From Clostridiales bacterium (GTDB taxonomy: Bacteria; Bacillota; Clostridia; Christensenellales; Aristaeellaceae), in assembly GCA_015056265.1 (NCBI GenBank), contig SVGR01000004.1, positions 1-49,120 on the forward strand: a DNA stretch of 49,120 nt. The letters are read 5' to 3'. The notes beneath the pieces were generated by a model, which saw only the letters and a program-made list of their open reading frames with translations, was not told the DNA's origin and made no database searches. The position numbers and the translations under genes were made by a program. Positions 1 through 49,120 of the stretch are shown one piece after another. Position 1 is the stretch's first letter. Each line of letters begins with the position of its first letter.

Positions 1-84
1 GCCATGATATTTTATCAATACGCCGTTGCTGATTTCAAAGAAGCTATGATCTGAATTCGAAGCCACAGTCTTATCCCTTCCCAT
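1..84 (-). CDS. Partial CDS, possible leucine-rich-repeat surface protein (N-terminal edge)
   Basis: An open frame runs from an ATG at 82-84 off the left edge, giving 28 residues that end FFEISNGVLIKYHG. That ending resembles the start of the unit seen in BspA-type leucine-rich-repeat proteins (ISDGVLVKYxG followed by a glycine-rich strand); this is a family resemblance from memory, not a proven match. No signal peptide is visible and no good ribosome binding site precedes the ATG; an in-frame stop lies three codons upstream. A promoter-like pair lies upstream at 130-158. The rest of the gene is outside the window, so function cannot be assigned. Confidence 0.4.
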   Translation of the reverse strand, partial: MGRDKTVASNSDHSFFEISNGVLIKYHG

Positions 85-129
85 CGATTTCTAAATGTAA
101 TCTTTTGCATCGTACGCACCATACAAATA

Positions 130-158
130 AGTATACACGGTATGTGTGTACTTTTCAA
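130..158 (-). promoter_or_regulatory. Probable sigma-A promoter with inverted repeat in the spacer
   Basis: On the minus strand TTGAAA (153-158) is followed after 17 bp by TATACT (130-135). The spacer holds an inverted repeat, 8-bp arms at 132-139 and 145-152 allowing one G-T pair, which could be a repressor site. It points at the partial gene at the left edge. Confidence 0.4.
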
Positions 159-191
159 GAGTCTGCTTCCAAGACATTCCGGAGAATGACG

Positions 192-227
192 CAAAAAAAG
201 AACCAGTCTCTTGCGAAACTGGTTTTT
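192..227 (-). terminator. Rho-independent terminator of tRNA-Trp
   Basis: Read on the minus strand, AACCAGT pairs with ACTGGTT across a short loop and is followed by C and seven T residues. It starts just beyond the tRNA CCA end, so it most likely ends the tRNA transcript. Confidence 0.8.
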
Positions 228-228
228 C

Positions 229-302
229 TGGCAGGGGCACTAGGACTCGAACCCAGAACAAAGGTTTTGGAGACCCACGTGTTACCATTACACCATACCC
301 CT
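229..302 (-). tRNA. tRNA-Trp (anticodon CCA)
   Basis: The minus strand folds into a full cloverleaf. The acceptor stem is AGGGGTA with TGCCCCT, the D stem GTGT with ACAC around AATGGTA, the T stem CTGGG with CCTAG around TTCGAGT, and the discriminator is G followed by an encoded CCA at 229-231. The anticodon loop CTCCAAA gives anticodon CCA, reading UGG as tryptophan. The outer anticodon-stem pairs are weak (one G-U and one U-U mismatch), which is unusual but does not change the identity. It has its own consensus promoter and terminator, so it is a single-gene transcription unit. Confidence 0.93.
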
Positions 303-316
303 ACGCAACAAAATGT

Positions 317-345
317 ATTATAGCGGAAATGGGCGTAATTGTCAA
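317..345 (-). promoter_or_regulatory. Consensus sigma-A promoter for tRNA-Trp
   Basis: Minus strand TTGACA (340-345), 17-bp spacer, TATAAT (317-322), ending about 15 nt upstream of the tRNA 5' end. Both hexamers match consensus exactly, as expected for a stable-RNA gene. Confidence 0.85.
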
Positions 346-426
346 TGGGTAAAATGAGAAAAATCTATTTTTCTTATCCGAAAGAAAAAGGGAGGCGATG
401 CCGTCTTCTTTTCCTGATGCGAGTGC

Positions 427-1368
427 TTATAATCCGTTTACGATATGCTCCGGCCGTTTGCCGGAAAGAGCGTCCAGAATCTGCAGGGCGCAGGTGCGGG
501 CCATGAGGAAGCGGGTCTGCTGGGTATTGGTGCCGATGTGGGGCACGCATACGATGCGGTCATGCTTAAGCAGCGCGGGATGGATATAGGGCTCATTCGG
601 ATACACATCCAGACCGGCGCCGGATAAATGGCCGCTTTCTATGGCCTCCAGCAGCGCCGCCTCATCGATCACGGCGCCCCGGGCGGTATTGATCAGGATG
701 GCTCCTTCCTTCATCAGTGCGAATTCCCTTTTTCCCATCAGCCCCCGGGTTTCTGCCGTCAGAGGACAATGGAGGGACACGATATCCGCTTCCTTCAGGA
801 TTTGCTCCATGGAGGCAGGAATCACGAAGGCGGGATCAGCCCCCCGCCTGCTGTAGCCCAGCACCCGCATGCCAAAGGCCTTGGCCATCTGAGCGGTGAG
901 GCAGCCGATGCGGCCGCAGCCGATAATGCCAAGGGTGGCTCCCTTTAAGCTGCGGCCCATATTCCGGCCCATGCCGAACAGGGATTCCGGCGCTTCCTTC
1001 CGCAGGCGCAGATTCATTTCCCCGATGCGCCGGGAGACAGAAAGCATCAGCCCCAGGGCCAGCTCAGCCGTATCCTGGGTGACGGCGTCCGGGGTATTGG
1101 TGACGGGCACGCCGCACGCTGCTGCTGCCTGCACATCCACCCCGTCATAGCCTGCGCCGTAATTGGCAATGATCTTCAGCCTTTTCCCCATGCGGATGAT
1201 CTCCCCAGGCAATTTGCCGAGGGCTACCACCCCATCTGCATTCCGGATATGGCGGGCTAATTCCTCCATGGAAAAGGCGGATAATAAAGGAGGCATGATC
1301 ACTTCATGCTCTTCCAGGATTGAAAAGCCCTCCCGGGGCACCCCATGAGTAATCAGAATTCTGGCCAT
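427..1368 (-). CDS. D-isomer specific 2-hydroxyacid dehydrogenase
   Basis: A 313-residue cytoplasmic NAD(P)-dependent oxidoreductase that interconverts a 2-oxoacid and a D-2-hydroxyacid. It has the two-domain architecture of the family: an N-terminal substrate-binding half with the NYGAGYDGVD segment near residue 90, the Rossmann fingerprint GIIGCGRIG near residue 150, and the catalytic triad as Arg in NTARGAVID, Glu in DVYPNEP and His in VPHIGTNT. The set resembles glyoxylate/hydroxypyruvate reductase-like members, but the substrate cannot be read from sequence. A GGAGG site precedes the ATG by about 8 nt. It appears monocistronic; its 3' side faces tRNA-Trp on the same strand, separated by about 80 bp holding only a weak AT-rich hairpin near 365-395. 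Confidence 0.88.
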   Translation of the reverse strand: MARILITHGVPREGFSILEEHEVIMPPLLSAFSMEELARHIRNADGVVALGKLPGEIIRMGKRLKIIANYGAGYDGVDVQAAAACGVPVTNTPDAVTQDTAELALGLMLSVSRRIGEMNLRLRKEAPESLFGMGRNMGRSLKGATLGIIGCGRIGCLTAQMAKAFGMRVLGYSRRGADPAFVIPASMEQILKEADIVSLHCPLTAETRGLMGKREFALMKEGAILINTARGAVIDEAALLEAIESGHLSGAGLDVYPNEPYIHPALLKHDRIVCVPHIGTNTQQTRFLMARTCALQILDALSGKRPEHIVNGL

Positions 1369-1484
1369 TGCCGGGCCTCCTTACGCTTTCAATGCTGCAT
1401 GGAAGGGATCCACTGGCGCATCATCGGCATTGAATAAAAAAGCGGTTTCTTCTGAGAGCCAATTTTTCAGCGGATCTGAATGGA

Positions 1485-1513
1485 TTGACAGGCGGATTAT
1501 TTCATGTTATAAT
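1485..1513 (+). promoter_or_regulatory. Consensus sigma-A promoter upstream of the DUF4886 gene
   Basis: TTGACA (1485-1490), 17-bp spacer, TATAAT (1508-1513), both exact consensus; the start codon follows 40 nt later. Confidence 0.8.
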
Positions 1514-1552
1514 GCGTCAAAAAGAAGATTCCAATAAAAGGAGAAAAAAACA

Positions 1553-2443
1553 ATGAAAAAAACAATGAAAAAATGGTTGGCGCTTTGGCTGATTCTATCG
1601 ATTCTGATGCCGTGCGTTGCTGCGGCTGATACCGAATCTGTTCCGGAATGGGCGGAGGACGGCGTGCTGCGTATTCTGGGCGTGGGCAACAGCTATACGG
1701 AGGATACCTTCTGGAAAATGTATGAGGTTGCTCAGGCGATGGGCATTGAAAAGGTGGAGCTTGCAACGATGGTGATTGGCGGCAGCACCTTGCAGCGGCA
1801 TATCAATTATCTGAAGCGGGGGATTGCCAAATATACGCTGCACCGCAATACCAACGGCGTCTGGAAAACGACTCAGAATGCATCCGTGCATGATGTAATC
1901 AACACCGATTGGGATTTTGTAACCATGCAGGAACAATCCATTAGCGCTGGGCTTCCTTCTTCAATCGGAAATGTGGAGAAAATGGCGGCAAACCTGCATG
2001 AATTGTTTCCCCGGGCCAAGGTGGTATGGAATGTGACCTGGGCTTATCCTGATGAAAACGATTCTGCGGATTTTGCCAAGTATTTTGACCGGAATAACGT
2101 GAAGATGTATGAATCCATCATCAGCACCGCTCAGGAAAAAGTGGTTCCTGTGGCGGGGGTGGACTATATCATCCCCAACGGCACTGCTATCCAGAATGCA
2201 AGGCAAACCTATCTGGGGGACAGTGGAGATATTCTTTTCCGGGATAAACTGCATCTGACCCATGAAAAAGGGCGAATCATCGTGGCGATGAATACTTTGG
2301 CTACGTTGACGGGCATGGATGTGACGCCCATGCTGGATAAGCTGCAGGATCAGGAATATGCCGCTTGCGCAGTGGAAGCGGTGATCAATGCCCAGAAAAA
2401 TCCCTGGCAGGTGACTTCCAGTCAGTACCCTTCCGAAAAATAA
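1553..2443 (+). CDS. Secreted DUF4886 (SGNH-hydrolase-like) protein
   Basis: A 296-residue protein with an N-terminal signal peptide (KK-rich start, hydrophobic stretch to about residue 22, VAAA site). The mature start contains ILGVGNSYTEDTFW, typical of DUF4886, a family related to SGNH hydrolases in which the GNS block corresponds to the nucleophile-serine motif. A C-terminal DxxH-like pair is present in FRDKLHLTHEKG, matching the usual Asp-His end of the fold. An extracellular esterase or deacetylase role on carbohydrate is plausible by family but is inference. The AAAGGAG site is 8-9 nt before the ATG at 1553; an in-frame ATG at 1565 is a less well placed alternative. It is a single-gene unit with its own promoter and terminator. 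Confidence 0.8.
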   Translation: MKKTMKKWLALWLILSILMPCVAAADTESVPEWAEDGVLRILGVGNSYTEDTFWKMYEVAQAMGIEKVELATMVIGGSTLQRHINYLKRGIAKYTLHRNTNGVWKTTQNASVHDVINTDWDFVTMQEQSISAGLPSSIGNVEKMAANLHELFPRAKVVWNVTWAYPDENDSADFAKYFDRNNVKMYESIISTAQEKVVPVAGVDYIIPNGTAIQNARQTYLGDSGDILFRDKLHLTHEKGRIIVAMNTLATLTGMDVTPMLDKLQDQEYAACAVEAVINAQKNPWQVTSSQYPSEK

Positions 2444-2462
2444 AGCAAAAAGCATACAAAAT

Positions 2463-2495
2463 CGCGGCATGGGATGAATCTCAGCCGCGTTTTTA
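2463..2495 (+). terminator. Rho-independent terminator after the DUF4886 gene
   Basis: CGCGGC (2463-2468) pairs with GCCGCG (2484-2489), followed by five T residues. It lies between two convergent genes. Confidence 0.75.
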
Positions 2496-3296
2496 TTATA
2501 CTTTCAATTCTGTATGGGCGGTGTTGACCAGCTTCTCCAGGAATTCATCCGATATTTCTTCTCCGGCTCCAGGACGGACGTCCGCCAGAAATTCGATATT
2601 CCCCGCCGGGCCTTTGATAGGGGAAAACGTCAGATTCTCCACATGCCAGCCGAAGGAAGGGCAGAAGGTGCATATCTCCCGGAGCACCCGGATATGGGTT
2701 TCCTTCTCCCGCACCACGCCGTTTTTGCCCACTTGGCCCTTGCCCGCCTCAAACTGAGGCTTGATCAGGGTAAGGAACCGGCCCTCATCCCCCATGATGG
2801 CGGCAGCCACCGGCAGGATCAGTTTAATGGAAATAAAGGATACATCCATCACGGTCAGCGTGGGATGACGATCGAAATGATCAATGGTCAGATTCCGGGC
2901 ATTGGTACGCTCCATCACCGTGACGCGCTCATCGTTGCGCAGCCGCCAGTCCAGCTGGCCATAGCCCACGTCGATGGCGTACACATGGGCGGCTCCGTGG
3001 CGCAGCAGCACATCGGTAAAGCCGCCGGTAGCGGCGCCGATATCCATAGCGGTAAGGCCGGCGACGTCGGCATTGAAGGCGGTAATAGCCTTTTCCAGCT
3101 TGTGACCACCCCGGCTGGCAAAGGCGTCCTGCACGCCCCGGAGATTAATGGGGGCGTCTTCAGCATACTGCTCGGAAGCCTTCAATACCTTCTTTTCCCC
3201 TACATAAACCTGGCCTGCCATGATCATGGCCTGGGCTTTTTCCCGGCTGTCCGCCATGCCCCGGGTGGTAAGCCATACATCGATCCGCTGCTTCAT
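2496..3296 (-). CDS. tlyA: TlyA-family rRNA 2'-O-methyltransferase
   Basis: A 266-residue cytoplasmic RNA methyltransferase. Residues 1-60 form an S4 RNA-binding domain (RIDVWLTTRGMADSREKAQ ... VYVGEKKV) and residues 60-266 an FtsJ/RrmJ-like SAM-dependent fold with SRGGHKLEKA, the SAM motif MDIGAATGGFTD near 84-95 and IDVGYGQLDWRLR. TlyA enzymes methylate cytidines of rRNA; here that is inferred from family. The reading frame is open for 80 codons further upstream, but that stretch lies inside dxs in another frame, so the ATG at 3294-3296 is chosen: it overlaps the dxs stop as ATGA. The dxs-tlyA pairing is common in Firmicutes, which supports both calls. Confidence 0.9.
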   Translation of the reverse strand: MKQRIDVWLTTRGMADSREKAQAMIMAGQVYVGEKKVLKASEQYAEDAPINLRGVQDAFASRGGHKLEKAITAFNADVAGLTAMDIGAATGGFTDVLLRHGAAHVYAIDVGYGQLDWRLRNDERVTVMERTNARNLTIDHFDRHPTLTVMDVSFISIKLILPVAAAIMGDEGRFLTLIKPQFEAGKGQVGKNGVVREKETHIRVLREICTFCPSFGWHVENLTFSPIKGPAGNIEFLADVRPGAGEEISDEFLEKLVNTAHTELKV

Positions 3297-5143
3297 TGTT
3301 TTATCGCCTCTTTGATCTTTTGTGCAATTGTTTCGCCATGCAGGCCAAAGCGCTTGAGCAGCCCTTCCCTGCTGCCGTGGGGGATATAGCCGACAGGCAA
3401 GCCCAGCATGGCCCGGGGGGGTGCAATGCCCAGGCGGGCGCAGCAGGCAGCAGTGATGCTGCCCAGTCCGCCGCTTAGGGCATGCTCCTCCACGGTATAG
3501 AAGGGGATGCTTTGCTGATTCAGCGTTTTCAGGCACTCTTCATCCAGCGGGTTCAGGGAGGAGGCGTTGTATACTGCTATATCCATCCCCTCCCGGACCA
3601 GATAATCCGCCGCTACCAGGCATTCATCCAGCAGCGTCGAATAGGAGATCAGCGCCCCCGCCGTCCCTTTTCGCAGGCATTGCCAGCGGCCGGGGCGGAA
3701 GGCGTCGCCCTCTGCAGCCTGTTCCATACCATTGCGGGGATAGCGGATAGCCACCGGCCCGTTATGGGTCAGTGCCCAATCCATCATTTGGGTCAGCTCC
3801 CCTTCATTCCTGGGGGAGAGCAGTGTCAGCCCTGGGATGGCATGCAGCATGGCAATGCCGTAAATGCCGTGATGGGTAGCGCCGTCTTCACCGCCCAGTC
3901 CTGCACGGTCCATCAGAAAGCATACGGGCAGCCCTTGCAGGCACACATCCTCCATGATCTGATCAAAGGCACGCTGCAGAAAGGTTTCATAGATGGCCAC
4001 GAAGGGACGCAAGCCCCCGGCGGCCATGCCGGCGGCCAGGGTGACGGCATGTTCTTCTGCAATGCCCACGTCAAAGAATCGATCGGGATGGGCCTTTTCA
4101 AAGCAGGAAAAGCCGGTGCCGTCCGCCATGGCGGCACAGACGGCGCAGACGCGCTGATCTTTTTTCGCCAGATGGGTCAGGTGTTCCCCGGCTTTGCTGC
4201 CAAGGGAAGGGGGATTCTTCCGGCTGCCGATGCCGTTTTCAATATACAGGGGCGCTACCCCGTGGAATGCTTCCGGCCGCTGCTCTGCCTGGGTAAATCC
4301 CCGTCCTTTCTGGGTGACCACATGGAGCAGCACCGGCTCCTTCAGATCGCGGATGCGCATCAGCACCCGTTCCAACCCTTCCAGATCGTGGCCGTCAATG
4401 GGGCCGAAATAATGAAAGCCCAGAGCGGTAAAGAATTTATCCTTTACCAGCACATTGCGCACCCCATTTTTGATGTGTTGGAAAGCTTTGTGGATGGGGG
4501 GCATCCATTTGAGCCCCTGGGACAGGGCTTTTTTCATGCCCATCCAGCCCCGGCTGACGCGCAGCCTGGTCAGCTGCCCGGAGAGGGCGCCCACATTGCG
4601 GGAAATGGACATGCCGTTATCATTGAGGATTACCGTCAGCTGCGTATTGCGGCTGCCGGCGTCATTGAGGGCTTCATAACACATGCCCCCGGTCAGCGCC
4701 CCGTCGCCAACCACGGCGACCACCCGGTAATCTTCGCCTTTCAGATCCCGGGCCCGGGCCATGCCCAGGGCGGCGGAAATGGCAGTGGAGGCATGGCCGG
4801 CGCCAAAGGAATCATATTCGCTTTCTTCCCGGCGGGGAAAACCGCACAGGCCGTCCAGCTGTCGCAGGGTGGGAAAGTCAGCGTACCGGCCGGTGAGCAA
4901 TTTATGGGCGTAGCACTGATGCCCTACGTCAAATACCAGCTGATCCTTGGGGCAATCCAGCGTCCGGTGCAGCGCCAGGGTCAATTCCACTATACCCAGA
5001 TTGGAGGCCAGATGCCCGCCGTTATGGGATACGGTGCCCATAATTGTTTCCCGGATTTCACCGGCCAGGGCCTTCAGTTCATCCGGTTTCATCCCTTTCA
5101 GCGCTTGGGGAGAGGAAATATCCTTCAGATTCATATCGGTCAC
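3293..5143 (-). CDS. dxs: 1-deoxy-D-xylulose-5-phosphate synthase
   Basis: A 616-residue thiamine-diphosphate enzyme that condenses pyruvate and glyceraldehyde 3-phosphate to 1-deoxy-D-xylulose 5-phosphate, the first step of the MEP isoprenoid pathway. Seen in order: SHNGGHLASNLG near residue 40, DVGHQCYAHKLLTGR, the ThDP-binding segment GDGALTGGMCYEALNDAG near 145-162 with the metal-binding NDN following, and the transketolase middle domain FDVGIAEEHAVTLAAGMA. Length is normal. The frame opens at GTG 5141-5143 with GAGGG four nt upstream; an ATG three codons later (5132-5134) is an alternative with a long spacing. tlyA follows with a 4-nt overlap. Confidence 0.95.
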   Translation of the reverse strand: MTDMNLKDISSPQALKGMKPDELKALAGEIRETIMGTVSHNGGHLASNLGIVELTLALHRTLDCPKDQLVFDVGHQCYAHKLLTGRYADFPTLRQLDGLCGFPRREESEYDSFGAGHASTAISAALGMARARDLKGEDYRVVAVVGDGALTGGMCYEALNDAGSRNTQLTVILNDNGMSISRNVGALSGQLTRLRVSRGWMGMKKALSQGLKWMPPIHKAFQHIKNGVRNVLVKDKFFTALGFHYFGPIDGHDLEGLERVLMRIRDLKEPVLLHVVTQKGRGFTQAEQRPEAFHGVAPLYIENGIGSRKNPPSLGSKAGEHLTHLAKKDQRVCAVCAAMADGTGFSCFEKAHPDRFFDVGIAEEHAVTLAAGMAAGGLRPFVAIYETFLQRAFDQIMEDVCLQGLPVCFLMDRAGLGGEDGATHHGIYGIAMLHAIPGLTLLSPRNEGELTQMMDWALTHNGPVAIRYPRNGMEQAAEGDAFRPGRWQCLRKGTAGALISYSTLLDECLVAADYLVREGMDIAVYNASSLNPLDEECLKTLNQQSIPFYTVEEHALSGGLGSITAACCARLGIAPPRAMLGLPVGYIPHGSREGLLKRFGLHGETIAQKIKEAIKQ

Positions 5144-5210
5144 TACGCCCTCGATTCATCATAGAGGTTGATGCGGATGAGGCCTATTCATGGGCACACA
5201 TCGACATATT

Positions 5211-5240
5211 ATTATATCACAGAATAAGGAAAGATGTAAA
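5211..5240 (-). promoter_or_regulatory. Sigma-A promoter of the dxs-tlyA operon
   Basis: Minus strand TTTACA (5235-5240), 18-bp spacer, TATAAT (5211-5216), about 70 nt before the dxs start. Confidence 0.7.
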
Positions 5241-5363
5241 TGATTCGTAAAAAAGTTATCGAGATGCAGGAATTCTTCCCGCCGATTGCGAACAATACAC
5301 ATAGCGCCGGAAAGGGAAAGAGGCGCTTTCTTGAATTTTGTTTTTTGCCTGGAGGATGGCGAT

Positions 5364-7232
5364 ATGAAATGCCCCCATTGCGGACACTGGAATCGGGCTT
5401 CCTTCCCCCGCTGCTTCCGCTGCGGTACGGAATTGCCCCAGGAAACGCCTGATAAGGCGGATGCCGCATCGCCCCAGACGGAGGGCGCATCCAAGGTATA
5501 CATTCAAATCAATGAGGAAGGCCGGTCTACATCCGCCGTGGATGATCGGGATTCCCTGGCCAAAGAAATGAAGGATCTGCATGCCCGCAAGCGCCGGGGC
5601 GAACAGGCCCAGAGCATGCTGCGGGAGCAGACCACTCGCCAGGGACTGGCGCCCACCGGCCGGAACGTGCAGACCATGACGGGGCGGCGCGTGTTTCCCA
5701 TGCCCCAAAGCACATCCTATTCCGATGACGCCATGCGGGCGGAGGGAAATGTGCGCCCGGACGCCATTCCCGTTCAATCTCGGGAAACCATCGAATATGA
5801 TGAATATGGGGATGAAAAGGGTTATACTGCATCCGGTATGACGGTGCGGCAAATGAAGGTGCGCCGGCGTTTTGGTGTGCGCCGGTTTACGCGGCTGTTT
5901 GCCATTGTGCTGATGGCGGCCAGCCTGGCGGTAGCCTTTTATTTCGGCGTGTACAAAACATTCCTTGAAAAGCCGGAAGAGATTCCGCTCCAGGATCGGG
6001 TGTATTTCCCCACCTACCAGGGCGAACAAAAATCCCTGGCCTTGCCCGAGCATGAACGGGTGATCATTACCGATACCGTGCTCAATGATTCTCCAGCCCA
6101 TCTGGTGAAGGTGCCCGGGGAAGAGGGACAGATCATCTGGGTGAAGGAGCTGCGCCGGAATGTGCCGGTGGTGGGCGGCTATGCCAGCATCGAGGTGGAG
6201 GATTATACCTGGTATGAGGATCAGCAATCCGTTACTCAGGAAACGGTGGATGCAGTGATGACCCTGTATCTGAAAACCAGCGCCGGGGAGCAAAAGCCCA
6301 TGGGCCAGATTACCTATCCAGTGGAGATTCCCCTGTCCCCCCTGGAACTGATCAAGCCTTCTTCCTCCTTTGCGGAGGTTTCCACCTCTCTGTACGAAAT
6401 GCAGTTCAAGGTGGCGGTGGACAGCACCGTCATGATCAACGGCCAAAATTATACCGACATGGTGATGAAAAATCAGGATGGCAAGATCCACTATCATGCG
6501 AATGTGACCGCCAGCGGAAACAATGAAATCCAGATTGTGGTGCGGGCCCCCTATCATCGGGAAAATTCCATGACCGTTACCCTCTATCGTGAAAACCAGC
6601 AGATCGCCCTGGACCTGGCGGCGGAAACCGGCAGTGAATGGCGTCCCGGCTGGGAGGATGATACCACCAAGGAACCCAATGCCAAGGGGGAATACCCCAA
6701 GCGGGAGCGGCGGATGAAGATCAGCGCCACCACGGTTTCCTGGGCTACCGTCCGGGTGCTCACTTCCCATCAGAATCTGGATTTGACCAAGCTGGCCGTG
6801 GATGGCAGCTTCTCGTTTGAACCTATTTTCGATCATATCGGCGATAACACCATCATTATCGAGGCCTCGGCTCCGGGTTATGAAACCAGCGTGGTTGAGC
6901 ATACGGTATATTATTGTCCCGTGGCGGATATCTATTCCCGCAAGGCATGGGATATGAACGATATGTATACCGATTACCTGAATTTTACTGATCGCCGGGT
7001 GGCCAATACCCAGATTTATCTGTGCAAGGGCACCATTACCCAGATCCTGTCCAATAATCCCCCGATGGCCCTGGTAAAGCTGGATTCTGATTATGATCGG
7101 ACAGTGCTGATACGCAATTATACCAACGATACCTGGAGCGTGGGGCAGCGCTACCGCATCTTTGCAGACGCCTACAGCGTCTATAACGGTGCGCCCTGGC
7201 TCAACGGTCGGTATTCCTATCTGATTGAATAA
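5364..7232 (+). CDS. Zinc-ribbon membrane protein of unknown function
   Basis: A 622-residue protein. Residues 3-20 carry two CxxC pairs (CPHC, CFRC) forming a zinc ribbon; 21-170 are polar and probably disordered; a basic stretch (VRRRFGVRRFTR) precedes one membrane span at about 177-197; the remaining 420 residues are beta-rich with repeated immunoglobulin-like segments, e.g. VDSTVMINGQNYT and LAVDGSFSF. Orientation is inferred as ribbon inside, long C-terminal part outside. The frame opens earlier, but ATG 5364 has GGAGG nine nt upstream and begins with the ribbon. Promoter not identified. A terminator separates it from addB. No function is assigned; a surface or envelope role is suggested by topology alone. 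Confidence 0.8.
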   Translation: MKCPHCGHWNRASFPRCFRCGTELPQETPDKADAASPQTEGASKVYIQINEEGRSTSAVDDRDSLAKEMKDLHARKRRGEQAQSMLREQTTRQGLAPTGRNVQTMTGRRVFPMPQSTSYSDDAMRAEGNVRPDAIPVQSRETIEYDEYGDEKGYTASGMTVRQMKVRRRFGVRRFTRLFAIVLMAASLAVAFYFGVYKTFLEKPEEIPLQDRVYFPTYQGEQKSLALPEHERVIITDTVLNDSPAHLVKVPGEEGQIIWVKELRRNVPVVGGYASIEVEDYTWYEDQQSVTQETVDAVMTLYLKTSAGEQKPMGQITYPVEIPLSPLELIKPSSSFAEVSTSLYEMQFKVAVDSTVMINGQNYTDMVMKNQDGKIHYHANVTASGNNEIQIVVRAPYHRENSMTVTLYRENQQIALDLAAETGSEWRPGWEDDTTKEPNAKGEYPKRERRMKISATTVSWATVRVLTSHQNLDLTKLAVDGSFSFEPIFDHIGDNTIIIEASAPGYETSVVEHTVYYCPVADIYSRKAWDMNDMYTDYLNFTDRRVANTQIYLCKGTITQILSNNPPMALVKLDSDYDRTVLIRNYTNDTWSVGQRYRIFADAYSVYNGAPWLNGRYSYLIE

Positions 7233-7239
7233 GGGAAGC

Positions 7240-7268
7240 GGGGCTGCCGCCGGGCAGCTCCTTTTTTC
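7240..7268 (+). terminator. Rho-independent terminator
   Basis: GGGGCTGCC pairs with GGGCAGCTCC (7252-7261) with one G-T pair and is followed by six T residues, ending the zinc-ribbon gene transcript. Confidence 0.85.
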
Positions 7269-7324
7269 CTTTTTATGCCGATGATGGCGCTAGGGAAGCA
7301 CTGATGCCGGAAGGGGAATGAAAC

Positions 7325-10300
7325 ATGCTGAATATCATTGGCGGCAGCGGCGATGCATTGAGAGAAAAACTGCTCTCCATGGCAGCCCAGGGCGGGAGAA
7401 TACTGGTGGTTGTGCCCGAACAGTATACCTTGCAGACGGAACGGGAACTGATGGATGGCCTAGGGACGGCGGGCTTTTTTGATCTTGAGGTGCTTTCACC
7501 GTCCAGGCTGACGGAGCGTGTATTTGCTCAAGCCGGGGCCGACGGCATGACCCGGATTGACGGCCGGGGGAAACAGTTTGCCCTGGCCCGGGCGCTGATG
7601 CAGGTGCATAAAAAACTGCGCTATTATGAAAGTGCGGCGGACAAGCAGGGCTTTATTCGTCGAATGGGGGCATTGATTGCCGATTTCAAGCGGGCAGGGG
7701 TGACCCCGGATCAGTTATCCGCCTATGGAGAAGAATTGCCGGAAGGGGCGGAAAAGGATAAGTTTTCCGATCTTGCCCTGATCTATGCCGCCTATGCCCA
7801 GGGGCTTTCCGGCCAGTTTGTGGATGGGGAAGACGTGCTGGAAAGCATGCTGCAGCGTTTGCCTGCAAGCGGCATTGCAGAGGACGCTTTGGTTGTCGTC
7901 TACGGCTTTGATGTGTTCACGGGGCAGATGAACCGGATGATCCTGGCCCTGGCAGGCTGCAGCCGGGAAACGGCGGCCATGCTGATCCTGGGCGAAGAAG
8001 AGGCATTTGATCCGGTGCGAGAAAGCGCCCGGCGGCTGGAGAATGCCGCCCGTGAGGCCGGAATGGAATGCCGGATGGCGATGCTGCCCCAGGCGGCGGA
8101 TCGGCGCCCGGCGGAGCTTGCCCATCTTGCCCGGCATTATCTTGCTATGCCGCCCCGGGAATACCAGGGAATTTGCGGGGCAATCCGGCTTTATGCTGCT
8201 CCCAATCCCTATTTTGAAGCCCACTTTGCCGCGCAGGAGATGCTTTTGCTCCATGAGAAGGGCGTGCCCTTTGGAGAGATGGCAGTGGCCATGGGGGATG
8301 CAGCCTTTGCGGGCACGCTGGAAACGGTGCTGGCATCCTACGAAATCCCTGCCTATGTGACCAGAAAACTGCCGGCTACGGATCATGGGGCTGTCCGGTT
8401 TATACTGGCTTCCCTTCGGGCGGTGGGCCAGGCGTACGATGCCCAGGATATGCTGGCGGTGATCAAATCCGGGTATGCTCCCATTGCGGAAATGGATATC
8501 TGGCGGCTGGAGAATTATATTGTATCTTATGCCATCCGGGGGAAGATGTGGCTGAGTCCCTTTCAGCGCGGCAGCACGGAGGAATGCGCCCGTCTGGAAG
8601 ATGCCAGAAGCCGCTTTATCACGCCCCTGGAGGGGCTGCGCCAGGGCATACGGAATGCCAGGGGGGCTCGGGATGCCCTGCAGGCGCTTTATGCTTATCT
8701 GGAAGAAACGGGCGTGTACGAAAAACTGCTGGAAAATGAAGAAAAGCTGCTGGCCCAGGGCATGGCTGCCCAGGCGGTGCAGGCCCGGCAGGTATGGGAA
8801 GCGCTGATGCAGCTTTTATCCCAGGCCCATGCCCTTTTGAATGATGTGAAGGTATCTGCCCGGCAATTATCCGTCTGGCTGGAAGCGGGATTGGAGGATT
8901 GCCGGCTGTCCTCTCTTCCCCCGGCGGCAGATGCGGTGATGTGCGGGGTGATCGGCTCGCTGCCCCTGTCGCGGCCACGGGCGCTGTTCATGATGAATAT
9001 GACGGATGGATTGCTGGGCAGCAGCGATAGCGGCCTGCTTACACCCGCCGAACAGGAAAATGCCCAGCAAAAGCTGCAGGTGTATCTCTCCCTGGATGAT
9101 GACGGCAGGGATCAACTGAAATATCTGGATGTATGGAAGGCCCTTTCAGTGCCGCAGGAACATCTGTTTCTTACCCGCTCCCAGGGCACTCAGGATGGGG
9201 CCGCCCTTCGGCCTTTTGCTCAGCTTTCCCACATCCGCAATCTGTTTCCCGGTCTGGTGGAGGAAGGGGGGGTCAGCCAGCGATGGGCTGCCCAGATGCC
9301 CCTGGCTCCCGGACCTGCCCTGGATGCACTGGGTGCCCGGATGCAGGCGGGATCATTGGACGGGGAATGGCTGGCTGCATGGAAATACCTTTCCCAGGCC
9401 CCGGAAACAAAGGATAGGGCTGACAGATTGATTTCAGCCTTCCGGGCGGAGAAAAATGCCCCGCCCCTTCCCCGGGATGTGACCCATGCCCTGTTCATGG
9501 AGCGGGTGATGTCCGTCAGCCGTCTGGAGCAGTTTGCCGCCTGTCCCTACAAACATTTTGTGGAGCAGGGCTTGTCCCCTCAGCCCCGGAAGGAATGGAC
9601 GCTGACCCCCATCGATGCAGGCAATTTCTATCACAGCGCCCTGGAGGGCTTTACCCGGCTGCTGCCCGCCCTGGAAAACTGGCCCAGGATCGATAAAAAA
9701 ACATGTGATGCTGCGGTGGACCGGGCAGCGGAGCCTTTGTTTGCCCAGCTGATGGGCGGCGTTATGGGGGACAGCGCCCGAATGCGTGCCCTGGGGGAAA
9801 AATACCGCCGGGTGCTGCGCCGGGTGGCATGGACATTCACCAAGGGCGCCCGGGTCAGTGCATTTGAAACCCGGGCGGCGGAGATCAGGTTTGGCTATGC
9901 GGGGGGCATTCCGCCCATCGAACTGACGCTGCCAGACGGCAGCCGGGTGTATATCCGGGGGATCATCGACCGCATCGACCGCTATGCCGGGGATGAAGGC
10001 GTGTATCTTCGGGTGGTGGATTATAAATCCGGCAATCAGAAGCTGGACGCTGCCCGGATTTTCCACGGGGCGCAGCTACAGCTGCTGCTCTATCTGCAGG
10101 CGGCGCTTTCCATGGAAGAGGGGGCGTCGCCGGCCGGTGCATTCTATATGCACGTGGCAGATCCCATCCTTCCCGATCGGGAGGAAACCGCCCAGTTGGA
10201 GGACGCCTTGGCCCGGATGCTGCATCTCAAGGGCGTGGCGCTCAGGGATGCGGCCATCCTGAAAAAGATGGACAGCGAAGCGCCGCCCCTGACGCTGCCC

Positions 10301-10621
10301 AAGGTACTCACTGCCGACGGCGGCTTTGACAAGCGGGCGTTGCTTGCCAATCTGGAGGAAATGCGCGGTCTGATCGCCCATGCGGGAAAGATGGCGGCAG
10401 AAATGGCCCATCGGATGCGAGCGGGGGAAATAGCGGCGGCGCCGCTGTGCGACGGGAACCAGAAGGGCCCCTGCGATACATGCGATTATGCGCTTATTTG
10501 CCGCAGGGATATATCCCGGGCACCGGAAAATGCCCGTCTGATGCAGGAAATCCGCTTTGACGATCTGCTTGAAAATGTGAACAAAAATAGTGCTGGAAAT
10601 TTTGAAAAAAATCATGTATAA
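7325..10621 (+). CDS. addB: AddB-type ATP-dependent nuclease/helicase subunit
   Basis: A 1098-residue protein matching AddB/RexB, partner of AddA in processing double-strand DNA ends for recombination. The N-terminus has the typical VVVPEQYTLQTERELM block. The C-terminal RecB-type nuclease shows VVDYKSGNQ with Asp899 and Lys901. Cys740 plus Cys1050, Cys1053 and Cys1059 (C-x2-C-x5-C) reproduce the AddB iron-sulfur staple. Odd: the N-terminal P-loop of Bacillus AddB (GxxGxGKS/T) is replaced by GGSGDALREK, with no GK[ST], so nucleotide binding there looks lost. Also odd: no addA follows; the next genes are a small P-loop ATPase and threonine synthase. Confidence 0.88.
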   Translation: MLNIIGGSGDALREKLLSMAAQGGRILVVVPEQYTLQTERELMDGLGTAGFFDLEVLSPSRLTERVFAQAGADGMTRIDGRGKQFALARALMQVHKKLRYYESAADKQGFIRRMGALIADFKRAGVTPDQLSAYGEELPEGAEKDKFSDLALIYAAYAQGLSGQFVDGEDVLESMLQRLPASGIAEDALVVVYGFDVFTGQMNRMILALAGCSRETAAMLILGEEEAFDPVRESARRLENAAREAGMECRMAMLPQAADRRPAELAHLARHYLAMPPREYQGICGAIRLYAAPNPYFEAHFAAQEMLLLHEKGVPFGEMAVAMGDAAFAGTLETVLASYEIPAYVTRKLPATDHGAVRFILASLRAVGQAYDAQDMLAVIKSGYAPIAEMDIWRLENYIVSYAIRGKMWLSPFQRGSTEECARLEDARSRFITPLEGLRQGIRNARGARDALQALYAYLEETGVYEKLLENEEKLLAQGMAAQAVQARQVWEALMQLLSQAHALLNDVKVSARQLSVWLEAGLEDCRLSSLPPAADAVMCGVIGSLPLSRPRALFMMNMTDGLLGSSDSGLLTPAEQENAQQKLQVYLSLDDDGRDQLKYLDVWKALSVPQEHLFLTRSQGTQDGAALRPFAQLSHIRNLFPGLVEEGGVSQRWAAQMPLAPGPALDALGARMQAGSLDGEWLAAWKYLSQAPETKDRADRLISAFRAEKNAPPLPRDVTHALFMERVMSVSRLEQFAACPYKHFVEQGLSPQPRKEWTLTPIDAGNFYHSALEGFTRLLPALENWPRIDKKTCDAAVDRAAEPLFAQLMGGVMGDSARMRALGEKYRRVLRRVAWTFTKGARVSAFETRAAEIRFGYAGGIPPIELTLPDGSRVYIRGIIDRIDRYAGDEGVYLRVVDYKSGNQKLDAARIFHGAQLQLLLYLQAALSMEEGASPAGAFYMHVADPILPDREETAQLEDALARMLHLKGVALRDAAILKKMDSEAPPLTLPKVLTADGGFDKRALLANLEEMRGLIAHAGKMAAEMAHRMRAGEIAAAPLCDGNQKGPCDTCDYALICRRDISRAPENARLMQEIRFDDLLENVNKNSAGNFEKNHV

Positions 10622-10622
10622 T
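10594..10622 (+). promoter_or_regulatory. Possible promoter at the 3' end of addB
   Basis: TGGAAA (10594-10599), 17-bp spacer, TATAAT (10617-10622), 36 nt before the next start codon. The -10 is perfect, the -35 matches four of six positions. Confidence 0.5.
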
Positions 10623-10657
10623 AAAACCATAGAATATGATTGAAGGGGGTTTTTCCC

Positions 10658-11068
10658 ATGATACAGGTTATTCACGGCAAAAAGGGCTCCGGCAAGACTA
10701 AGAAAATTCTCGATATGGCCAATGCCGCTATTAAAGAACAAAAGGGCGACGTTATTTTCTTGGATGACGATAATCGCTATATGTTTGATCTTCGCCATGA
10801 GGTCCGTTTTGTCAATGCGGGCGAATACGGCTCCGACAGCCCCGAAATGTTCTTCGGTTTCCTGTGCGGTATGCTGGCCCAGAATTTTGATATTACTGTA
10901 ATTTTTGTGGATGCTTTCCTCAAGCTGGTCAAGACCGATGTGGAAAAGACCCAGGAATTCTTTGCCCGTCTGGAGAAACTCAGCGAAAAGCACAATGTGG
11001 ATTTCATTCTTTCCGTCAACTGCGATGACGCTGTTGCCCCGGAATTCATCCAGAAGTATTTTATCTGA
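10658..11068 (+). CDS. Small P-loop ATP-binding protein
   Basis: A 136-residue protein with a Walker A motif GKKGSGKTKK at about residues 7-16 and a hydrophobic strand ending in Asp (ITVIFVDAFLKL, near residue 88) that fits a Walker B. No further domain is present, so it is a minimal P-loop NTPase of unknown role. The frame is open to a TTG at 10640, but the ATG at 10658 has a strong GAAGGGGG site at spacing about 8 and begins directly with the P-loop strand. It follows addB closely and precedes thrC by 24 nt. It could be transcribed from the promoter in the addB 3' end as well as by read-through. Confidence 0.75.
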   Translation: MIQVIHGKKGSGKTKKILDMANAAIKEQKGDVIFLDDDNRYMFDLRHEVRFVNAGEYGSDSPEMFFGFLCGMLAQNFDITVIFVDAFLKLVKTDVEKTQEFFARLEKLSEKHNVDFILSVNCDDAVAPEFIQKYFI

Positions 11069-11092
11069 TTTATTATACTGGCGAGGTTCATT

Positions 11093-12574
11093 ATGGCTTA
11101 TATGAGCACCCGGGGGGCTGAAGCTATTTCCGCCCCTGAGGCGATTGTGCGCGGAATTGCGCCGGATGGGGGGCTGTATGCCCCTCTTTCTTTACCCTGC
11201 CTGAAAAAAGAGGATTTTGCTTCTCTGGCAAAAATGGATTATCCTGCCCGGGCTGCCCATTGCCTGGCGCTTCTTCTGGACGGCTTTACGGAAGAAGAAT
11301 TGCTGCCTATGACAAAGGCTGCCTATGCCCGCTTTGACGATCCGCAGGTGGCCCCGGTAAAGCCCCTGGGCAAGGGCCGGTATATTCTGGAACTGTTCCA
11401 CGGCCCCACCTTGGCCTTTAAGGATATGGCGCTGCAAATGCTGCCTTGGTTGATGACTGCTTCCGCGAAAAAGCAGGGGGAGGAAAGGGAAATTGCGATC
11501 CTTACTGCTACCAGCGGCGATACCGGCAAGGCAGCGCTGGAAGGCTTTAAGGATGTGCCCGGCACCTCTGTCAATGTGTTCTATCCCTTGGGAGGGGTCA
11601 GCCCGGTACAGGAAAAGCAAATGGTTACTTCTGCCGGCAGCAATGTGTATGTCACTGCTGTTCAAGGCAATTTCGATGACGCGCAGACGGGAGTAAAAGC
11701 ATTGTTTGCTGATCCTGACTTCATCGCAAAAATGAATGCCATGGGGAAAACCCTCTCTTCTGCCAATTCCATCAATCTGGGCCGACTGGCTCCTCAGGTG
11801 GCCTATTATCTTTCTGCCTGTGCTGAATTGATGAAGGCAGGGGTGATCGATGAGGCGCGCCCTCTGAATATTTGCGTGCCCACCGGTAATTTCGGCAATA
11901 TCCTGGCTGCCTGGTATGCCAAGCGCATGGGCGCGCCCATTGGGAAGCTGATCTGCGCCAGCAACCGCAATGATGTGCTGTCTGATTTCATCCGCACCGG
12001 CGTATACGATCGCCGTCGTCCTTTCCATAAAACGATGTCGCCTTCTATGGATATTTTGATTTCCTCCAATCTGGAGCGGTTCCTGCTGGAACTGGCAGAA
12101 GGGGATTGCGGCCGGGTGACCAGCTGGATGAAGCAGCTGAAGGATGACGGCGTGTACGATATCGGCGCCGATTTGCTGAAAAAGATGCAGGAGAATTTTA
12201 TCGGCGGCTTTGCAGACGATGTGCGTACGGCGGAAACCATCCGGAAAATCTGGGATACGGAAAAATATGTGCTGGATCCCCATACAGCTGTGGCGGTTGC
12301 CGTAGCGGCGGATTATGCGGCGGATTCCGGAGATCAGGCCCCCCTGCTCATCGTTTCTACCGCCAGTCCCTACAAATTCGCTGCGGACGTGGCGGATGCC
12401 CTGGGCATTCCCGTGGAAGGCGACGCCTTCCAGGCGGCCATTGCTCTTGAAAAGGCTGCTGGTCTCAAAGCCCCCGCCCAGGTGGCGGAGCTGAAAGATC
12501 TGCCCGTGCTTCACAGCCGTATCTGCGAAAAGGAAGCCATGGGCGAAGCAGTCCTGGCCGGATTTGAAAAGTGA
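11093..12574 (+). CDS. thrC: Threonine synthase
   Basis: A 493-residue pyridoxal-phosphate enzyme converting O-phospho-L-homoserine to L-threonine and phosphate. It begins with the family signature YMSTRGAE and the ARG/PDGGLY region, has the PLP lysine in FHGPTLAFKDMA (Lys110) and the phosphate-binding loop TATSGDTGKAA near residue 138, and length typical of the long bacterial form. The ATG at 11093 follows a GAGG site. No T-box or other leader is visible in the 24-nt gap upstream. It is co-oriented with the small P-loop gene and the DUF6054 gene, with which it is probably co-transcribed; no homoserine-pathway genes are nearby. Confidence 0.93.
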   Translation: MAYMSTRGAEAISAPEAIVRGIAPDGGLYAPLSLPCLKKEDFASLAKMDYPARAAHCLALLLDGFTEEELLPMTKAAYARFDDPQVAPVKPLGKGRYILELFHGPTLAFKDMALQMLPWLMTASAKKQGEEREIAILTATSGDTGKAALEGFKDVPGTSVNVFYPLGGVSPVQEKQMVTSAGSNVYVTAVQGNFDDAQTGVKALFADPDFIAKMNAMGKTLSSANSINLGRLAPQVAYYLSACAELMKAGVIDEARPLNICVPTGNFGNILAAWYAKRMGAPIGKLICASNRNDVLSDFIRTGVYDRRRPFHKTMSPSMDILISSNLERFLLELAEGDCGRVTSWMKQLKDDGVYDIGADLLKKMQENFIGGFADDVRTAETIRKIWDTEKYVLDPHTAVAVAVAADYAADSGDQAPLLIVSTASPYKFAADVADALGIPVEGDAFQAAIALEKAAGLKAPAQVAELKDLPVLHSRICEKEAMGEAVLAGFEK

Positions 12575-12584
12575 GGCGGAATCA

Positions 12585-12926
12585 ATGGCCCAATATGAAG
12601 CGCATCTGCAGGGGAATTTTAATGATCTGCTCAATTATATCGAGCACCAGGTAATGCAGGGCAGTTCCTCTGCTTCCCGGGAAGGCGGCAGTTTCTATGA
12701 AATAGATGGTGTTCGCTGCGCCGTCAGGGTATATGAACGGTATAGCTATATGGGGGGCAATCGGCTTAGCCTGAATGTCACCCTCTTTGGCAAGGATGAT
12801 GAGCTTTATCTGACGGCTGTCACCGCCGGGGGCAGTCAGGCCTTGTTTTTCAAGATTAATACCTGGGGGGAACAATCCTTTCTGGCTAAATTCGTAAAAG
12901 CTATCGAGGCTTATCAGAAAAAATAA
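12585..12926 (+). CDS. DUF6054-like small protein
   Basis: A 113-residue soluble protein without signal peptide or membrane segment. The blocks GNFNDLLNYIEHQVMQGS, CAVRVYERYSYMGGNRLSLNVTLF and the closing FVKAIEAYQ fit the DUF6054 family as I recall it. No catalytic motif is apparent and function is unknown. The ATG at 12585 follows GAGGCGG by 7 nt and lies 10 nt after the thrC stop, so it is probably the last gene of the thrC transcript. An upstream in-frame start overlapping thrC is rejected because it lacks a ribosome binding site. Confidence 0.7.
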   Translation: MAQYEAHLQGNFNDLLNYIEHQVMQGSSSASREGGSFYEIDGVRCAVRVYERYSYMGGNRLSLNVTLFGKDDELYLTAVTAGGSQALFFKINTWGEQSFLAKFVKAIEAYQKK

Positions 12927-13036
12927 AAATTTGCAAAATGATGTTTCACTCCCGCGGAAACGGTGTATATATATAGCGTGAGATGAAACCGGGGGAACCC
13001 GGCCAAGAAAAGAAAGAAAAATGGAGGATGAAGATT

Positions 13037-13579
13037 ATGAAGTGGGTATGCAAGATTTGCGGTTATGTACATGAAGGTCCCGAGGCTCCCGAAAAGTGCC
13101 CCCAGTGCAAGGCCCCTGCCAGCAAGTTCGAAGAAATGAAGGAAGGCCGTGAATGGGCCGACGAACATCGTGTTGGCGTGGCTCAGGGCGTGGACGAAAG
13201 GATCATCGAAGGCCTGCGGGCGAACTTCACCGGCGAATGCACCGAAGTTGGCATGTATCTGGCGATGGCCCGTGTTGCCCATCGTGAAGGCTATCCCGAA
13301 ATCGGGCTGTACTGGGAAAAGGCCGCTTATGAAGAAGCGGAGCATGCCGCCAAGTTCGCCGAACTGCTGGGCGAAGTGGTGACCGACAGCACCAAGAAGA
13401 ATCTGGAAATGCGGGTAGAAGCCGAATGCGGCGCCACCGCCGGCAAGAAGGAACTGGCCACCCTGGCCAAGCAGCTGAACCTGGATGCCATCCATGATAC
13501 CGTGCATGAAATGGCGAAGGACGAAGCCCGTCACGGCAAGGCTTTCGAAGGCCTGCTGAAGCGCTACTTCGGCAAGTAA
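13037..13579 (+). CDS. Rubrerythrin with N-terminal rubredoxin domain
   Basis: A 180-residue peroxide-scavenging non-haem di-iron protein of anaerobes. Unlike classical rubrerythrin, the rubredoxin-type iron site is N-terminal (CKIC at 5-8, CPQC at 21-24), followed by the four-helix ferritin-like domain with iron ligands in [13 protein letters not shown] near 67-78, YEEAEHAAK near 98-106 and DEARHGK near 162-168. This is the reverse-rubrerythrin order. The ATG at 13037 has GGAGG at spacing 9; the frame is open upstream but without a site. Codons are strongly biased to GAA, AAG, CTG and GCC, suggesting high expression. Its last 56 bp recur in degenerate form at 14065-14120. Confidence 0.92.
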
Positions 13580-13581
13580 TT
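13526..13581 (+). repeat. Direct repeat copy 1 (intact rubrerythrin 3' end)
   Basis: These 56 bp include the last 17 codons of rubrerythrin plus the stop. They match 14065-14120 at 49 of 56 positions without gaps. Confidence 0.85.
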
Positions 13582-13643
13582 GGCACTCCATCATAGAGAG
13601 GCGGCAACGCCCCTCTGTTTTCGTCTATAGAAAGGAAAATGTC

Positions 13644-14057
13644 ATGCATCAGGAAATATCATGTGGAGCAGTCCTATATACACTGCGGGATGGGCAATAC
13701 TTATTTGTTATCGTGCAGGAGCAAAGTGGTGCATACAGCTTTCCCAAGGGACACATGGAGGCCTGCGAAACAGAAATGGAAACTGCGCGTCGTGAAATTC
13801 TCGAAGAAACTGGTTTGAAACCTGTTTTTGTGAATGGTTTTCGGGAAATAGATGCCTATGATCTAAGGGAGAAGCCCGGAACAAGAAAGCAAGTGATCTA
13901 TTTCCTTGCAAAATGCGGAAACGAAACGCCAAATCCACAGCAGGGCGAGATCCGGAAAATCGTGTTGCTTCCCTATGATCAGGCGATGCAATGTTTTGAG
14001 TGGGAAGGAACCAGACGCGTGTTGATGGCCGCATATTATTTTCTGAAACAGTTATGA
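13644..14057 (+). CDS. Nudix hydrolase
   Basis: A 137-residue pyrophosphohydrolase with a complete Nudix box at residues 36-58 (G-x5-E-x7-REILEETGL), the Mg-binding signature. The preceding FPKGH segment and overall length resemble asymmetric diadenosine-tetraphosphatase-like members, so a house-cleaning role on dinucleoside polyphosphates is plausible, but the substrate cannot be read from sequence. A modest AAAGGAAA site precedes the ATG. The gene lies exactly between two copies of the rubrerythrin 3' end and its codon use is more AT-rich than rubrerythrin's, which suggests it arrived by insertion or recombination. Confidence 0.88.
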   Translation: MHQEISCGAVLYTLRDGQYLFVIVQEQSGAYSFPKGHMEACETEMETARREILEETGLKPVFVNGFREIDAYDLREKPGTRKQVIYFLAKCGNETPNPQQGEIRKIVLLPYDQAMQCFEWEGTRRVLMAAYYFLKQL

Positions 14058-14064
14058 GGTGTTT

Positions 14065-14120
14065 GCCCGGCATGGCAAGGCTTTCGAAGGCCTGCTGAAG
14101 CGCCGCTTCGGCTGATAATT
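14065..14120 (+). pseudogene. Rubrerythrin C-terminal remnant (direct repeat copy 2)
   Basis: Sixteen in-frame codons, [16 protein letters not shown], then TGA, mirror the real rubrerythrin end [17 protein letters not shown]. The DNA is 49/56 identical to 13526-13581. Nothing of the upstream part of the gene is recognisable, so this is a fragment left by duplication and replacement or by insertion of the Nudix gene. Confidence 0.8.
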
Positions 14121-14171
14121 CAATCAAAATGGGCTAAAATGCCCGGTGCGGGTGGCTGCAACTGCCCATTC

Positions 14172-14205
14172 AGAGGCTGGTCCCGAGAGGGACGGGCCTC
14201 TTTTT
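14172..14205 (+). terminator. Rho-independent terminator after the Nudix/remnant unit
   Basis: AGAGGC...GCCTCT with an inner GTCCC-GAGA-GGGAC helix, followed by T residues. Confidence 0.85.
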
Positions 14206-14239
14206 GCATTGGAGCGATTGGGACACTTGATATGCCCCC

Positions 14240-14274
14240 CAAAAAAGAGGAAAACCAGTCGGCGATGACTGGTT
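14240..14274 (-). terminator. Rho-independent terminator of the XRE/zinc-ribbon gene
   Basis: On the minus strand AACCAGTC pairs with GACTGGTT (14253-14274) and is followed by a T-rich run. The stem outer arms are the same as in the tRNA-Trp terminator. Confidence 0.75.
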
Positions 14275-14297
14275 CGCATGGCATCAGAGGCTATGAC

Positions 14298-14720
14298 TCA
14301 GAGGCAATGACTATTATTTACCGGGGTAGCATACTGATAGAAATCCCAGCATAGCTTTTGCCCGCAGGTGGAGCAATAGTTCTGGTATTCCCTTTCGATG
14401 CTGCCGTTGCAATGGGGGCATAGGGGATAGGTGGTCGTATGCCCATTGAAGAGGTAGCATTCCCGGTAGTGGTTCACCTGCGACGCCATGCGGAAGGCCA
14501 TTTCTTCCTCAGCGGTGGAAAATCCCAGCAGTTCGTTGGGTGAGCGGTCAAAGCCGTTGCAGAGCTTTTCCAGGGTATTGACGGATGGCGACGCCTGGCC
14601 TCTGGCGATGGAGCCAAAGTATCGGGGACTGAGATCGCATAATTCAGCGGCGGCCTCATAGGAAAGCTGCTGGCTGTCGCAGATACTGAGGATGGCAGTG
14701 GATAGCTTCTTGGAGAACAT
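14298..14720 (-). CDS. XRE-type HTH protein with C-terminal zinc ribbon
   Basis: A 140-residue putative DNA-binding regulator. An HTH of the XRE/Cro type spans about residues 7-65 (LSYEAAAELCDLSPRYFGSIARG is the helix-turn-helix core), and two CxxC pairs (CPHC, CSTC) near residues 101 and 117 form a C-terminal zinc ribbon. The ATG at 14718-14720 has a GAGGG site at spacing 6; an upstream in-frame ATG lacks one. It has its own terminator and is separated by about 270 bp from the next minus-strand gene. Target genes are unknown. Confidence 0.75.
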   Translation of the reverse strand: MFSKKLSTAILSICDSQQLSYEAAAELCDLSPRYFGSIARGQASPSVNTLEKLCNGFDRSPNELLGFSTAEEEMAFRMASQVNHYRECYLFNGHTTTYPLCPHCNGSIEREYQNYCSTCGQKLCWDFYQYATPVNNSHCL

Positions 14721-14854
14721 GGTAAGCCCTCGCCTTCTGTACGATTGATGCATTAAGCATAAAGGAATGATCGATCAATTGCCAGGAACGATCGTGCCTG
14801 AGTTTTGCCGGATGGAGAGGAAATGCATGAAGCATGCTGCCGGAATGGCGGCTG

Positions 14855-14879
14855 CGGCCTGTTTTTAAGGCCGTTTTTT
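14855..14879 (+). terminator. Orphan plus-strand intrinsic terminator
   Basis: CGGCCT (14855-14860) pairs with AGGCCG (14868-14873), followed by six T residues. All genes around it are on the minus strand, so it may end a small RNA or an antisense transcript. Confidence 0.6.
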
Positions 14880-14925
14880 CCCCGTTTTGCATCATCCAGG
14901 GCTGATTTTTCCGTGAAAATTGCAT

Positions 14926-14958
14926 GTGAAAGGCGCCCCAGGAAAACCCCGGAGCGCC
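14926..14958 (-). terminator. Probable terminator of the sigma-factor operon
   Basis: On the minus strand GGCGCTCCGGG pairs with CCTGGGGCGCC (11 bp, two G-T pairs), followed by TTTCAC. The T-run is short, so efficiency is uncertain. Confidence 0.5.
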
Positions 14959-14993
14959 CCTCATCATTCCTGATGCTCCTGAGTTGTGGGTGA

Positions 14994-15407
14994 TTATTGA
15001 TACTGTACGATGCGGGATGTGATGGTCATGGTCATCCCGTCCGCGATGAAGGTGACGCATAGGCGGTAGTAGCTGCCCCTGACAGCGTACCCGCCGCAGC
15101 TTTTTGAACCGTAGTAGAGCATGGAATCGACGTAGGTGGTTGTAGGCAGGGGAAGCGGCGTTATGGAGTAGGTGATGCTTCCGTTGCTATTTACACGGTG
15201 AAGATCGATGGACGCAACGCCCAGATCGTCAACGTCATATTTTGTTTCCGCGTGCATCTCAGCGTAGAGCCCATTATCGATCGTGACACGACCACCAACA
15301 AAAACGGGGCTGGCGTCTACGGCTGCGCTGGCTGAAACTGAAAGGGTAAGAAGTATCGTGAAACAGAGAAGTATACATATAGTACACTTGAGTTTTGTGC
15401 ACTTCAT
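14994..15407 (-). CDS. Small secreted protein of unknown function
   Basis: A 137-residue protein with a clear signal peptide (KLK start, hydrophobic residues 8-24, SASAA cleavage region). The mature part is beta-rich and has two cysteines (near KSCGGYAVRG and YRLCVTF) that could form a disulfide. It carries no recognised domain. The start overlaps the stop of the anti-sigma gene as ATGA and is preceded by AGGAGG, so translation is probably coupled. As the last gene of an XRE, sigma, anti-sigma operon it may be an extracellular output or a signal sensed by the anti-sigma factor; this is inference. Confidence 0.7.
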   Translation of the reverse strand: MKCTKLKCTICILLCFTILLTLSVSASAAVDASPVFVGGRVTIDNGLYAEMHAETKYDVDDLGVASIDLHRVNSNGSITYSITPLPLPTTTYVDSMLYYGSKSCGGYAVRGSYYRLCVTFIADGMTMTITSRIVQYQ

Positions 15408-16276
15408 TTCCTTACCTCCTGCAAGATGGATTCAGCAATATTAATTATTTCATTTACTGGTAACGGCCCCGAAAGCGAGTAACAGAGATGATCCGTTAAC
15501 CACATCGCTACTGTACTATCGATGTTTTCAGTAACATAGATTTTTGTACCCGAAAGGTTAATAGAATAACCGTGATTGTTTTGTTCAATGACGGACTGAG
15601 CTATCTCTTTTCGCTCGTATTCAACTATTTTGAGCCGCATCTTCATTGAAAGTGTATCGTTAGTATACTGAACATAAAAATCAGAAGCATGGTTAGATGT
15701 GATAACAGCATAGTTATCTACCTCCCATCCCTCCGGCAGCCAGGTGGGCAGGGCGGGATGGTAGCCAAAGGCGGTTACCGCTTCGGTCAGATCGGTGGTG
15801 ATGATCGTGCCGGGCTGGCGTTCGCCATCAGCGCTGCCGTGGGGGGTGACCTCATTTTCCGTCGTATTGCCGTTCACAATGAATTGCTGTTCATCGGGGG
15901 TGGATATGCTGTCCAGGGGTTCCCGGCAAATCAGCAAATCATAGAACAGAAAACCGATGGTCATGAAAATCAACACCGCCGCCACACGGATCAAAGGATG
16001 AAACCGATTCATTTCGTGCCAGGGGCTGCGCAGTTTTGCCTTTGCTTTCTTGATTGCTTCAGTATGGTTGCTTTCGTATGCAGTGCCATCATGGTGAAGG
16101 CGATAGAGCATATCCTGGCATGCACGCACCAGTTCCATATCGGCAGGGCGGTCCATTTGGAGCAGCTCGCGATCAACGAGCGCATTCAGACGACGGATCC
16201 ATTCGTCCTTACCGTAGCCGCCCTCCTTGATGGCTTTTAAGATTTGAGCCAGTTCAGGGCTCTGTTTGCCATCCAT
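15404..16276 (-). CDS. Membrane anti-sigma factor with DUF4367-like domain
   Basis: A 290-residue protein: a cytoplasmic N-terminal part of about 95 residues, one membrane span near residues 96-117 (PLIRVAAVLIFMTIGFLFYDLL), and an extracellular domain with WLPEGWEVDNYAV and the downstream IVEYERKEIAQSVIEQ and GTKIYVTENI segments typical of DUF4367. Such proteins hold a partner ECF sigma factor at the membrane and release it on an external signal. The sigma gene lies 14 bp upstream. The ATG at 16276 is preceded by AAAGGAGG at spacing 7; a longer frame exists but is not needed. No zinc-binding ZAS motif (HxxxCxxC) is present. Confidence 0.8.
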   Translation of the reverse strand: MDGKQSPELAQILKAIKEGGYGKDEWIRRLNALVDRELLQMDRPADMELVRACQDMLYRLHHDGTAYESNHTEAIKKAKAKLRSPWHEMNRFHPLIRVAAVLIFMTIGFLFYDLLICREPLDSISTPDEQQFIVNGNTTENEVTPHGSADGERQPGTIITTDLTEAVTAFGYHPALPTWLPEGWEVDNYAVITSNHASDFYVQYTNDTLSMKMRLKIVEYERKEIAQSVIEQNNHGYSINLSGTKIYVTENIDSTVAMWLTDHLCYSLSGPLPVNEIINIAESILQEVRK

Positions 16277-16290
16277 TCCAAAGCCTCCTT

Positions 16291-16869
16291 TCACTTTCTT
16301 GTTGCACAACTAATCAAAAATGCACCCAATAAAAAAAGAAAATTTTCAGTTTTCATGGCCCGCGCACGGCGACGGATGCGTTTCACCGCCGCACGAACCG
16401 AATTTTCCGTCAAATTGGTCTCCTTAGCTGTTTCCTTCTGATCCAGATCATGGAGGAAATAGGCGATGAATACCTTCTTTTCCATATCCGATAGCTGATG
16501 ATAAATCCGGGCAATGGCCTCAACGGCATCGCGCCTGGAAAGCTCCTGATCCAATGAATATATAGAAAAAGCCATATCTTCTTGCTGCTCAAACAACAAT
16601 GGAGATATGACTTTAGCATGGCAGATTTCATCGCGGAATTTACCTTTTAATTTATTCTGTGCCACCCGTACGATCCATCCTACGGGATTCTTGCATCGCT
16701 TGAATTTTTTGTCATCCTCCACTACCTGGAGAAAGGCCTCTTGTACGCAATCCTCAACCAGCGGGTAAAAGCGTGGATTATACTGGATAATAGAAAGGCA
16801 TCGCAGGTATACGGCATCGTAATACTGAGCGTAGAGCCCCTCCACCAGAGCGTCGTGTTCCTTGCTCAC
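16291..16869 (-). CDS. ECF-type RNA polymerase sigma factor
   Basis: A 192-residue sigma-70-family factor. Region 2 is seen in LYAQYYDAVYLRCL ... LVEDCVQEAFLQVVED and NPVGWIVRVAQNKLKG, and region 4 in QLSDMEKKVFIAYFLHDLDQ, whose helix-turn-helix is KETAKETNLTENSVRAAVKR. No sigma 3 region is present, so it is of the ECF class and should direct polymerase to a small regulon. A GTG start at 16867-16869 is chosen because GGAAG lies upstream at a suitable distance and longer frames run into the preceding XRE gene. It is followed by its probable anti-sigma factor. Confidence 0.85.
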   Translation of the reverse strand: MSKEHDALVEGLYAQYYDAVYLRCLSIIQYNPRFYPLVEDCVQEAFLQVVEDDKKFKRCKNPVGWIVRVAQNKLKGKFRDEICHAKVISPLLFEQQEDMAFSIYSLDQELSRRDAVEAIARIYHQLSDMEKKVFIAYFLHDLDQKETAKETNLTENSVRAAVKRIRRRARAMKTENFLFLLGAFLISCATRK

Positions 16870-16904
16870 GGTCTCTCTTCCTTTCGTATTTTTGCCGATG
16901 TTTT

Positions 16905-17330
16905 TCAGGGTTTCCGGATCGTCATCAATCCATCGATGATGATGCGCAGCGCTTTGATCTGATCTTCGGTGCATTGATCCATCAGGGCGTAGATCGCTTT
17001 GCGGTCATCCGATGCGTCATCCGGGCATTGATGGCTGGGCGGGTAATCTGCATGGCAGCCCATCAGCAGCTGATCCGCCGTCGTGCCCATCAAACAAATG
17101 AATTGGATGAAGCGGTACAGACTGATCTTTACCGTTCCGGATTCAATGGCGGAATAATATTTCGTTCCTACCTTCATCTTTTCGGCCACCGCGGCCTGCG
17201 TCATGCCCCTCTTTTTTCTTGCGGCTTGCATGTGCTGACCCAGGATCCGGTAGTCAATATCGGCTTGAAGCTGACGCTTCAGCAACCGATAATCACAAGC
17301 ATCGCCGTTTTCAAGCATGTCTTGGGCCAT
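16905..17330 (-). CDS. XRE-family transcriptional regulator
   Basis: A 141-residue regulator. The HTH is at about residues 31-87: ILGQHMQAARKKRGMTQAAVAEKM is followed by KVGTKYYSAIESG and LYRFIQFICLMGTTADQLL, the standard Cro/CI arrangement. The C-terminal 40 residues (QCTEDQIKALRIIIDGLM) form a helix often seen in Clostridial XRE proteins with a phosphatase-like tail. ATG at 17330 follows GGAGGG at spacing about 8. It heads the sigma/anti-sigma operon. An inverted repeat ATCCC-N9-GGGAT at 17371-17389 overlaps the promoter and may be its own operator. Confidence 0.82.
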   Translation of the reverse strand: MAQDMLENGDACDYRLLKRQLQADIDYRILGQHMQAARKKRGMTQAAVAEKMKVGTKYYSAIESGTVKISLYRFIQFICLMGTTADQLLMGCHADYPPSHQCPDDASDDRKAIYALMDQCTEDQIKALRIIIDGLMTIRKP

Positions 17331-17534
17331 CAGGCATCCCTCCTTTTTATATCTCATTTGTAACTATACCATCCCACCAAAATGGGGATATATGCGTATT
17401 GTATCAGGCCAATGAGATCGTGCAAAGGAATCTATAGATATAATGTTATATCAATAGATAGGATATTTTGAAATAAAAATCATTAACTGCAGGGGGAGGA
17501 AAGGCCAGAGACGGAATATTTTAAAATTTTGTGT
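17331..17534 (-). promoter_or_regulatory. Leader region of the XRE-sigma operon with candidate operator
   Basis: A minus-strand -10 TATAGT lies at 17363-17368. The inverted repeat ATCCC...GGGAT (17371-17389) covers the spacer just upstream, which fits autoregulation by the XRE protein. No clear -35 hexamer. The remainder is AT-rich; no gene is seen. Confidence 0.4.
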
Positions 17535-17594
17535 ACGATTGCGAAGAAAAAAGAATAATATTCCCTTCCTGTTCCGGATTTTTCCCGGTATAAT
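17535..17594 (+). promoter_or_regulatory. Regulon promoter E (GH51 gene): two-block activator site and TATAAT
   Basis: ACGATTGCG at 17535, ATATTCCCT at 17558-17566, then TATAAT at 17589-17594, 54 bp after the A of ACG. No recognisable -35 hexamer 17 bp upstream (TTCCTG). The same arrangement is found at 20518, 24675, 27727 and 41488. The GH51 start follows about 105 nt later. Confidence 0.7.
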
Positions 17595-17698
17595 AAAAAC
17601 AAGGTATTATGCATATCCGGAAATGGCGCTTCGGCCAGTTCCGGCGCCATCGTTCACACAGCAACAAAACGGCATTGGATGAAATGGAGGATCAGGAC

Positions 17699-19201
17699 AT
17701 GAAGGCAAAGATTACCCTGCACCGCGATTTCAAGGTTGGCGCCATTAACCCGTATATCTACGGCTCGTTCATTGAACATATGGGCCGCGGCGTATACAAC
17801 GGCATTTATGAACCCACCCATCCCCTGGCAGACAAAAATGGTTTCCGTGAGGACGTAAAGAAGATCGTGCGGGATATGCACGTGCCCATCATCCGCTATC
17901 CCGGCGGCAATTTCCTTTCCGGCTATCACTGGGAGGACGGCGTGGGCCCCAAGGAAAAGCGCCCCCGGAAGCTGGACGCCGCCTGGCAGCAGATTGAGCC
18001 CAATGAAGTGGGCACGGATGAATTCCATGATTGGGCCCGCGAAGTGGAATCCGAAGTGATGATGGCGGTCAACCTGGGCACCCGGGGCCCCGATGAGGCC
18101 GCCCAGCTGCTGGAATACTGCAATATGCCTGCCGGCAGCACCTTCGCCGATATGCGCGTGGCCTATGGTCATGAAAAGCCCCATGGCGACCGGGTCTGGT
18201 GCCTGGGCAATGAAATGGACGACGCCAACCAAATTTGCTGCCGGACGGCGGAGGATTATGCTGCCATCGCCCGGAAATCCGCCGGCTTGATGAAGAAAAT
18301 CGATCCTTCCATTAAGCTGGTGGCCTGCGGCAGCGCCACCATGTACGAACCCACCTTCGGCGAATGGGAACTGACGGTGCTGGATCGGGTGTACGACCAT
18401 GTGGATTATCTTTCCCTGCATCAGTATTATCCCAATGACCGCAAGGACCGCCCCGATTATCTGGCCAATGCCCTGACCATGGAAGAATTCATCACCGGCG
18501 TGATTGCCATGTGCGACGCCGTGGGCGCCAAGAAGCGCTCCAAGAAGAAGATCAATCTTTCCTTCGACGAATGGAACGTATGGCCCCAGATCGGCAAGTG
18601 CAATAATGCGGTGGATCCCTGGTCCGTGGGTCCCCAGCGCGAGGAATATTTCTTCACCATGGAAGACGCCCTGCTCTTTGGCAGCATGATGATGAACCTG
18701 ATCCGCCACTGCGACCGTGTACATGTGGCCTGCATGGCGCAGCTGATCAACGTCTGCGCCCCCATCATGACCGTGATTGGCGGCCCTGCCTGGGTACAGT
18801 CCACCTATTATCCCTTCTGCTATACCTCCCAGTATGGACGGGGCGTTGCCCTGAATACCCAGGTGATCTGCGACGGGTACAAAACCCGGCGGTACGAGAA
18901 TGTGCCGTGGGTGGATTCCGTGGCGGTGTGGAACCAGGAAGAAAACGAGATCGTCGTCTTTGCCGTCAACCGCTCCCAGGATGAGAGCGCACAGGTGGAA
19001 ATCAATATGGAAAGCTTTGGCAAGGCCAGCCTGATCGAGCACGTGGTGCTGGAGCATGAGGACAAGGATGCCACCAATACCGCCCAGAACCCCGATAACG
19101 TGAAGCCCCATGCCGGCGGCAATACGGTGGTAGGGGAGCAGGGCGCTGTGGTAACGCTGAATCCCTACTCCTGGAATATGATTCGTCTGGCGCTGAAATA
19201 A
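17699..19201 (+). CDS. GH51 alpha-L-arabinofuranosidase
   Basis: A 500-residue cytoplasmic (no signal peptide) retaining glycosidase that removes alpha-L-arabinofuranosyl residues from arabinan or arabinoxylan oligosaccharides. It has the GH51 start NPYIYGSFIEHMGRGVYNG, the RYPGGNFLSGYHWEDG loop near residue 66, acid/base Glu172 in CLGNEMDD and nucleophile Glu291 in SFDEWNVW. Length is typical. The ATG at 17699 opens the conserved domain; the longer frame upstream is rejected because it lies in the leader. It sits next to the GH43-like cluster and shares its promoter architecture, so it probably performs the last intracellular step that yields L-arabinose. No arabinose catabolic genes are in the window. 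Confidence 0.93.
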   Translation: MKAKITLHRDFKVGAINPYIYGSFIEHMGRGVYNGIYEPTHPLADKNGFREDVKKIVRDMHVPIIRYPGGNFLSGYHWEDGVGPKEKRPRKLDAAWQQIEPNEVGTDEFHDWAREVESEVMMAVNLGTRGPDEAAQLLEYCNMPAGSTFADMRVAYGHEKPHGDRVWCLGNEMDDANQICCRTAEDYAAIARKSAGLMKKIDPSIKLVACGSATMYEPTFGEWELTVLDRVYDHVDYLSLHQYYPNDRKDRPDYLANALTMEEFITGVIAMCDAVGAKKRSKKKINLSFDEWNVWPQIGKCNNAVDPWSVGPQREEYFFTMEDALLFGSMMMNLIRHCDRVHVACMAQLINVCAPIMTVIGGPAWVQSTYYPFCYTSQYGRGVALNTQVICDGYKTRRYENVPWVDSVAVWNQEENEIVVFAVNRSQDESAQVEINMESFGKASLIEHVVLEHEDKDATNTAQNPDNVKPHAGGNTVVGEQGAVVTLNPYSWNMIRLALK

Positions 19202-19230
19202 ACGACCGCTGCTGCGGCGTACGGCGTATA

Positions 19231-19268
19231 AAAAATCGCCCCTGTTCTGAAGCATGAGCAGGGGCGAT
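19231..19268 (-). terminator. Terminator between convergent GH51 and URO-D genes
   Basis: ATCGCCCCTG pairs with CAGGGGCGAT (19235-19268). The T-run is on the minus-strand side, so it mainly serves the URO-D gene and may also stop GH51 transcripts. Confidence 0.8.
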
Positions 19269-19285
19269 ATCATTTCCGGGGAAAA

Positions 19286-20305
19286 TCAGTCATTCATATG
19301 CTTTGCAAATTCCACCAGCGTCACCACATTTTCAACGGGCGCTTCGGTGGGGATGGCGCCGGCGGGGCCGAAGATATACCGCCCGCCTTTGCCCAGCAGG
19401 GCCAGACGTTCCTTGCATTCCTTTTCCACATCTTCTTTGGTGCCCAGGGGGATGGTGCTCTGGCAGCCCAGGCCGCCCCAGAAGGTAACCCGATGGCCGT
19501 ACTTTTCCTTCAGTTCCTTCACATCCATGGTTTCAGGCTGGATGGGATTGATGGCCTGCACGCCCATTTCAATCACATCGTCAAACACTTCGTGAATATC
19601 GCCGCAGGAATGAATCAGCACCTGGAAGCCGCGGGCCTTGGCGGCGGCGTACATTTTGCCCAGCCGGGGCTTGAGGAATTTATCCCACAGCCGCTTGCCC
19701 ATGAACAGGCCCTTCTGCTGGCCCCAGTCCTCGCCGAAGCGGATGCCGTCCACGCAGTCGGGGGCGGCGGCGATTTCTTTGAGGATGAATTCCAGAGAGG
19801 CGTCCATCAGCTCTTCCACGAATTCCTCTTCGCAGATGAAATCCTCCATCAGCTGCTCAAATCCCCGCAGATGCCAGGCCACATCCAGCAGCCCGTCCAG
19901 AAAGAGGCAAACATACTCCCCTCTCTCCCGGGCATGTTTGGCCGATTCCACGGCGGCCTTGTATCTTTCTGCGGTGGGCTGCGGGAAAACGTAGCCTTCC
20001 ATGGTGGGCTCTTTCAGGGGCACGGAGGCAATGCCGCCCCAGTCCCCCATGTGCTTCCATTCATCGCTCTTGATCCAGACCGTGCCGAAATCGTCGATCA
20101 TGTGCTTCTCATCCAGATTGCGAAGGCCGCTGTCGATCCAGACGGTGCACAAATAATCCCCGATGCCCCGCTTGACGTTGCCGTCGGCGATCTGATAATG
20201 ATCAATCAGCTTTTCCGCAATCACATTGGTCAGATCGAAGCTGTAGGGCACCTGATCCACTTTTTCGCCTGCAATGGTCTTCCACATGATTTCACGCTTG
20301 GTCAT
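19286..20305 (-). CDS. Uroporphyrinogen decarboxylase (URO-D) family protein
   Basis: A 339-residue TIM-barrel protein of the URO-D/MtaA superfamily. It keeps the His-x-Cys pair His232 and Cys234 (LIHSCGDI) and a later Cys281 (GGLGCQST), the three-ligand zinc pattern of MtaA-type methyltransferases, rather than residues for porphyrin decarboxylation. Start MTKREIMWKTIAGEKVDQVP is typical of family members found in sugar-degradation loci. Role is therefore unknown: a zinc-dependent methyl transfer or an unassigned sugar-linked reaction are both possible. ATG at 20305 follows AAAGGAGG. It has its own promoter and terminator and is divergent from the first GH43-like gene. Confidence 0.8.
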   Translation of the reverse strand: MTKREIMWKTIAGEKVDQVPYSFDLTNVIAEKLIDHYQIADGNVKRGIGDYLCTVWIDSGLRNLDEKHMIDDFGTVWIKSDEWKHMGDWGGIASVPLKEPTMEGYVFPQPTAERYKAAVESAKHARERGEYVCLFLDGLLDVAWHLRGFEQLMEDFICEEEFVEELMDASLEFILKEIAAAPDCVDGIRFGEDWGQQKGLFMGKRLWDKFLKPRLGKMYAAAKARGFQVLIHSCGDIHEVFDDVIEMGVQAINPIQPETMDVKELKEKYGHRVTFWGGLGCQSTIPLGTKEDVEKECKERLALLGKGGRYIFGPAGAIPTEAPVENVVTLVEFAKHMND

Positions 20306-20344
20306 GGATAAACCTCCTTTTATATGTAAAACGTTGTTTGTGAC

Positions 20345-20394
20345 AATCACCGTGATTCAATTGCAGTATACTGTTTTTTTATCAGGAATGTCAA
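20345..20394 (-). promoter_or_regulatory. URO-D gene promoter with palindromic operator candidate
   Basis: Minus strand TTGACA (20389-20394), 18-bp spacer, TATACT (20365-20370). Just downstream of the -10 lies the perfect palindrome AATCAC-C-GTGATT (20345-20357), positioned where a repressor would block transcription start. Confidence 0.65.
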
Positions 20395-20517
20395 TGTAAA
20401 TACGTTCTTTTGCTGCGAAATCGACCACGGATTTTTTAGAAAAGCGCGGGAAGCAGGCGATTTTTATATGCAGAAGGGGAGGGCGGATCTCCACCATAGC
20501 ACAAGTGTGATTTGCGG

Positions 20518-20577
20518 ACGATTTTACATTTTATATACCCATATTCTCTATTAATTCAAAAAGCGCTGTGATATGAT
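20518..20577 (+). promoter_or_regulatory. Regulon promoter A (first GH43-like gene)
   Basis: TTTGCGGACGATTTTAC ends the first block (ACG at 20518), ATATTCTCT at 20541-20549, TATGAT at 20572-20577, exactly 54 bp from ACG. The -35 position reads TATTAA. Confidence 0.7.
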
Positions 20578-20643
20578 CTATTCGTACAAGTGGCGGTATT
20601 TTGGCCGTTTTTTCAATTTGTGAGATGAAAAGGAGCGGAAACG

Positions 20644-22128
20644 ATGCGGAGAATACTGATTCTACTGATTGGTTTGCTGATGCTATCGTGCACAGCGGCA
20701 GCTGAAGAAAAAGGGGAGTTGTCCGACGGCGCGGTGTACCGCTTTTCCTGTGCCGGGTCCGATTTCAGCCTGGCGGCATCCTCCTTCGGCCTTTCGGATG
20801 TGGCTACGGTGGCCCAGCTGGAAAGGTATAACGGCAGTCTCAATCAGGCATGGCGCGTTCATGCCCGGGAGGACGGCGCCTGGGAGCTGGAATGCCTGGT
20901 GACCGGGCAGTATCTGACGGTTCTTCGCAACAGCAAAAAGGATGGCGCAGCCATTTCCCTGGCCGATTATACGGGGAAGGCGGGCCAGCGGTGGTATATA
21001 CAACAGGAGAACGGCGGCTGGCGGCTGATCAGCGCCCACAGCGGAAAAAGCCTGCAGCCGGTGGGGGGCGTCATCAAGGCCTATGAGAAGGTGCGCCAAT
21101 TTGAAACGGCAGATGAAAAGAGCCAGCTTTGGGAAATCAGCATGCTGGATGACGGCAGCACCGTATTCCCCAGGATGCTGCTGGTGAAGGGGGATGTGAA
21201 TAAGGCGTCCTGTTTGGAAATTATCAGGGCAGACGGCATGTATTATGCGGTTTCGGCGGTTCATGATGGCTGCGGCTATAAGATGTCCGAGGATATGATC
21301 CATTGGACGGAAATGGAAAATGCCTTTTATATTGCCGATATCGGCCCCTGGAAACGGGATAATGTGGAAAACGGCGATCTGTGGTGCCCCGGCATCTACC
21401 GGATCGGGGAAAAGTATTATATCTATTATGCCCTTTCCAAGCCCTATTCTGTTCAGTCCTCTATTGGTTTGCTGAGCAATACGACGCTGGATCCCGCAGA
21501 TCCCAATTACAAATGGGTGGATGAAGGGGAGGTTATTCGTTCTGATTATGGCTCTTCCTACAATTGCATCGATCCCTGTGTGATTATCGATGATGCGGGA
21601 GATCCTTGGATGGTATTCGGCTCCGGGATGACGGGGATCAAGATCACCCGCCTCAATGCCCAGACGGGCAAGCTGCTGGATGAGGAAAATCCCCAGATCA
21701 TCGGCCTTGCGTCCCGTGCCCGGGGAGATAAGGCAATTGAAGCCGGATATATGGTTCAGCGCGGCGATGATTACTATCTGTTTGTGGCTGCGGGCCCCAT
21801 GTCGCCGGGTACGTATTTTAACGGCGTTGGCCGCGGGGAAAGCGTTACCGGCCCCTTCTATGCCCGGGACGGTGTGGCCATGATGGACGGCGGCAAGCGG
21901 GGCGGGGCCACTCTCATAACAGAGCCCAAAGAAGGCATCGATATGCCCGGCCACTGCGCCCCGTTCCAGGATGACGATGGGCAGTGGTATTTCCTGATCG
22001 AATATTTCCCCGAAGGATACGGCGCGAAGCTGGGCATCAGCACCATGGTATGGGATGAAGAAGGCTGGCCCTGGACGGCGCTGACAGCGGACGTGGTAGG
22101 GAAACTGGGCACCGGCCCGGTAAAATAA
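20644..22128 (+). CDS. Exported ricin-domain/GH43_5-like protein 1
   Basis: A 494-residue protein with a signal peptide; MLSC at 13-16 is a weak lipobox, otherwise cleavage near AAA/EE. Residues 25-165 form a ricin-like beta-trefoil with QxW motifs (LNQAW at 66-70, QLW at 161-163). Residues 170-485 resemble endo-1,5-alpha-arabinanases (GH43_5): LWCPGIYRIG, TLDPADPNYKWVDEG, NCIDPCVIIDD (Asp310, pKa modulator), KAIEAGYM (Glu366, general acid), GPFYARDGVAMMDGG, PGHC (His437). The expected catalytic-base HDPS motif reads SCLEI at 189-193, so the base Asp is Cys190; Glu192 is conserved in all five paralogs. Activity is therefore uncertain: shifted base, or a binding protein. ATG has AAGGAG upstream. 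Confidence 0.85.
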   Translation: MRRILILLIGLLMLSCTAAAEEKGELSDGAVYRFSCAGSDFSLAASSFGLSDVATVAQLERYNGSLNQAWRVHAREDGAWELECLVTGQYLTVLRNSKKDGAAISLADYTGKAGQRWYIQQENGGWRLISAHSGKSLQPVGGVIKAYEKVRQFETADEKSQLWEISMLDDGSTVFPRMLLVKGDVNKASCLEIIRADGMYYAVSAVHDGCGYKMSEDMIHWTEMENAFYIADIGPWKRDNVENGDLWCPGIYRIGEKYYIYYALSKPYSVQSSIGLLSNTTLDPADPNYKWVDEGEVIRSDYGSSYNCIDPCVIIDDAGDPWMVFGSGMTGIKITRLNAQTGKLLDEENPQIIGLASRARGDKAIEAGYMVQRGDDYYLFVAAGPMSPGTYFNGVGRGESVTGPFYARDGVAMMDGGKRGGATLITEPKEGIDMPGHCAPFQDDDGQWYFLIEYFPEGYGAKLGISTMVWDEEGWPWTALTADVVGKLGTGPVK

Positions 22129-22149
22129 AAAAGGAGGAAAATAAGCAAA

Positions 22150-23607
22150 ATGAAGAAAATGGTACTGGTATTGCTGCTGGTGAGTTTGGTGATGGGCTGC
22201 GCCGGTGTGCATGCAGAGGAAGTCCTTCGGGACGGCGCAGTATATCAGTTCAGCTGCGGCAGTTCCCAGTTGAGCCTGGCGGTATCCTATTTTGGCATGA
22301 ACAGCGCTTCATCCGCGCAGCTGGAGGCTTATGACGGCAGCCTGAATCAGGCGTGGCGTGCCCATGCGCAGGAGGATGGAACCTGGAAACTGGAATGTCT
22401 GGTGACTCAGCGTTATCTGACGCTGCAGCCTGTTACCGGAAAGGTCTATCCCACAACAGACCAGAATCTGCCGGAGCAGAAATGGTACATTGAACGGGAT
22501 AAAAATGGCTTGAACATCATCAGCGCGTCAAGCGGGCTCTATCTGCAGCCGAAAAATGGAAAATTAGCCAAGTCGGCAGCCATTTATCATTCCGAAACCA
22601 ATAAGCAGCCCTGGCATGAAAAAATGGTGGATGACGGAAGCACGGTCTTTCCGCATATGCTGCGTGTGAAGGGCAATATTGATATGATTTCCTGCCCGGA
22701 AATCCGCAAGGTGGACGGCGTGTACTATCTGGTGGGGGACAATCGCGATGGCTGCGGTATCCGCACTTCCACGGATATGATCACCTGGACCGCCCTTGAA
22801 AATGCCTATACCTATGATGACGTACAGCCCTGGATGCAAAAGGATGTGCCCAATCCCAGCCTCTGGTGCCCGGGATTGTATAAAATCGGCGATACCTGGT
22901 ACATCTATTATGCCCTGACCACGCTCTATTCCCAGCGCTCCACCATTGCTATTTACAGCAACAAAACCTTGGATCCCAATGATCCTGCGTACGAATGGGT
23001 GGATGCAGGGCCGGTGATCAGTTCCTATAAAAATGATCCCTACAATTGCATCGATCCCTGTGTGGTGATGGATGATAACGGTGATCCCTGGCTGCTCTTT
23101 GGTTCTGCCTGGACGGGATTGAAGATTGTTCGCCTGAATGCAGAGAACGGCAAGCTGCTGGAGCCGGAAAACCCGAAGATTTTCTGGCTGGCGTCCCGGG
23201 TCAATGGCGATCGCGCCATTGAAGGGGGATACATGATCAAATATCAGGATCATTATTATCTCTTTGCAGCGGTGGGCATCATGACGGCGGGGAGCTATTC
23301 CAACGGCGTGGGCCGGTCCGAAAATATCACGGGCCCCTTCTATGCCCGGGATGGAGTAGCCATGCTGGATGGCGGCTATAAGGGCGGCGCAACGCTGCTT
23401 ACCGAGGAAAAATCCGATATGGTGATGCCCGGTCACTGCTCGGTTTTCCAGGATGACGACGGTCAGTGGTATTTCATCATGGAATATTTTCCTGCAGGCA
23501 TTGACGCCCGGCTGGGAATCAGCACCCTGGTTTGGGACGAAGAGGGCTGGCCCTGGACGGCGCTGACCCCCAATATTGTAACGCGGCTGGGAAATGGCGG
23601 GAAATAA
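22150..23607 (+). CDS. Exported ricin-domain/GH43_5-like protein 2
   Basis: A 485-residue close paralog of the preceding gene, 21 bp downstream and in the same operon, with its own AAAGGAGG site. It has a signal peptide with VMGC at 14-17 as a possible lipobox. Domain order is the same: ricin-like residues 26-160 (LNQAW at 65-69), then the propeller. Asp302 (NCIDPCV), Glu358 (RAIEGGYM) and His429 (PGHC) are kept. The base position reads ISCPEI at 180-185, Cys182 in place of Asp, with Glu184 two residues later. The WCPG motif replaces the usual WAPD of GH43. Probably acts with protein 1 on arabinan at the cell surface. Confidence 0.85.
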   Translation: MKKMVLVLLLVSLVMGCAGVHAEEVLRDGAVYQFSCGSSQLSLAVSYFGMNSASSAQLEAYDGSLNQAWRAHAQEDGTWKLECLVTQRYLTLQPVTGKVYPTTDQNLPEQKWYIERDKNGLNIISASSGLYLQPKNGKLAKSAAIYHSETNKQPWHEKMVDDGSTVFPHMLRVKGNIDMISCPEIRKVDGVYYLVGDNRDGCGIRTSTDMITWTALENAYTYDDVQPWMQKDVPNPSLWCPGLYKIGDTWYIYYALTTLYSQRSTIAIYSNKTLDPNDPAYEWVDAGPVISSYKNDPYNCIDPCVVMDDNGDPWLLFGSAWTGLKIVRLNAENGKLLEPENPKIFWLASRVNGDRAIEGGYMIKYQDHYYLFAAVGIMTAGSYSNGVGRSENITGPFYARDGVAMLDGGYKGGATLLTEEKSDMVMPGHCSVFQDDDGQWYFIMEYFPAGIDARLGISTLVWDEEGWPWTALTPNIVTRLGNGGK

Positions 23608-23644
23608 TGAATCCGCGCCGGCACTGCCGGAAACGAATACATGA

Positions 23645-23682
23645 AAAAATGCGCTCCTGGTTCGAACCATGAGCGCATTTTT
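23645..23682. terminator. Bidirectional rho-independent terminator
   Basis: AAAAATGCGCTC pairs with GAGCGCATTTTT (12 bp) around a 14-nt loop; it separates the convergent GH43-like operon and AraC gene and works in both directions. Confidence 0.9.
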
Positions 23683-23699
23683 ATGATGGGGGAAAGAGA

Positions 23700-24569
23700 T
23701 TATTCGCCGTCGGCTTTTTCTTCTTCGCATATGGAGGCGTGGGATTGGCTTCGGCAATCCTTTGCTGAAATGCCGGATAGTTTTTTGAATATACGGCGGA
23801 AATAGTTGCAATCGCAGAATCCGGTGAGGGCTGCAATTTCTGTGATGGGCAAATCCGTATTTTCCAGCAGCTTGGTAGCGTACAGAATGCGTCGCCGCTG
23901 GATATATTCCGCCAGAGAGCAATCCAGATAAGGCTGGGAAAGCTTATAGAGCTGGGTGCGGCTGACAAAAAAATGATTGCACAGATCGGAAATCTGGAGA
24001 GGTTTGGCCAGGTGTGCGTCAATGTATTCATTGAGGTTTTTGAGGAAGTCATTCTTGTTGGGCCTGATCATTTGCTTGCTCAGGCAGAACAGGGCCAGGG
24101 ATTCCAGGGTGGTGACAGCGGCGTTCATCACATCCTGCCCCCGGCTGTCCAGGGAAAGGATGGCCTGGCGCAGCTCATCCTCCGGGAAATGGTAAGGCTT
24201 AAGATAATCATATATTTCTTGCCGCTGCTCATGGATCCGCGCGCTGTCAATCACCTCGCCGCACATGATGTAAGCCAGAATATGATTATCAATTTTTAAC
24301 GGAATGATGAAGATCTGCAGACCGACGTGACAGGTATAGATATGGGGAGAGGTGTTTTTCTGGCAGCGGATGAAGGCGGCAAGATCGCATTGACGGCATT
24401 TTTCATCCAGCTCCGGCTTGGTTCGGGTCAGCACGCAAAGCTGGCAGGGCTGGGAAGGAAAGGTAATCAGTTCCTGCGCATTGTGGTCCAGCAGCCCGAT
24501 GCGCATCCCGGTAAGGGTGTAAAAGTCTTTCAGAACGATCTGAAGATTTTTTGTATCAATGCTTGCCAA
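23700..24569 (-). CDS. AraC-family regulator with PocR-type sensor domain
   Basis: A 289-residue transcription factor. Residues 1-170 resemble a PocR ligand-binding domain, with a cysteine-rich segment (CQLCVLTRTKPELDEKCRQCD at about 42-62, further Cys near 70 and 80) that may bind metal. Residues 185-280 hold two AraC helix-turn-helix motifs, LQISDLCNHFFVSRTQLYKL and LPITEIAALTGFCDCNYFRR followed by IFKKLSGISAKDCR. The TTG start at 24567-24569 is supported by GGAGG at spacing 8 and by the domain start. It is divergent from the third GH43-like gene and is the only activator-type regulator in the locus, so it is the best candidate to bind the two-block promoter element. Confidence 0.85.
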   Translation of the reverse strand: MASIDTKNLQIVLKDFYTLTGMRIGLLDHNAQELITFPSQPCQLCVLTRTKPELDEKCRQCDLAAFIRCQKNTSPHIYTCHVGLQIFIIPLKIDNHILAYIMCGEVIDSARIHEQRQEIYDYLKPYHFPEDELRQAILSLDSRGQDVMNAAVTTLESLALFCLSKQMIRPNKNDFLKNLNEYIDAHLAKPLQISDLCNHFFVSRTQLYKLSQPYLDCSLAEYIQRRRILYATKLLENTDLPITEIAALTGFCDCNYFRRIFKKLSGISAKDCRSQSHASICEEEKADGE

Positions 24570-24839
24570 CGAAACCGCCTCCGCCTAAAAGCGCTGCTCA
24601 GGATATTGACTAATATTATACACGATTTGTTTCTTTGAGCAATAGAGGAAACGGTGAAATCGGAAAAAATGAGAACGATTTTACACAAAATAGCGGATTT
24701 TCCCTTTTCATTCGATGGCGGATCCTGCTATATTAAATTGACGATATGGGATGAAAACGATGAATTTCGACATGAACACCAACGAGGTTTATCTAAAAAA
24801 CAGAATAGAGTACCCCAGTCAGAGAGGAGTAGTATTCAT
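24570..24839. other. Divergent araC/GH43-like promoter region (270 bp)
   Basis: Minus strand: TTGCTC (24637-24642), 16 bp, TATAAT (24615-24620) for the AraC gene. Plus strand: regulon promoter D. The frame open through this stretch is not coding because a promoter lies in it. Confidence 0.6.
24675..24734 (+). promoter_or_regulatory. Regulon promoter D (third GH43-like gene)
   Basis: ACGATTTTAC at 24675, ATTTTCCCT at 24697-24705, TATATT at 24729-24734, 54 bp from ACG; -35 position TTTCAT is poor. Start codon follows about 105 nt later. Confidence 0.7.
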
Positions 24840-26201
24840 ATGAATATGCTGGTGAACGGTGGCATTTACATCATTCGGGATCAGGAAGGGCTGGCGCTGG
24901 CAGGCGACAACTTTGGCTTTCATGAGGCGGAAAAAGTTGTGATGCAGCCCTATTCTCAGGATCTGAACCAAGCCTGGCAGCTGAAACAGAACGAGGAGGG
25001 AAAATGGGGACTGATGAATCTGGCGGCGCGTCAGTGGTTCTACAGCTTCACATTTGATCAGCTGGCTTATGCCCCCTGCTTCCTGGTGCCCGGGGAAAAG
25101 GGCCCTGCCTATCCTGTTTTGCCCTGCGAAGAGGGCTATAAGATTGAGATTCTCGGCCAGTATGTTCAGAGCATGGGCGCTCATCAGCCGGTGATCCGCT
25201 CTGCTGAGGGAACGATATTTACATTTGAATTATTGCATGAAGGCCCCTGCGATCTGCCCCATATGCTGGTGCTTCGGGGGGATACCGCCAACACCGGCGT
25301 TTCGGAATTGTTCAAGGACGGGGATTGGTATTATTGCATCTGCGACCGCCGCAACGCCCATGAGAATCGGGAACGGGTGGGCATCAAGCGGTCGAAGGAT
25401 CTGATTCAATGGCACGATTATGATTTTTTACTGCCCCGCAGCAATCCGCGGCCCTATCCCTGGATGGAGGAGCACGTGCCGGAATGCGATATCTGGTGCC
25501 CCTCTCTGGATTATTTCGGCGGCAAGTATCGCATTTATTATGCCGTGACCAAGATTTTCAAGAATACCACGGTGATGGGACAGCTTTCCAATGTGACGCT
25601 GGATAAGAATGATCCTTATTACAACTGGGTGGACGAAGGCCCTGTGATGATCACCCGGGAGGGCGATGACTGGAACGCTATTGATCCCCATGTGATTCAT
25701 ACGTACGACGGGGAAATCTGGATGGTTTATGGTTCTGCCTGGTCGGGCATCAAGGTGCGCCGCATCAATGAGGAGACTGGCAAGGTATATGATGACAAGG
25801 TGTATTCCGTTTGCTACCGTGAAGAATTCCCGCACCCCGCCGAGGGCGGCTATCTGTTCAAACGGGACGGCTGGTATTACCTGGTGGCGGCGGTAGAACG
25901 GATGGATCAGAATTACCGGGCGGTAGTGGGACGCTCCCGGGATATCCGCGGCCCCTATCTGGACAGGGACGGCGTGGACATGATGAAAGAAGGCGGCACA
26001 ACCATCGTGGAGCATAAGCGCGGCCTGTGCTATCCGGGCCACAGCACGGTGCTGCAGGATGGGGATCAGTATTATATTGTCTTTGAGCATAAGGGCGGCC
26101 GGTGTGCCCAGGTGGAACTGGATATCAGTACCCTGACCTGGGAGGACGGCTGGCCGGAAAGCGCTGCCGGCCGCAGGGTGCTGGCCCGATTTGAAAAATA
26201 A
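24840..26201 (+). CDS. Cytoplasmic ricin-domain/GH43_5-like protein 3
   Basis: A 453-residue paralog without any signal peptide. Residues 5-135 form the ricin-like domain (NGGIY, LNQAW at 42-46); 140-450 the GH43-like propeller with NAIDPHV (Asp282), HPAEGGYL (Glu335), GRSRDIRGPYLDRDGVDMM and YPGHS (His401). At the base position the sequence is GVSEL, Val154 instead of Asp, with Glu156. ATG 24840 is preceded by GAGGAG at a suitable distance and gives an N-terminus that aligns with the next two genes; the longer GTG-initiated frame spans the promoter and is rejected. Probably acts on imported oligosaccharides. First gene of an operon with protein 4. Confidence 0.85.
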   Translation: MNMLVNGGIYIIRDQEGLALAGDNFGFHEAEKVVMQPYSQDLNQAWQLKQNEEGKWGLMNLAARQWFYSFTFDQLAYAPCFLVPGEKGPAYPVLPCEEGYKIEILGQYVQSMGAHQPVIRSAEGTIFTFELLHEGPCDLPHMLVLRGDTANTGVSELFKDGDWYYCICDRRNAHENRERVGIKRSKDLIQWHDYDFLLPRSNPRPYPWMEEHVPECDIWCPSLDYFGGKYRIYYAVTKIFKNTTVMGQLSNVTLDKNDPYYNWVDEGPVMITREGDDWNAIDPHVIHTYDGEIWMVYGSAWSGIKVRRINEETGKVYDDKVYSVCYREEFPHPAEGGYLFKRDGWYYLVAAVERMDQNYRAVVGRSRDIRGPYLDRDGVDMMKEGGTTIVEHKRGLCYPGHSTVLQDGDQYYIVFEHKGGRCAQVELDISTLTWEDGWPESAAGRRVLARFEK

Positions 26202-26246
26202 GAAAAACGGATCCAATCAAAAATCAGGAAACAGGGGGAAACTGTT

Positions 26247-27623
26247 ATGAGCAAACTGATTGATGGCGGCGTATATAAGATTGTTGCACCGGATGGATTG
26301 GTGCTGGCAGGGGATGATTTTGGTTATCATGAGGGCGACCGCGTGGTGCTGCAGCCCTATACCTATGATTTGAATCAGGCCTGGAAACTGAAGAAAACGG
26401 CCAGCGGAAGCTGGAACATCATCAATATGGCTGCAGGAATGACGATGTGTTCCATGGGCCTGGTTTATCATCAGATGGATCATGCGCCGTTCTTTTTGTT
26501 CACCAAGCCTTGCGGCTGTGTCTTCAGCATCATAGAAGAAGATGATGGATGCTATATCGCCCTGAACGACGATCACAAAATGACGGCGGAACAGGGAGCC
26601 CATCAGCCTGTGCTCATCGGCAAGGGAACGCCCCTGCGCTTTGAATTGCTGGACGACGGGTCGTATGAGCTTCCGCAGGTGAAGGTATTGTGCGGCGATA
26701 CGATTCATATGGGCATTCCGGAGCTGATCAAGGACGGCGAATGGTATTATGCCGTTTATGATAATCTGACCCGCGGCGATACCAAGGGCCGGATCGGCCT
26801 GAACCGCTCCCGGGATATGATCCGCTGGCATCTGTATGATGAATTCATGCCTCAGAGCACCCCTCGCCCCTTCCCCTGGATGGATGAAATGGTGCCGGGC
26901 TGCGAAATCTGGTGCCCGGGCATTGCGCACTTTGGCGGCAAATACCGGATCTATTATGCGGCCACCAGGAACCTGAAAAACACAACCGTCATGGCCATGA
27001 TCACCAATGATACCCTGGATGTGAATGATCCCCGCTATGCGTGGAAGGACGCCGGCCCCGTCATGCGTACCACGGAAACGGATAATTACAACGTAATTGA
27101 TCCCCATATTTTCCGCACGTATGATGATGAACTGTGGATGGTCTTCGGCTCTGCCTGGTCGGGAGTAAAGCTATGCCGCATTAATGAAGAAACCGGTATG
27201 CTTTATGATGGTGAAATGGTCTCTGTGGCCTATCGGGAGGAATTCCCCCATTCCTGCGAAGGCGGCTATTTGTTCAAACGCAACGGCTGGTATTACCTGA
27301 TGGTGGTGGTGGAACGGGGCGACCAGAACTATCGTGCCATCGTGGGCCGTTCCCGGGATATCCGCGGGCCGTATGTGGATAAAAATGGCGTCAGCCTGAT
27401 GGATGAAGGCGGAGAAACCATCGTGGAATATAAGCAGCGGGGCGTGTACTACCCTGGTCATTGCTCTGTTTTCCAGGAGGGTGAACAGTATTATATGGTC
27501 TTTGAAAACTGGTATGATCGCTGTTCCACAACCCAGATGAATATCAGCACAATCATCTGGGAAGATGATTGGCCTGATACCGCCGTGGGGCGTCGGGTGC
27601 TGAAGCGCTTTGAGAAACCATAA
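26247..27623 (+). CDS. Cytoplasmic ricin-domain/GH43_5-like protein 4
   Basis: A 458-residue paralog without signal peptide, 45 bp downstream of protein 3. Ricin-like residues 5-135 begin DGGVYKIV and include LNQAW at 42-46; the propeller keeps NVIDPHI (Asp285), HSCEGGYL (Glu338), GRSRDIRGPYVDKNGVSLM and YPGHC. The base position reads MGIPEL at 155-160, Ile157 for Asp, with Glu159. A GGGGG-rich site precedes the ATG. The N-terminal domain shares DDFGYHEGDRVVLQPY with proteins 3 and 5, showing recent tandem duplication of the cytoplasmic subgroup. Confidence 0.85.
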   Translation: MSKLIDGGVYKIVAPDGLVLAGDDFGYHEGDRVVLQPYTYDLNQAWKLKKTASGSWNIINMAAGMTMCSMGLVYHQMDHAPFFLFTKPCGCVFSIIEEDDGCYIALNDDHKMTAEQGAHQPVLIGKGTPLRFELLDDGSYELPQVKVLCGDTIHMGIPELIKDGEWYYAVYDNLTRGDTKGRIGLNRSRDMIRWHLYDEFMPQSTPRPFPWMDEMVPGCEIWCPGIAHFGGKYRIYYAATRNLKNTTVMAMITNDTLDVNDPRYAWKDAGPVMRTTETDNYNVIDPHIFRTYDDELWMVFGSAWSGVKLCRINEETGMLYDGEMVSVAYREEFPHSCEGGYLFKRNGWYYLMVVVERGDQNYRAIVGRSRDIRGPYVDKNGVSLMDEGGETIVEYKQRGVYYPGHCSVFQEGEQYYMVFENWYDRCSTTQMNISTIIWEDDWPDTAVGRRVLKRFEKP

Positions 27624-27637
27624 TTCATATATCAAAT

Positions 27638-27676
27638 GGCGGCAGGGAAAACGGCATGCGCGTTTTCCCTACCGCC
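27638..27676 (+). terminator. Strong hairpin after protein 4
   Basis: Arms of about 16 bp (GGCGG-c-AGGGAAAACG with CGTTTTCCCT-a-CCGCC) around a 7-nt loop, followed by TTATAT. T-run is poor but the helix is long. Confidence 0.55.
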
Positions 27677-27726
27677 TTATATGAAAAGCGGTAAAACTTT
27701 GATGTACGTTCAGAAAGTATTTCCGG

Positions 27727-27787
27727 ACGATTTTGCAGGAATAGAATCATATTCCCTCTTTTGTGGCCCAGATTTTTTTGCTATAAT
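27727..27787 (+). promoter_or_regulatory. Regulon promoter B (fifth GH43-like gene and transport operon)
   Basis: CCGGACGATTTTGC (ACG at 27727), ATATTCCCT at 27749-27757, TATAAT at 27782-27787, 55 bp from ACG. Shares with promoter E also a GATTTTT tract just upstream of the -10. Start codon follows 99 nt later. Confidence 0.72.
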
Positions 27788-27886
27788 ACTTGGAGAGAAA
27801 AACTTGTATTGCTGAATTGACAGGATTATTTGCATCCCAGGCGGCAAGAGTCAGTTTTTCTATAGGGCCTAAACAAGACAAGGGCG

Positions 27887-29248
27887 ATGAACATGCTGAA
27901 AAACGGCGGAATTTACAAAATAGTTGCTCCGAATGGTCTGGTATTGTCGGGCGGCGATTTTGGTTTCCATGAATGCGACCGGGTTGTGCTACAAAGCTAC
28001 AGCCATGATCTGAATCAGGCATGGCGTTTTCGCAGAACATCCAGTGGGATGTGGAGATTGGAGAACCTGGCAGCAGGATTGGGATTGCGTTATCTTCAGC
28101 TGGGGCAGCAAAAGCATGCGCCATATCGTCTGTTTCCCCTGCAGCTAAGCACGTCGTTTCATCTGCAAGAAACGATGGATGGGTGGCTCATCGGTACTCC
28201 GGGAAATGCTCTGACTGTGACAGAGGGTGAGCATCAGCCTGTGATTCAAGGCGAGGGGACAGCATTTTGTCTGGAACTGATCGAAAAAATTGATGATGAA
28301 TTGCCCCGGATGCTTGTGCTTAAGGGAGATATTGATCACGCTGCAGTGCCGGAAATCTTTCGGGATGGCGATTGGTACTATTGTGTAGCAGGTACCTGGA
28401 AGCTTTGGCCTATGGAAGGGCGCATCGGATTGTTGCGGTCGAAAGATATGATCCGTTGGTATCGTTACGATGCGTTTCTGCCCGAAAGCAAGCCGCGGCC
28501 CTTTTCCTGGATGGAAGAACATGTGCCGGACTGTGAAATCTGGTGCCCCGGATTAACTTACTTTGGCGGGAAATACCGGATATACTATGCTGTAACCCGC
28601 AATTGCCGCAATACTTCCGCCATGGCGCAGCTTACAAATGTGACGCTTGACAAGGACGATCCGCGTTATGCCTGGAAGGATGAAGGGATTGTTATGGAAA
28701 GCACTGAAGCGGATGATTGGAACGCCATTGATCCCCATATAATCAGAACCTATGAAAACGAACTGTGGATGGTATATGGATCAGCATTGTCAGGAGTGAA
28801 GGTCCGCAGGATTGATGAAGAGAGCGGTAAGGTCTATGATGACAATGTTTTTTCCGTTGCTTACCGGGAAGAATATCCGCATCCGGCAGAAGGCGGATAT
28901 GTCTTTAAGCGAGATGGCTGGTATTATTTGACCTGTGCGGTGGAGCGCACGGATCAGAATTATCGCACAGTCGTGGGCCGTTCCCAAAATATCAGAGGAC
29001 CGTACCTGGATAAAAAAGGTGTAAGTCTGATGGATGAAGGCGGCGAAACCATTGTTGAATTCAAACGGGGATTGAGTTATCCTGGGCATAGTTCGGTTTT
29101 CCAGGATGACGAAAAATACTATATCATATTTGAAAACTTCTACGAACGCTGCAGCACGCAGGAGATGGCGATCAGCACACTGGCCTGGAAGGATGGATGG
29201 CCACAGAGCGCCGCAGGACGAACTGTGCTGGGGCTTGAAGACGAATGA
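27887..29248 (+). CDS. Cytoplasmic ricin-domain/GH43_5-like protein 5
   Basis: A 453-residue paralog, no signal peptide, closest to protein 3. Ricin-like residues 5-135 (NGGIYKIV, LNQAW at 42-46); propeller with NAIDPHI (Asp282), HPAEGGYV (Glu335), GRSQNIRGPYLDKKGVSLM and YPGHS. The base position is AVPEI at 153-157, Val154 for Asp, with Glu156. Codon use is more AT-rich than in proteins 3 and 4. The ATG at 27887 (or 27893, two codons later) has only an AAGGG site. It is the first gene after promoter B and lies 49 bp before the large solute-binding protein, which suggests one operon with the transporter. Confidence 0.83.
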   Translation: MNMLKNGGIYKIVAPNGLVLSGGDFGFHECDRVVLQSYSHDLNQAWRFRRTSSGMWRLENLAAGLGLRYLQLGQQKHAPYRLFPLQLSTSFHLQETMDGWLIGTPGNALTVTEGEHQPVIQGEGTAFCLELIEKIDDELPRMLVLKGDIDHAAVPEIFRDGDWYYCVAGTWKLWPMEGRIGLLRSKDMIRWYRYDAFLPESKPRPFSWMEEHVPDCEIWCPGLTYFGGKYRIYYAVTRNCRNTSAMAQLTNVTLDKDDPRYAWKDEGIVMESTEADDWNAIDPHIIRTYENELWMVYGSALSGVKVRRIDEESGKVYDDNVFSVAYREEYPHPAEGGYVFKRDGWYYLTCAVERTDQNYRTVVGRSQNIRGPYLDKKGVSLMDEGGETIVEFKRGLSYPGHSSVFQDDEKYYIIFENFYERCSTQEMAISTLAWKDGWPQSAAGRTVLGLEDE

Positions 29249-29297
29249 TCCGCGAGCTGTTTTCAAGGTGAAATTATGACACGGAGGAGAGATGTAG

Positions 29298-32054
29298 ATG
29301 AAGCGTTTTATACTGATATTGGTCATGCTCTTGCTGGTTGCGGCAGGAGCAATGGCTGAACAGAATTATGAGGATTATTATGCCGAATATGCTCATCTGT
29401 CCGAAGTGGAAGGAAATATTGGGATCGGACAGACCGTTGCCGCTGGCCAGTCGCTGGAAATCAGTGTGACCATGGAGCGGGATGCTTTTGTCTATCCGCA
29501 GTTTACATACCGGCTGCTGGATGATACAATTCTGGATTTTGGCTATGTTCTGGCTGTGGACGGCGTTATTCCATACACGGAATGCAATTCGCTGATGCTG
29601 GATAGCTGGTGGGCTGCATCCCGCGATTTCCCGCTGGATCGCTATGGCAATGAAGTGGCGCCGCTGCCCGATAAGGTGAGGGACGCTTTCAGCCAGGGCC
29701 TGGCCGGCAAGGAAGCCATTTATGCCCAGGATATGGGCCTGTTCCTGACGGCGGGTGAGCATACGCTGCGCCTGACGGCTACCCAAGGGACGGCAGAACT
29801 GATCAGCCTTTCATTCGTCATTCCTGCCCAAACTCCGCAGACTCAGCCCCATGAACTGACCGGCGAAAACATCATCACCCTGCAGGGGGAACAGGCGGAT
29901 CGGCGCAATTCCGCCAATATCCGTGTGGGCGCCCTGTATAATACGCAGTTGGAGCCTTATTCGTCGGATGGAAAGCGGATCAACTACATTGAGGATGGTT
30001 CCTGGAAGTATGCGGGCGACAAGCTGGTGTATACCTTCCAGGTGGAGCAGGAAGGGTACTATGGTTTGTCCCTGCGCTGCCGTCAGTCCGGGAAAACGGA
30101 TTTCCCGGTGTGGCGCACGGCTCTCATTGACGGTGCCGTGCCCTCTTCTGCGTTTGAAAACTTTGCTATCGATTCCGCATTGAATTTTGAAAATTATATT
30201 GTCCGTGATGAGCAGGGGAACCCTGCCACGGTATACCTGACGGCAGGGGAGCACACCCTGACGCTGAATGTGACCGTGACGCCGATCTGGGAAGAAATCA
30301 ATACGCTGAACCGTATTTCTGAGGAAATGTCTGCCCTGGGCCTGGAAGTCAGCAAAATTACGGGCGGCAACACGGATACTTACCGTGACTTTGATCTTTC
30401 TGCTTATGGCCTGGATGTGGAAACGGCGCTGATGGGCTGGAAGAACGAACTGGAAGCAAGCGAAGCGCGGCTCAACGCCATTGCAGGCGTCAAGGAATCC
30501 GGCGAAATTTCCTACCTGCGGCTGGCTATTGAATTGCTGGATTCCCTGATGGAAAAGCCCAATGATCTGCCCAAACGCCTGGCCATATTCTCCCAGGGCT
30601 CCTCCAGCGCCCGATTCTATGTGATCAGCACATCGGATAGCTTGCGTCTGTCCCCCCTGGGATTGGACAGCGTATCCCTTTTCCAGGATGAGAAGGATTT
30701 GCCTACCGGGATGAACGGGCTTGAGTCGGTCATGGCCACCATCAACCGTTTCGGCGCTTCTTTCTCTGCTCAATCGTATGAAGCGACGGGAAGCGACGGC
30801 GAAACCCTTCAGGTGTGGCTGAACCGTCCCCGGCAGATCCTGGAAATCTTGCAGCAAATGGTGGACGCACAGTTTACGCCGGCTACCGGCATTAAGGTGG
30901 ATCTGTCTATCATGCCCGACGCCAGCAAGCTGGTGCTGGCCAATGCCTCCGGAACTTCGCCGGACGTGGCCATCGGCATTGCCTCCGGCTCCGTGGTGGA
31001 TATGGCCGTCCGCGGTATGCTGGTGGATATGCGCCGGTTTGATACATTCAAGGAGGTGGGCCGCCGCTTCACGCCCGGCCTGATGATTCCCGGCGCTTAT
31101 CAGGATGGCTGCTATGCCCTGCCGGAAACCTTCCATTTCTACGTGCTTTTCTACCGGACGGACATCATGGAATCATTGGGGCTGGAAGTGCCCAATACCA
31201 TGGAGGAAGTGCGTGAAATGCTGCCCACGCTGCAGCGCTTCGGTATGAACTATAACAGCTTTGTGGCCAACTCCGCCGGTTACAAGGGATTTGCCATCAC
31301 GCTGCCCTATATTGTGCAAAATGGCGGCAAGCTGTTTGAAAGCGGCAGCATGAAGACGTTGCTGGGCAGCGATGAGGCCCTTGACGGCATTCGTCAGTTG
31401 ACCAACGATTTTATCATGTATTCCATGGACTTTGAAGTGTCCAGCTTCTATCAGTCCTTCCGTGACGGGGTGCTGCCCATTGGCACCAGTACGATGGGAA
31501 CGTATATGCAGCTGCTCAACGCAGCCCCGGAAATCGCCGGCAAGTGGGATATCGCCTTGTTCCCGGGCATTGAGGATGAAAACGGGGAAATCCAGCGCTG
31601 GACCTGCAATGCGGGTGAAAGCAGCATCATCTTCAAATCCAGCCAGATGCAGGATGAAGCCTGGAAATTCCTGGATTGGTATATGTCGGATGAGGTACAG
31701 ACAGAGTTTGGCTATCGTCTGACGGCAATCATGGGCAACGAATACCTTTGGAACAGTGCCAATCTCAATGCTTTTATGGCGTCTTCCTGGCCGGAAGAGG
31801 ATAAAGCAGTGATTGCGGAACAGCTCAAATGGACATACGAACCCAGCCGCATTCTGGGCGCCTATATGGTGGAGCGCGAATTGTCCAATGCCATCAATGC
31901 CATTGTGCAGGATCATGAGAATCTGCGCTCGGCCATGGACGAGGCCATCAAGCGCATTGACCGCGAAGTGCAGCGTAAAATGGACGCCTATGGCCTGAAG
32001 GAAGAGGACTTTATCATGATTGATGTTGAGACGATTGAAGGGTGGTTGAAGTGA
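29298..32054 (+). CDS. Very large ABC solute-binding protein (CUT1 type)
   Basis: A 918-residue secreted protein. A signal peptide ends near AMA/EQN; there is no lipobox cysteine. Residues 25-450 contain two beta-rich modules that look like carbohydrate-binding jelly rolls (each ends in an AGEHTLxL segment near 150 and 315), and about residues 480-900 form a type-1 extracellular solute-binding domain ([82 protein letters not shown]). This is about twice the length of a usual binding protein. GGAGG precedes the ATG. The stop overlaps the next ATG by one base. Ligand is inferred to be an arabinan-derived or related oligosaccharide from context. Confidence 0.83.
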
Positions 32055-32944
32055 TGAATCTAAAGAAGCTTCGGATCAACCCGGCCACATGGTTTCTGCT
32101 TCCTTATGGTATGCTGTTTGTGACCTTCATCATCATTCCGGTGGTCATGGCCATATTGCTGTCCTTTACCAATTTTGACTCGGTGCAGCTGCCGTCCTTC
32201 GTCGGCCTGGCAAACTATATTGATTTGCTGACGAAGGATACCATTTTCATGCAGTATGTGCTGCCCAATACCATTACCTATGCGTTAATCGTAGGGCCGG
32301 TGGGCTACATCCTGTCCTTCCTGCTGGCCTGGAGTCTGAGCCAGATCCAAAAGACGCCCCGCACGATCCTGGCGCTGCTGATTTACAGCCCCTCCATGAC
32401 CAGCGGCGTGGCCATGACGGTGGTATGGAAGATTCTCTTCTCCGGCGACCAGCGGGGCTATCTGAATTCCCTGCTGATGGAGCTGGGCTGGATCAGCGAA
32501 CCCATTGCCTTCCTGCAAAATTCTGCTACGCTGATGCCTATCATGATCATCGTGGCGCTCTGGTCCAGTATGGGCGTTGGCTTCCTGGCCATGCTGGCTG
32601 GTATCATGAACATTGATGAAACCATGTATGAAGCGGCGAGCATTGACGGCGTCCGCAGCCGCGCGCAGGAAATGTTCTATATCACCATTCCGCTGATGAA
32701 GCCCCAGATGCTCTTTGGCGCTGTAATGGCGGTGGTCAATACGTTCCAGACGGGCTATATCGGCGTGGCGCTTTCCGGCTCCAATCCTACGCCGCAGTAT
32801 GCCGGCCAGTTGATTGTCAACCTGATTGAAGACTATGGTTTGATCCGTTATGAAATGGGTTATGCCGCATCGGCGTCGGTACTGCTGCTGGTGTGCGTGT
32901 ATGCGCTGTCCAAGGGGGCGCGCAAGGTATTCCATGAGGATTGA
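32054..32944 (+). CDS. Sugar ABC transporter permease (MalF type, importer 1)
   Basis: A 296-residue inner-membrane permease with six predicted spans, the first at [23 protein letters not shown]. The EAA loop that docks the ATPase is [25 protein letters not shown] near residue 195. The ATG at 32054 overlaps the previous stop (TGATG). A start four codons earlier is possible but less likely. It is a MalF-type subunit whose MalG-type partner is inferred to be the gene at 40589, since 37103 and 38056 form an adjacent pair of their own. Confidence 0.9.
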
Positions 32945-32965
32945 TGCACGGAAGGGGGTGGCAGT

Positions 32966-34978
32966 ATGCGACGGGTGATGATCTGGGCGGTTTGCATGTT
33001 GCTGTGCTTGACTGCCGGTGCGCAGGCGGCAACAGCACCTTATACAACCCTGACGGAAGACAATGAAGGAAATCTGATCACGACCCTGGATGGTTATGCT
33101 CCGTCGGTGGTAATGACTACCTTCGATGGAAAAGTCCTGAAAAGTGCGCAGGATATCTTCATTGATGAAAACGATTTGCTCTATATTGCAGATACGGGCA
33201 ATAAGCGGGTGGTTTGCGCCACGCTGGATGGGGAATATCTGCGGACGTACGGCCAGGGCACGCTGAAAAAGCCCACCGGCGTCTGCGTACGAAATGGTAA
33301 GCTGTATGTGGCGGATACGTCGCTGAAGGCGATCGCAGTTTTTGATCTGGAAACAGGTGAAGAACTGAACCGATATAAAAAGCCGGAAGAGCCGCTCTAC
33401 GGTGATGACGTACGTTTTGAACCGCAGAAGGTGCAGGTTAATTCTGCCGGCGTCATATATCTGATCTCCAACGGCAATCCCAACGGTGTGGCGATGCTGG
33501 CGGAAGATGGGGCGTTCCTGGGATACTTTGGCGCCAACAAAACCGCCTTGGGCTTTGGCGAGATTCTCAAGCGCATCTTCTACACTTCCGAAATGCTGGA
33601 GTCTCTGCGCCAGAACGTGCCCAATACTCCTACGAATCTGACGATGGATAAGTATGGCCTGATCTTCACTGCCACCTCCGGCGCCGCAGAAGATTCGGTC
33701 AAGAAATTCAACATGGCAGGGGAAAACCTGCTGCCGCCCCTGACCCGGCTCAATACCAGCCTGGTGGACGTGGCGGTGGGCCAGGAGGGCACCTTCTACG
33801 CCATCAGTTCCCTGGGGTATATTTACGAATACACGGAAGAAGGGCGGCTGCTTTTCTTCTTCGGCGGTGAAGACAAGACGGGGAACCGCGACGCCATGTT
33901 TGGAAACCTGGTATCCATTGCTGCCGACAGTAAGGGCAATATTTACGTATTGGATACCAACAAGAATCTGGTGCAGGGATTCAAGCAGACGGCCTATGCG
34001 AAGCTGCTGCATCATGCGCTGGATCTGTGGCGCGAGGGCCTGTATGCCGAGAGCATGGAGCCCTGGCAGGAAGTGCTGCGCTACAACAACCTGTTTGACT
34101 TTGCTTACGCCGGCCTGGGCAAGGCATATTACAAACTGGCGGATTATGAGCAGTCCCTGGAATACTTCCGTCAGGGCGATGATAAGGAAGGCTATAGCGA
34201 TTCGTTCTGGGAAGTCCGTGCGGTGGTGCTGCAAAATTCCATGGGCGGCATCATCATCGGGTTGGTTGCGTTCTGGCTGGTCATGAAGCTGATCCGCCGC
34301 ACCAAGCCGTACAAGGCTTTCCGTGCCGGTCTGCATCGGGTAGGGGAGATCCCTGTGATGCGCGCGCTTCGCCTGGTAGGGCGCACGCCCCGCAATCCTG
34401 CGGCAGCCTTTGAAGCGGTTAAAGCGGATCATGCGGTTTCTATCCGTACGGCCACGGTGCTGTATGGGCTGCTGTTTGTGTTTTTCCTGCTTAACAAGTA
34501 TGCTTCGGCGTTCCTGTTCAAGACGGTGCCGGATGGATACTATAATATTCCCATGGATATCGCGCTGTTCTTCGGTATCCTGGCACTGTTTATCATTTCG
34601 CTGAATCTGGTTTGCTCTACCCGTCAGAGTGAAGCGCGGATGCGGGATCTGTACTGCGGGCTGCCGCTGGCGTTGTCGCCCATGTTCATTTTCATGCCCC
34701 TGATGACCATCCTGGGCTATGGGCTGACGTATAATGAGCAATTCCTGATGTCCTTCAGTTCGTTCATCATGATCATGGGCAGTGTGGTGCTGGTGATCGT
34801 TATGATCCGTGAAATGCAGAATTATACCTACGGCGAAACATTCCGTGTGGTATTGCTCACGTTGTTTGTGATGATGGTTTTGACGCTGACCATGGTGGTC
34901 ATTGTCATTCTGTTGGCGCAGTTGTTCTCGTTCATTTCAACGGTCATACGGGAGGGGAGCTATCTTGTACAGATGTAA
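32966..34978 (+). CDS. NHL-propeller/TPR/YIP1-like membrane protein
   Basis: A 670-residue protein: signal peptide (1-21, AQA), then an NHL-type beta-propeller at about 45-345 (repeats such as DIFIDENDLLYIADTGNKRVV, GVCVRNGKLYVADTSLKAIAVF, SIAADSKGNIYVLDTNKNLV), TPR-like helices at 350-410 (YAESMEPWQEVLRYN, AYAGLGKAYYKLADYEQSLEYF), a membrane span near 425-445, and five or so spans at 490-660 resembling a YIP1 domain. The propeller and TPR should face outside. Known context: such proteins occur with DUF5696 and sugar permeases in Firmicutes, but I know of no assigned function. GGAAGGGGG precedes the ATG. It could dock the unanchored binding protein at the membrane (inference). Confidence 0.75.
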   Translation: MRRVMIWAVCMLLCLTAGAQAATAPYTTLTEDNEGNLITTLDGYAPSVVMTTFDGKVLKSAQDIFIDENDLLYIADTGNKRVVCATLDGEYLRTYGQGTLKKPTGVCVRNGKLYVADTSLKAIAVFDLETGEELNRYKKPEEPLYGDDVRFEPQKVQVNSAGVIYLISNGNPNGVAMLAEDGAFLGYFGANKTALGFGEILKRIFYTSEMLESLRQNVPNTPTNLTMDKYGLIFTATSGAAEDSVKKFNMAGENLLPPLTRLNTSLVDVAVGQEGTFYAISSLGYIYEYTEEGRLLFFFGGEDKTGNRDAMFGNLVSIAADSKGNIYVLDTNKNLVQGFKQTAYAKLLHHALDLWREGLYAESMEPWQEVLRYNNLFDFAYAGLGKAYYKLADYEQSLEYFRQGDDKEGYSDSFWEVRAVVLQNSMGGIIIGLVAFWLVMKLIRRTKPYKAFRAGLHRVGEIPVMRALRLVGRTPRNPAAAFEAVKADHAVSIRTATVLYGLLFVFFLLNKYASAFLFKTVPDGYYNIPMDIALFFGILALFIISLNLVCSTRQSEARMRDLYCGLPLALSPMFIFMPLMTILGYGLTYNEQFLMSFSSFIMIMGSVVLVIVMIREMQNYTYGETFRVVLLTLFVMMVLTLTMVVIVILLAQLFSFISTVIREGSYLVQM

Positions 34979-37106
34979 AGTACTTTTGGCTTTATTCGTG
35001 CTGGTGTCCCTGCTGCCGGGTATGGCGATGGCAAATGTGCAGGATGCCGGGCTTTGGGAGAATGACGCATGGCGTCTGACGCTGGACGAAAGCAATCTTA
35101 TTTTTACGCTGGAAAGCAAGGCCAGCGGAAATACGGTTGAAAGTGCGCTTTCCGCCCCGGATAAGAGCCTGAACAAGCAGTGGAAGGATTTCCTGGGCTC
35201 TACGGTGGTCATTGAGTATGCGCTGGAGGATTCCTCCACCACCACGCGCCTGGGGCTGATCAATTCGGAAGCCACCTGGACGGTTTCCGCTGTTGAAGAC
35301 GGCTTTGATGCGGATATCTGCTTTAACACGGTGGGCATTTCGCTGCGGCTGAGCGTAAGGCTGACGGATGACGGATTAACCATGACGGTGCCTGCGGAAA
35401 GCATTGTGGAAACCAACGAAAATCTGCTGTGCGCAGTGCATATGGCGCCGGCTTGGGGGGCCACGCTGCTGGATGAAAAGGAAGGCTATCTGTTTATTCC
35501 GGAGGCTGCCGGCGCCATCATTCGCTATTCTGACGGCAACATCAGCAGCAAGTCTCCCTACACCAAGGCGGTGTGGGGGGATGACCTGGGCGTGGATGAA
35601 CCTTCTGCCAGCCGGGCCATGTATCCCAGCGTCAAGGCGGAAGAAAAGATTCTGCTGCCGGTTTACGGAAACGTCAATACAACCGACGGGCTTGCCTCCC
35701 TGTTCATTCTGGAGCAGGGCCAGGAAAATGCCGAAATCATCGCCTATGCAGCGGGTATCGTAACCAATTACAATTTTGTCGGCGCCCGTTATGTGATGCG
35801 CGATAAATACTTTAAGCTCAACAGCGCCACCCGCGGCTCCCTGATTTTCCAGAAAGACATACAGTCCCGGGATCTGATTACCCGGGTATGTCTGCTGGAA
35901 GGAGAACAGGCAACGTATAGCGGCATGGCCCAGCGGTATCGGGCGTATCTGCTGCAGGAAATGCAGCTGCAGGCGATCGAAGATACCCGTACGGTTCGCG
36001 TGGACTTCCTGGCAGGGGAAACCCGGAAAGGCATTTTCTTTGATGAAACGGTTGCCGTTACCACCATTGATCAGATGGCGGATATTCTTCAGAAATTTGC
36101 CGATGCGGGCCTGACCAATGTGGATGCCTACTATGTGGGCTGGCAGCAGGGCGGTAAAACCAGCGGCTATGGTGTGAAGCCTACGGGCATTGACGGTGCG
36201 CTGGGCAGCAAGCAGGAACTCTATAACCTGGGAAAAATGCAAGAAGAACGGGGCGGCACCCTGTCCCTGACCCAGGATTTGCTCCATGCCTATCCGAAAC
36301 GGACCTATCGCAGCGGCATGCTGGCCCGTATGATCAATAAGGAGATCATGAAGGTCTTCACCAATCATATCGCTTATCCGGAATTGAACATTCTCTCGCC
36401 GCTGGTTGTGCCGGAATATGCGCAGGCACTGAAGAAGCTGGCGGATGGGCAGTTGGATTTGAGCATTACCGGTATCAGCGGCAGCATGTTCAGCTACGCG
36501 GCAAACAACAAGGATCTGTACAGCCGTCAGGAATGCTTCGAACAGTACAGCAGCATCTTTTCTGATTTGACCCAGGATCATCGTCTGGCCATGGATCAGC
36601 CCCTGAGCTGTTACCTGCCTTACACCGACGCCTATCTGGATATGCCGCTGGAAACTACGAATTACACGCTGATTGAAGCGGGGGTTCCTTTCCTGCCCAT
36701 GGTGATCGACGGCCTGATTCCCTATTGGAGCGATTATCTGAATTTCAGCGCGGATCCGGATTATACGCTGCTGAAGCTGATCGAGTACAATGCCAATCCG
36801 TCCTACATCATTACCGCGGTGGACGCCTATGTGCTGCAGGATACCAATTCCAACGATATCTTTTCCGCCCAGTGGGATGTGTTCCTGCCGGATATCCTCA
36901 AGGTTCGGGATGCGCTGGCGCAGCTCAATGTGGCAGTGGAAGGCAGCAATATGTGTGACCATCGGATTGAGGGCGACGTCGTATATGTAACCTATTCCAA
37001 TGGCGCGTCGGTCTGCATCAACTACGGTATCAGCGCTGCTGAAACCGATGACGGACAGATCCTGGCGCCCGGCAGCTACTGCATCAGGGGAGGGGAGAAG
37101 GAATGA
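34965..37106 (+). CDS. DUF5696-like secreted protein
   Basis: A 713-residue protein with a signal peptide (residues 1-23, MAMA site) and no membrane anchor or lipobox. It opens with beta-rich ENDAWRLTLDESNLIFTLESKASG and has a central domain with VDAYYVGWQQGGKTSGYGVKPTG and GGTLSLTQDLLHAYPKRTYRSG, which looks like a TIM-barrel of glycosidase type. Assignment to DUF5696 rests on size, layout and position beside a YIP1 protein and permeases, so it is moderately sure. The TTG start at 34965-34967 is selected because GGAGGGG lies 7 nt upstream; it overlaps the previous gene by 14 nt. Role unknown; an extracellular sugar-processing or binding partner of the importer is plausible. Confidence 0.72.
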   Translation: MYRCKVLLALFVLVSLLPGMAMANVQDAGLWENDAWRLTLDESNLIFTLESKASGNTVESALSAPDKSLNKQWKDFLGSTVVIEYALEDSSTTTRLGLINSEATWTVSAVEDGFDADICFNTVGISLRLSVRLTDDGLTMTVPAESIVETNENLLCAVHMAPAWGATLLDEKEGYLFIPEAAGAIIRYSDGNISSKSPYTKAVWGDDLGVDEPSASRAMYPSVKAEEKILLPVYGNVNTTDGLASLFILEQGQENAEIIAYAAGIVTNYNFVGARYVMRDKYFKLNSATRGSLIFQKDIQSRDLITRVCLLEGEQATYSGMAQRYRAYLLQEMQLQAIEDTRTVRVDFLAGETRKGIFFDETVAVTTIDQMADILQKFADAGLTNVDAYYVGWQQGGKTSGYGVKPTGIDGALGSKQELYNLGKMQEERGGTLSLTQDLLHAYPKRTYRSGMLARMINKEIMKVFTNHIAYPELNILSPLVVPEYAQALKKLADGQLDLSITGISGSMFSYAANNKDLYSRQECFEQYSSIFSDLTQDHRLAMDQPLSCYLPYTDAYLDMPLETTNYTLIEAGVPFLPMVIDGLIPYWSDYLNFSADPDYTLLKLIEYNANPSYIITAVDAYVLQDTNSNDIFSAQWDVFLPDILKVRDALAQLNVAVEGSNMCDHRIEGDVVYVTYSNGASVCINYGISAAETDDGQILAPGSYCIRGGEKE

Positions 37107-38059
37107 AAAAACGGCGCCGTTTCCGCCTTGGCCTGGAAATGCGCAGGGAAATGAAAGGGCTTTTCTTCTGCCTGCCCTGGATTGCCGGTTTTGCAGTATT
37201 CTTCCTATGGCCGTTTATTCAGTCCGGATATTTCAGCATGCATAATGTGAAGTTTGCGGCCACCGGCATGCGCATTGCTTTCAAAGGCTTCGATAACTAT
37301 GCGGATGCATTGCTGAAAAATGCCACCTTTGTCAATCAATTGACCAATTTCTGGACCAACACCCTTCTCAACCTGATTTTCATTCTGGTTTTCGCCCTGG
37401 CGCTGGCGCTGCTGCTGCAGTCGCTGGACGGCAGACGGGGGAAGGGGTTCTTCCGGACGTTGTATTTCCTGCCGGTTGTGCTGACCAGCGGCCCGGTGCT
37501 CAAGCGATTGGTCAGTATTGGATCGACGCAGATCGCATCGGTTGTGGGCATTGATATTAATGAACTGATTGCAGATTTTCTGCCGGCGATGATTGCCTCA
37601 CCCCTGGCGTATTTCTTCGATCAGTTGGTGATGATTCTGTGGTATTCCGGCGTGCCGCTTCTGGTTTTCCTGACGGCGCTGCAGAAGATCGACAGGAATC
37701 AGTTTGACGCGGCGCTCATCGATGGCGCCAGCGGATGGGTCTCTTTTTGGAAGATCACCATGCCCACCCTGCGTCCCTTCATCATGATCAATGCATTCTA
37801 TTCGCTGATTTTCCTGGCGACCAGCGAAATGAACGATCTGATTGTAACCATCAAGGATGCCATGACCGGGTCCAAGGGATACGGCATGGCTTGTGCCATG
37901 GCGTTGATCTACTCCGCCACCATCTTGCTTGCGCTGGGCGTGATTGCACTTTTGTGCCGTGAGCCCCGCAGCGAAAAAGTAGAAGTTGTCCTCACCCGCG
38001 AGCAGGTAAAAATCCAGAAATTGCACCAGCAAAGTGCGGAAAGGAGGAAGCAGGCATGA
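37103..38059 (+). CDS. Sugar ABC transporter permease (MalF type, importer 2)
   Basis: A 318-residue permease with six spans (first: LFFCLPWIAGFAVFFLWPFIQSG). The EAA-type loop DAALIDGASGWVSFWKITMPTLRP is near residue 200 with Asp in place of the leading Glu. The start overlaps the DUF5696-like stop as ATGA, so translation is coupled. Together with the next gene it forms a standard CUT1 pair. The C-terminal tail is long and charged (REPRSEKVEVVLTREQVKIQK). Confidence 0.88.
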   Translation: MKKRRRFRLGLEMRREMKGLFFCLPWIAGFAVFFLWPFIQSGYFSMHNVKFAATGMRIAFKGFDNYADALLKNATFVNQLTNFWTNTLLNLIFILVFALALALLLQSLDGRRGKGFFRTLYFLPVVLTSGPVLKRLVSIGSTQIASVVGIDINELIADFLPAMIASPLAYFFDQLVMILWYSGVPLLVFLTALQKIDRNQFDAALIDGASGWVSFWKITMPTLRPFIMINAFYSLIFLATSEMNDLIVTIKDAMTGSKGYGMACAMALIYSATILLALGVIALLCREPRSEKVEVVLTREQVKIQKLHQQSAERRKQA

Positions 38060-39018
38060 AGATAAACGTCAAAACAATGAAAATAAGGCGTTTGCTGCTG
38101 GGCAGCCGCGATAAGCATGGTCTGATTCAAAGCATCGCGCTGTACCTGATCCTGATAGCCATTGGCTATGTTTTCCTCTATCCGGTGCTTTCCATGCTGG
38201 TGATGAGCTTCCAGACCATGGAGGATCTGCTCAATACGTCGGTGCAGTGGATCCCTACGGATGTGACGATCAACAATTATGTGGAAGCGCTGAACGTCAT
38301 CAACCTGAATGAAACCCTTTGGCCCACGCTGAAGGTAACGCTTTTCCCGGCCCTGTGCCAGACGATTGCCTGCATGCTTACCGGCTATGGCCTGGCGCGC
38401 TTTCGCTTTGTCGGCCGCCGTCTGGTGATGGCAGGCGTGCTGCTGACCTTTATCATTCCTTTCTATGCGATCATGGTGCCCCAGTATCTGCTGTTCACCA
38501 ATGCGGGTATGGTGGGCAATCTGAGCACTTTGCTGCTGCCGGCCATTACAGGCCAGGGCATTTTCAGCGCCGTATTTGTGCTGATCTTCCGTGCGTTCTT
38601 TGCGCAGCTGCCCCGGTCCCTGGATGAAGCGGCCCGTGTGGACAGCGCCGGTGAAATCCGCGTGTTTCTGGAAATCGGCGTGCCCCTGTCCCTGCCCACC
38701 ATTGTTACCACCTTCCTGTTCAGCTTTGTTTGGTATTGGAATGATACCTATCGTAACTCCCTGCTCATGTCGGATCCCACCAAGGGCATTGACGGCGCGC
38801 TGACCACCATGCTGATTCGGCTGAGTGATTTTGAAACGGCGTACCTGCGTTTTGCTGGAATTGAAGTGGGCGATCTAAGGGTGAACCAGTTCATTCAGAG
38901 CGAAGCGGTGACCATGGCCGGCACCATGCTGTGCGTGCTGCCGCTGCTGGTGATGTATTTTGTGCTGCAGAAGCACTTTACGGAATCCATTGAGCGTTCC
39001 GGTATCACCGGCGAATAA
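38056..39018 (+). CDS. Sugar ABC transporter permease (MalG type, importer 2)
   Basis: A 320-residue permease of the MalG/UgpE class. First span ALYLILIAIGYVFLYPVLSMLVM follows a basic N-terminus; the EAA loop DEAARVDSAGEIRVFLEIGVPLSLP is near residue 192. It ends with a VLQKHFTESIERSGITG tail typical of CUT1 permeases. Overlaps the previous gene as ATGA. It precedes the second binding protein by 63 bp. Confidence 0.9.
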   Translation: MKINVKTMKIRRLLLGSRDKHGLIQSIALYLILIAIGYVFLYPVLSMLVMSFQTMEDLLNTSVQWIPTDVTINNYVEALNVINLNETLWPTLKVTLFPALCQTIACMLTGYGLARFRFVGRRLVMAGVLLTFIIPFYAIMVPQYLLFTNAGMVGNLSTLLLPAITGQGIFSAVFVLIFRAFFAQLPRSLDEAARVDSAGEIRVFLEIGVPLSLPTIVTTFLFSFVWYWNDTYRNSLLMSDPTKGIDGALTTMLIRLSDFETAYLRFAGIEVGDLRVNQFIQSEAVTMAGTMLCVLPLLVMYFVLQKHFTESIERSGITGE

Positions 39019-39081
39019 TCCTTTTCTTTCAGGCATTGCCCCGGCAACGGGCAAAAATAAATCTTTTAAGGAGGAACCCAC

Positions 39082-40404
39082 ATGAAAAAACTCACTGCTC
39101 TGTTCCTGGCCCTAATGCTCCTGCTTGGCGCCGTCGGTGCAAGCGCTGAGCTGGACCCCATGACCGATGAAGAAATCACCCTGACTTTCGGCACCTGGAT
39201 GAACGACGAGAATTGGACCCCCATCATGAATGCTTCCATCGAAGCGTTTGAAGCCGCGTATCCCAACATCACCGTTGAACTGATCCCCATGTCTACCGGC
39301 ACCCTCTTTGAGGATCTGCAGAACATGGCCGCCGCCGGCACCCTGCCGGATATGTTCCTGACCATCAACGTGCCCACCGTCGTGACGAACGGCTGGGCCC
39401 TGGATGTGGATAAGTATCTGGAAAACGATCCCGATGCAGCCGCCATCATGCCCAGCATGATCGACGCCGCCCGCATTGACGGCCGCGCCTTTGCGATCCC
39501 CGCCTATCTGTATCCCTACATCTGCATCGTCAACAAGACCAATATCGAGGAATACAACCTCGAAATGCCCTCTGCCGACTGGACCCTGGAAGAATACCAT
39601 GAACTGGCCGAAGGCATGGCTCACTATGAAAATTGGGATGTGGGCGCCGGCGGCCATCAGCTGCAGCGCTGGTACCCCGCTCTCATGGAAGGCAAATCCC
39701 TGTATTGCTGGGACGGCGAAAAGTATGATTTCACCGAAACTTGGGTAGAATCCATCGAAATCATGCGCGACATGGCCGACATGCACGCCTGGGAAGGCTG
39801 GGAATCTGAAGAAGATAAGATTGCCGCGCTGGGCAGCACCAGCGTGTGGATCGGCGGCACCGGCCTGGTGGGTCTGTTCATGGACTACAACTGGGGCGTC
39901 AAGCCTTTCCTGACCTTCTACAACAAGAAGACCGCCCATGATTTCTACATCTATCCTCAGCCTCTGGGTGAAACCGACAACGCTATGTGCGCTGCCGACT
40001 ACCTGTGCATCTGTGCCGCTACCGAATATCCCCGCGAAACCTACGAACTGAGCAAGTGGCTGGTTTGGGGCGAACAGGCCTGCAATGATGCTATTGCCCA
40101 TCACACTGCCAAGAAGTCCAAGACCATTGACAACCTGCCTGTTATCACCACCGAGTACATCTGGGAAGCCTATGCCAATACCGTCAGCGATCACGTGCTG
40201 ATCTATGACAGCCAGCGCAACTACATCCCCGAAGCTTCCTATGTAGCCCCCGGCTATACCGAGCTGGATGCCTGGATTGCCGAGAACAATATCTGGGGCG
40301 GCATCTGGAGCCACCAGCTGGACGGCTATGCCGTGCTGGATGAACTGAATGAAGTGGCTCAGGGCTTTGTGGATGACTACTACGATAACCTGATCCTCGA
40401 CTGA
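39082..40404 (+). CDS. ABC sugar solute-binding protein (importer 2)
   Basis: A 440-residue exported binding protein. The signal peptide ends GASA/ELD with no cysteine, so it is not a lipoprotein by sequence. The mature part begins ITLTFGTWMNDENWTPIMNASIEAFEAAYPNITVELIPM, the usual type-1 SBP start, and has GTLPDMFLTINVP and DGRAFAIPAYLYPY segments; many Trp, Tyr and acidic residues fit a carbohydrate site. AAGGAGG at 8 nt upstream and strongly biased codons (GCC, AAC, ATC, GAA) indicate high expression. Two hairpins follow it before the last permease, consistent with differential mRNA stability. Confidence 0.9.
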   Translation: MKKLTALFLALMLLLGAVGASAELDPMTDEEITLTFGTWMNDENWTPIMNASIEAFEAAYPNITVELIPMSTGTLFEDLQNMAAAGTLPDMFLTINVPTVVTNGWALDVDKYLENDPDAAAIMPSMIDAARIDGRAFAIPAYLYPYICIVNKTNIEEYNLEMPSADWTLEEYHELAEGMAHYENWDVGAGGHQLQRWYPALMEGKSLYCWDGEKYDFTETWVESIEIMRDMADMHAWEGWESEEDKIAALGSTSVWIGGTGLVGLFMDYNWGVKPFLTFYNKKTAHDFYIYPQPLGETDNAMCAADYLCICAATEYPRETYELSKWLVWGEQACNDAIAHHTAKKSKTIDNLPVITTEYIWEAYANTVSDHVLIYDSQRNYIPEASYVAPGYTELDAWIAENNIWGGIWSHQLDGYAVLDELNEVAQGFVDDYYDNLILD

Positions 40405-40414
40405 TGAAACCGTT

Positions 40415-40500
40415 CTCTGCTGAGGGAGAGGAGAGCAGAGCGAACGATTCTGTTTTCTTCTCCCGGCGATTCTGCTGGGCTGCGTGCGGTCTTTGACCGC
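40415..40500 (+). other. Two intercistronic hairpins downstream of the binding protein gene
   Basis: CTCTGCT (40415-40421) pairs with AGCAGAG (40434-40440); GCGGTC-TTT-GACCGC is perfect at 40486-40500. Neither has a T-run. Such hairpins often protect the upstream binding-protein mRNA. No promoter is clear before 40589. Confidence 0.5.
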
Positions 40501-40588
40501 TGCGGCCGCAGCAGAGGAAAATGATTTCACAGCAAGGATGGCCCTTAAACGGTTGCTGCTTCACACAGAATAAGGAGGAGTCAAACTC

Positions 40589-41458
40589 ATGAAACGTCAG
40601 CATACCCTTTTCAATCCAAGGCACTTCAGTGTCAGACAGCTGCCTTTGTATGCATTTCTTGTGCCGCTGGCGTTGTTTATGAGTTTGCCCATCGTGTTCA
40701 TCATCGGCCATGCGTTCAAGCCGTTGTCCGAGCTGTTTGCATTCCCGCCGAAGTTTTTCGTAAAGAATCCAACGTTGGATAACTTTGAACGCATGGTGCA
40801 GACTACCCAGTCCTCCGGTATCGATCTGACCCGATACCTGTTCAACAGTCTGATCGTTACCCTGGCGGTTGTGATTGGAACGATCATTATTGGATCCATG
40901 GCCAGCTTCGCCATGTCCAAGATGCGTTTCAAGGGCAAGGCGCTGGTGTTTGAAATCAACACGGTGGCCATGATGTTCGTTCCGGTTGCGGTTCGAATTC
41001 CCCGGTATCTGGTGATCAACACCACCGGTATCATGGATACCTATCTGGCCTATATTCTGCCGATGCTGGCGCTGCCTGTGGGCGTGTTCCTGGTCAAGCA
41101 GTTTATGGATCAGATCCCGGATTCCCTGATTGAAGCGGCCTATGTGGATGGCGCCAATCATCTGACCATTTACTTCAAGATTGTTATCCCACTGATCAAG
41201 CCGGCCATTGCGACGATTGCGATTCTTTCCTTCCAGCAGGTCTGGAATGATACGGAAGCAGCTTCGCTGTACGTTACCAAGGAAAGCATGCGTACCCTTA
41301 CTTTCTTCATGAATACCATGGCGGGCAATACCACCGGCGTGGCCGGTCAGGGTGTTGCTGCGGCTGCATCTCTGATCATGTTCCTGCCCAATCTCATCAT
41401 CTTTATCTGCATGCAGAGCAAAGTGATGAACACCATGGCGTATTCTGGAATGAAGTAA
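40589..41458 (+). CDS. Sugar ABC transporter permease (MalG type, importer 1)
   Basis: A 289-residue MalG-type permease with six spans; first span PLYAFLVPLALFMSLPIVFIIGHAF. EAA loop: EAAYVDGANHLTIYFKIVIPLIKP near residue 188. AAGGAGG precedes the ATG. Placed after the second binding protein, it is an extra MalG-type subunit; with the MalF-type gene at 32054 it would complete importer 1. The pairing is inference from counting two MalF-type and two MalG-type subunits. Confidence 0.88.
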   Translation: MKRQHTLFNPRHFSVRQLPLYAFLVPLALFMSLPIVFIIGHAFKPLSELFAFPPKFFVKNPTLDNFERMVQTTQSSGIDLTRYLFNSLIVTLAVVIGTIIIGSMASFAMSKMRFKGKALVFEINTVAMMFVPVAVRIPRYLVINTTGIMDTYLAYILPMLALPVGVFLVKQFMDQIPDSLIEAAYVDGANHLTIYFKIVIPLIKPAIATIAILSFQQVWNDTEAASLYVTKESMRTLTFFMNTMAGNTTGVAGQGVAAAASLIMFLPNLIIFICMQSKVMNTMAYSGMK

Positions 41459-41487
41459 TCGCATGTTGCAAGTAATTCGATTTGCGG

Positions 41488-41547
41488 ACGATATCACCAT
41501 TTTTGAACAATATTGATGTGTATTTTGGCGATTTTGTATGCTAAAAT
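41488..41547 (+). promoter_or_regulatory. Regulon promoter C (small secreted protein gene)
   Basis: TTTGCGGACGATATCAC (ACG at 41488) is nearly identical to the block in promoter A; ATATT at 41510-41514; TAAAAT at 41542-41547, exactly 54 bp from ACG; -35 position TGTATT is poor. Confidence 0.65.
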
Positions 41548-41599
41548 GTTGGCAAGAAACTTACCGAGTGAACGGTAAGAATAAAAAGGAGGATATCCC

Positions 41600-42256
41600 A
41601 TGAAGAAGTTCCTGTCCCTGATCCTGGCTGCCATGATGCTGTTCTCTGTAGCTGCTCTGGCCGAAGAAGCTGCCCCCGTTTATCCCGAAATCCCCGAAGT
41701 TGAATTTGTGTCCGTTCCCGTTGATTCCGTAATCGCTGTTGAAGGCAACTTCAGCGTCCGTTGGGTTTCTCCCCGTCCCACCCCCGCTGACAAGTTTGAA
41801 GGCGGCATCCAGTTCTATCGTTCTGAAGATGGCTACTGCTACGAACTGAAGGGCCGTGGCGTGGAAGATGGCGGCAAGCGCGTTGACTTCTACGGCTCCA
41901 AGCAGCTGCCCGGCACCTGGGGCGGATTCCTCATGTGCGAAGAATACTATGATTGGCTGAAGGACTGCTTCGTTTCCGTTGACGAAGGTTGGAATGCCAG
42001 CCAGGAAACCGCTTTCATCTTCACCGTTCATGTAATCGACAACATCGCCACCATGACCATGAAGGGTGACGTCACCGGCACCGAAGGCACCGTGCACTTC
42101 GACCTGACCAAGTCCGCTTGGAAGGATTGGGAAGAAACCGAAGCTGAAGTGAACGTTCTGACCGCCGGTCTGCTGAACGTCATCAACCACAATGGGGAAA
42201 TCTCTGAACTCTACATCGACGCTGCTACCTATGCCAAGCAGGCCGTTGCCGAATAA
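41600..42256 (+). CDS. Small secreted protein of unknown function, co-regulated with the arabinan locus
   Basis: A 218-residue protein with a signal peptide (KKFLSLILAAMMLFSVAALA) and a mature part of about 198 residues that is acidic and rich in Trp, Tyr and beta strands (FEGGIQFYRSEDGYCYELKG, GTWGGFLMCEEYYDWLKDCF). No recognised domain. Three cysteines, two possibly paired. AAGGAGG precedes the ATG. Codons are highly biased (GTT, GAA, CGT, ACC), indicating strong expression, and it has its own regulon promoter and a strong terminator. It could be a carbohydrate-binding or surface accessory protein; this is inferred from regulation only. Confidence 0.78.
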   Translation: MKKFLSLILAAMMLFSVAALAEEAAPVYPEIPEVEFVSVPVDSVIAVEGNFSVRWVSPRPTPADKFEGGIQFYRSEDGYCYELKGRGVEDGGKRVDFYGSKQLPGTWGGFLMCEEYYDWLKDCFVSVDEGWNASQETAFIFTVHVIDNIATMTMKGDVTGTEGTVHFDLTKSAWKDWEETEAEVNVLTAGLLNVINHNGEISELYIDAATYAKQAVAE

Positions 42257-42269
42257 TCACTGATCTCCT

Positions 42270-42296
42270 GCCCCCGAGCAATCGGGGGCTTTTTTA
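42270..42296 (+). terminator. Strong rho-independent terminator
   Basis: GCCCCCGA-GCAA-TCGGGGGC with a T-run starting directly after the stem. Confidence 0.92.
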
Positions 42297-42396
42297 TTTT
42301 GGAAAACAGCGCCGGGGTATTGATCAGTTCGGCGGCAAAACAAAGAAAAATTTGGCAGCTTTTTGCAGAAAGTGAAAGAATAAAAGAGAAGAAGAT

Positions 42397-42561
42397 ATGG
42401 AAAAAAGTGGCATAAATACTGTGGAAAATCTATTTAGCATCGTGCAGGCGATGCAGCGAAATGGCGCCTTCACCCCCAACGACGAATATAGGGTAATCGT
42501 ACGCCGTAAACCAGCGCAGGAGTCTCCTTCTTCTGCCAATGATGAAAGCAGCTGGAAATGA
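42397..42561 (+). CDS. Candidate small ORF (54 aa)
   Basis: ATG at 42397 opens 54 codons (MEKSGINTVENLFSIVQAM ... then NDEYRVIVRRKP) ending TGA at 42559-42561. Composition is protein-like with an amphipathic helix first, but the upstream AGAAGAAG is a weak ribosome site and no homology is recalled. It could be a real small gene or chance. Confidence 0.3.
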   Translation: MEKSGINTVENLFSIVQAMQRNGAFTPNDEYRVIVRRKPAQESPSSANDESSWK

Positions 42562-42603
42562 GCTGTGTTCCATTCACGGCCTCCATTTAATGATTGATTT
42601 TGC

Positions 42604-42632
42604 TGGACATATTTCAATCGTTGCGCTATAAT
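42604..42632 (+). promoter_or_regulatory. Sigma-A promoter of the WG-repeat lipoprotein gene
   Basis: TGGACA (42604-42609), 17-bp spacer, TATAAT (42627-42632). The leader is about 115 nt. Confidence 0.7.
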
Positions 42633-42754
42633 AATTCTTAAATGAAAGCCTGGTAGAATTATTTATCTGCGTGGATGTTTGCTTGTTGCTGTCTGAATAT
42701 GCGCAATACACAAATATTGTCCTGACTGAATAAAGAATTGAGGAGGAGACAAAA

Positions 42755-45505
42755 ATGAAACGTTTTATACTTGCTCTGATTCTGCTTTGTATTTTTGTTC
42801 TCACTGGCTGTGTCAGCGAAGATGAAAAGGCCTATCGCCAAGCAACAGATTTCCTGAACCAGCAGGAATACTTCAAGGCCATGAGAAGCTTTGAACAGCT
42901 TGCTGCATCAGGATACAAGGATTCGCAAGAGCTTTGCTGGAAGTGTTCCCTGGAAATTGCCCGGGACCATATGAACAACCAGCTTTATGAGTCTGCCATT
43001 TTGACGCTTGTAGAACTAAAAGAAAATGGCTACCAGCCGTCCGAAGAACTATTGGTCGATTGCTATATCCGGAACGGAGAATACCTGGCGTCCCGGCATG
43101 AATATGAAAGGGCTATCGATCAGTTTGCTCGTGCGGAGAGCATTAATCCTGCTGCTCGAACGGAAATGATACAATGCTATTATGATTATGGTTTGTACTT
43201 ATTTAATAACAATGATTTTGTCAAAGCCAAGGAAATGCTGCGCATAGCCATTCAGGAAGGGCATCCATTCGCTGAAGAACAGTTACTTGCCATTAACCGT
43301 CAATTGCTTGCCCGAGCACAGAACTATATGGCAAATGATGATTATGAATATGCTTATGATATTCTTTATCCTCTGCTGGCTCAGGACCAGTTTGACGAAG
43401 CTACGTCTCTGTATGAGCAGTGCGCCGAGAGTAGGATTCAGCAATACCGGAAACAATTCAATTATCAAAGGGCGGCCAACATTTATTGGGATATGAATGC
43501 TCTGGGATATGACGGGGTACAGGAAGCCGCCATGGAGATGCAGCTCCTGGGGGAGGCTTATACGCATTTCAAGCGTGCGGATTTACAAAATGCATATGAT
43601 GCGCTGTGCCTGCAAAAATCATCCGACGAAGCGAATCGGCAGATGATCCATTGGGCGCTGCAATCCGTTGACTATCCCGTAAGGCAGAATGATGCGGGAA
43701 TGATAGATTACGGAGATCGAGCCTATTGCTACAGCGTAAAAACAGATCACGGGTATTTTGTTACTCTGGAAAGCGAGTTTTCCGATCAAAAAGGCAATTC
43801 GATTTATTATCTCTTCTTTATCGGCAGCGATCAGCAGGTGAAGCTGCTCCGGGATATATCCCTTACTTCCGCTACGCCGTTTGGATCGCCTTCCTGCGGT
43901 GCCGATCTGTACAATATTGGCCAGAACGGCAAAGGGTATCGGTATGGCGCTGTGGATGGGAGGGGCAATGTCGTGATCCCCTGCCAGTATGACGGACACC
44001 TCGATTTTTCCCAGGGTTATTCTATCGCTTCCCTGAATGGAAAGTATGGCATTATCAATCCACAGGGAGAAACCATTCTTCCCTTTGTTTATGATCATTT
44101 GCTGCCATGTGCAGAGGGGCTTTTCCCAGCCCAGTATCAGGGCAAATACGGCTATATTGATCTGGATGGCAATGTCGTTTTGGACTTTCAGTATGCTGAT
44201 GCGCAGGCTTTTTCGGAAGGTCTTGCCGCCGTCAAAAAGGATTATAAATGGATGTATATTGACCGGCAGGGAAATGCGCTGTGCGAAGCCGTTTGGGATG
44301 CACTGGAACCTTTCAGTCAGGGGTACGGCGTTGTTTGCCGTAATGGAAAATATGGCTATATGCGAGCAGACGGCACATTGGATGGATTGGTGAATCTTGA
44401 TTTTGCCGGTTCCTATAGAAATGGTCTGGCTTCCTTTGCCTATGAATATACTCCCCATTCCGCCGGAAACGAAATGTACCTTCGTGATTTGGCTGGTAAT
44501 GTGCTTTGCAGCGCGAAATACAAATATATCTCCACAGATGAATATGCTTACCTGTATGGTGGTCATGTTGTGTCGCGTCAGAAGGGTGTTTTGCTGGGCT
44601 CCTGGAACAATGCTGAAGCGCAGGGGGATGGATGGTATCATGTGACGACCTTGAGCGGCGCTCACGGCGCGCTGCATCATGAACGCGGATTGGTAATACC
44701 CTGCAAGTGGGATTATGTGAGGATTTTCCCGGAAGCAGGTGTAGCCATCGTAGAAGACTCCAGACGCTACGGATTGGCCACTTTAGAGGACGGTTCCCTT
44801 ATTCAGCAGCCTGCATGGCGCAGCTTTAAATTCCTGGGGAATGATCTGTTTGCTTATCAGGATTACAGCAACGGCTTATGGGGGTTTGTCAATGCGAAGG
44901 GAGAAAAACTCTCTGAAGCGCATTGGAACGAAGTGGGCACCTATGCGGAGGGATATATCGCTGTCAAAGAAAATGGCGATTGGGGTTTTGTATCGGCAGC
45001 AGGAATCACGGCCGGGCCCGTCATTTGGGATGGAGTTACCTTTTTTTCTGAAGGCCTGGCGGCAGTGTGCATGGATGACAAGTGGGGCTATATCGATACG
45101 CAGGGAAAAGTTGTCATCCCGCTTCAGTATAAGAGAGCAAACCCCTTTAAGAATGGATTCGCTTATGCCGGATATGGATATATCGATCCATCTGGCGCCC
45201 AGATTATGGAGTATTACCCAGAAAGCCTGCTTGGCGGCTTTGATGAATACGGACTGGCGATTATGGGCAAGGGCAGCAACAATAAATACGACTTTTATGG
45301 TCACTTCGACAGAAATGGAAATCAATACGGATATAATCCGAAACCAATCAGCACGTATTTTTCATCTATTCCTTCTGAAGAAGAAATCAAGCAATCTGCT
45401 CTGAAAAAAAATCCTCATTTGGTCTGGTATTTCAATCCGGTTAAGCCGCTGGAAATCGATGGTGTGCTGCATCTGATAAATCCAGATGGAGAAATCCTTT
45501 ATTGA
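42755..45505 (+). CDS. WG-repeat/TPR lipoprotein
   Basis: A 916-residue surface lipoprotein: lipobox LTGC with lipidated Cys19. Residues 20-290 are tandem helical TPR-like repeats (YRQATDFLNQQEYFKAMRSF, YDYGLYLFNNNDFVKAKEML). Residues 390-870 contain at least seven WG-type repeats, e.g. KYGIINPQGETILPF, KYGYIDLDGNVVLDF, WGFVNAKGEKL, WGYIDTQGKVVIPL. The family is a repeat beta-structure without assigned function, often on bacterial surfaces. GGAGGAG precedes the ATG. Single-gene unit with own promoter and terminator, AT-richer than the transport operon, so probably not part of that regulon. Confidence 0.85.
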   Translation: MKRFILALILLCIFVLTGCVSEDEKAYRQATDFLNQQEYFKAMRSFEQLAASGYKDSQELCWKCSLEIARDHMNNQLYESAILTLVELKENGYQPSEELLVDCYIRNGEYLASRHEYERAIDQFARAESINPAARTEMIQCYYDYGLYLFNNNDFVKAKEMLRIAIQEGHPFAEEQLLAINRQLLARAQNYMANDDYEYAYDILYPLLAQDQFDEATSLYEQCAESRIQQYRKQFNYQRAANIYWDMNALGYDGVQEAAMEMQLLGEAYTHFKRADLQNAYDALCLQKSSDEANRQMIHWALQSVDYPVRQNDAGMIDYGDRAYCYSVKTDHGYFVTLESEFSDQKGNSIYYLFFIGSDQQVKLLRDISLTSATPFGSPSCGADLYNIGQNGKGYRYGAVDGRGNVVIPCQYDGHLDFSQGYSIASLNGKYGIINPQGETILPFVYDHLLPCAEGLFPAQYQGKYGYIDLDGNVVLDFQYADAQAFSEGLAAVKKDYKWMYIDRQGNALCEAVWDALEPFSQGYGVVCRNGKYGYMRADGTLDGLVNLDFAGSYRNGLASFAYEYTPHSAGNEMYLRDLAGNVLCSAKYKYISTDEYAYLYGGHVVSRQKGVLLGSWNNAEAQGDGWYHVTTLSGAHGALHHERGLVIPCKWDYVRIFPEAGVAIVEDSRRYGLATLEDGSLIQQPAWRSFKFLGNDLFAYQDYSNGLWGFVNAKGEKLSEAHWNEVGTYAEGYIAVKENGDWGFVSAAGITAGPVIWDGVTFFSEGLAAVCMDDKWGYIDTQGKVVIPLQYKRANPFKNGFAYAGYGYIDPSGAQIMEYYPESLLGGFDEYGLAIMGKGSNNKYDFYGHFDRNGNQYGYNPKPISTYFSSIPSEEEIKQSALKKNPHLVWYFNPVKPLEIDGVLHLINPDGEILY

Positions 45506-45611
45506 TCTTTACCAAATGGATACAAAGCTTTGTTGGTATATCTTTATCAAACAAGCGAAAGAGAATTGTGTATGGTAAGTTTCATAAAGCTGAACAGGCG
45601 GATGAAACAGA

Positions 45612-45643
45612 AAAATCCTGTCGGCTTTTGCTGACAGGATTTT
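45612..45643. terminator. Bidirectional rho-independent terminator
   Basis: AAAATCCTGTC pairs with GACAGGATTTT (11 bp), ending the WG-repeat gene transcript. Confidence 0.85.
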
Positions 45644-45976
45644 GTGGTGTGTTAGCGTTTGAATGCGGGGGCGGCCTGAAAACGAAAATGTTCAGAAGGT
45701 GCGTCCGCCGGAGCTGTGGGCGATCTGACGGCCGTAGGCTTCACAGGCGACGGCGCCGATGCAGGCGGAATAATCCATGGAAGCACGAGAGAAATTTACT
45801 GCCAATTCGCGGTGGCGGCTCATACCGCAGAAAAACAGTAAACAAAAAACTATTCGTGATTTCGTGTTGGCGTTTGCAGTAAATACGATCATTTGCGAGT
45901 TGGCAAGCCCTCTGTGCTGCATACGCGCTGTATTGGTTTGCAGGGCTTCTCGCAGACTGGAGAATCGTTGATACAA

Positions 45977-46004
45977 AGCGCCCCCTGCTGTGGCAGGGGG
46001 CGCT
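45977..46004 (-). terminator. Hairpin downstream of the foldase remnant
   Basis: AGCGCCCCCTG pairs perfectly with CAGGGGGCGCT around a 6-nt loop. The T-run on the minus strand is short (TTTG). It probably terminated the original foldase gene. Confidence 0.65.
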
Positions 46005-46023
46005 TGGGGTAAAAGCCTAAGGC

Positions 46024-46371
46024 TTATTCTGCAGTTTCCGCTTCGGGGGAACTGGCGGCGCCCAGCACGGCGTCGATGTTCTCCTGATGATAGACGATGC
46101 TGGCGTCAGCCTTCCAGGCTGCCATGGCTTCGGAAATGGCGGCGTTGGTCTTTTCGCTGACCAGGTAGCTTTCGATCTGGCTGTAGATATTTTCATCCAG
46201 CTCCACATAACCGCCGGGGATATCCCGCAGATAATAGAGGATATGGATGCCATAGCTGCCCACAACAGGATCGCTCACATCGCCGGGCTTAAGCATTTTT
46301 TCGCTGAAGGCGGCATCGGCGGCGAACTTCTTGGAGAGGACGATGGTGTTATTGGGGTGGAAATAGTGATG
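46024..46371 (-). pseudogene. C-terminal fragment of a PpiC/PrsA-type peptidyl-prolyl isomerase
   Basis: One frame of 115 codons ends at 46024. It contains NTIVLSKKFAADAAFSEKML and KPGDVSDPVVGSYGIHILYY, the closing part of a parvulin rotamase domain (the SDPVxxxYGxHIL motif), followed by a helical tail. Parvulin foldases normally have 250-350 residues with a signal peptide or lipobox; here everything before residue HYFHPNN is missing and the frame is interrupted by the stop codon (46372-46374) of the neighbouring TIR-like gene. No start with a ribosome site is evident. This is a broken gene at a junction. Confidence 0.82.
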
Positions 46372-46797
46372 TTAACCAATATCATCGGGTGTTGCAAGAA
46401 CAATGCCAAAATCAACTTGACTCGTATACTCTTCAAGCTTTTCGATAATAGTCTGACCAGAAGAAACCAGTTGATCCAGAATCAGAGGTTCCATATCCCA
46501 ACGTCGAAGCATTGCTTCCAATTGGGTGCGCGCGTTATGATCATGTCCATAAACAACAAATACTTTTCTATTAGTAGTAGCAGTTGTTCCTGACGAAACA
46601 AACAATAGTCTTTCTACTTCCTCCTTGTTTGTTCCTTGGAGGCTAACGGTTCCTTTATCCCAGCAGTTGATAATGCAGCCATTGGAAAGCTTATATACTG
46701 TACCGAGATCATTGCCCGTTCTTTTTTCTTCACCGATTACGAAACCATTTTTCTGCAGAATATTCTTGACCTGATCCTTATTCATGTTGATAGCCAT
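46372..46797 (-). CDS. TIR-like nucleotide-binding protein, C-terminally truncated
   Basis: A 141-residue protein. Residues 1-65 are an N-terminal module of unknown fold; residues 76-141 match the start of the TIR-like nucleotide-binding domain (PF10137 type; CAP12/Pycsar TIR): KVFVVYGHDHNARTQLEAML, GQTIIEKLEEYTSQVDFGIVLATPDD. In full-length members the domain continues for about 60 more residues after TPDDxG (including an NVxFELG motif); here a stop follows DDIG at once, next to a foldase remnant in the same frame. So the effector domain is probably not functional. ATG at 46797 has GGAGGGG at spacing 7. It follows the XRE/ImmA gene by 22 bp. Confidence 0.75.
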   Translation of the reverse strand: MAINMNKDQVKNILQKNGFVIGEEKRTGNDLGTVYKLSNGCIINCWDKGTVSLQGTNKEEVERLLFVSSGTTATTNRKVFVVYGHDHNARTQLEAMLRRWDMEPLILDQLVSSGQTIIEKLEEYTSQVDFGIVLATPDDIG

Positions 46798-46819
46798 TTC
46801 AACCCCTCCTCAGTATTTA

Positions 46820-47974
46820 TTAGCTAATCAAAACAGGAAACTCCACAATATTGCTGGGTTCCTCGCTTGAGAGAGTCCCTTGGGCCAAATCAAGTAACTC
46901 TTCAACAACATTTGCGGAAACCGAGAATTTGTTGGCAGCAAGAAATCTCATAATATCTTCGCCAGACATATTCCCCTTCGTTAGCAAAAGCTCAATGGCT
47001 TGCTTTAGTGCCCGCGGATGCTTGTACTCTACCGTGTCATCTAATGGTTCTACTTGACGATAGCCGTTCATGCTCATTTGTTTCATCAAATAAGCATACT
47101 GGCTGGGCGTAAGGTATTTTAGAGAATAGGCTCTCATTATCATCGCCATTATCGAAACATTCCATTTCTTTTTCAGTTCAACATAATGGCTCAAACGATT
47201 AGGGTAAGCAGATACATCTTTACCGAAAGCATCTGCAGGCAAAAGAAAAGCTGCCGCAAAAGCATTTGCTTCATCTTCACGCTCGCGGAATTCTTCACGA
47301 TCGATTTCGTTTAAATCCGAATAGCGTTCATGTAAAAGGATGTGCCCCAATTCGTGTGCGCAATTAAACTGACGTCGATAAAAGCTCTTCTTATCAGTAC
47401 CCAAAACAACGCAGTAGGTTGGAATACCGTTTTCTTCGTAATACTGATAGAATGCATCTATTTCTCGACTATCCGTAGAAAACTCACCGACAATTATTCC
47501 ATTACGTTCCAGCAATGCAACCATATTGGGAATTGGAGCCTCTCCCAATTCCCAATATTGGCGAACAGACTGTGCAAGTTGCTCAATCGTCATGCTTTCG
47601 CAATTATCGAACGGTGGAAGATTAAGTTGTTTGAATTTGACCTTTTTCGAAAGAATCGTGTGAATTCGCGCAAGGTATTTAGTCTTAATCTGCTGCGAAA
47701 CCAGATCTTTTTTCTTGCTTGAATAAAGCGCTCTAAAATACGTGTTTCCGATAACAGATTGTGGATCGCCCTCAACGAAAAAGGAGTAAGGAAATCTCAA
47801 AGCATCCGCCATCCGACGCAACGTAATGGGTTCTGGCGATGTTTTTTTATTTTCAAACTGCGAAATGGCTTGTTTGTTAATGCCAACAATACTTGCCAAT
47901 TCGTCCATAGTCATTTTACGGAATAAGCGAGCCTCTTTAAGTCGCTCCGTATTGATACGATTCCCATTTTGCAT
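46820..47974 (-). CDS. XRE-HTH/ImmA-IrrE-type metallopeptidase
   Basis: A 384-residue protein. Residues 8-65 are an XRE helix-turn-helix (MTMDELASIVGINKQAISQFENKK), and about 140-270 a COG2856/ImmA-IrrE zinc peptidase with HELGHILLH (HExxH) and the downstream EREDEANAFAAAFLLP ligand helix. Such proteins are regulators or antitoxin-like factors in phage immunity and toxin systems, cleaving repressors. The 110 C-terminal residues are helical. Lower GC and different codons from the host genes suggest acquisition. It lies between the DUF5986-like and TIR-like genes with short gaps, probably one operon. Confidence 0.88.
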   Translation of the reverse strand: MQNGNRINTERLKEARLFRKMTMDELASIVGINKQAISQFENKKTSPEPITLRRMADALRFPYSFFVEGDPQSVIGNTYFRALYSSKKKDLVSQQIKTKYLARIHTILSKKVKFKQLNLPPFDNCESMTIEQLAQSVRQYWELGEAPIPNMVALLERNGIIVGEFSTDSREIDAFYQYYEENGIPTYCVVLGTDKKSFYRRQFNCAHELGHILLHERYSDLNEIDREEFREREDEANAFAAAFLLPADAFGKDVSAYPNRLSHYVELKKKWNVSIMAMIMRAYSLKYLTPSQYAYLMKQMSMNGYRQVEPLDDTVEYKHPRALKQAIELLLTKGNMSGEDIMRFLAANKFSVSANVVEELLDLAQGTLSSEEPSNIVEFPVLIS

Positions 47975-47994
47975 TGTTCACCATCCCTTTGCAT

Positions 47995-48690
47995 TTAAAG
48001 GAGTTCAACCAGTTCTTCTCCTTCATCGTCATCATTTTGCTGAGGTTCAATGGTCTGGGTAGCAGCAAACGGCATCCGAATGAACTGCGACCAATCTTCT
48101 TCCTCCGTGGAGATCTCCAAATCGGTGGTCAACCTCACTGCGCGTACAGTCAGCAACTTGTCATCGTGAACATCAAACAGCACCAAGATATGTCCACTTA
48201 TTTCGCCCACATCGAGGTGGACAGCCGAAGCCAATTGCTCCCGCGACTCAGCCACCCATTTTTCTGCCGTATTTTCAACAGGCGGCAATTCCATGCGCAT
48301 TTGTTCTTCTTGCGGCTGGAGATCATGGTTAAAGCTCGCGCCGCCACACAAATAATGCTTCCCTTTTTCCTTCCTACGCTGTACCTCAGCAAAGGTACCC
48401 TCGGTCATCAGGGTGAAAATGTTGCGCGAGGCTGGATGGAATAAAACAGGTGTCTTCCATGCGCCACGCTTACACGTTTCCAGCTCCAGCCAGCCCAAAT
48501 GCTGGCATTTGTCCCGAAGCTGTGCGATAATAACATTCCATCGGAATTGACCGTAGCCATTCCGTTCTTGAAGGTTGTTGTCGGCCATTATGTCGGGCAT
48601 TACATTTTCCAATGCCTGCCGCAAAGAGTCCACAATGGCATGGTCGATGATGTCCAGTCCGAATTTGAAGCTATTCCCGGTCTTTTCCAT
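47995..48690 (-). CDS. DUF5986-like protein
   Basis: A 231-residue soluble protein. Recognised features are limited: FKFGLDIIDHAIVDSLRQALENVMPDI near the start, RNGYGQFRWNVIIAQLRDKC and GAWKTPVLFHPASRNIFTLMTE resembling the DUF5986 family as I recall it; the C-terminus is very acidic. These often sit beside XRE/ImmA proteins. The ATG at 48690 is preceded by GAGGTG at spacing 7; an ATG three codons earlier is less well placed. First gene of the operon, behind a consensus promoter. Function unknown; a partner in a defence or toxin-like module is possible. Confidence 0.6.
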   Translation of the reverse strand: MEKTGNSFKFGLDIIDHAIVDSLRQALENVMPDIMADNNLQERNGYGQFRWNVIIAQLRDKCQHLGWLELETCKRGAWKTPVLFHPASRNIFTLMTEGTFAEVQRRKEKGKHYLCGGASFNHDLQPQEEQMRMELPPVENTAEKWVAESREQLASAVHLDVGEISGHILVLFDVHDDKLLTVRAVRLTTDLEISTEEEDWSQFIRMPFAATQTIEPQQNDDDEGEELVELL

Positions 48691-48723
48691 GGTTATCACC
48701 TCGCATAGTAGTTTACGTCTATT

Positions 48724-48752
48724 ATCTTAATGTTTTTCGTTTGATTTGTCAA
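48724..48752 (-). promoter_or_regulatory. Sigma-A promoter of the DUF5986-ImmA-TIR operon
   Basis: Minus strand TTGACA (48747-48752), 17-bp spacer, TAAGAT (48724-48729), about 33 nt before the start codon. Confidence 0.8.
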
Positions 48753-48872
48753 GTGGAATTTTGGATATTTATTTTTCTGTCGCGAATGCGTGCTCAGAAC
48801 CACGCCCCCTCGATCTCGCCATTGAGTAAATGCCAGGACTAAGAACGACGCCCGCTTGCTGCTTATGGCACA

Positions 48873-48905
48873 ACAAAAAACCAGACGCCTCATTTGACGT
48901 CTGGT
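48873..48905 (-). terminator. Rho-independent terminator of the small HTH gene
   Basis: On the minus strand ACCAGACG pairs with CGTCTGGT, followed by TTTTTTG. Confidence 0.85.
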
Positions 48906-48910
48906 CTTAT

Positions 48911-49093
48911 TCATTTCCTCACAGCATCTGGGAACGTATCTTTGACCACCTTTGGAGCTTTTTTCATCTGAATGTTGTAGCTCACACAAGAGGCGGATCG
49001 TCCCATTTCCCGTGCCACACGGGCGTAACTGTGATATTGATTGTAAAGCTGATGCATCCGAATCAGCTCTTCCGGCGTCACTCGCTTAGCCAT
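48911..49093 (-). CDS. Small helix-turn-helix protein (60 aa)
   Basis: A 60-residue basic protein. MAKRVTPEELIRMHQLYNQY and the following SYARVAREMGRSASCVSYNI form a resolvase/Hin-type or MerR-unrelated HTH of the kind used in recombinases, suggesting DNA binding; no catalytic residues are present. It begins 3 nt after the stop codon of a preceding frame at the window edge, so the two are probably co-transcribed. A clean terminator follows it. Confidence 0.6.
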   Translation of the reverse strand: MAKRVTPEELIRMHQLYNQYHSYARVAREMGRSASCVSYNIQMKKAPKVVKDTFPDAVRK

Positions 49094-49096
49094 AGC

Positions 49097-49120
49097 TTAT
49101 TTGCTGGCCTTGGCAGGACG
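49097..49120 (-). CDS. Partial CDS at the right edge (last 7 codons)
   Basis: Minus-strand frame reads RPAKASK then TAA at 49097-49099, closely spaced to the next ATG. Basic C-terminus; identity cannot be told. Confidence 0.3.
   Translation of the reverse strand, partial: RPAKASK

Follow-up and report, generated by a model that had tools for sequence, protein, structure and literature searches.

Promoter architecture of the arabinan cluster

The window, by which we mean the whole stretch of 49,120 nucleotides that was analyzed, contains a cluster of genes for arabinan degradation, and the question that this locus raises is whether those genes are switched on together and, if so, through which site and by which protein. 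A sequence-only reading had claimed that five promoters share a two-block element at a fixed distance from the -10 hexamer. We consider it highly probable that this element is the operator of an activator of the PocR-AraC family, most likely the product of the gene at 23703-24569, which protein would switch on the arabinan genes together.

An ACGAT-type element followed by a -10 hexamer is present at all five of the positions originally listed, at a distance of 54 bp in four instances and 55 bp in one, the positions given for element and hexamer both being correct:

17535..17594, forward strand: operator-promoter 1, ACGATTGCGA, second block ATATTCCCT at +23, -10 TATAAT at +54
20518..20577, forward strand: operator-promoter 2, ACGATTTTAC, second block ATATTCTCT at +23, TGn-extended -10 TATGAT at +54
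24675..24734, forward strand: operator-promoter 3, ACGATTTTAC, second block ATTTTCCCT at +22, -10 TATATT at +54
27727..27787, forward strand: operator-promoter 4, ACGATTTTGC, second block ATATTCCCT at +22, -10 TATAAT at +55
41488..41547, forward strand: operator-promoter 5, ACGATATCAC, weak second block ATATTGATG at +22, -10 TAAAAT at +54

The second block likewise begins where it had been placed, 22-23 bp after the first (+23, +23, +22, +22, and +22), the fifth copy being poor and the site at 41488 the weakest of the five. The statement that no good -35 hexamer exists also held, with at most 3/6 matches to TTGACA at four of the promoters (spacers of 15-19) and, at 24675, the hexamer TTTTCA as the best candidate, matching at 4/6 with a spacer of 18. 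An extended -10 (TGn), which feature was absent from the earlier description, occurs at four of the five promoters.

The two-block layout stands insofar as both blocks are present, but needs amendment as to their nature. Over six window sites (the five plus a further one at 20424, described below), block 1 resembled the sequence 19 nt downstream with a mean of 5.3 matches out of 10, versus means of 1.7-3.8 at the other lags from 14 to 31 over the same six. The two blocks are accordingly best read, from the letters, as what would be a single half-site (ACGATTTTAC) directly repeated at 19-20 bp; in the window its downstream copy is degenerate, retains AT-TT, and stops where the missing -35 hexamer would stand.

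At the class II promoters of Escherichia coli AraC, XylR, and RhaS, direct-repeat half-sites lie about two turns apart, with the proximal one abutting or overlapping the -35. Here too we found two direct-repeat half-sites at about two helical turns (lag 19 in the window; peaks 34 and 54 nt before the -10 in the 34 regulator loci) and, at the five promoters, a fixed distance of 54/55 nt to the -10 together with a weak or missing -35; the half-site sequence and the sensor domain, in contrast, differ from those of the E. coli systems.

Sites beside homologous regulators in other genomes

Profile R1, built from the five window sites only, was scanned over 35 loci (126 kb) carrying homologous PocR-AraC regulator genes, which weight-matrix scan of relatives had been proposed along with the original claim. 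Eight matches were obtained at E<=5, seven of them adjoining a regulator (the exception being L121, at 14.0 bits). The top five (20.1-29.3 bits; E 1e-7 to 9e-5 over the 35 loci) all lay directly 5' of a PocR-AraC gene, facing the divergent gene, and the top matches spanned other genera and another family, a placement that bears out the AraC-type reading. Because like sites thus adjoin related regulator genes elsewhere, the paired site is very likely the docking point of a PocR/AraC-type activator. Profile R2, made from 8 sites and not independent of R1, gave nine matches over 34 regulator loci, six of them regulator-adjacent (including L134) and three weak ones elsewhere; in the own genome R2 added no strong new site.

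In the 34 upstream regions divergent from a regulator, AC[AG]A[AT], a widened pattern chosen after inspection of these same sequences, stood 53, 54, and 55 nt before a -10 in 3, 9, and 7 cases, respectively, and 34 nt before it in 9, with no more than five cases at any other distance from 20 to 89 nt, and no more than four at any distance on the regulator-facing strand. This pattern was found at 53-56 nt in 19 of the 34 loci, versus a shuffled mean of 1.29 (maximum 6 in 500 shuffles), and was absent there from the other 15; the window's own motif, ACGAT alone, was found in 8 of the 34, versus a shuffled mean of 0.22 (maximum 3), all of which locus counts are not independent because certain of the loci are closely related. 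At two of the counted loci (G015 and G005), the matched anchor and a CGAAC repeat read there by eye do not share the same register.

The link to sugar genes extends to the relatives: sugar-catabolic enzymes were encoded by 10 of the 17 regulator-divergent genes scanned (four FGGY kinases, two transketolases, two fucose-isomerase-like proteins, one of them below the cut-off, one xylose isomerase, and one class II aldolase), the other seven not being clear sugar enzymes (three DUF4432 proteins, two solute-binding proteins, one LacI, and one sugar-nucleotide-epimerase-like protein). When R1 was applied to 48 other whole genomes, which set held only one (G024) of the five genomes giving the top regulator-locus matches, the best match listed was the one in G024 (20.7 bits), adjoining a PocR-AraC gene. 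The second and third listed, in G065 (20.0 bits) and G007 (19.1), were in genomes without a PocR-AraC match, and further listed matches, read by eye, occurred in genomes without a matching regulator (G064, G014, and G010).

The proposed regulator and its paralogues

The regulator gene is located inside the cluster:

23703..24569, reverse strand: PocR-AraC regulator gene, proposed activator, with PocR sensory domain and HTH_18

Its product carries a PocR sensory domain (PF10114; 105.6 bits, cut-off 23.9) and a C-terminal double helix-turn-helix (HTH_18 at 1-79/80, 62.2 bits), the same combination as in the pdu/cob activator PocR, which, in the portion of PMC3162504 available, governs propanediol/glycerol use and B12 synthesis; PocR-domain regulators are also described, in part of PMC4207490, at microcompartment loci. 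Unlike PocR, the window protein falls below the cut-off of the NCBIfam PocR equivalog (NF047788; 112.2 bits against 500) and sits among arabinan genes: its scanned neighbours are GH43, GH51, and ABC sugar-transport genes, and no pdu or cob family was found among the 28 window proteins scanned. Among the papers found in an open-licence library, no title or opening of an abstract pointed to a PocR-AraC system for arabinose or xylose, and a paper on fucose and rhamnose use (PMC3557285), in the text available, mentions PocR solely as having no relation to the DeoR-family regulator studied there. A close orthologue of the window regulator was not found in 99 relatives (best identity 35%); 307 further genomes of the family gave a single match at E<=1e-45 (G048), and among 398 genomes of the phylum the only match at E<=1e-50 was that of the own genome.

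As to which protein acts on the element, the genome encodes five PocR-AraC regulators, and there is a lesser but real chance that the site is bound by another of these (for example the C120 paralogue), or is shared by several, in which case the cluster and the catabolic operon would belong to a single cross-regulated network. A similar site, GGACGATTT, adjoins the C120 paralogue, and the regulator there shares a D-x-N pattern in the second helix-turn-helix; that pattern, however, is also frequent among regulators for which no site was detected, and a comparison of recognition helices did not separate the regulators with sites from those without. Against the paralogues there is, furthermore, the position of the window regulator within the cluster and divergent from the site at 24675, which is the arrangement of the top five R1 matches. 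We therefore retain the product of 23703-24569 as the probable activator.

Proposed mechanism and a candidate sixth site

Each site would act as a direct repeat of a half-site of about 10 bp at 19-20 bp, whose two copies are about two helical turns apart, a spacing at which the two subunits of a dimer could lie along the same side of the DNA. At promoters having a good, often extended, -10, binding of the activator would make up for the missing -35 contact. The inducer that we infer for the PocR domain is probably arabinose, an arabino-oligosaccharide, or a catabolite, and the inducer-bound regulator would then turn on together the GH51 gene, the five GH43 genes, the transporter run, and the gene of the protein at 41600.

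The proposed mechanism is of a known kind, that of an AraC-family activator at tandem sites; in this case the sensor is a PocR domain and the targets are sugar genes, and the regulon is a conventional one. In Caldicellulosiruptor bescii, according to the part of PMC8579813 available, AraC-family regulators of carbohydrate genes have tandem-repeat sites with large spacers and are taken as activators, whereas AraR, of the GntR family, is taken as a repressor. The window regulator resembles those AraC-family proteins in being a single-component regulator with tandem sites upstream of the promoter, and differs in its sensor, PocR having no occurrence in the main text of that study.

A candidate operator that was not among the sites first described lies on the opposite strand:

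20365..20424, reverse strand: candidate sixth operator, TCGATTTCGC, second half-site ACGTATTTAC at +19, -10 TATACT at +54
19289..20320, reverse strand: methyltransferase-family gene (URO-D/MtaA-like) that follows this candidate operator, its NCBIfam matches below cut-off

This site scored 17.1, versus 15.4 for the next position. Unlike the other five it has a perfect TTGACA -35, with an 18-nt spacer, given which full hexamer the promoter need not be activated. If, alternatively, the bound protein were a repressor, or the element a mixed activator/repressor site, it is over this promoter that the protein could occlude the polymerase; but we regard that alternative as improbable, since the five main promoters have no good -35 and need help, and, in the part of PMC8579813 available, AraC-family regulators with tandem sites 5' of a promoter are on that account classed as activators.

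Beyond the activator proposed for this locus, we raise as a tentative idea, to which we would give somewhat less than an even chance, that a PocR-AraC branch of this bacterial order turned from the sensing of diols to that of pentoses (arabinose/xylose) while keeping one rigid operator grammar, which would consist of two copies of AC(G/A)A(T/A)TTTAC at a 20-bp repeat interval, the upstream one standing 54 bp before the -10. If so, sequence alone could suffice to trace the regulons of the branch through uncultured genomes, those for transketolase and xylose isomerase as well as those for arabinan degradation. The present locus, at which a likely regulator, operator, and target set have been assigned to an arabinan-degradation cluster from raw sequence, with relatives supporting the operator, suggests in any event that PocR domains, described in the available parts of PMC3162504 and PMC4207490 for propanediol/glycerol use and microcompartment loci, also serve in pentose catabolism.

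Probable target genes and extent of the regulon

The genes behind the five operator-promoters are the following:

from 17699 (likely start, rather than 17609), forward strand: GH51 arabinofuranosidase (ArfA-type), behind operator-promoter 1
20644..22128 and 22150..23607, forward strand: GH43 genes, behind operator-promoter 2
24840..26201 and 26247..27623, forward strand: GH43 genes, behind operator-promoter 3, divergent from the regulator gene
27887..29248, forward strand: GH43 gene, behind operator-promoter 4
41600..42256, forward strand: 218-aa protein with a signal-like N-terminus by eye and a weak PepSY_2 match below cut-off, behind operator-promoter 5

The GH43 gene at 27887-29248 is followed by a same-strand run of genes up to 41458 (ABC transporter, NHL, and DUF5696), with gaps of at most 63 nt except for one of 184 nt at 40404-40589, and a terminator-like hairpin from the minus-strand scan lies at 27638-27676, between the presumed transcription units. 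Relatives of the GH43 proteins in named genomes (13 loci) were mostly from Bacteroidota, at 26-38% identity, and were set aside.

The idea of a regulon of five promoters holds as regards a shared regulon, which is supported by the leave-one-out results given below and by the relatives; the limit to five probably does not. Outside the window, weak R1 matches lie 5' of another GH43 gene and also 5' of an operon with aldolase, isomerase, and xylulokinase-like genes that diverges from a PocR-AraC paralogue, and the regulon probably extends to both and to the site at 20424. The five GH43 genes lie close together, probably from duplication, with three of the five sites in front of them, so that the similarity might have come from genes duplicated together with their promoters and without regulatory constraint; this explanation, which we consider very improbable, is largely refuted by the same element beside regulators in other genera, while the five promoter sequences align poorly outside the blocks and the -10, and two of the sites precede unrelated genes.

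Specificity of the element in the window and the own genome

In the leave-one-out analysis (block 1 plus block 2), no other of the 98,055 positions equalled four of the five sites, and two others reached the score of the site at 41488; those ranks, together with the matches at regulators, make it scarcely credible that a chance similarity was picked by eye from AT-rich promoters, even though ACGATT by itself is not enriched (26 occurrences on both strands of the window versus about 24 expected from its length) and R1 matches scoring as high as 20 bits come from genomes that have no matching regulator.

The genome contains 13 copies of ACGATTTTRC, versus 3 in the backward control, which count we rejected as evidence on its own for being too weak. 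Three of these copies are in the window, each followed by a -10 at +54/55 and by a second block agreeing with ATATTCCCT at 8-9 of 9 positions; nine of the ten outside have no -10 at +52 to +56, and the tenth, located on C99, combines TATTAT at +55 with a second block matching at only 3/9. A loosened scan of the fetched loci and the window also matched unsupported places, such as window positions 5151, 17421, 32292, and 36730.

The R1 scan of the own genome gave seven matches scoring below the five sites. Those on C26, C88, and C120 are promoter-placed; on C143 the 10-mer that overlaps the match has no -10 at +52 to +56, the one on C159 has no operator-promoter layout on reading, and the remaining two lie on C37 and at 3298 on C99. 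The weak own-genome matches score 12.7-13.6 bits, no better than many matches listed in other genomes, and it is only their placement that argues for them. Finally, ACGAT-N-TATAAT was matched 27 times in the own genome versus 4 backward, the five instances spaced at 53-55 being two window sites and those on C26, C120, and C6.

Probable operator sites in the arabinan cluster

For five promoters in the GH51/GH43 cluster the sequence-only reading had described a two-block element with a -10 hexamer 54 or 55 nt on, and had proposed an AraC-type activator. The element was found at all five positions. A good -35 is missing from four promoters; at 24675 a 4/6 match occurs. The -10 is TGn-extended in four of the five sites.

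Sites in the window, with the distance from block 1 to the -10, the start of block 2, and the genes behind
17535 (+): 54 nt; +23; GH51
20518 (+): 54 nt; +23; GH43 1-2
24675 (+): 54 nt; +22; GH43 3-4
27727 (+): 55 nt; +22; GH43 5 and a transporter run to 41458
41488 (+): 54 nt; +22, first part of block 2 only; the 41600 protein
20424 (-): TATACT at +54; TCGATTTCGC, then ACGTATTTAC 19 nt on; URO-D/MtaA-like gene, 19289-20320 (-)

We scored each of the five sites by a matrix from the other four against 98,055 other positions on both strands of the window. Block 1 alone was weak for 17535, with 237 positions equally good; with both blocks no other position reached 17535, 20518, 24675 or 27727, and two reached 41488, which number fell to one once the -10 was included. 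A sixth, operator-like site (20365-20424, minus strand) came from the first matrix scan of the window, scoring 17.1 versus 15.4 for the next position; it lies upstream of the URO-D/MtaA-like gene (corrinoid methyltransferase family) within the arabinan cluster and, unlike the other sites, has a perfect TTGACA -35.

Half-site architecture

Block 1 is similar to the stretch beginning 19 nt after it (mean 5.3/10 identical over six sites, 1.7-3.8 at other lags), which makes block 2 (ATATTCCCT) the inner portion of a degenerate second half-site; in relatives this half-site reads ACGATGTTC or ACGATATTT. We took 34 loci with a regulator, dropping from a set of 36 the window copy and one locus at the edge of a contig. 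The spacing between AC[AG]A[AT] and a -10 (5/6 match or better) peaked there at 54 (n = 9), 55 (n = 7) and 34 (n = 9), with 53 at n = 3 and all other distances from 20 to 89 at 5 or fewer, which peaks indicate two half-sites spaced 20 bp. The distal site lay at 53-56 in 19 of these loci, some of them closely related, against a shuffled mean of 1.29 and maximum of 6 (500 shuffles), for a pattern widened post hoc from reading the regulator-locus sequences; the unwidened ACGAT gave 8/34 versus 0.22 (maximum 3). The pattern is absent from 15 of the 34, and in genomes G015 and G005 a CGAAC repeat is visible, off register from the anchor that was counted. With the -10 set at -12, the half-sites would begin at about -66 and -46, the second ending at -35.

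By eye, four PocR-AraC loci (L019, L020, L132, L138) repeat CGAAC at 20 bp in place of ACGATT, which suggests that the half-site drifted along with the regulator in this group. Two own-genome paralogues (L054, contig C77; L053, C176) share, also by eye, TTTTTGTCCAA 5' of the PocR-AraC gene, followed some 21 nt downstream by a block like TTTTCTTGTT, 49 nt ahead of each gene's own TATACT; the layout is similar, the motif different.

Sites at homologous regulators

The proposed regulator (23703-24569, minus strand), one of five PocR-AraC paralogues in the genome, combines a PocR domain with a double HTH of AraC type. Searches of 99 relatives, 307 family genomes and 398 phylum genomes turned up no close orthologue; homologues in the relatives' set are 28-35% identical. 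In the most telling test, the profile from the five sites, run over 35 homologue loci (126 kb; four own-genome paralogues in, window copy and duplicates out), gave eight matches at E<=5, and the top five all adjoin PocR-AraC genes: L118 (29.3 bits), L015 (23.2), L125 (22.3), L022 (20.7) and L123 (20.1), each immediately 5' of the regulator gene and oriented to the divergent gene. L023 (contig C120, 12.7 bits) and L119 (10.4 bits) are likewise placed; L121 (14.0 bits) has no regulator adjacency. The L118 genome (G990) belongs to a different family from that of the window.

Over 48 other whole genomes, the best of the matches listed (G024, 20.7 bits) adjoins a PocR-AraC gene, the next scores falling in G065 (20.0) and G007 (19.1), which genomes had no PocR-AraC match in the homologue search. 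This set included just one of the five positive genomes, G024, and the test is weaker than that at regulator loci.

Proposed mechanism

The arrangement is best read as a direct repeat spanning two helical turns and bound by a dimeric activator that depends on an inducer; this putative activator would contact polymerase at the vacant -35; from gene context, the inducer is likely pentose-related. This kind of system is already known. Closest among the publications found are the C. bescii AraC-family regulators, whose tandem sites lie 5' of the promoter (PMC8579813), and PocR itself (PMC3162504). The open-licence literature searched for the PocR domain and for PocR with arabinose or xylose yielded no PocR/sugar pairing with this operator.

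Further sites in the genome

The assembly (2.36 Mb, 77.65% complete) holds 13 copies of ACGATTTTRC, ten outside the window; nine of these lack a -10 at +52 to +56, and the tenth has TATTAT at +55 and no block 2. Against the profile built from their sequences alone, the five source sites score 44-49 bits by construction, the next match 14. Three of seven weaker matches are promoter-placed; their scores alone are not significant because comparable ones are common in other genomes.

Promoter-placed weaker matches
C26: -10 at +55; a further GH43, its best match in NCBIfam being AbnA (below cut-off)
C120: -10 at +53; class II aldolase, fucose-isomerase-like, FGGY kinase operon, divergent from a PocR-AraC paralogue
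C88: -10 at +55; LamG/phosphoesterase gene

By eye, weak matches (12-14 bits) to a later eight-site profile at C176:8257 (L101) and C105:6095 (L099) precede secreted-protein-like gene starts and are possible extra regulon members.

Probable target genes

Ten of 17 scanned genes opposite homologous regulators encode sugar enzymes, given in the first five rows below; the remaining seven fill the last four rows.

Genes opposite homologous regulators
FGGY kinase: L127, L021, L122, L016
Transketolase: L118, L119
Xylose isomerase: L116 (653 bits, above cut-off)
Fucose-isomerase-like: L059; L132 (below cut-off)
Class II aldolase: L052
DUF4432, which we take to be aldose-epimerase-like: L082, L123, L019
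Solute-binding protein: L054, L055 (both paralogues' loci without a detected site)
LacI: L134
Sugar-nucleotide-epimerase-like: L126

The gene runs of the window would, from their spacing, form operons; the long transporter run contains a 184-nt gap (40404-40589). The GH51 ORF as listed (17609) starts too near the -10; its start is likely 17699, with GGAGG just 5' and the ArfA model beginning at residue 31. An inverted repeat, ATGGCGC...GCGCCAT, was seen by eye in the leader (17609-17699). Within the transporter run, NHL-repeat and DUF5696 proteins (32966-37106) have listed ORFs overlapping by 77 nt, so that the second start is probably further downstream. The 916-aa protein at 42755-45505 carries seven or more WG repeats (PF14903).
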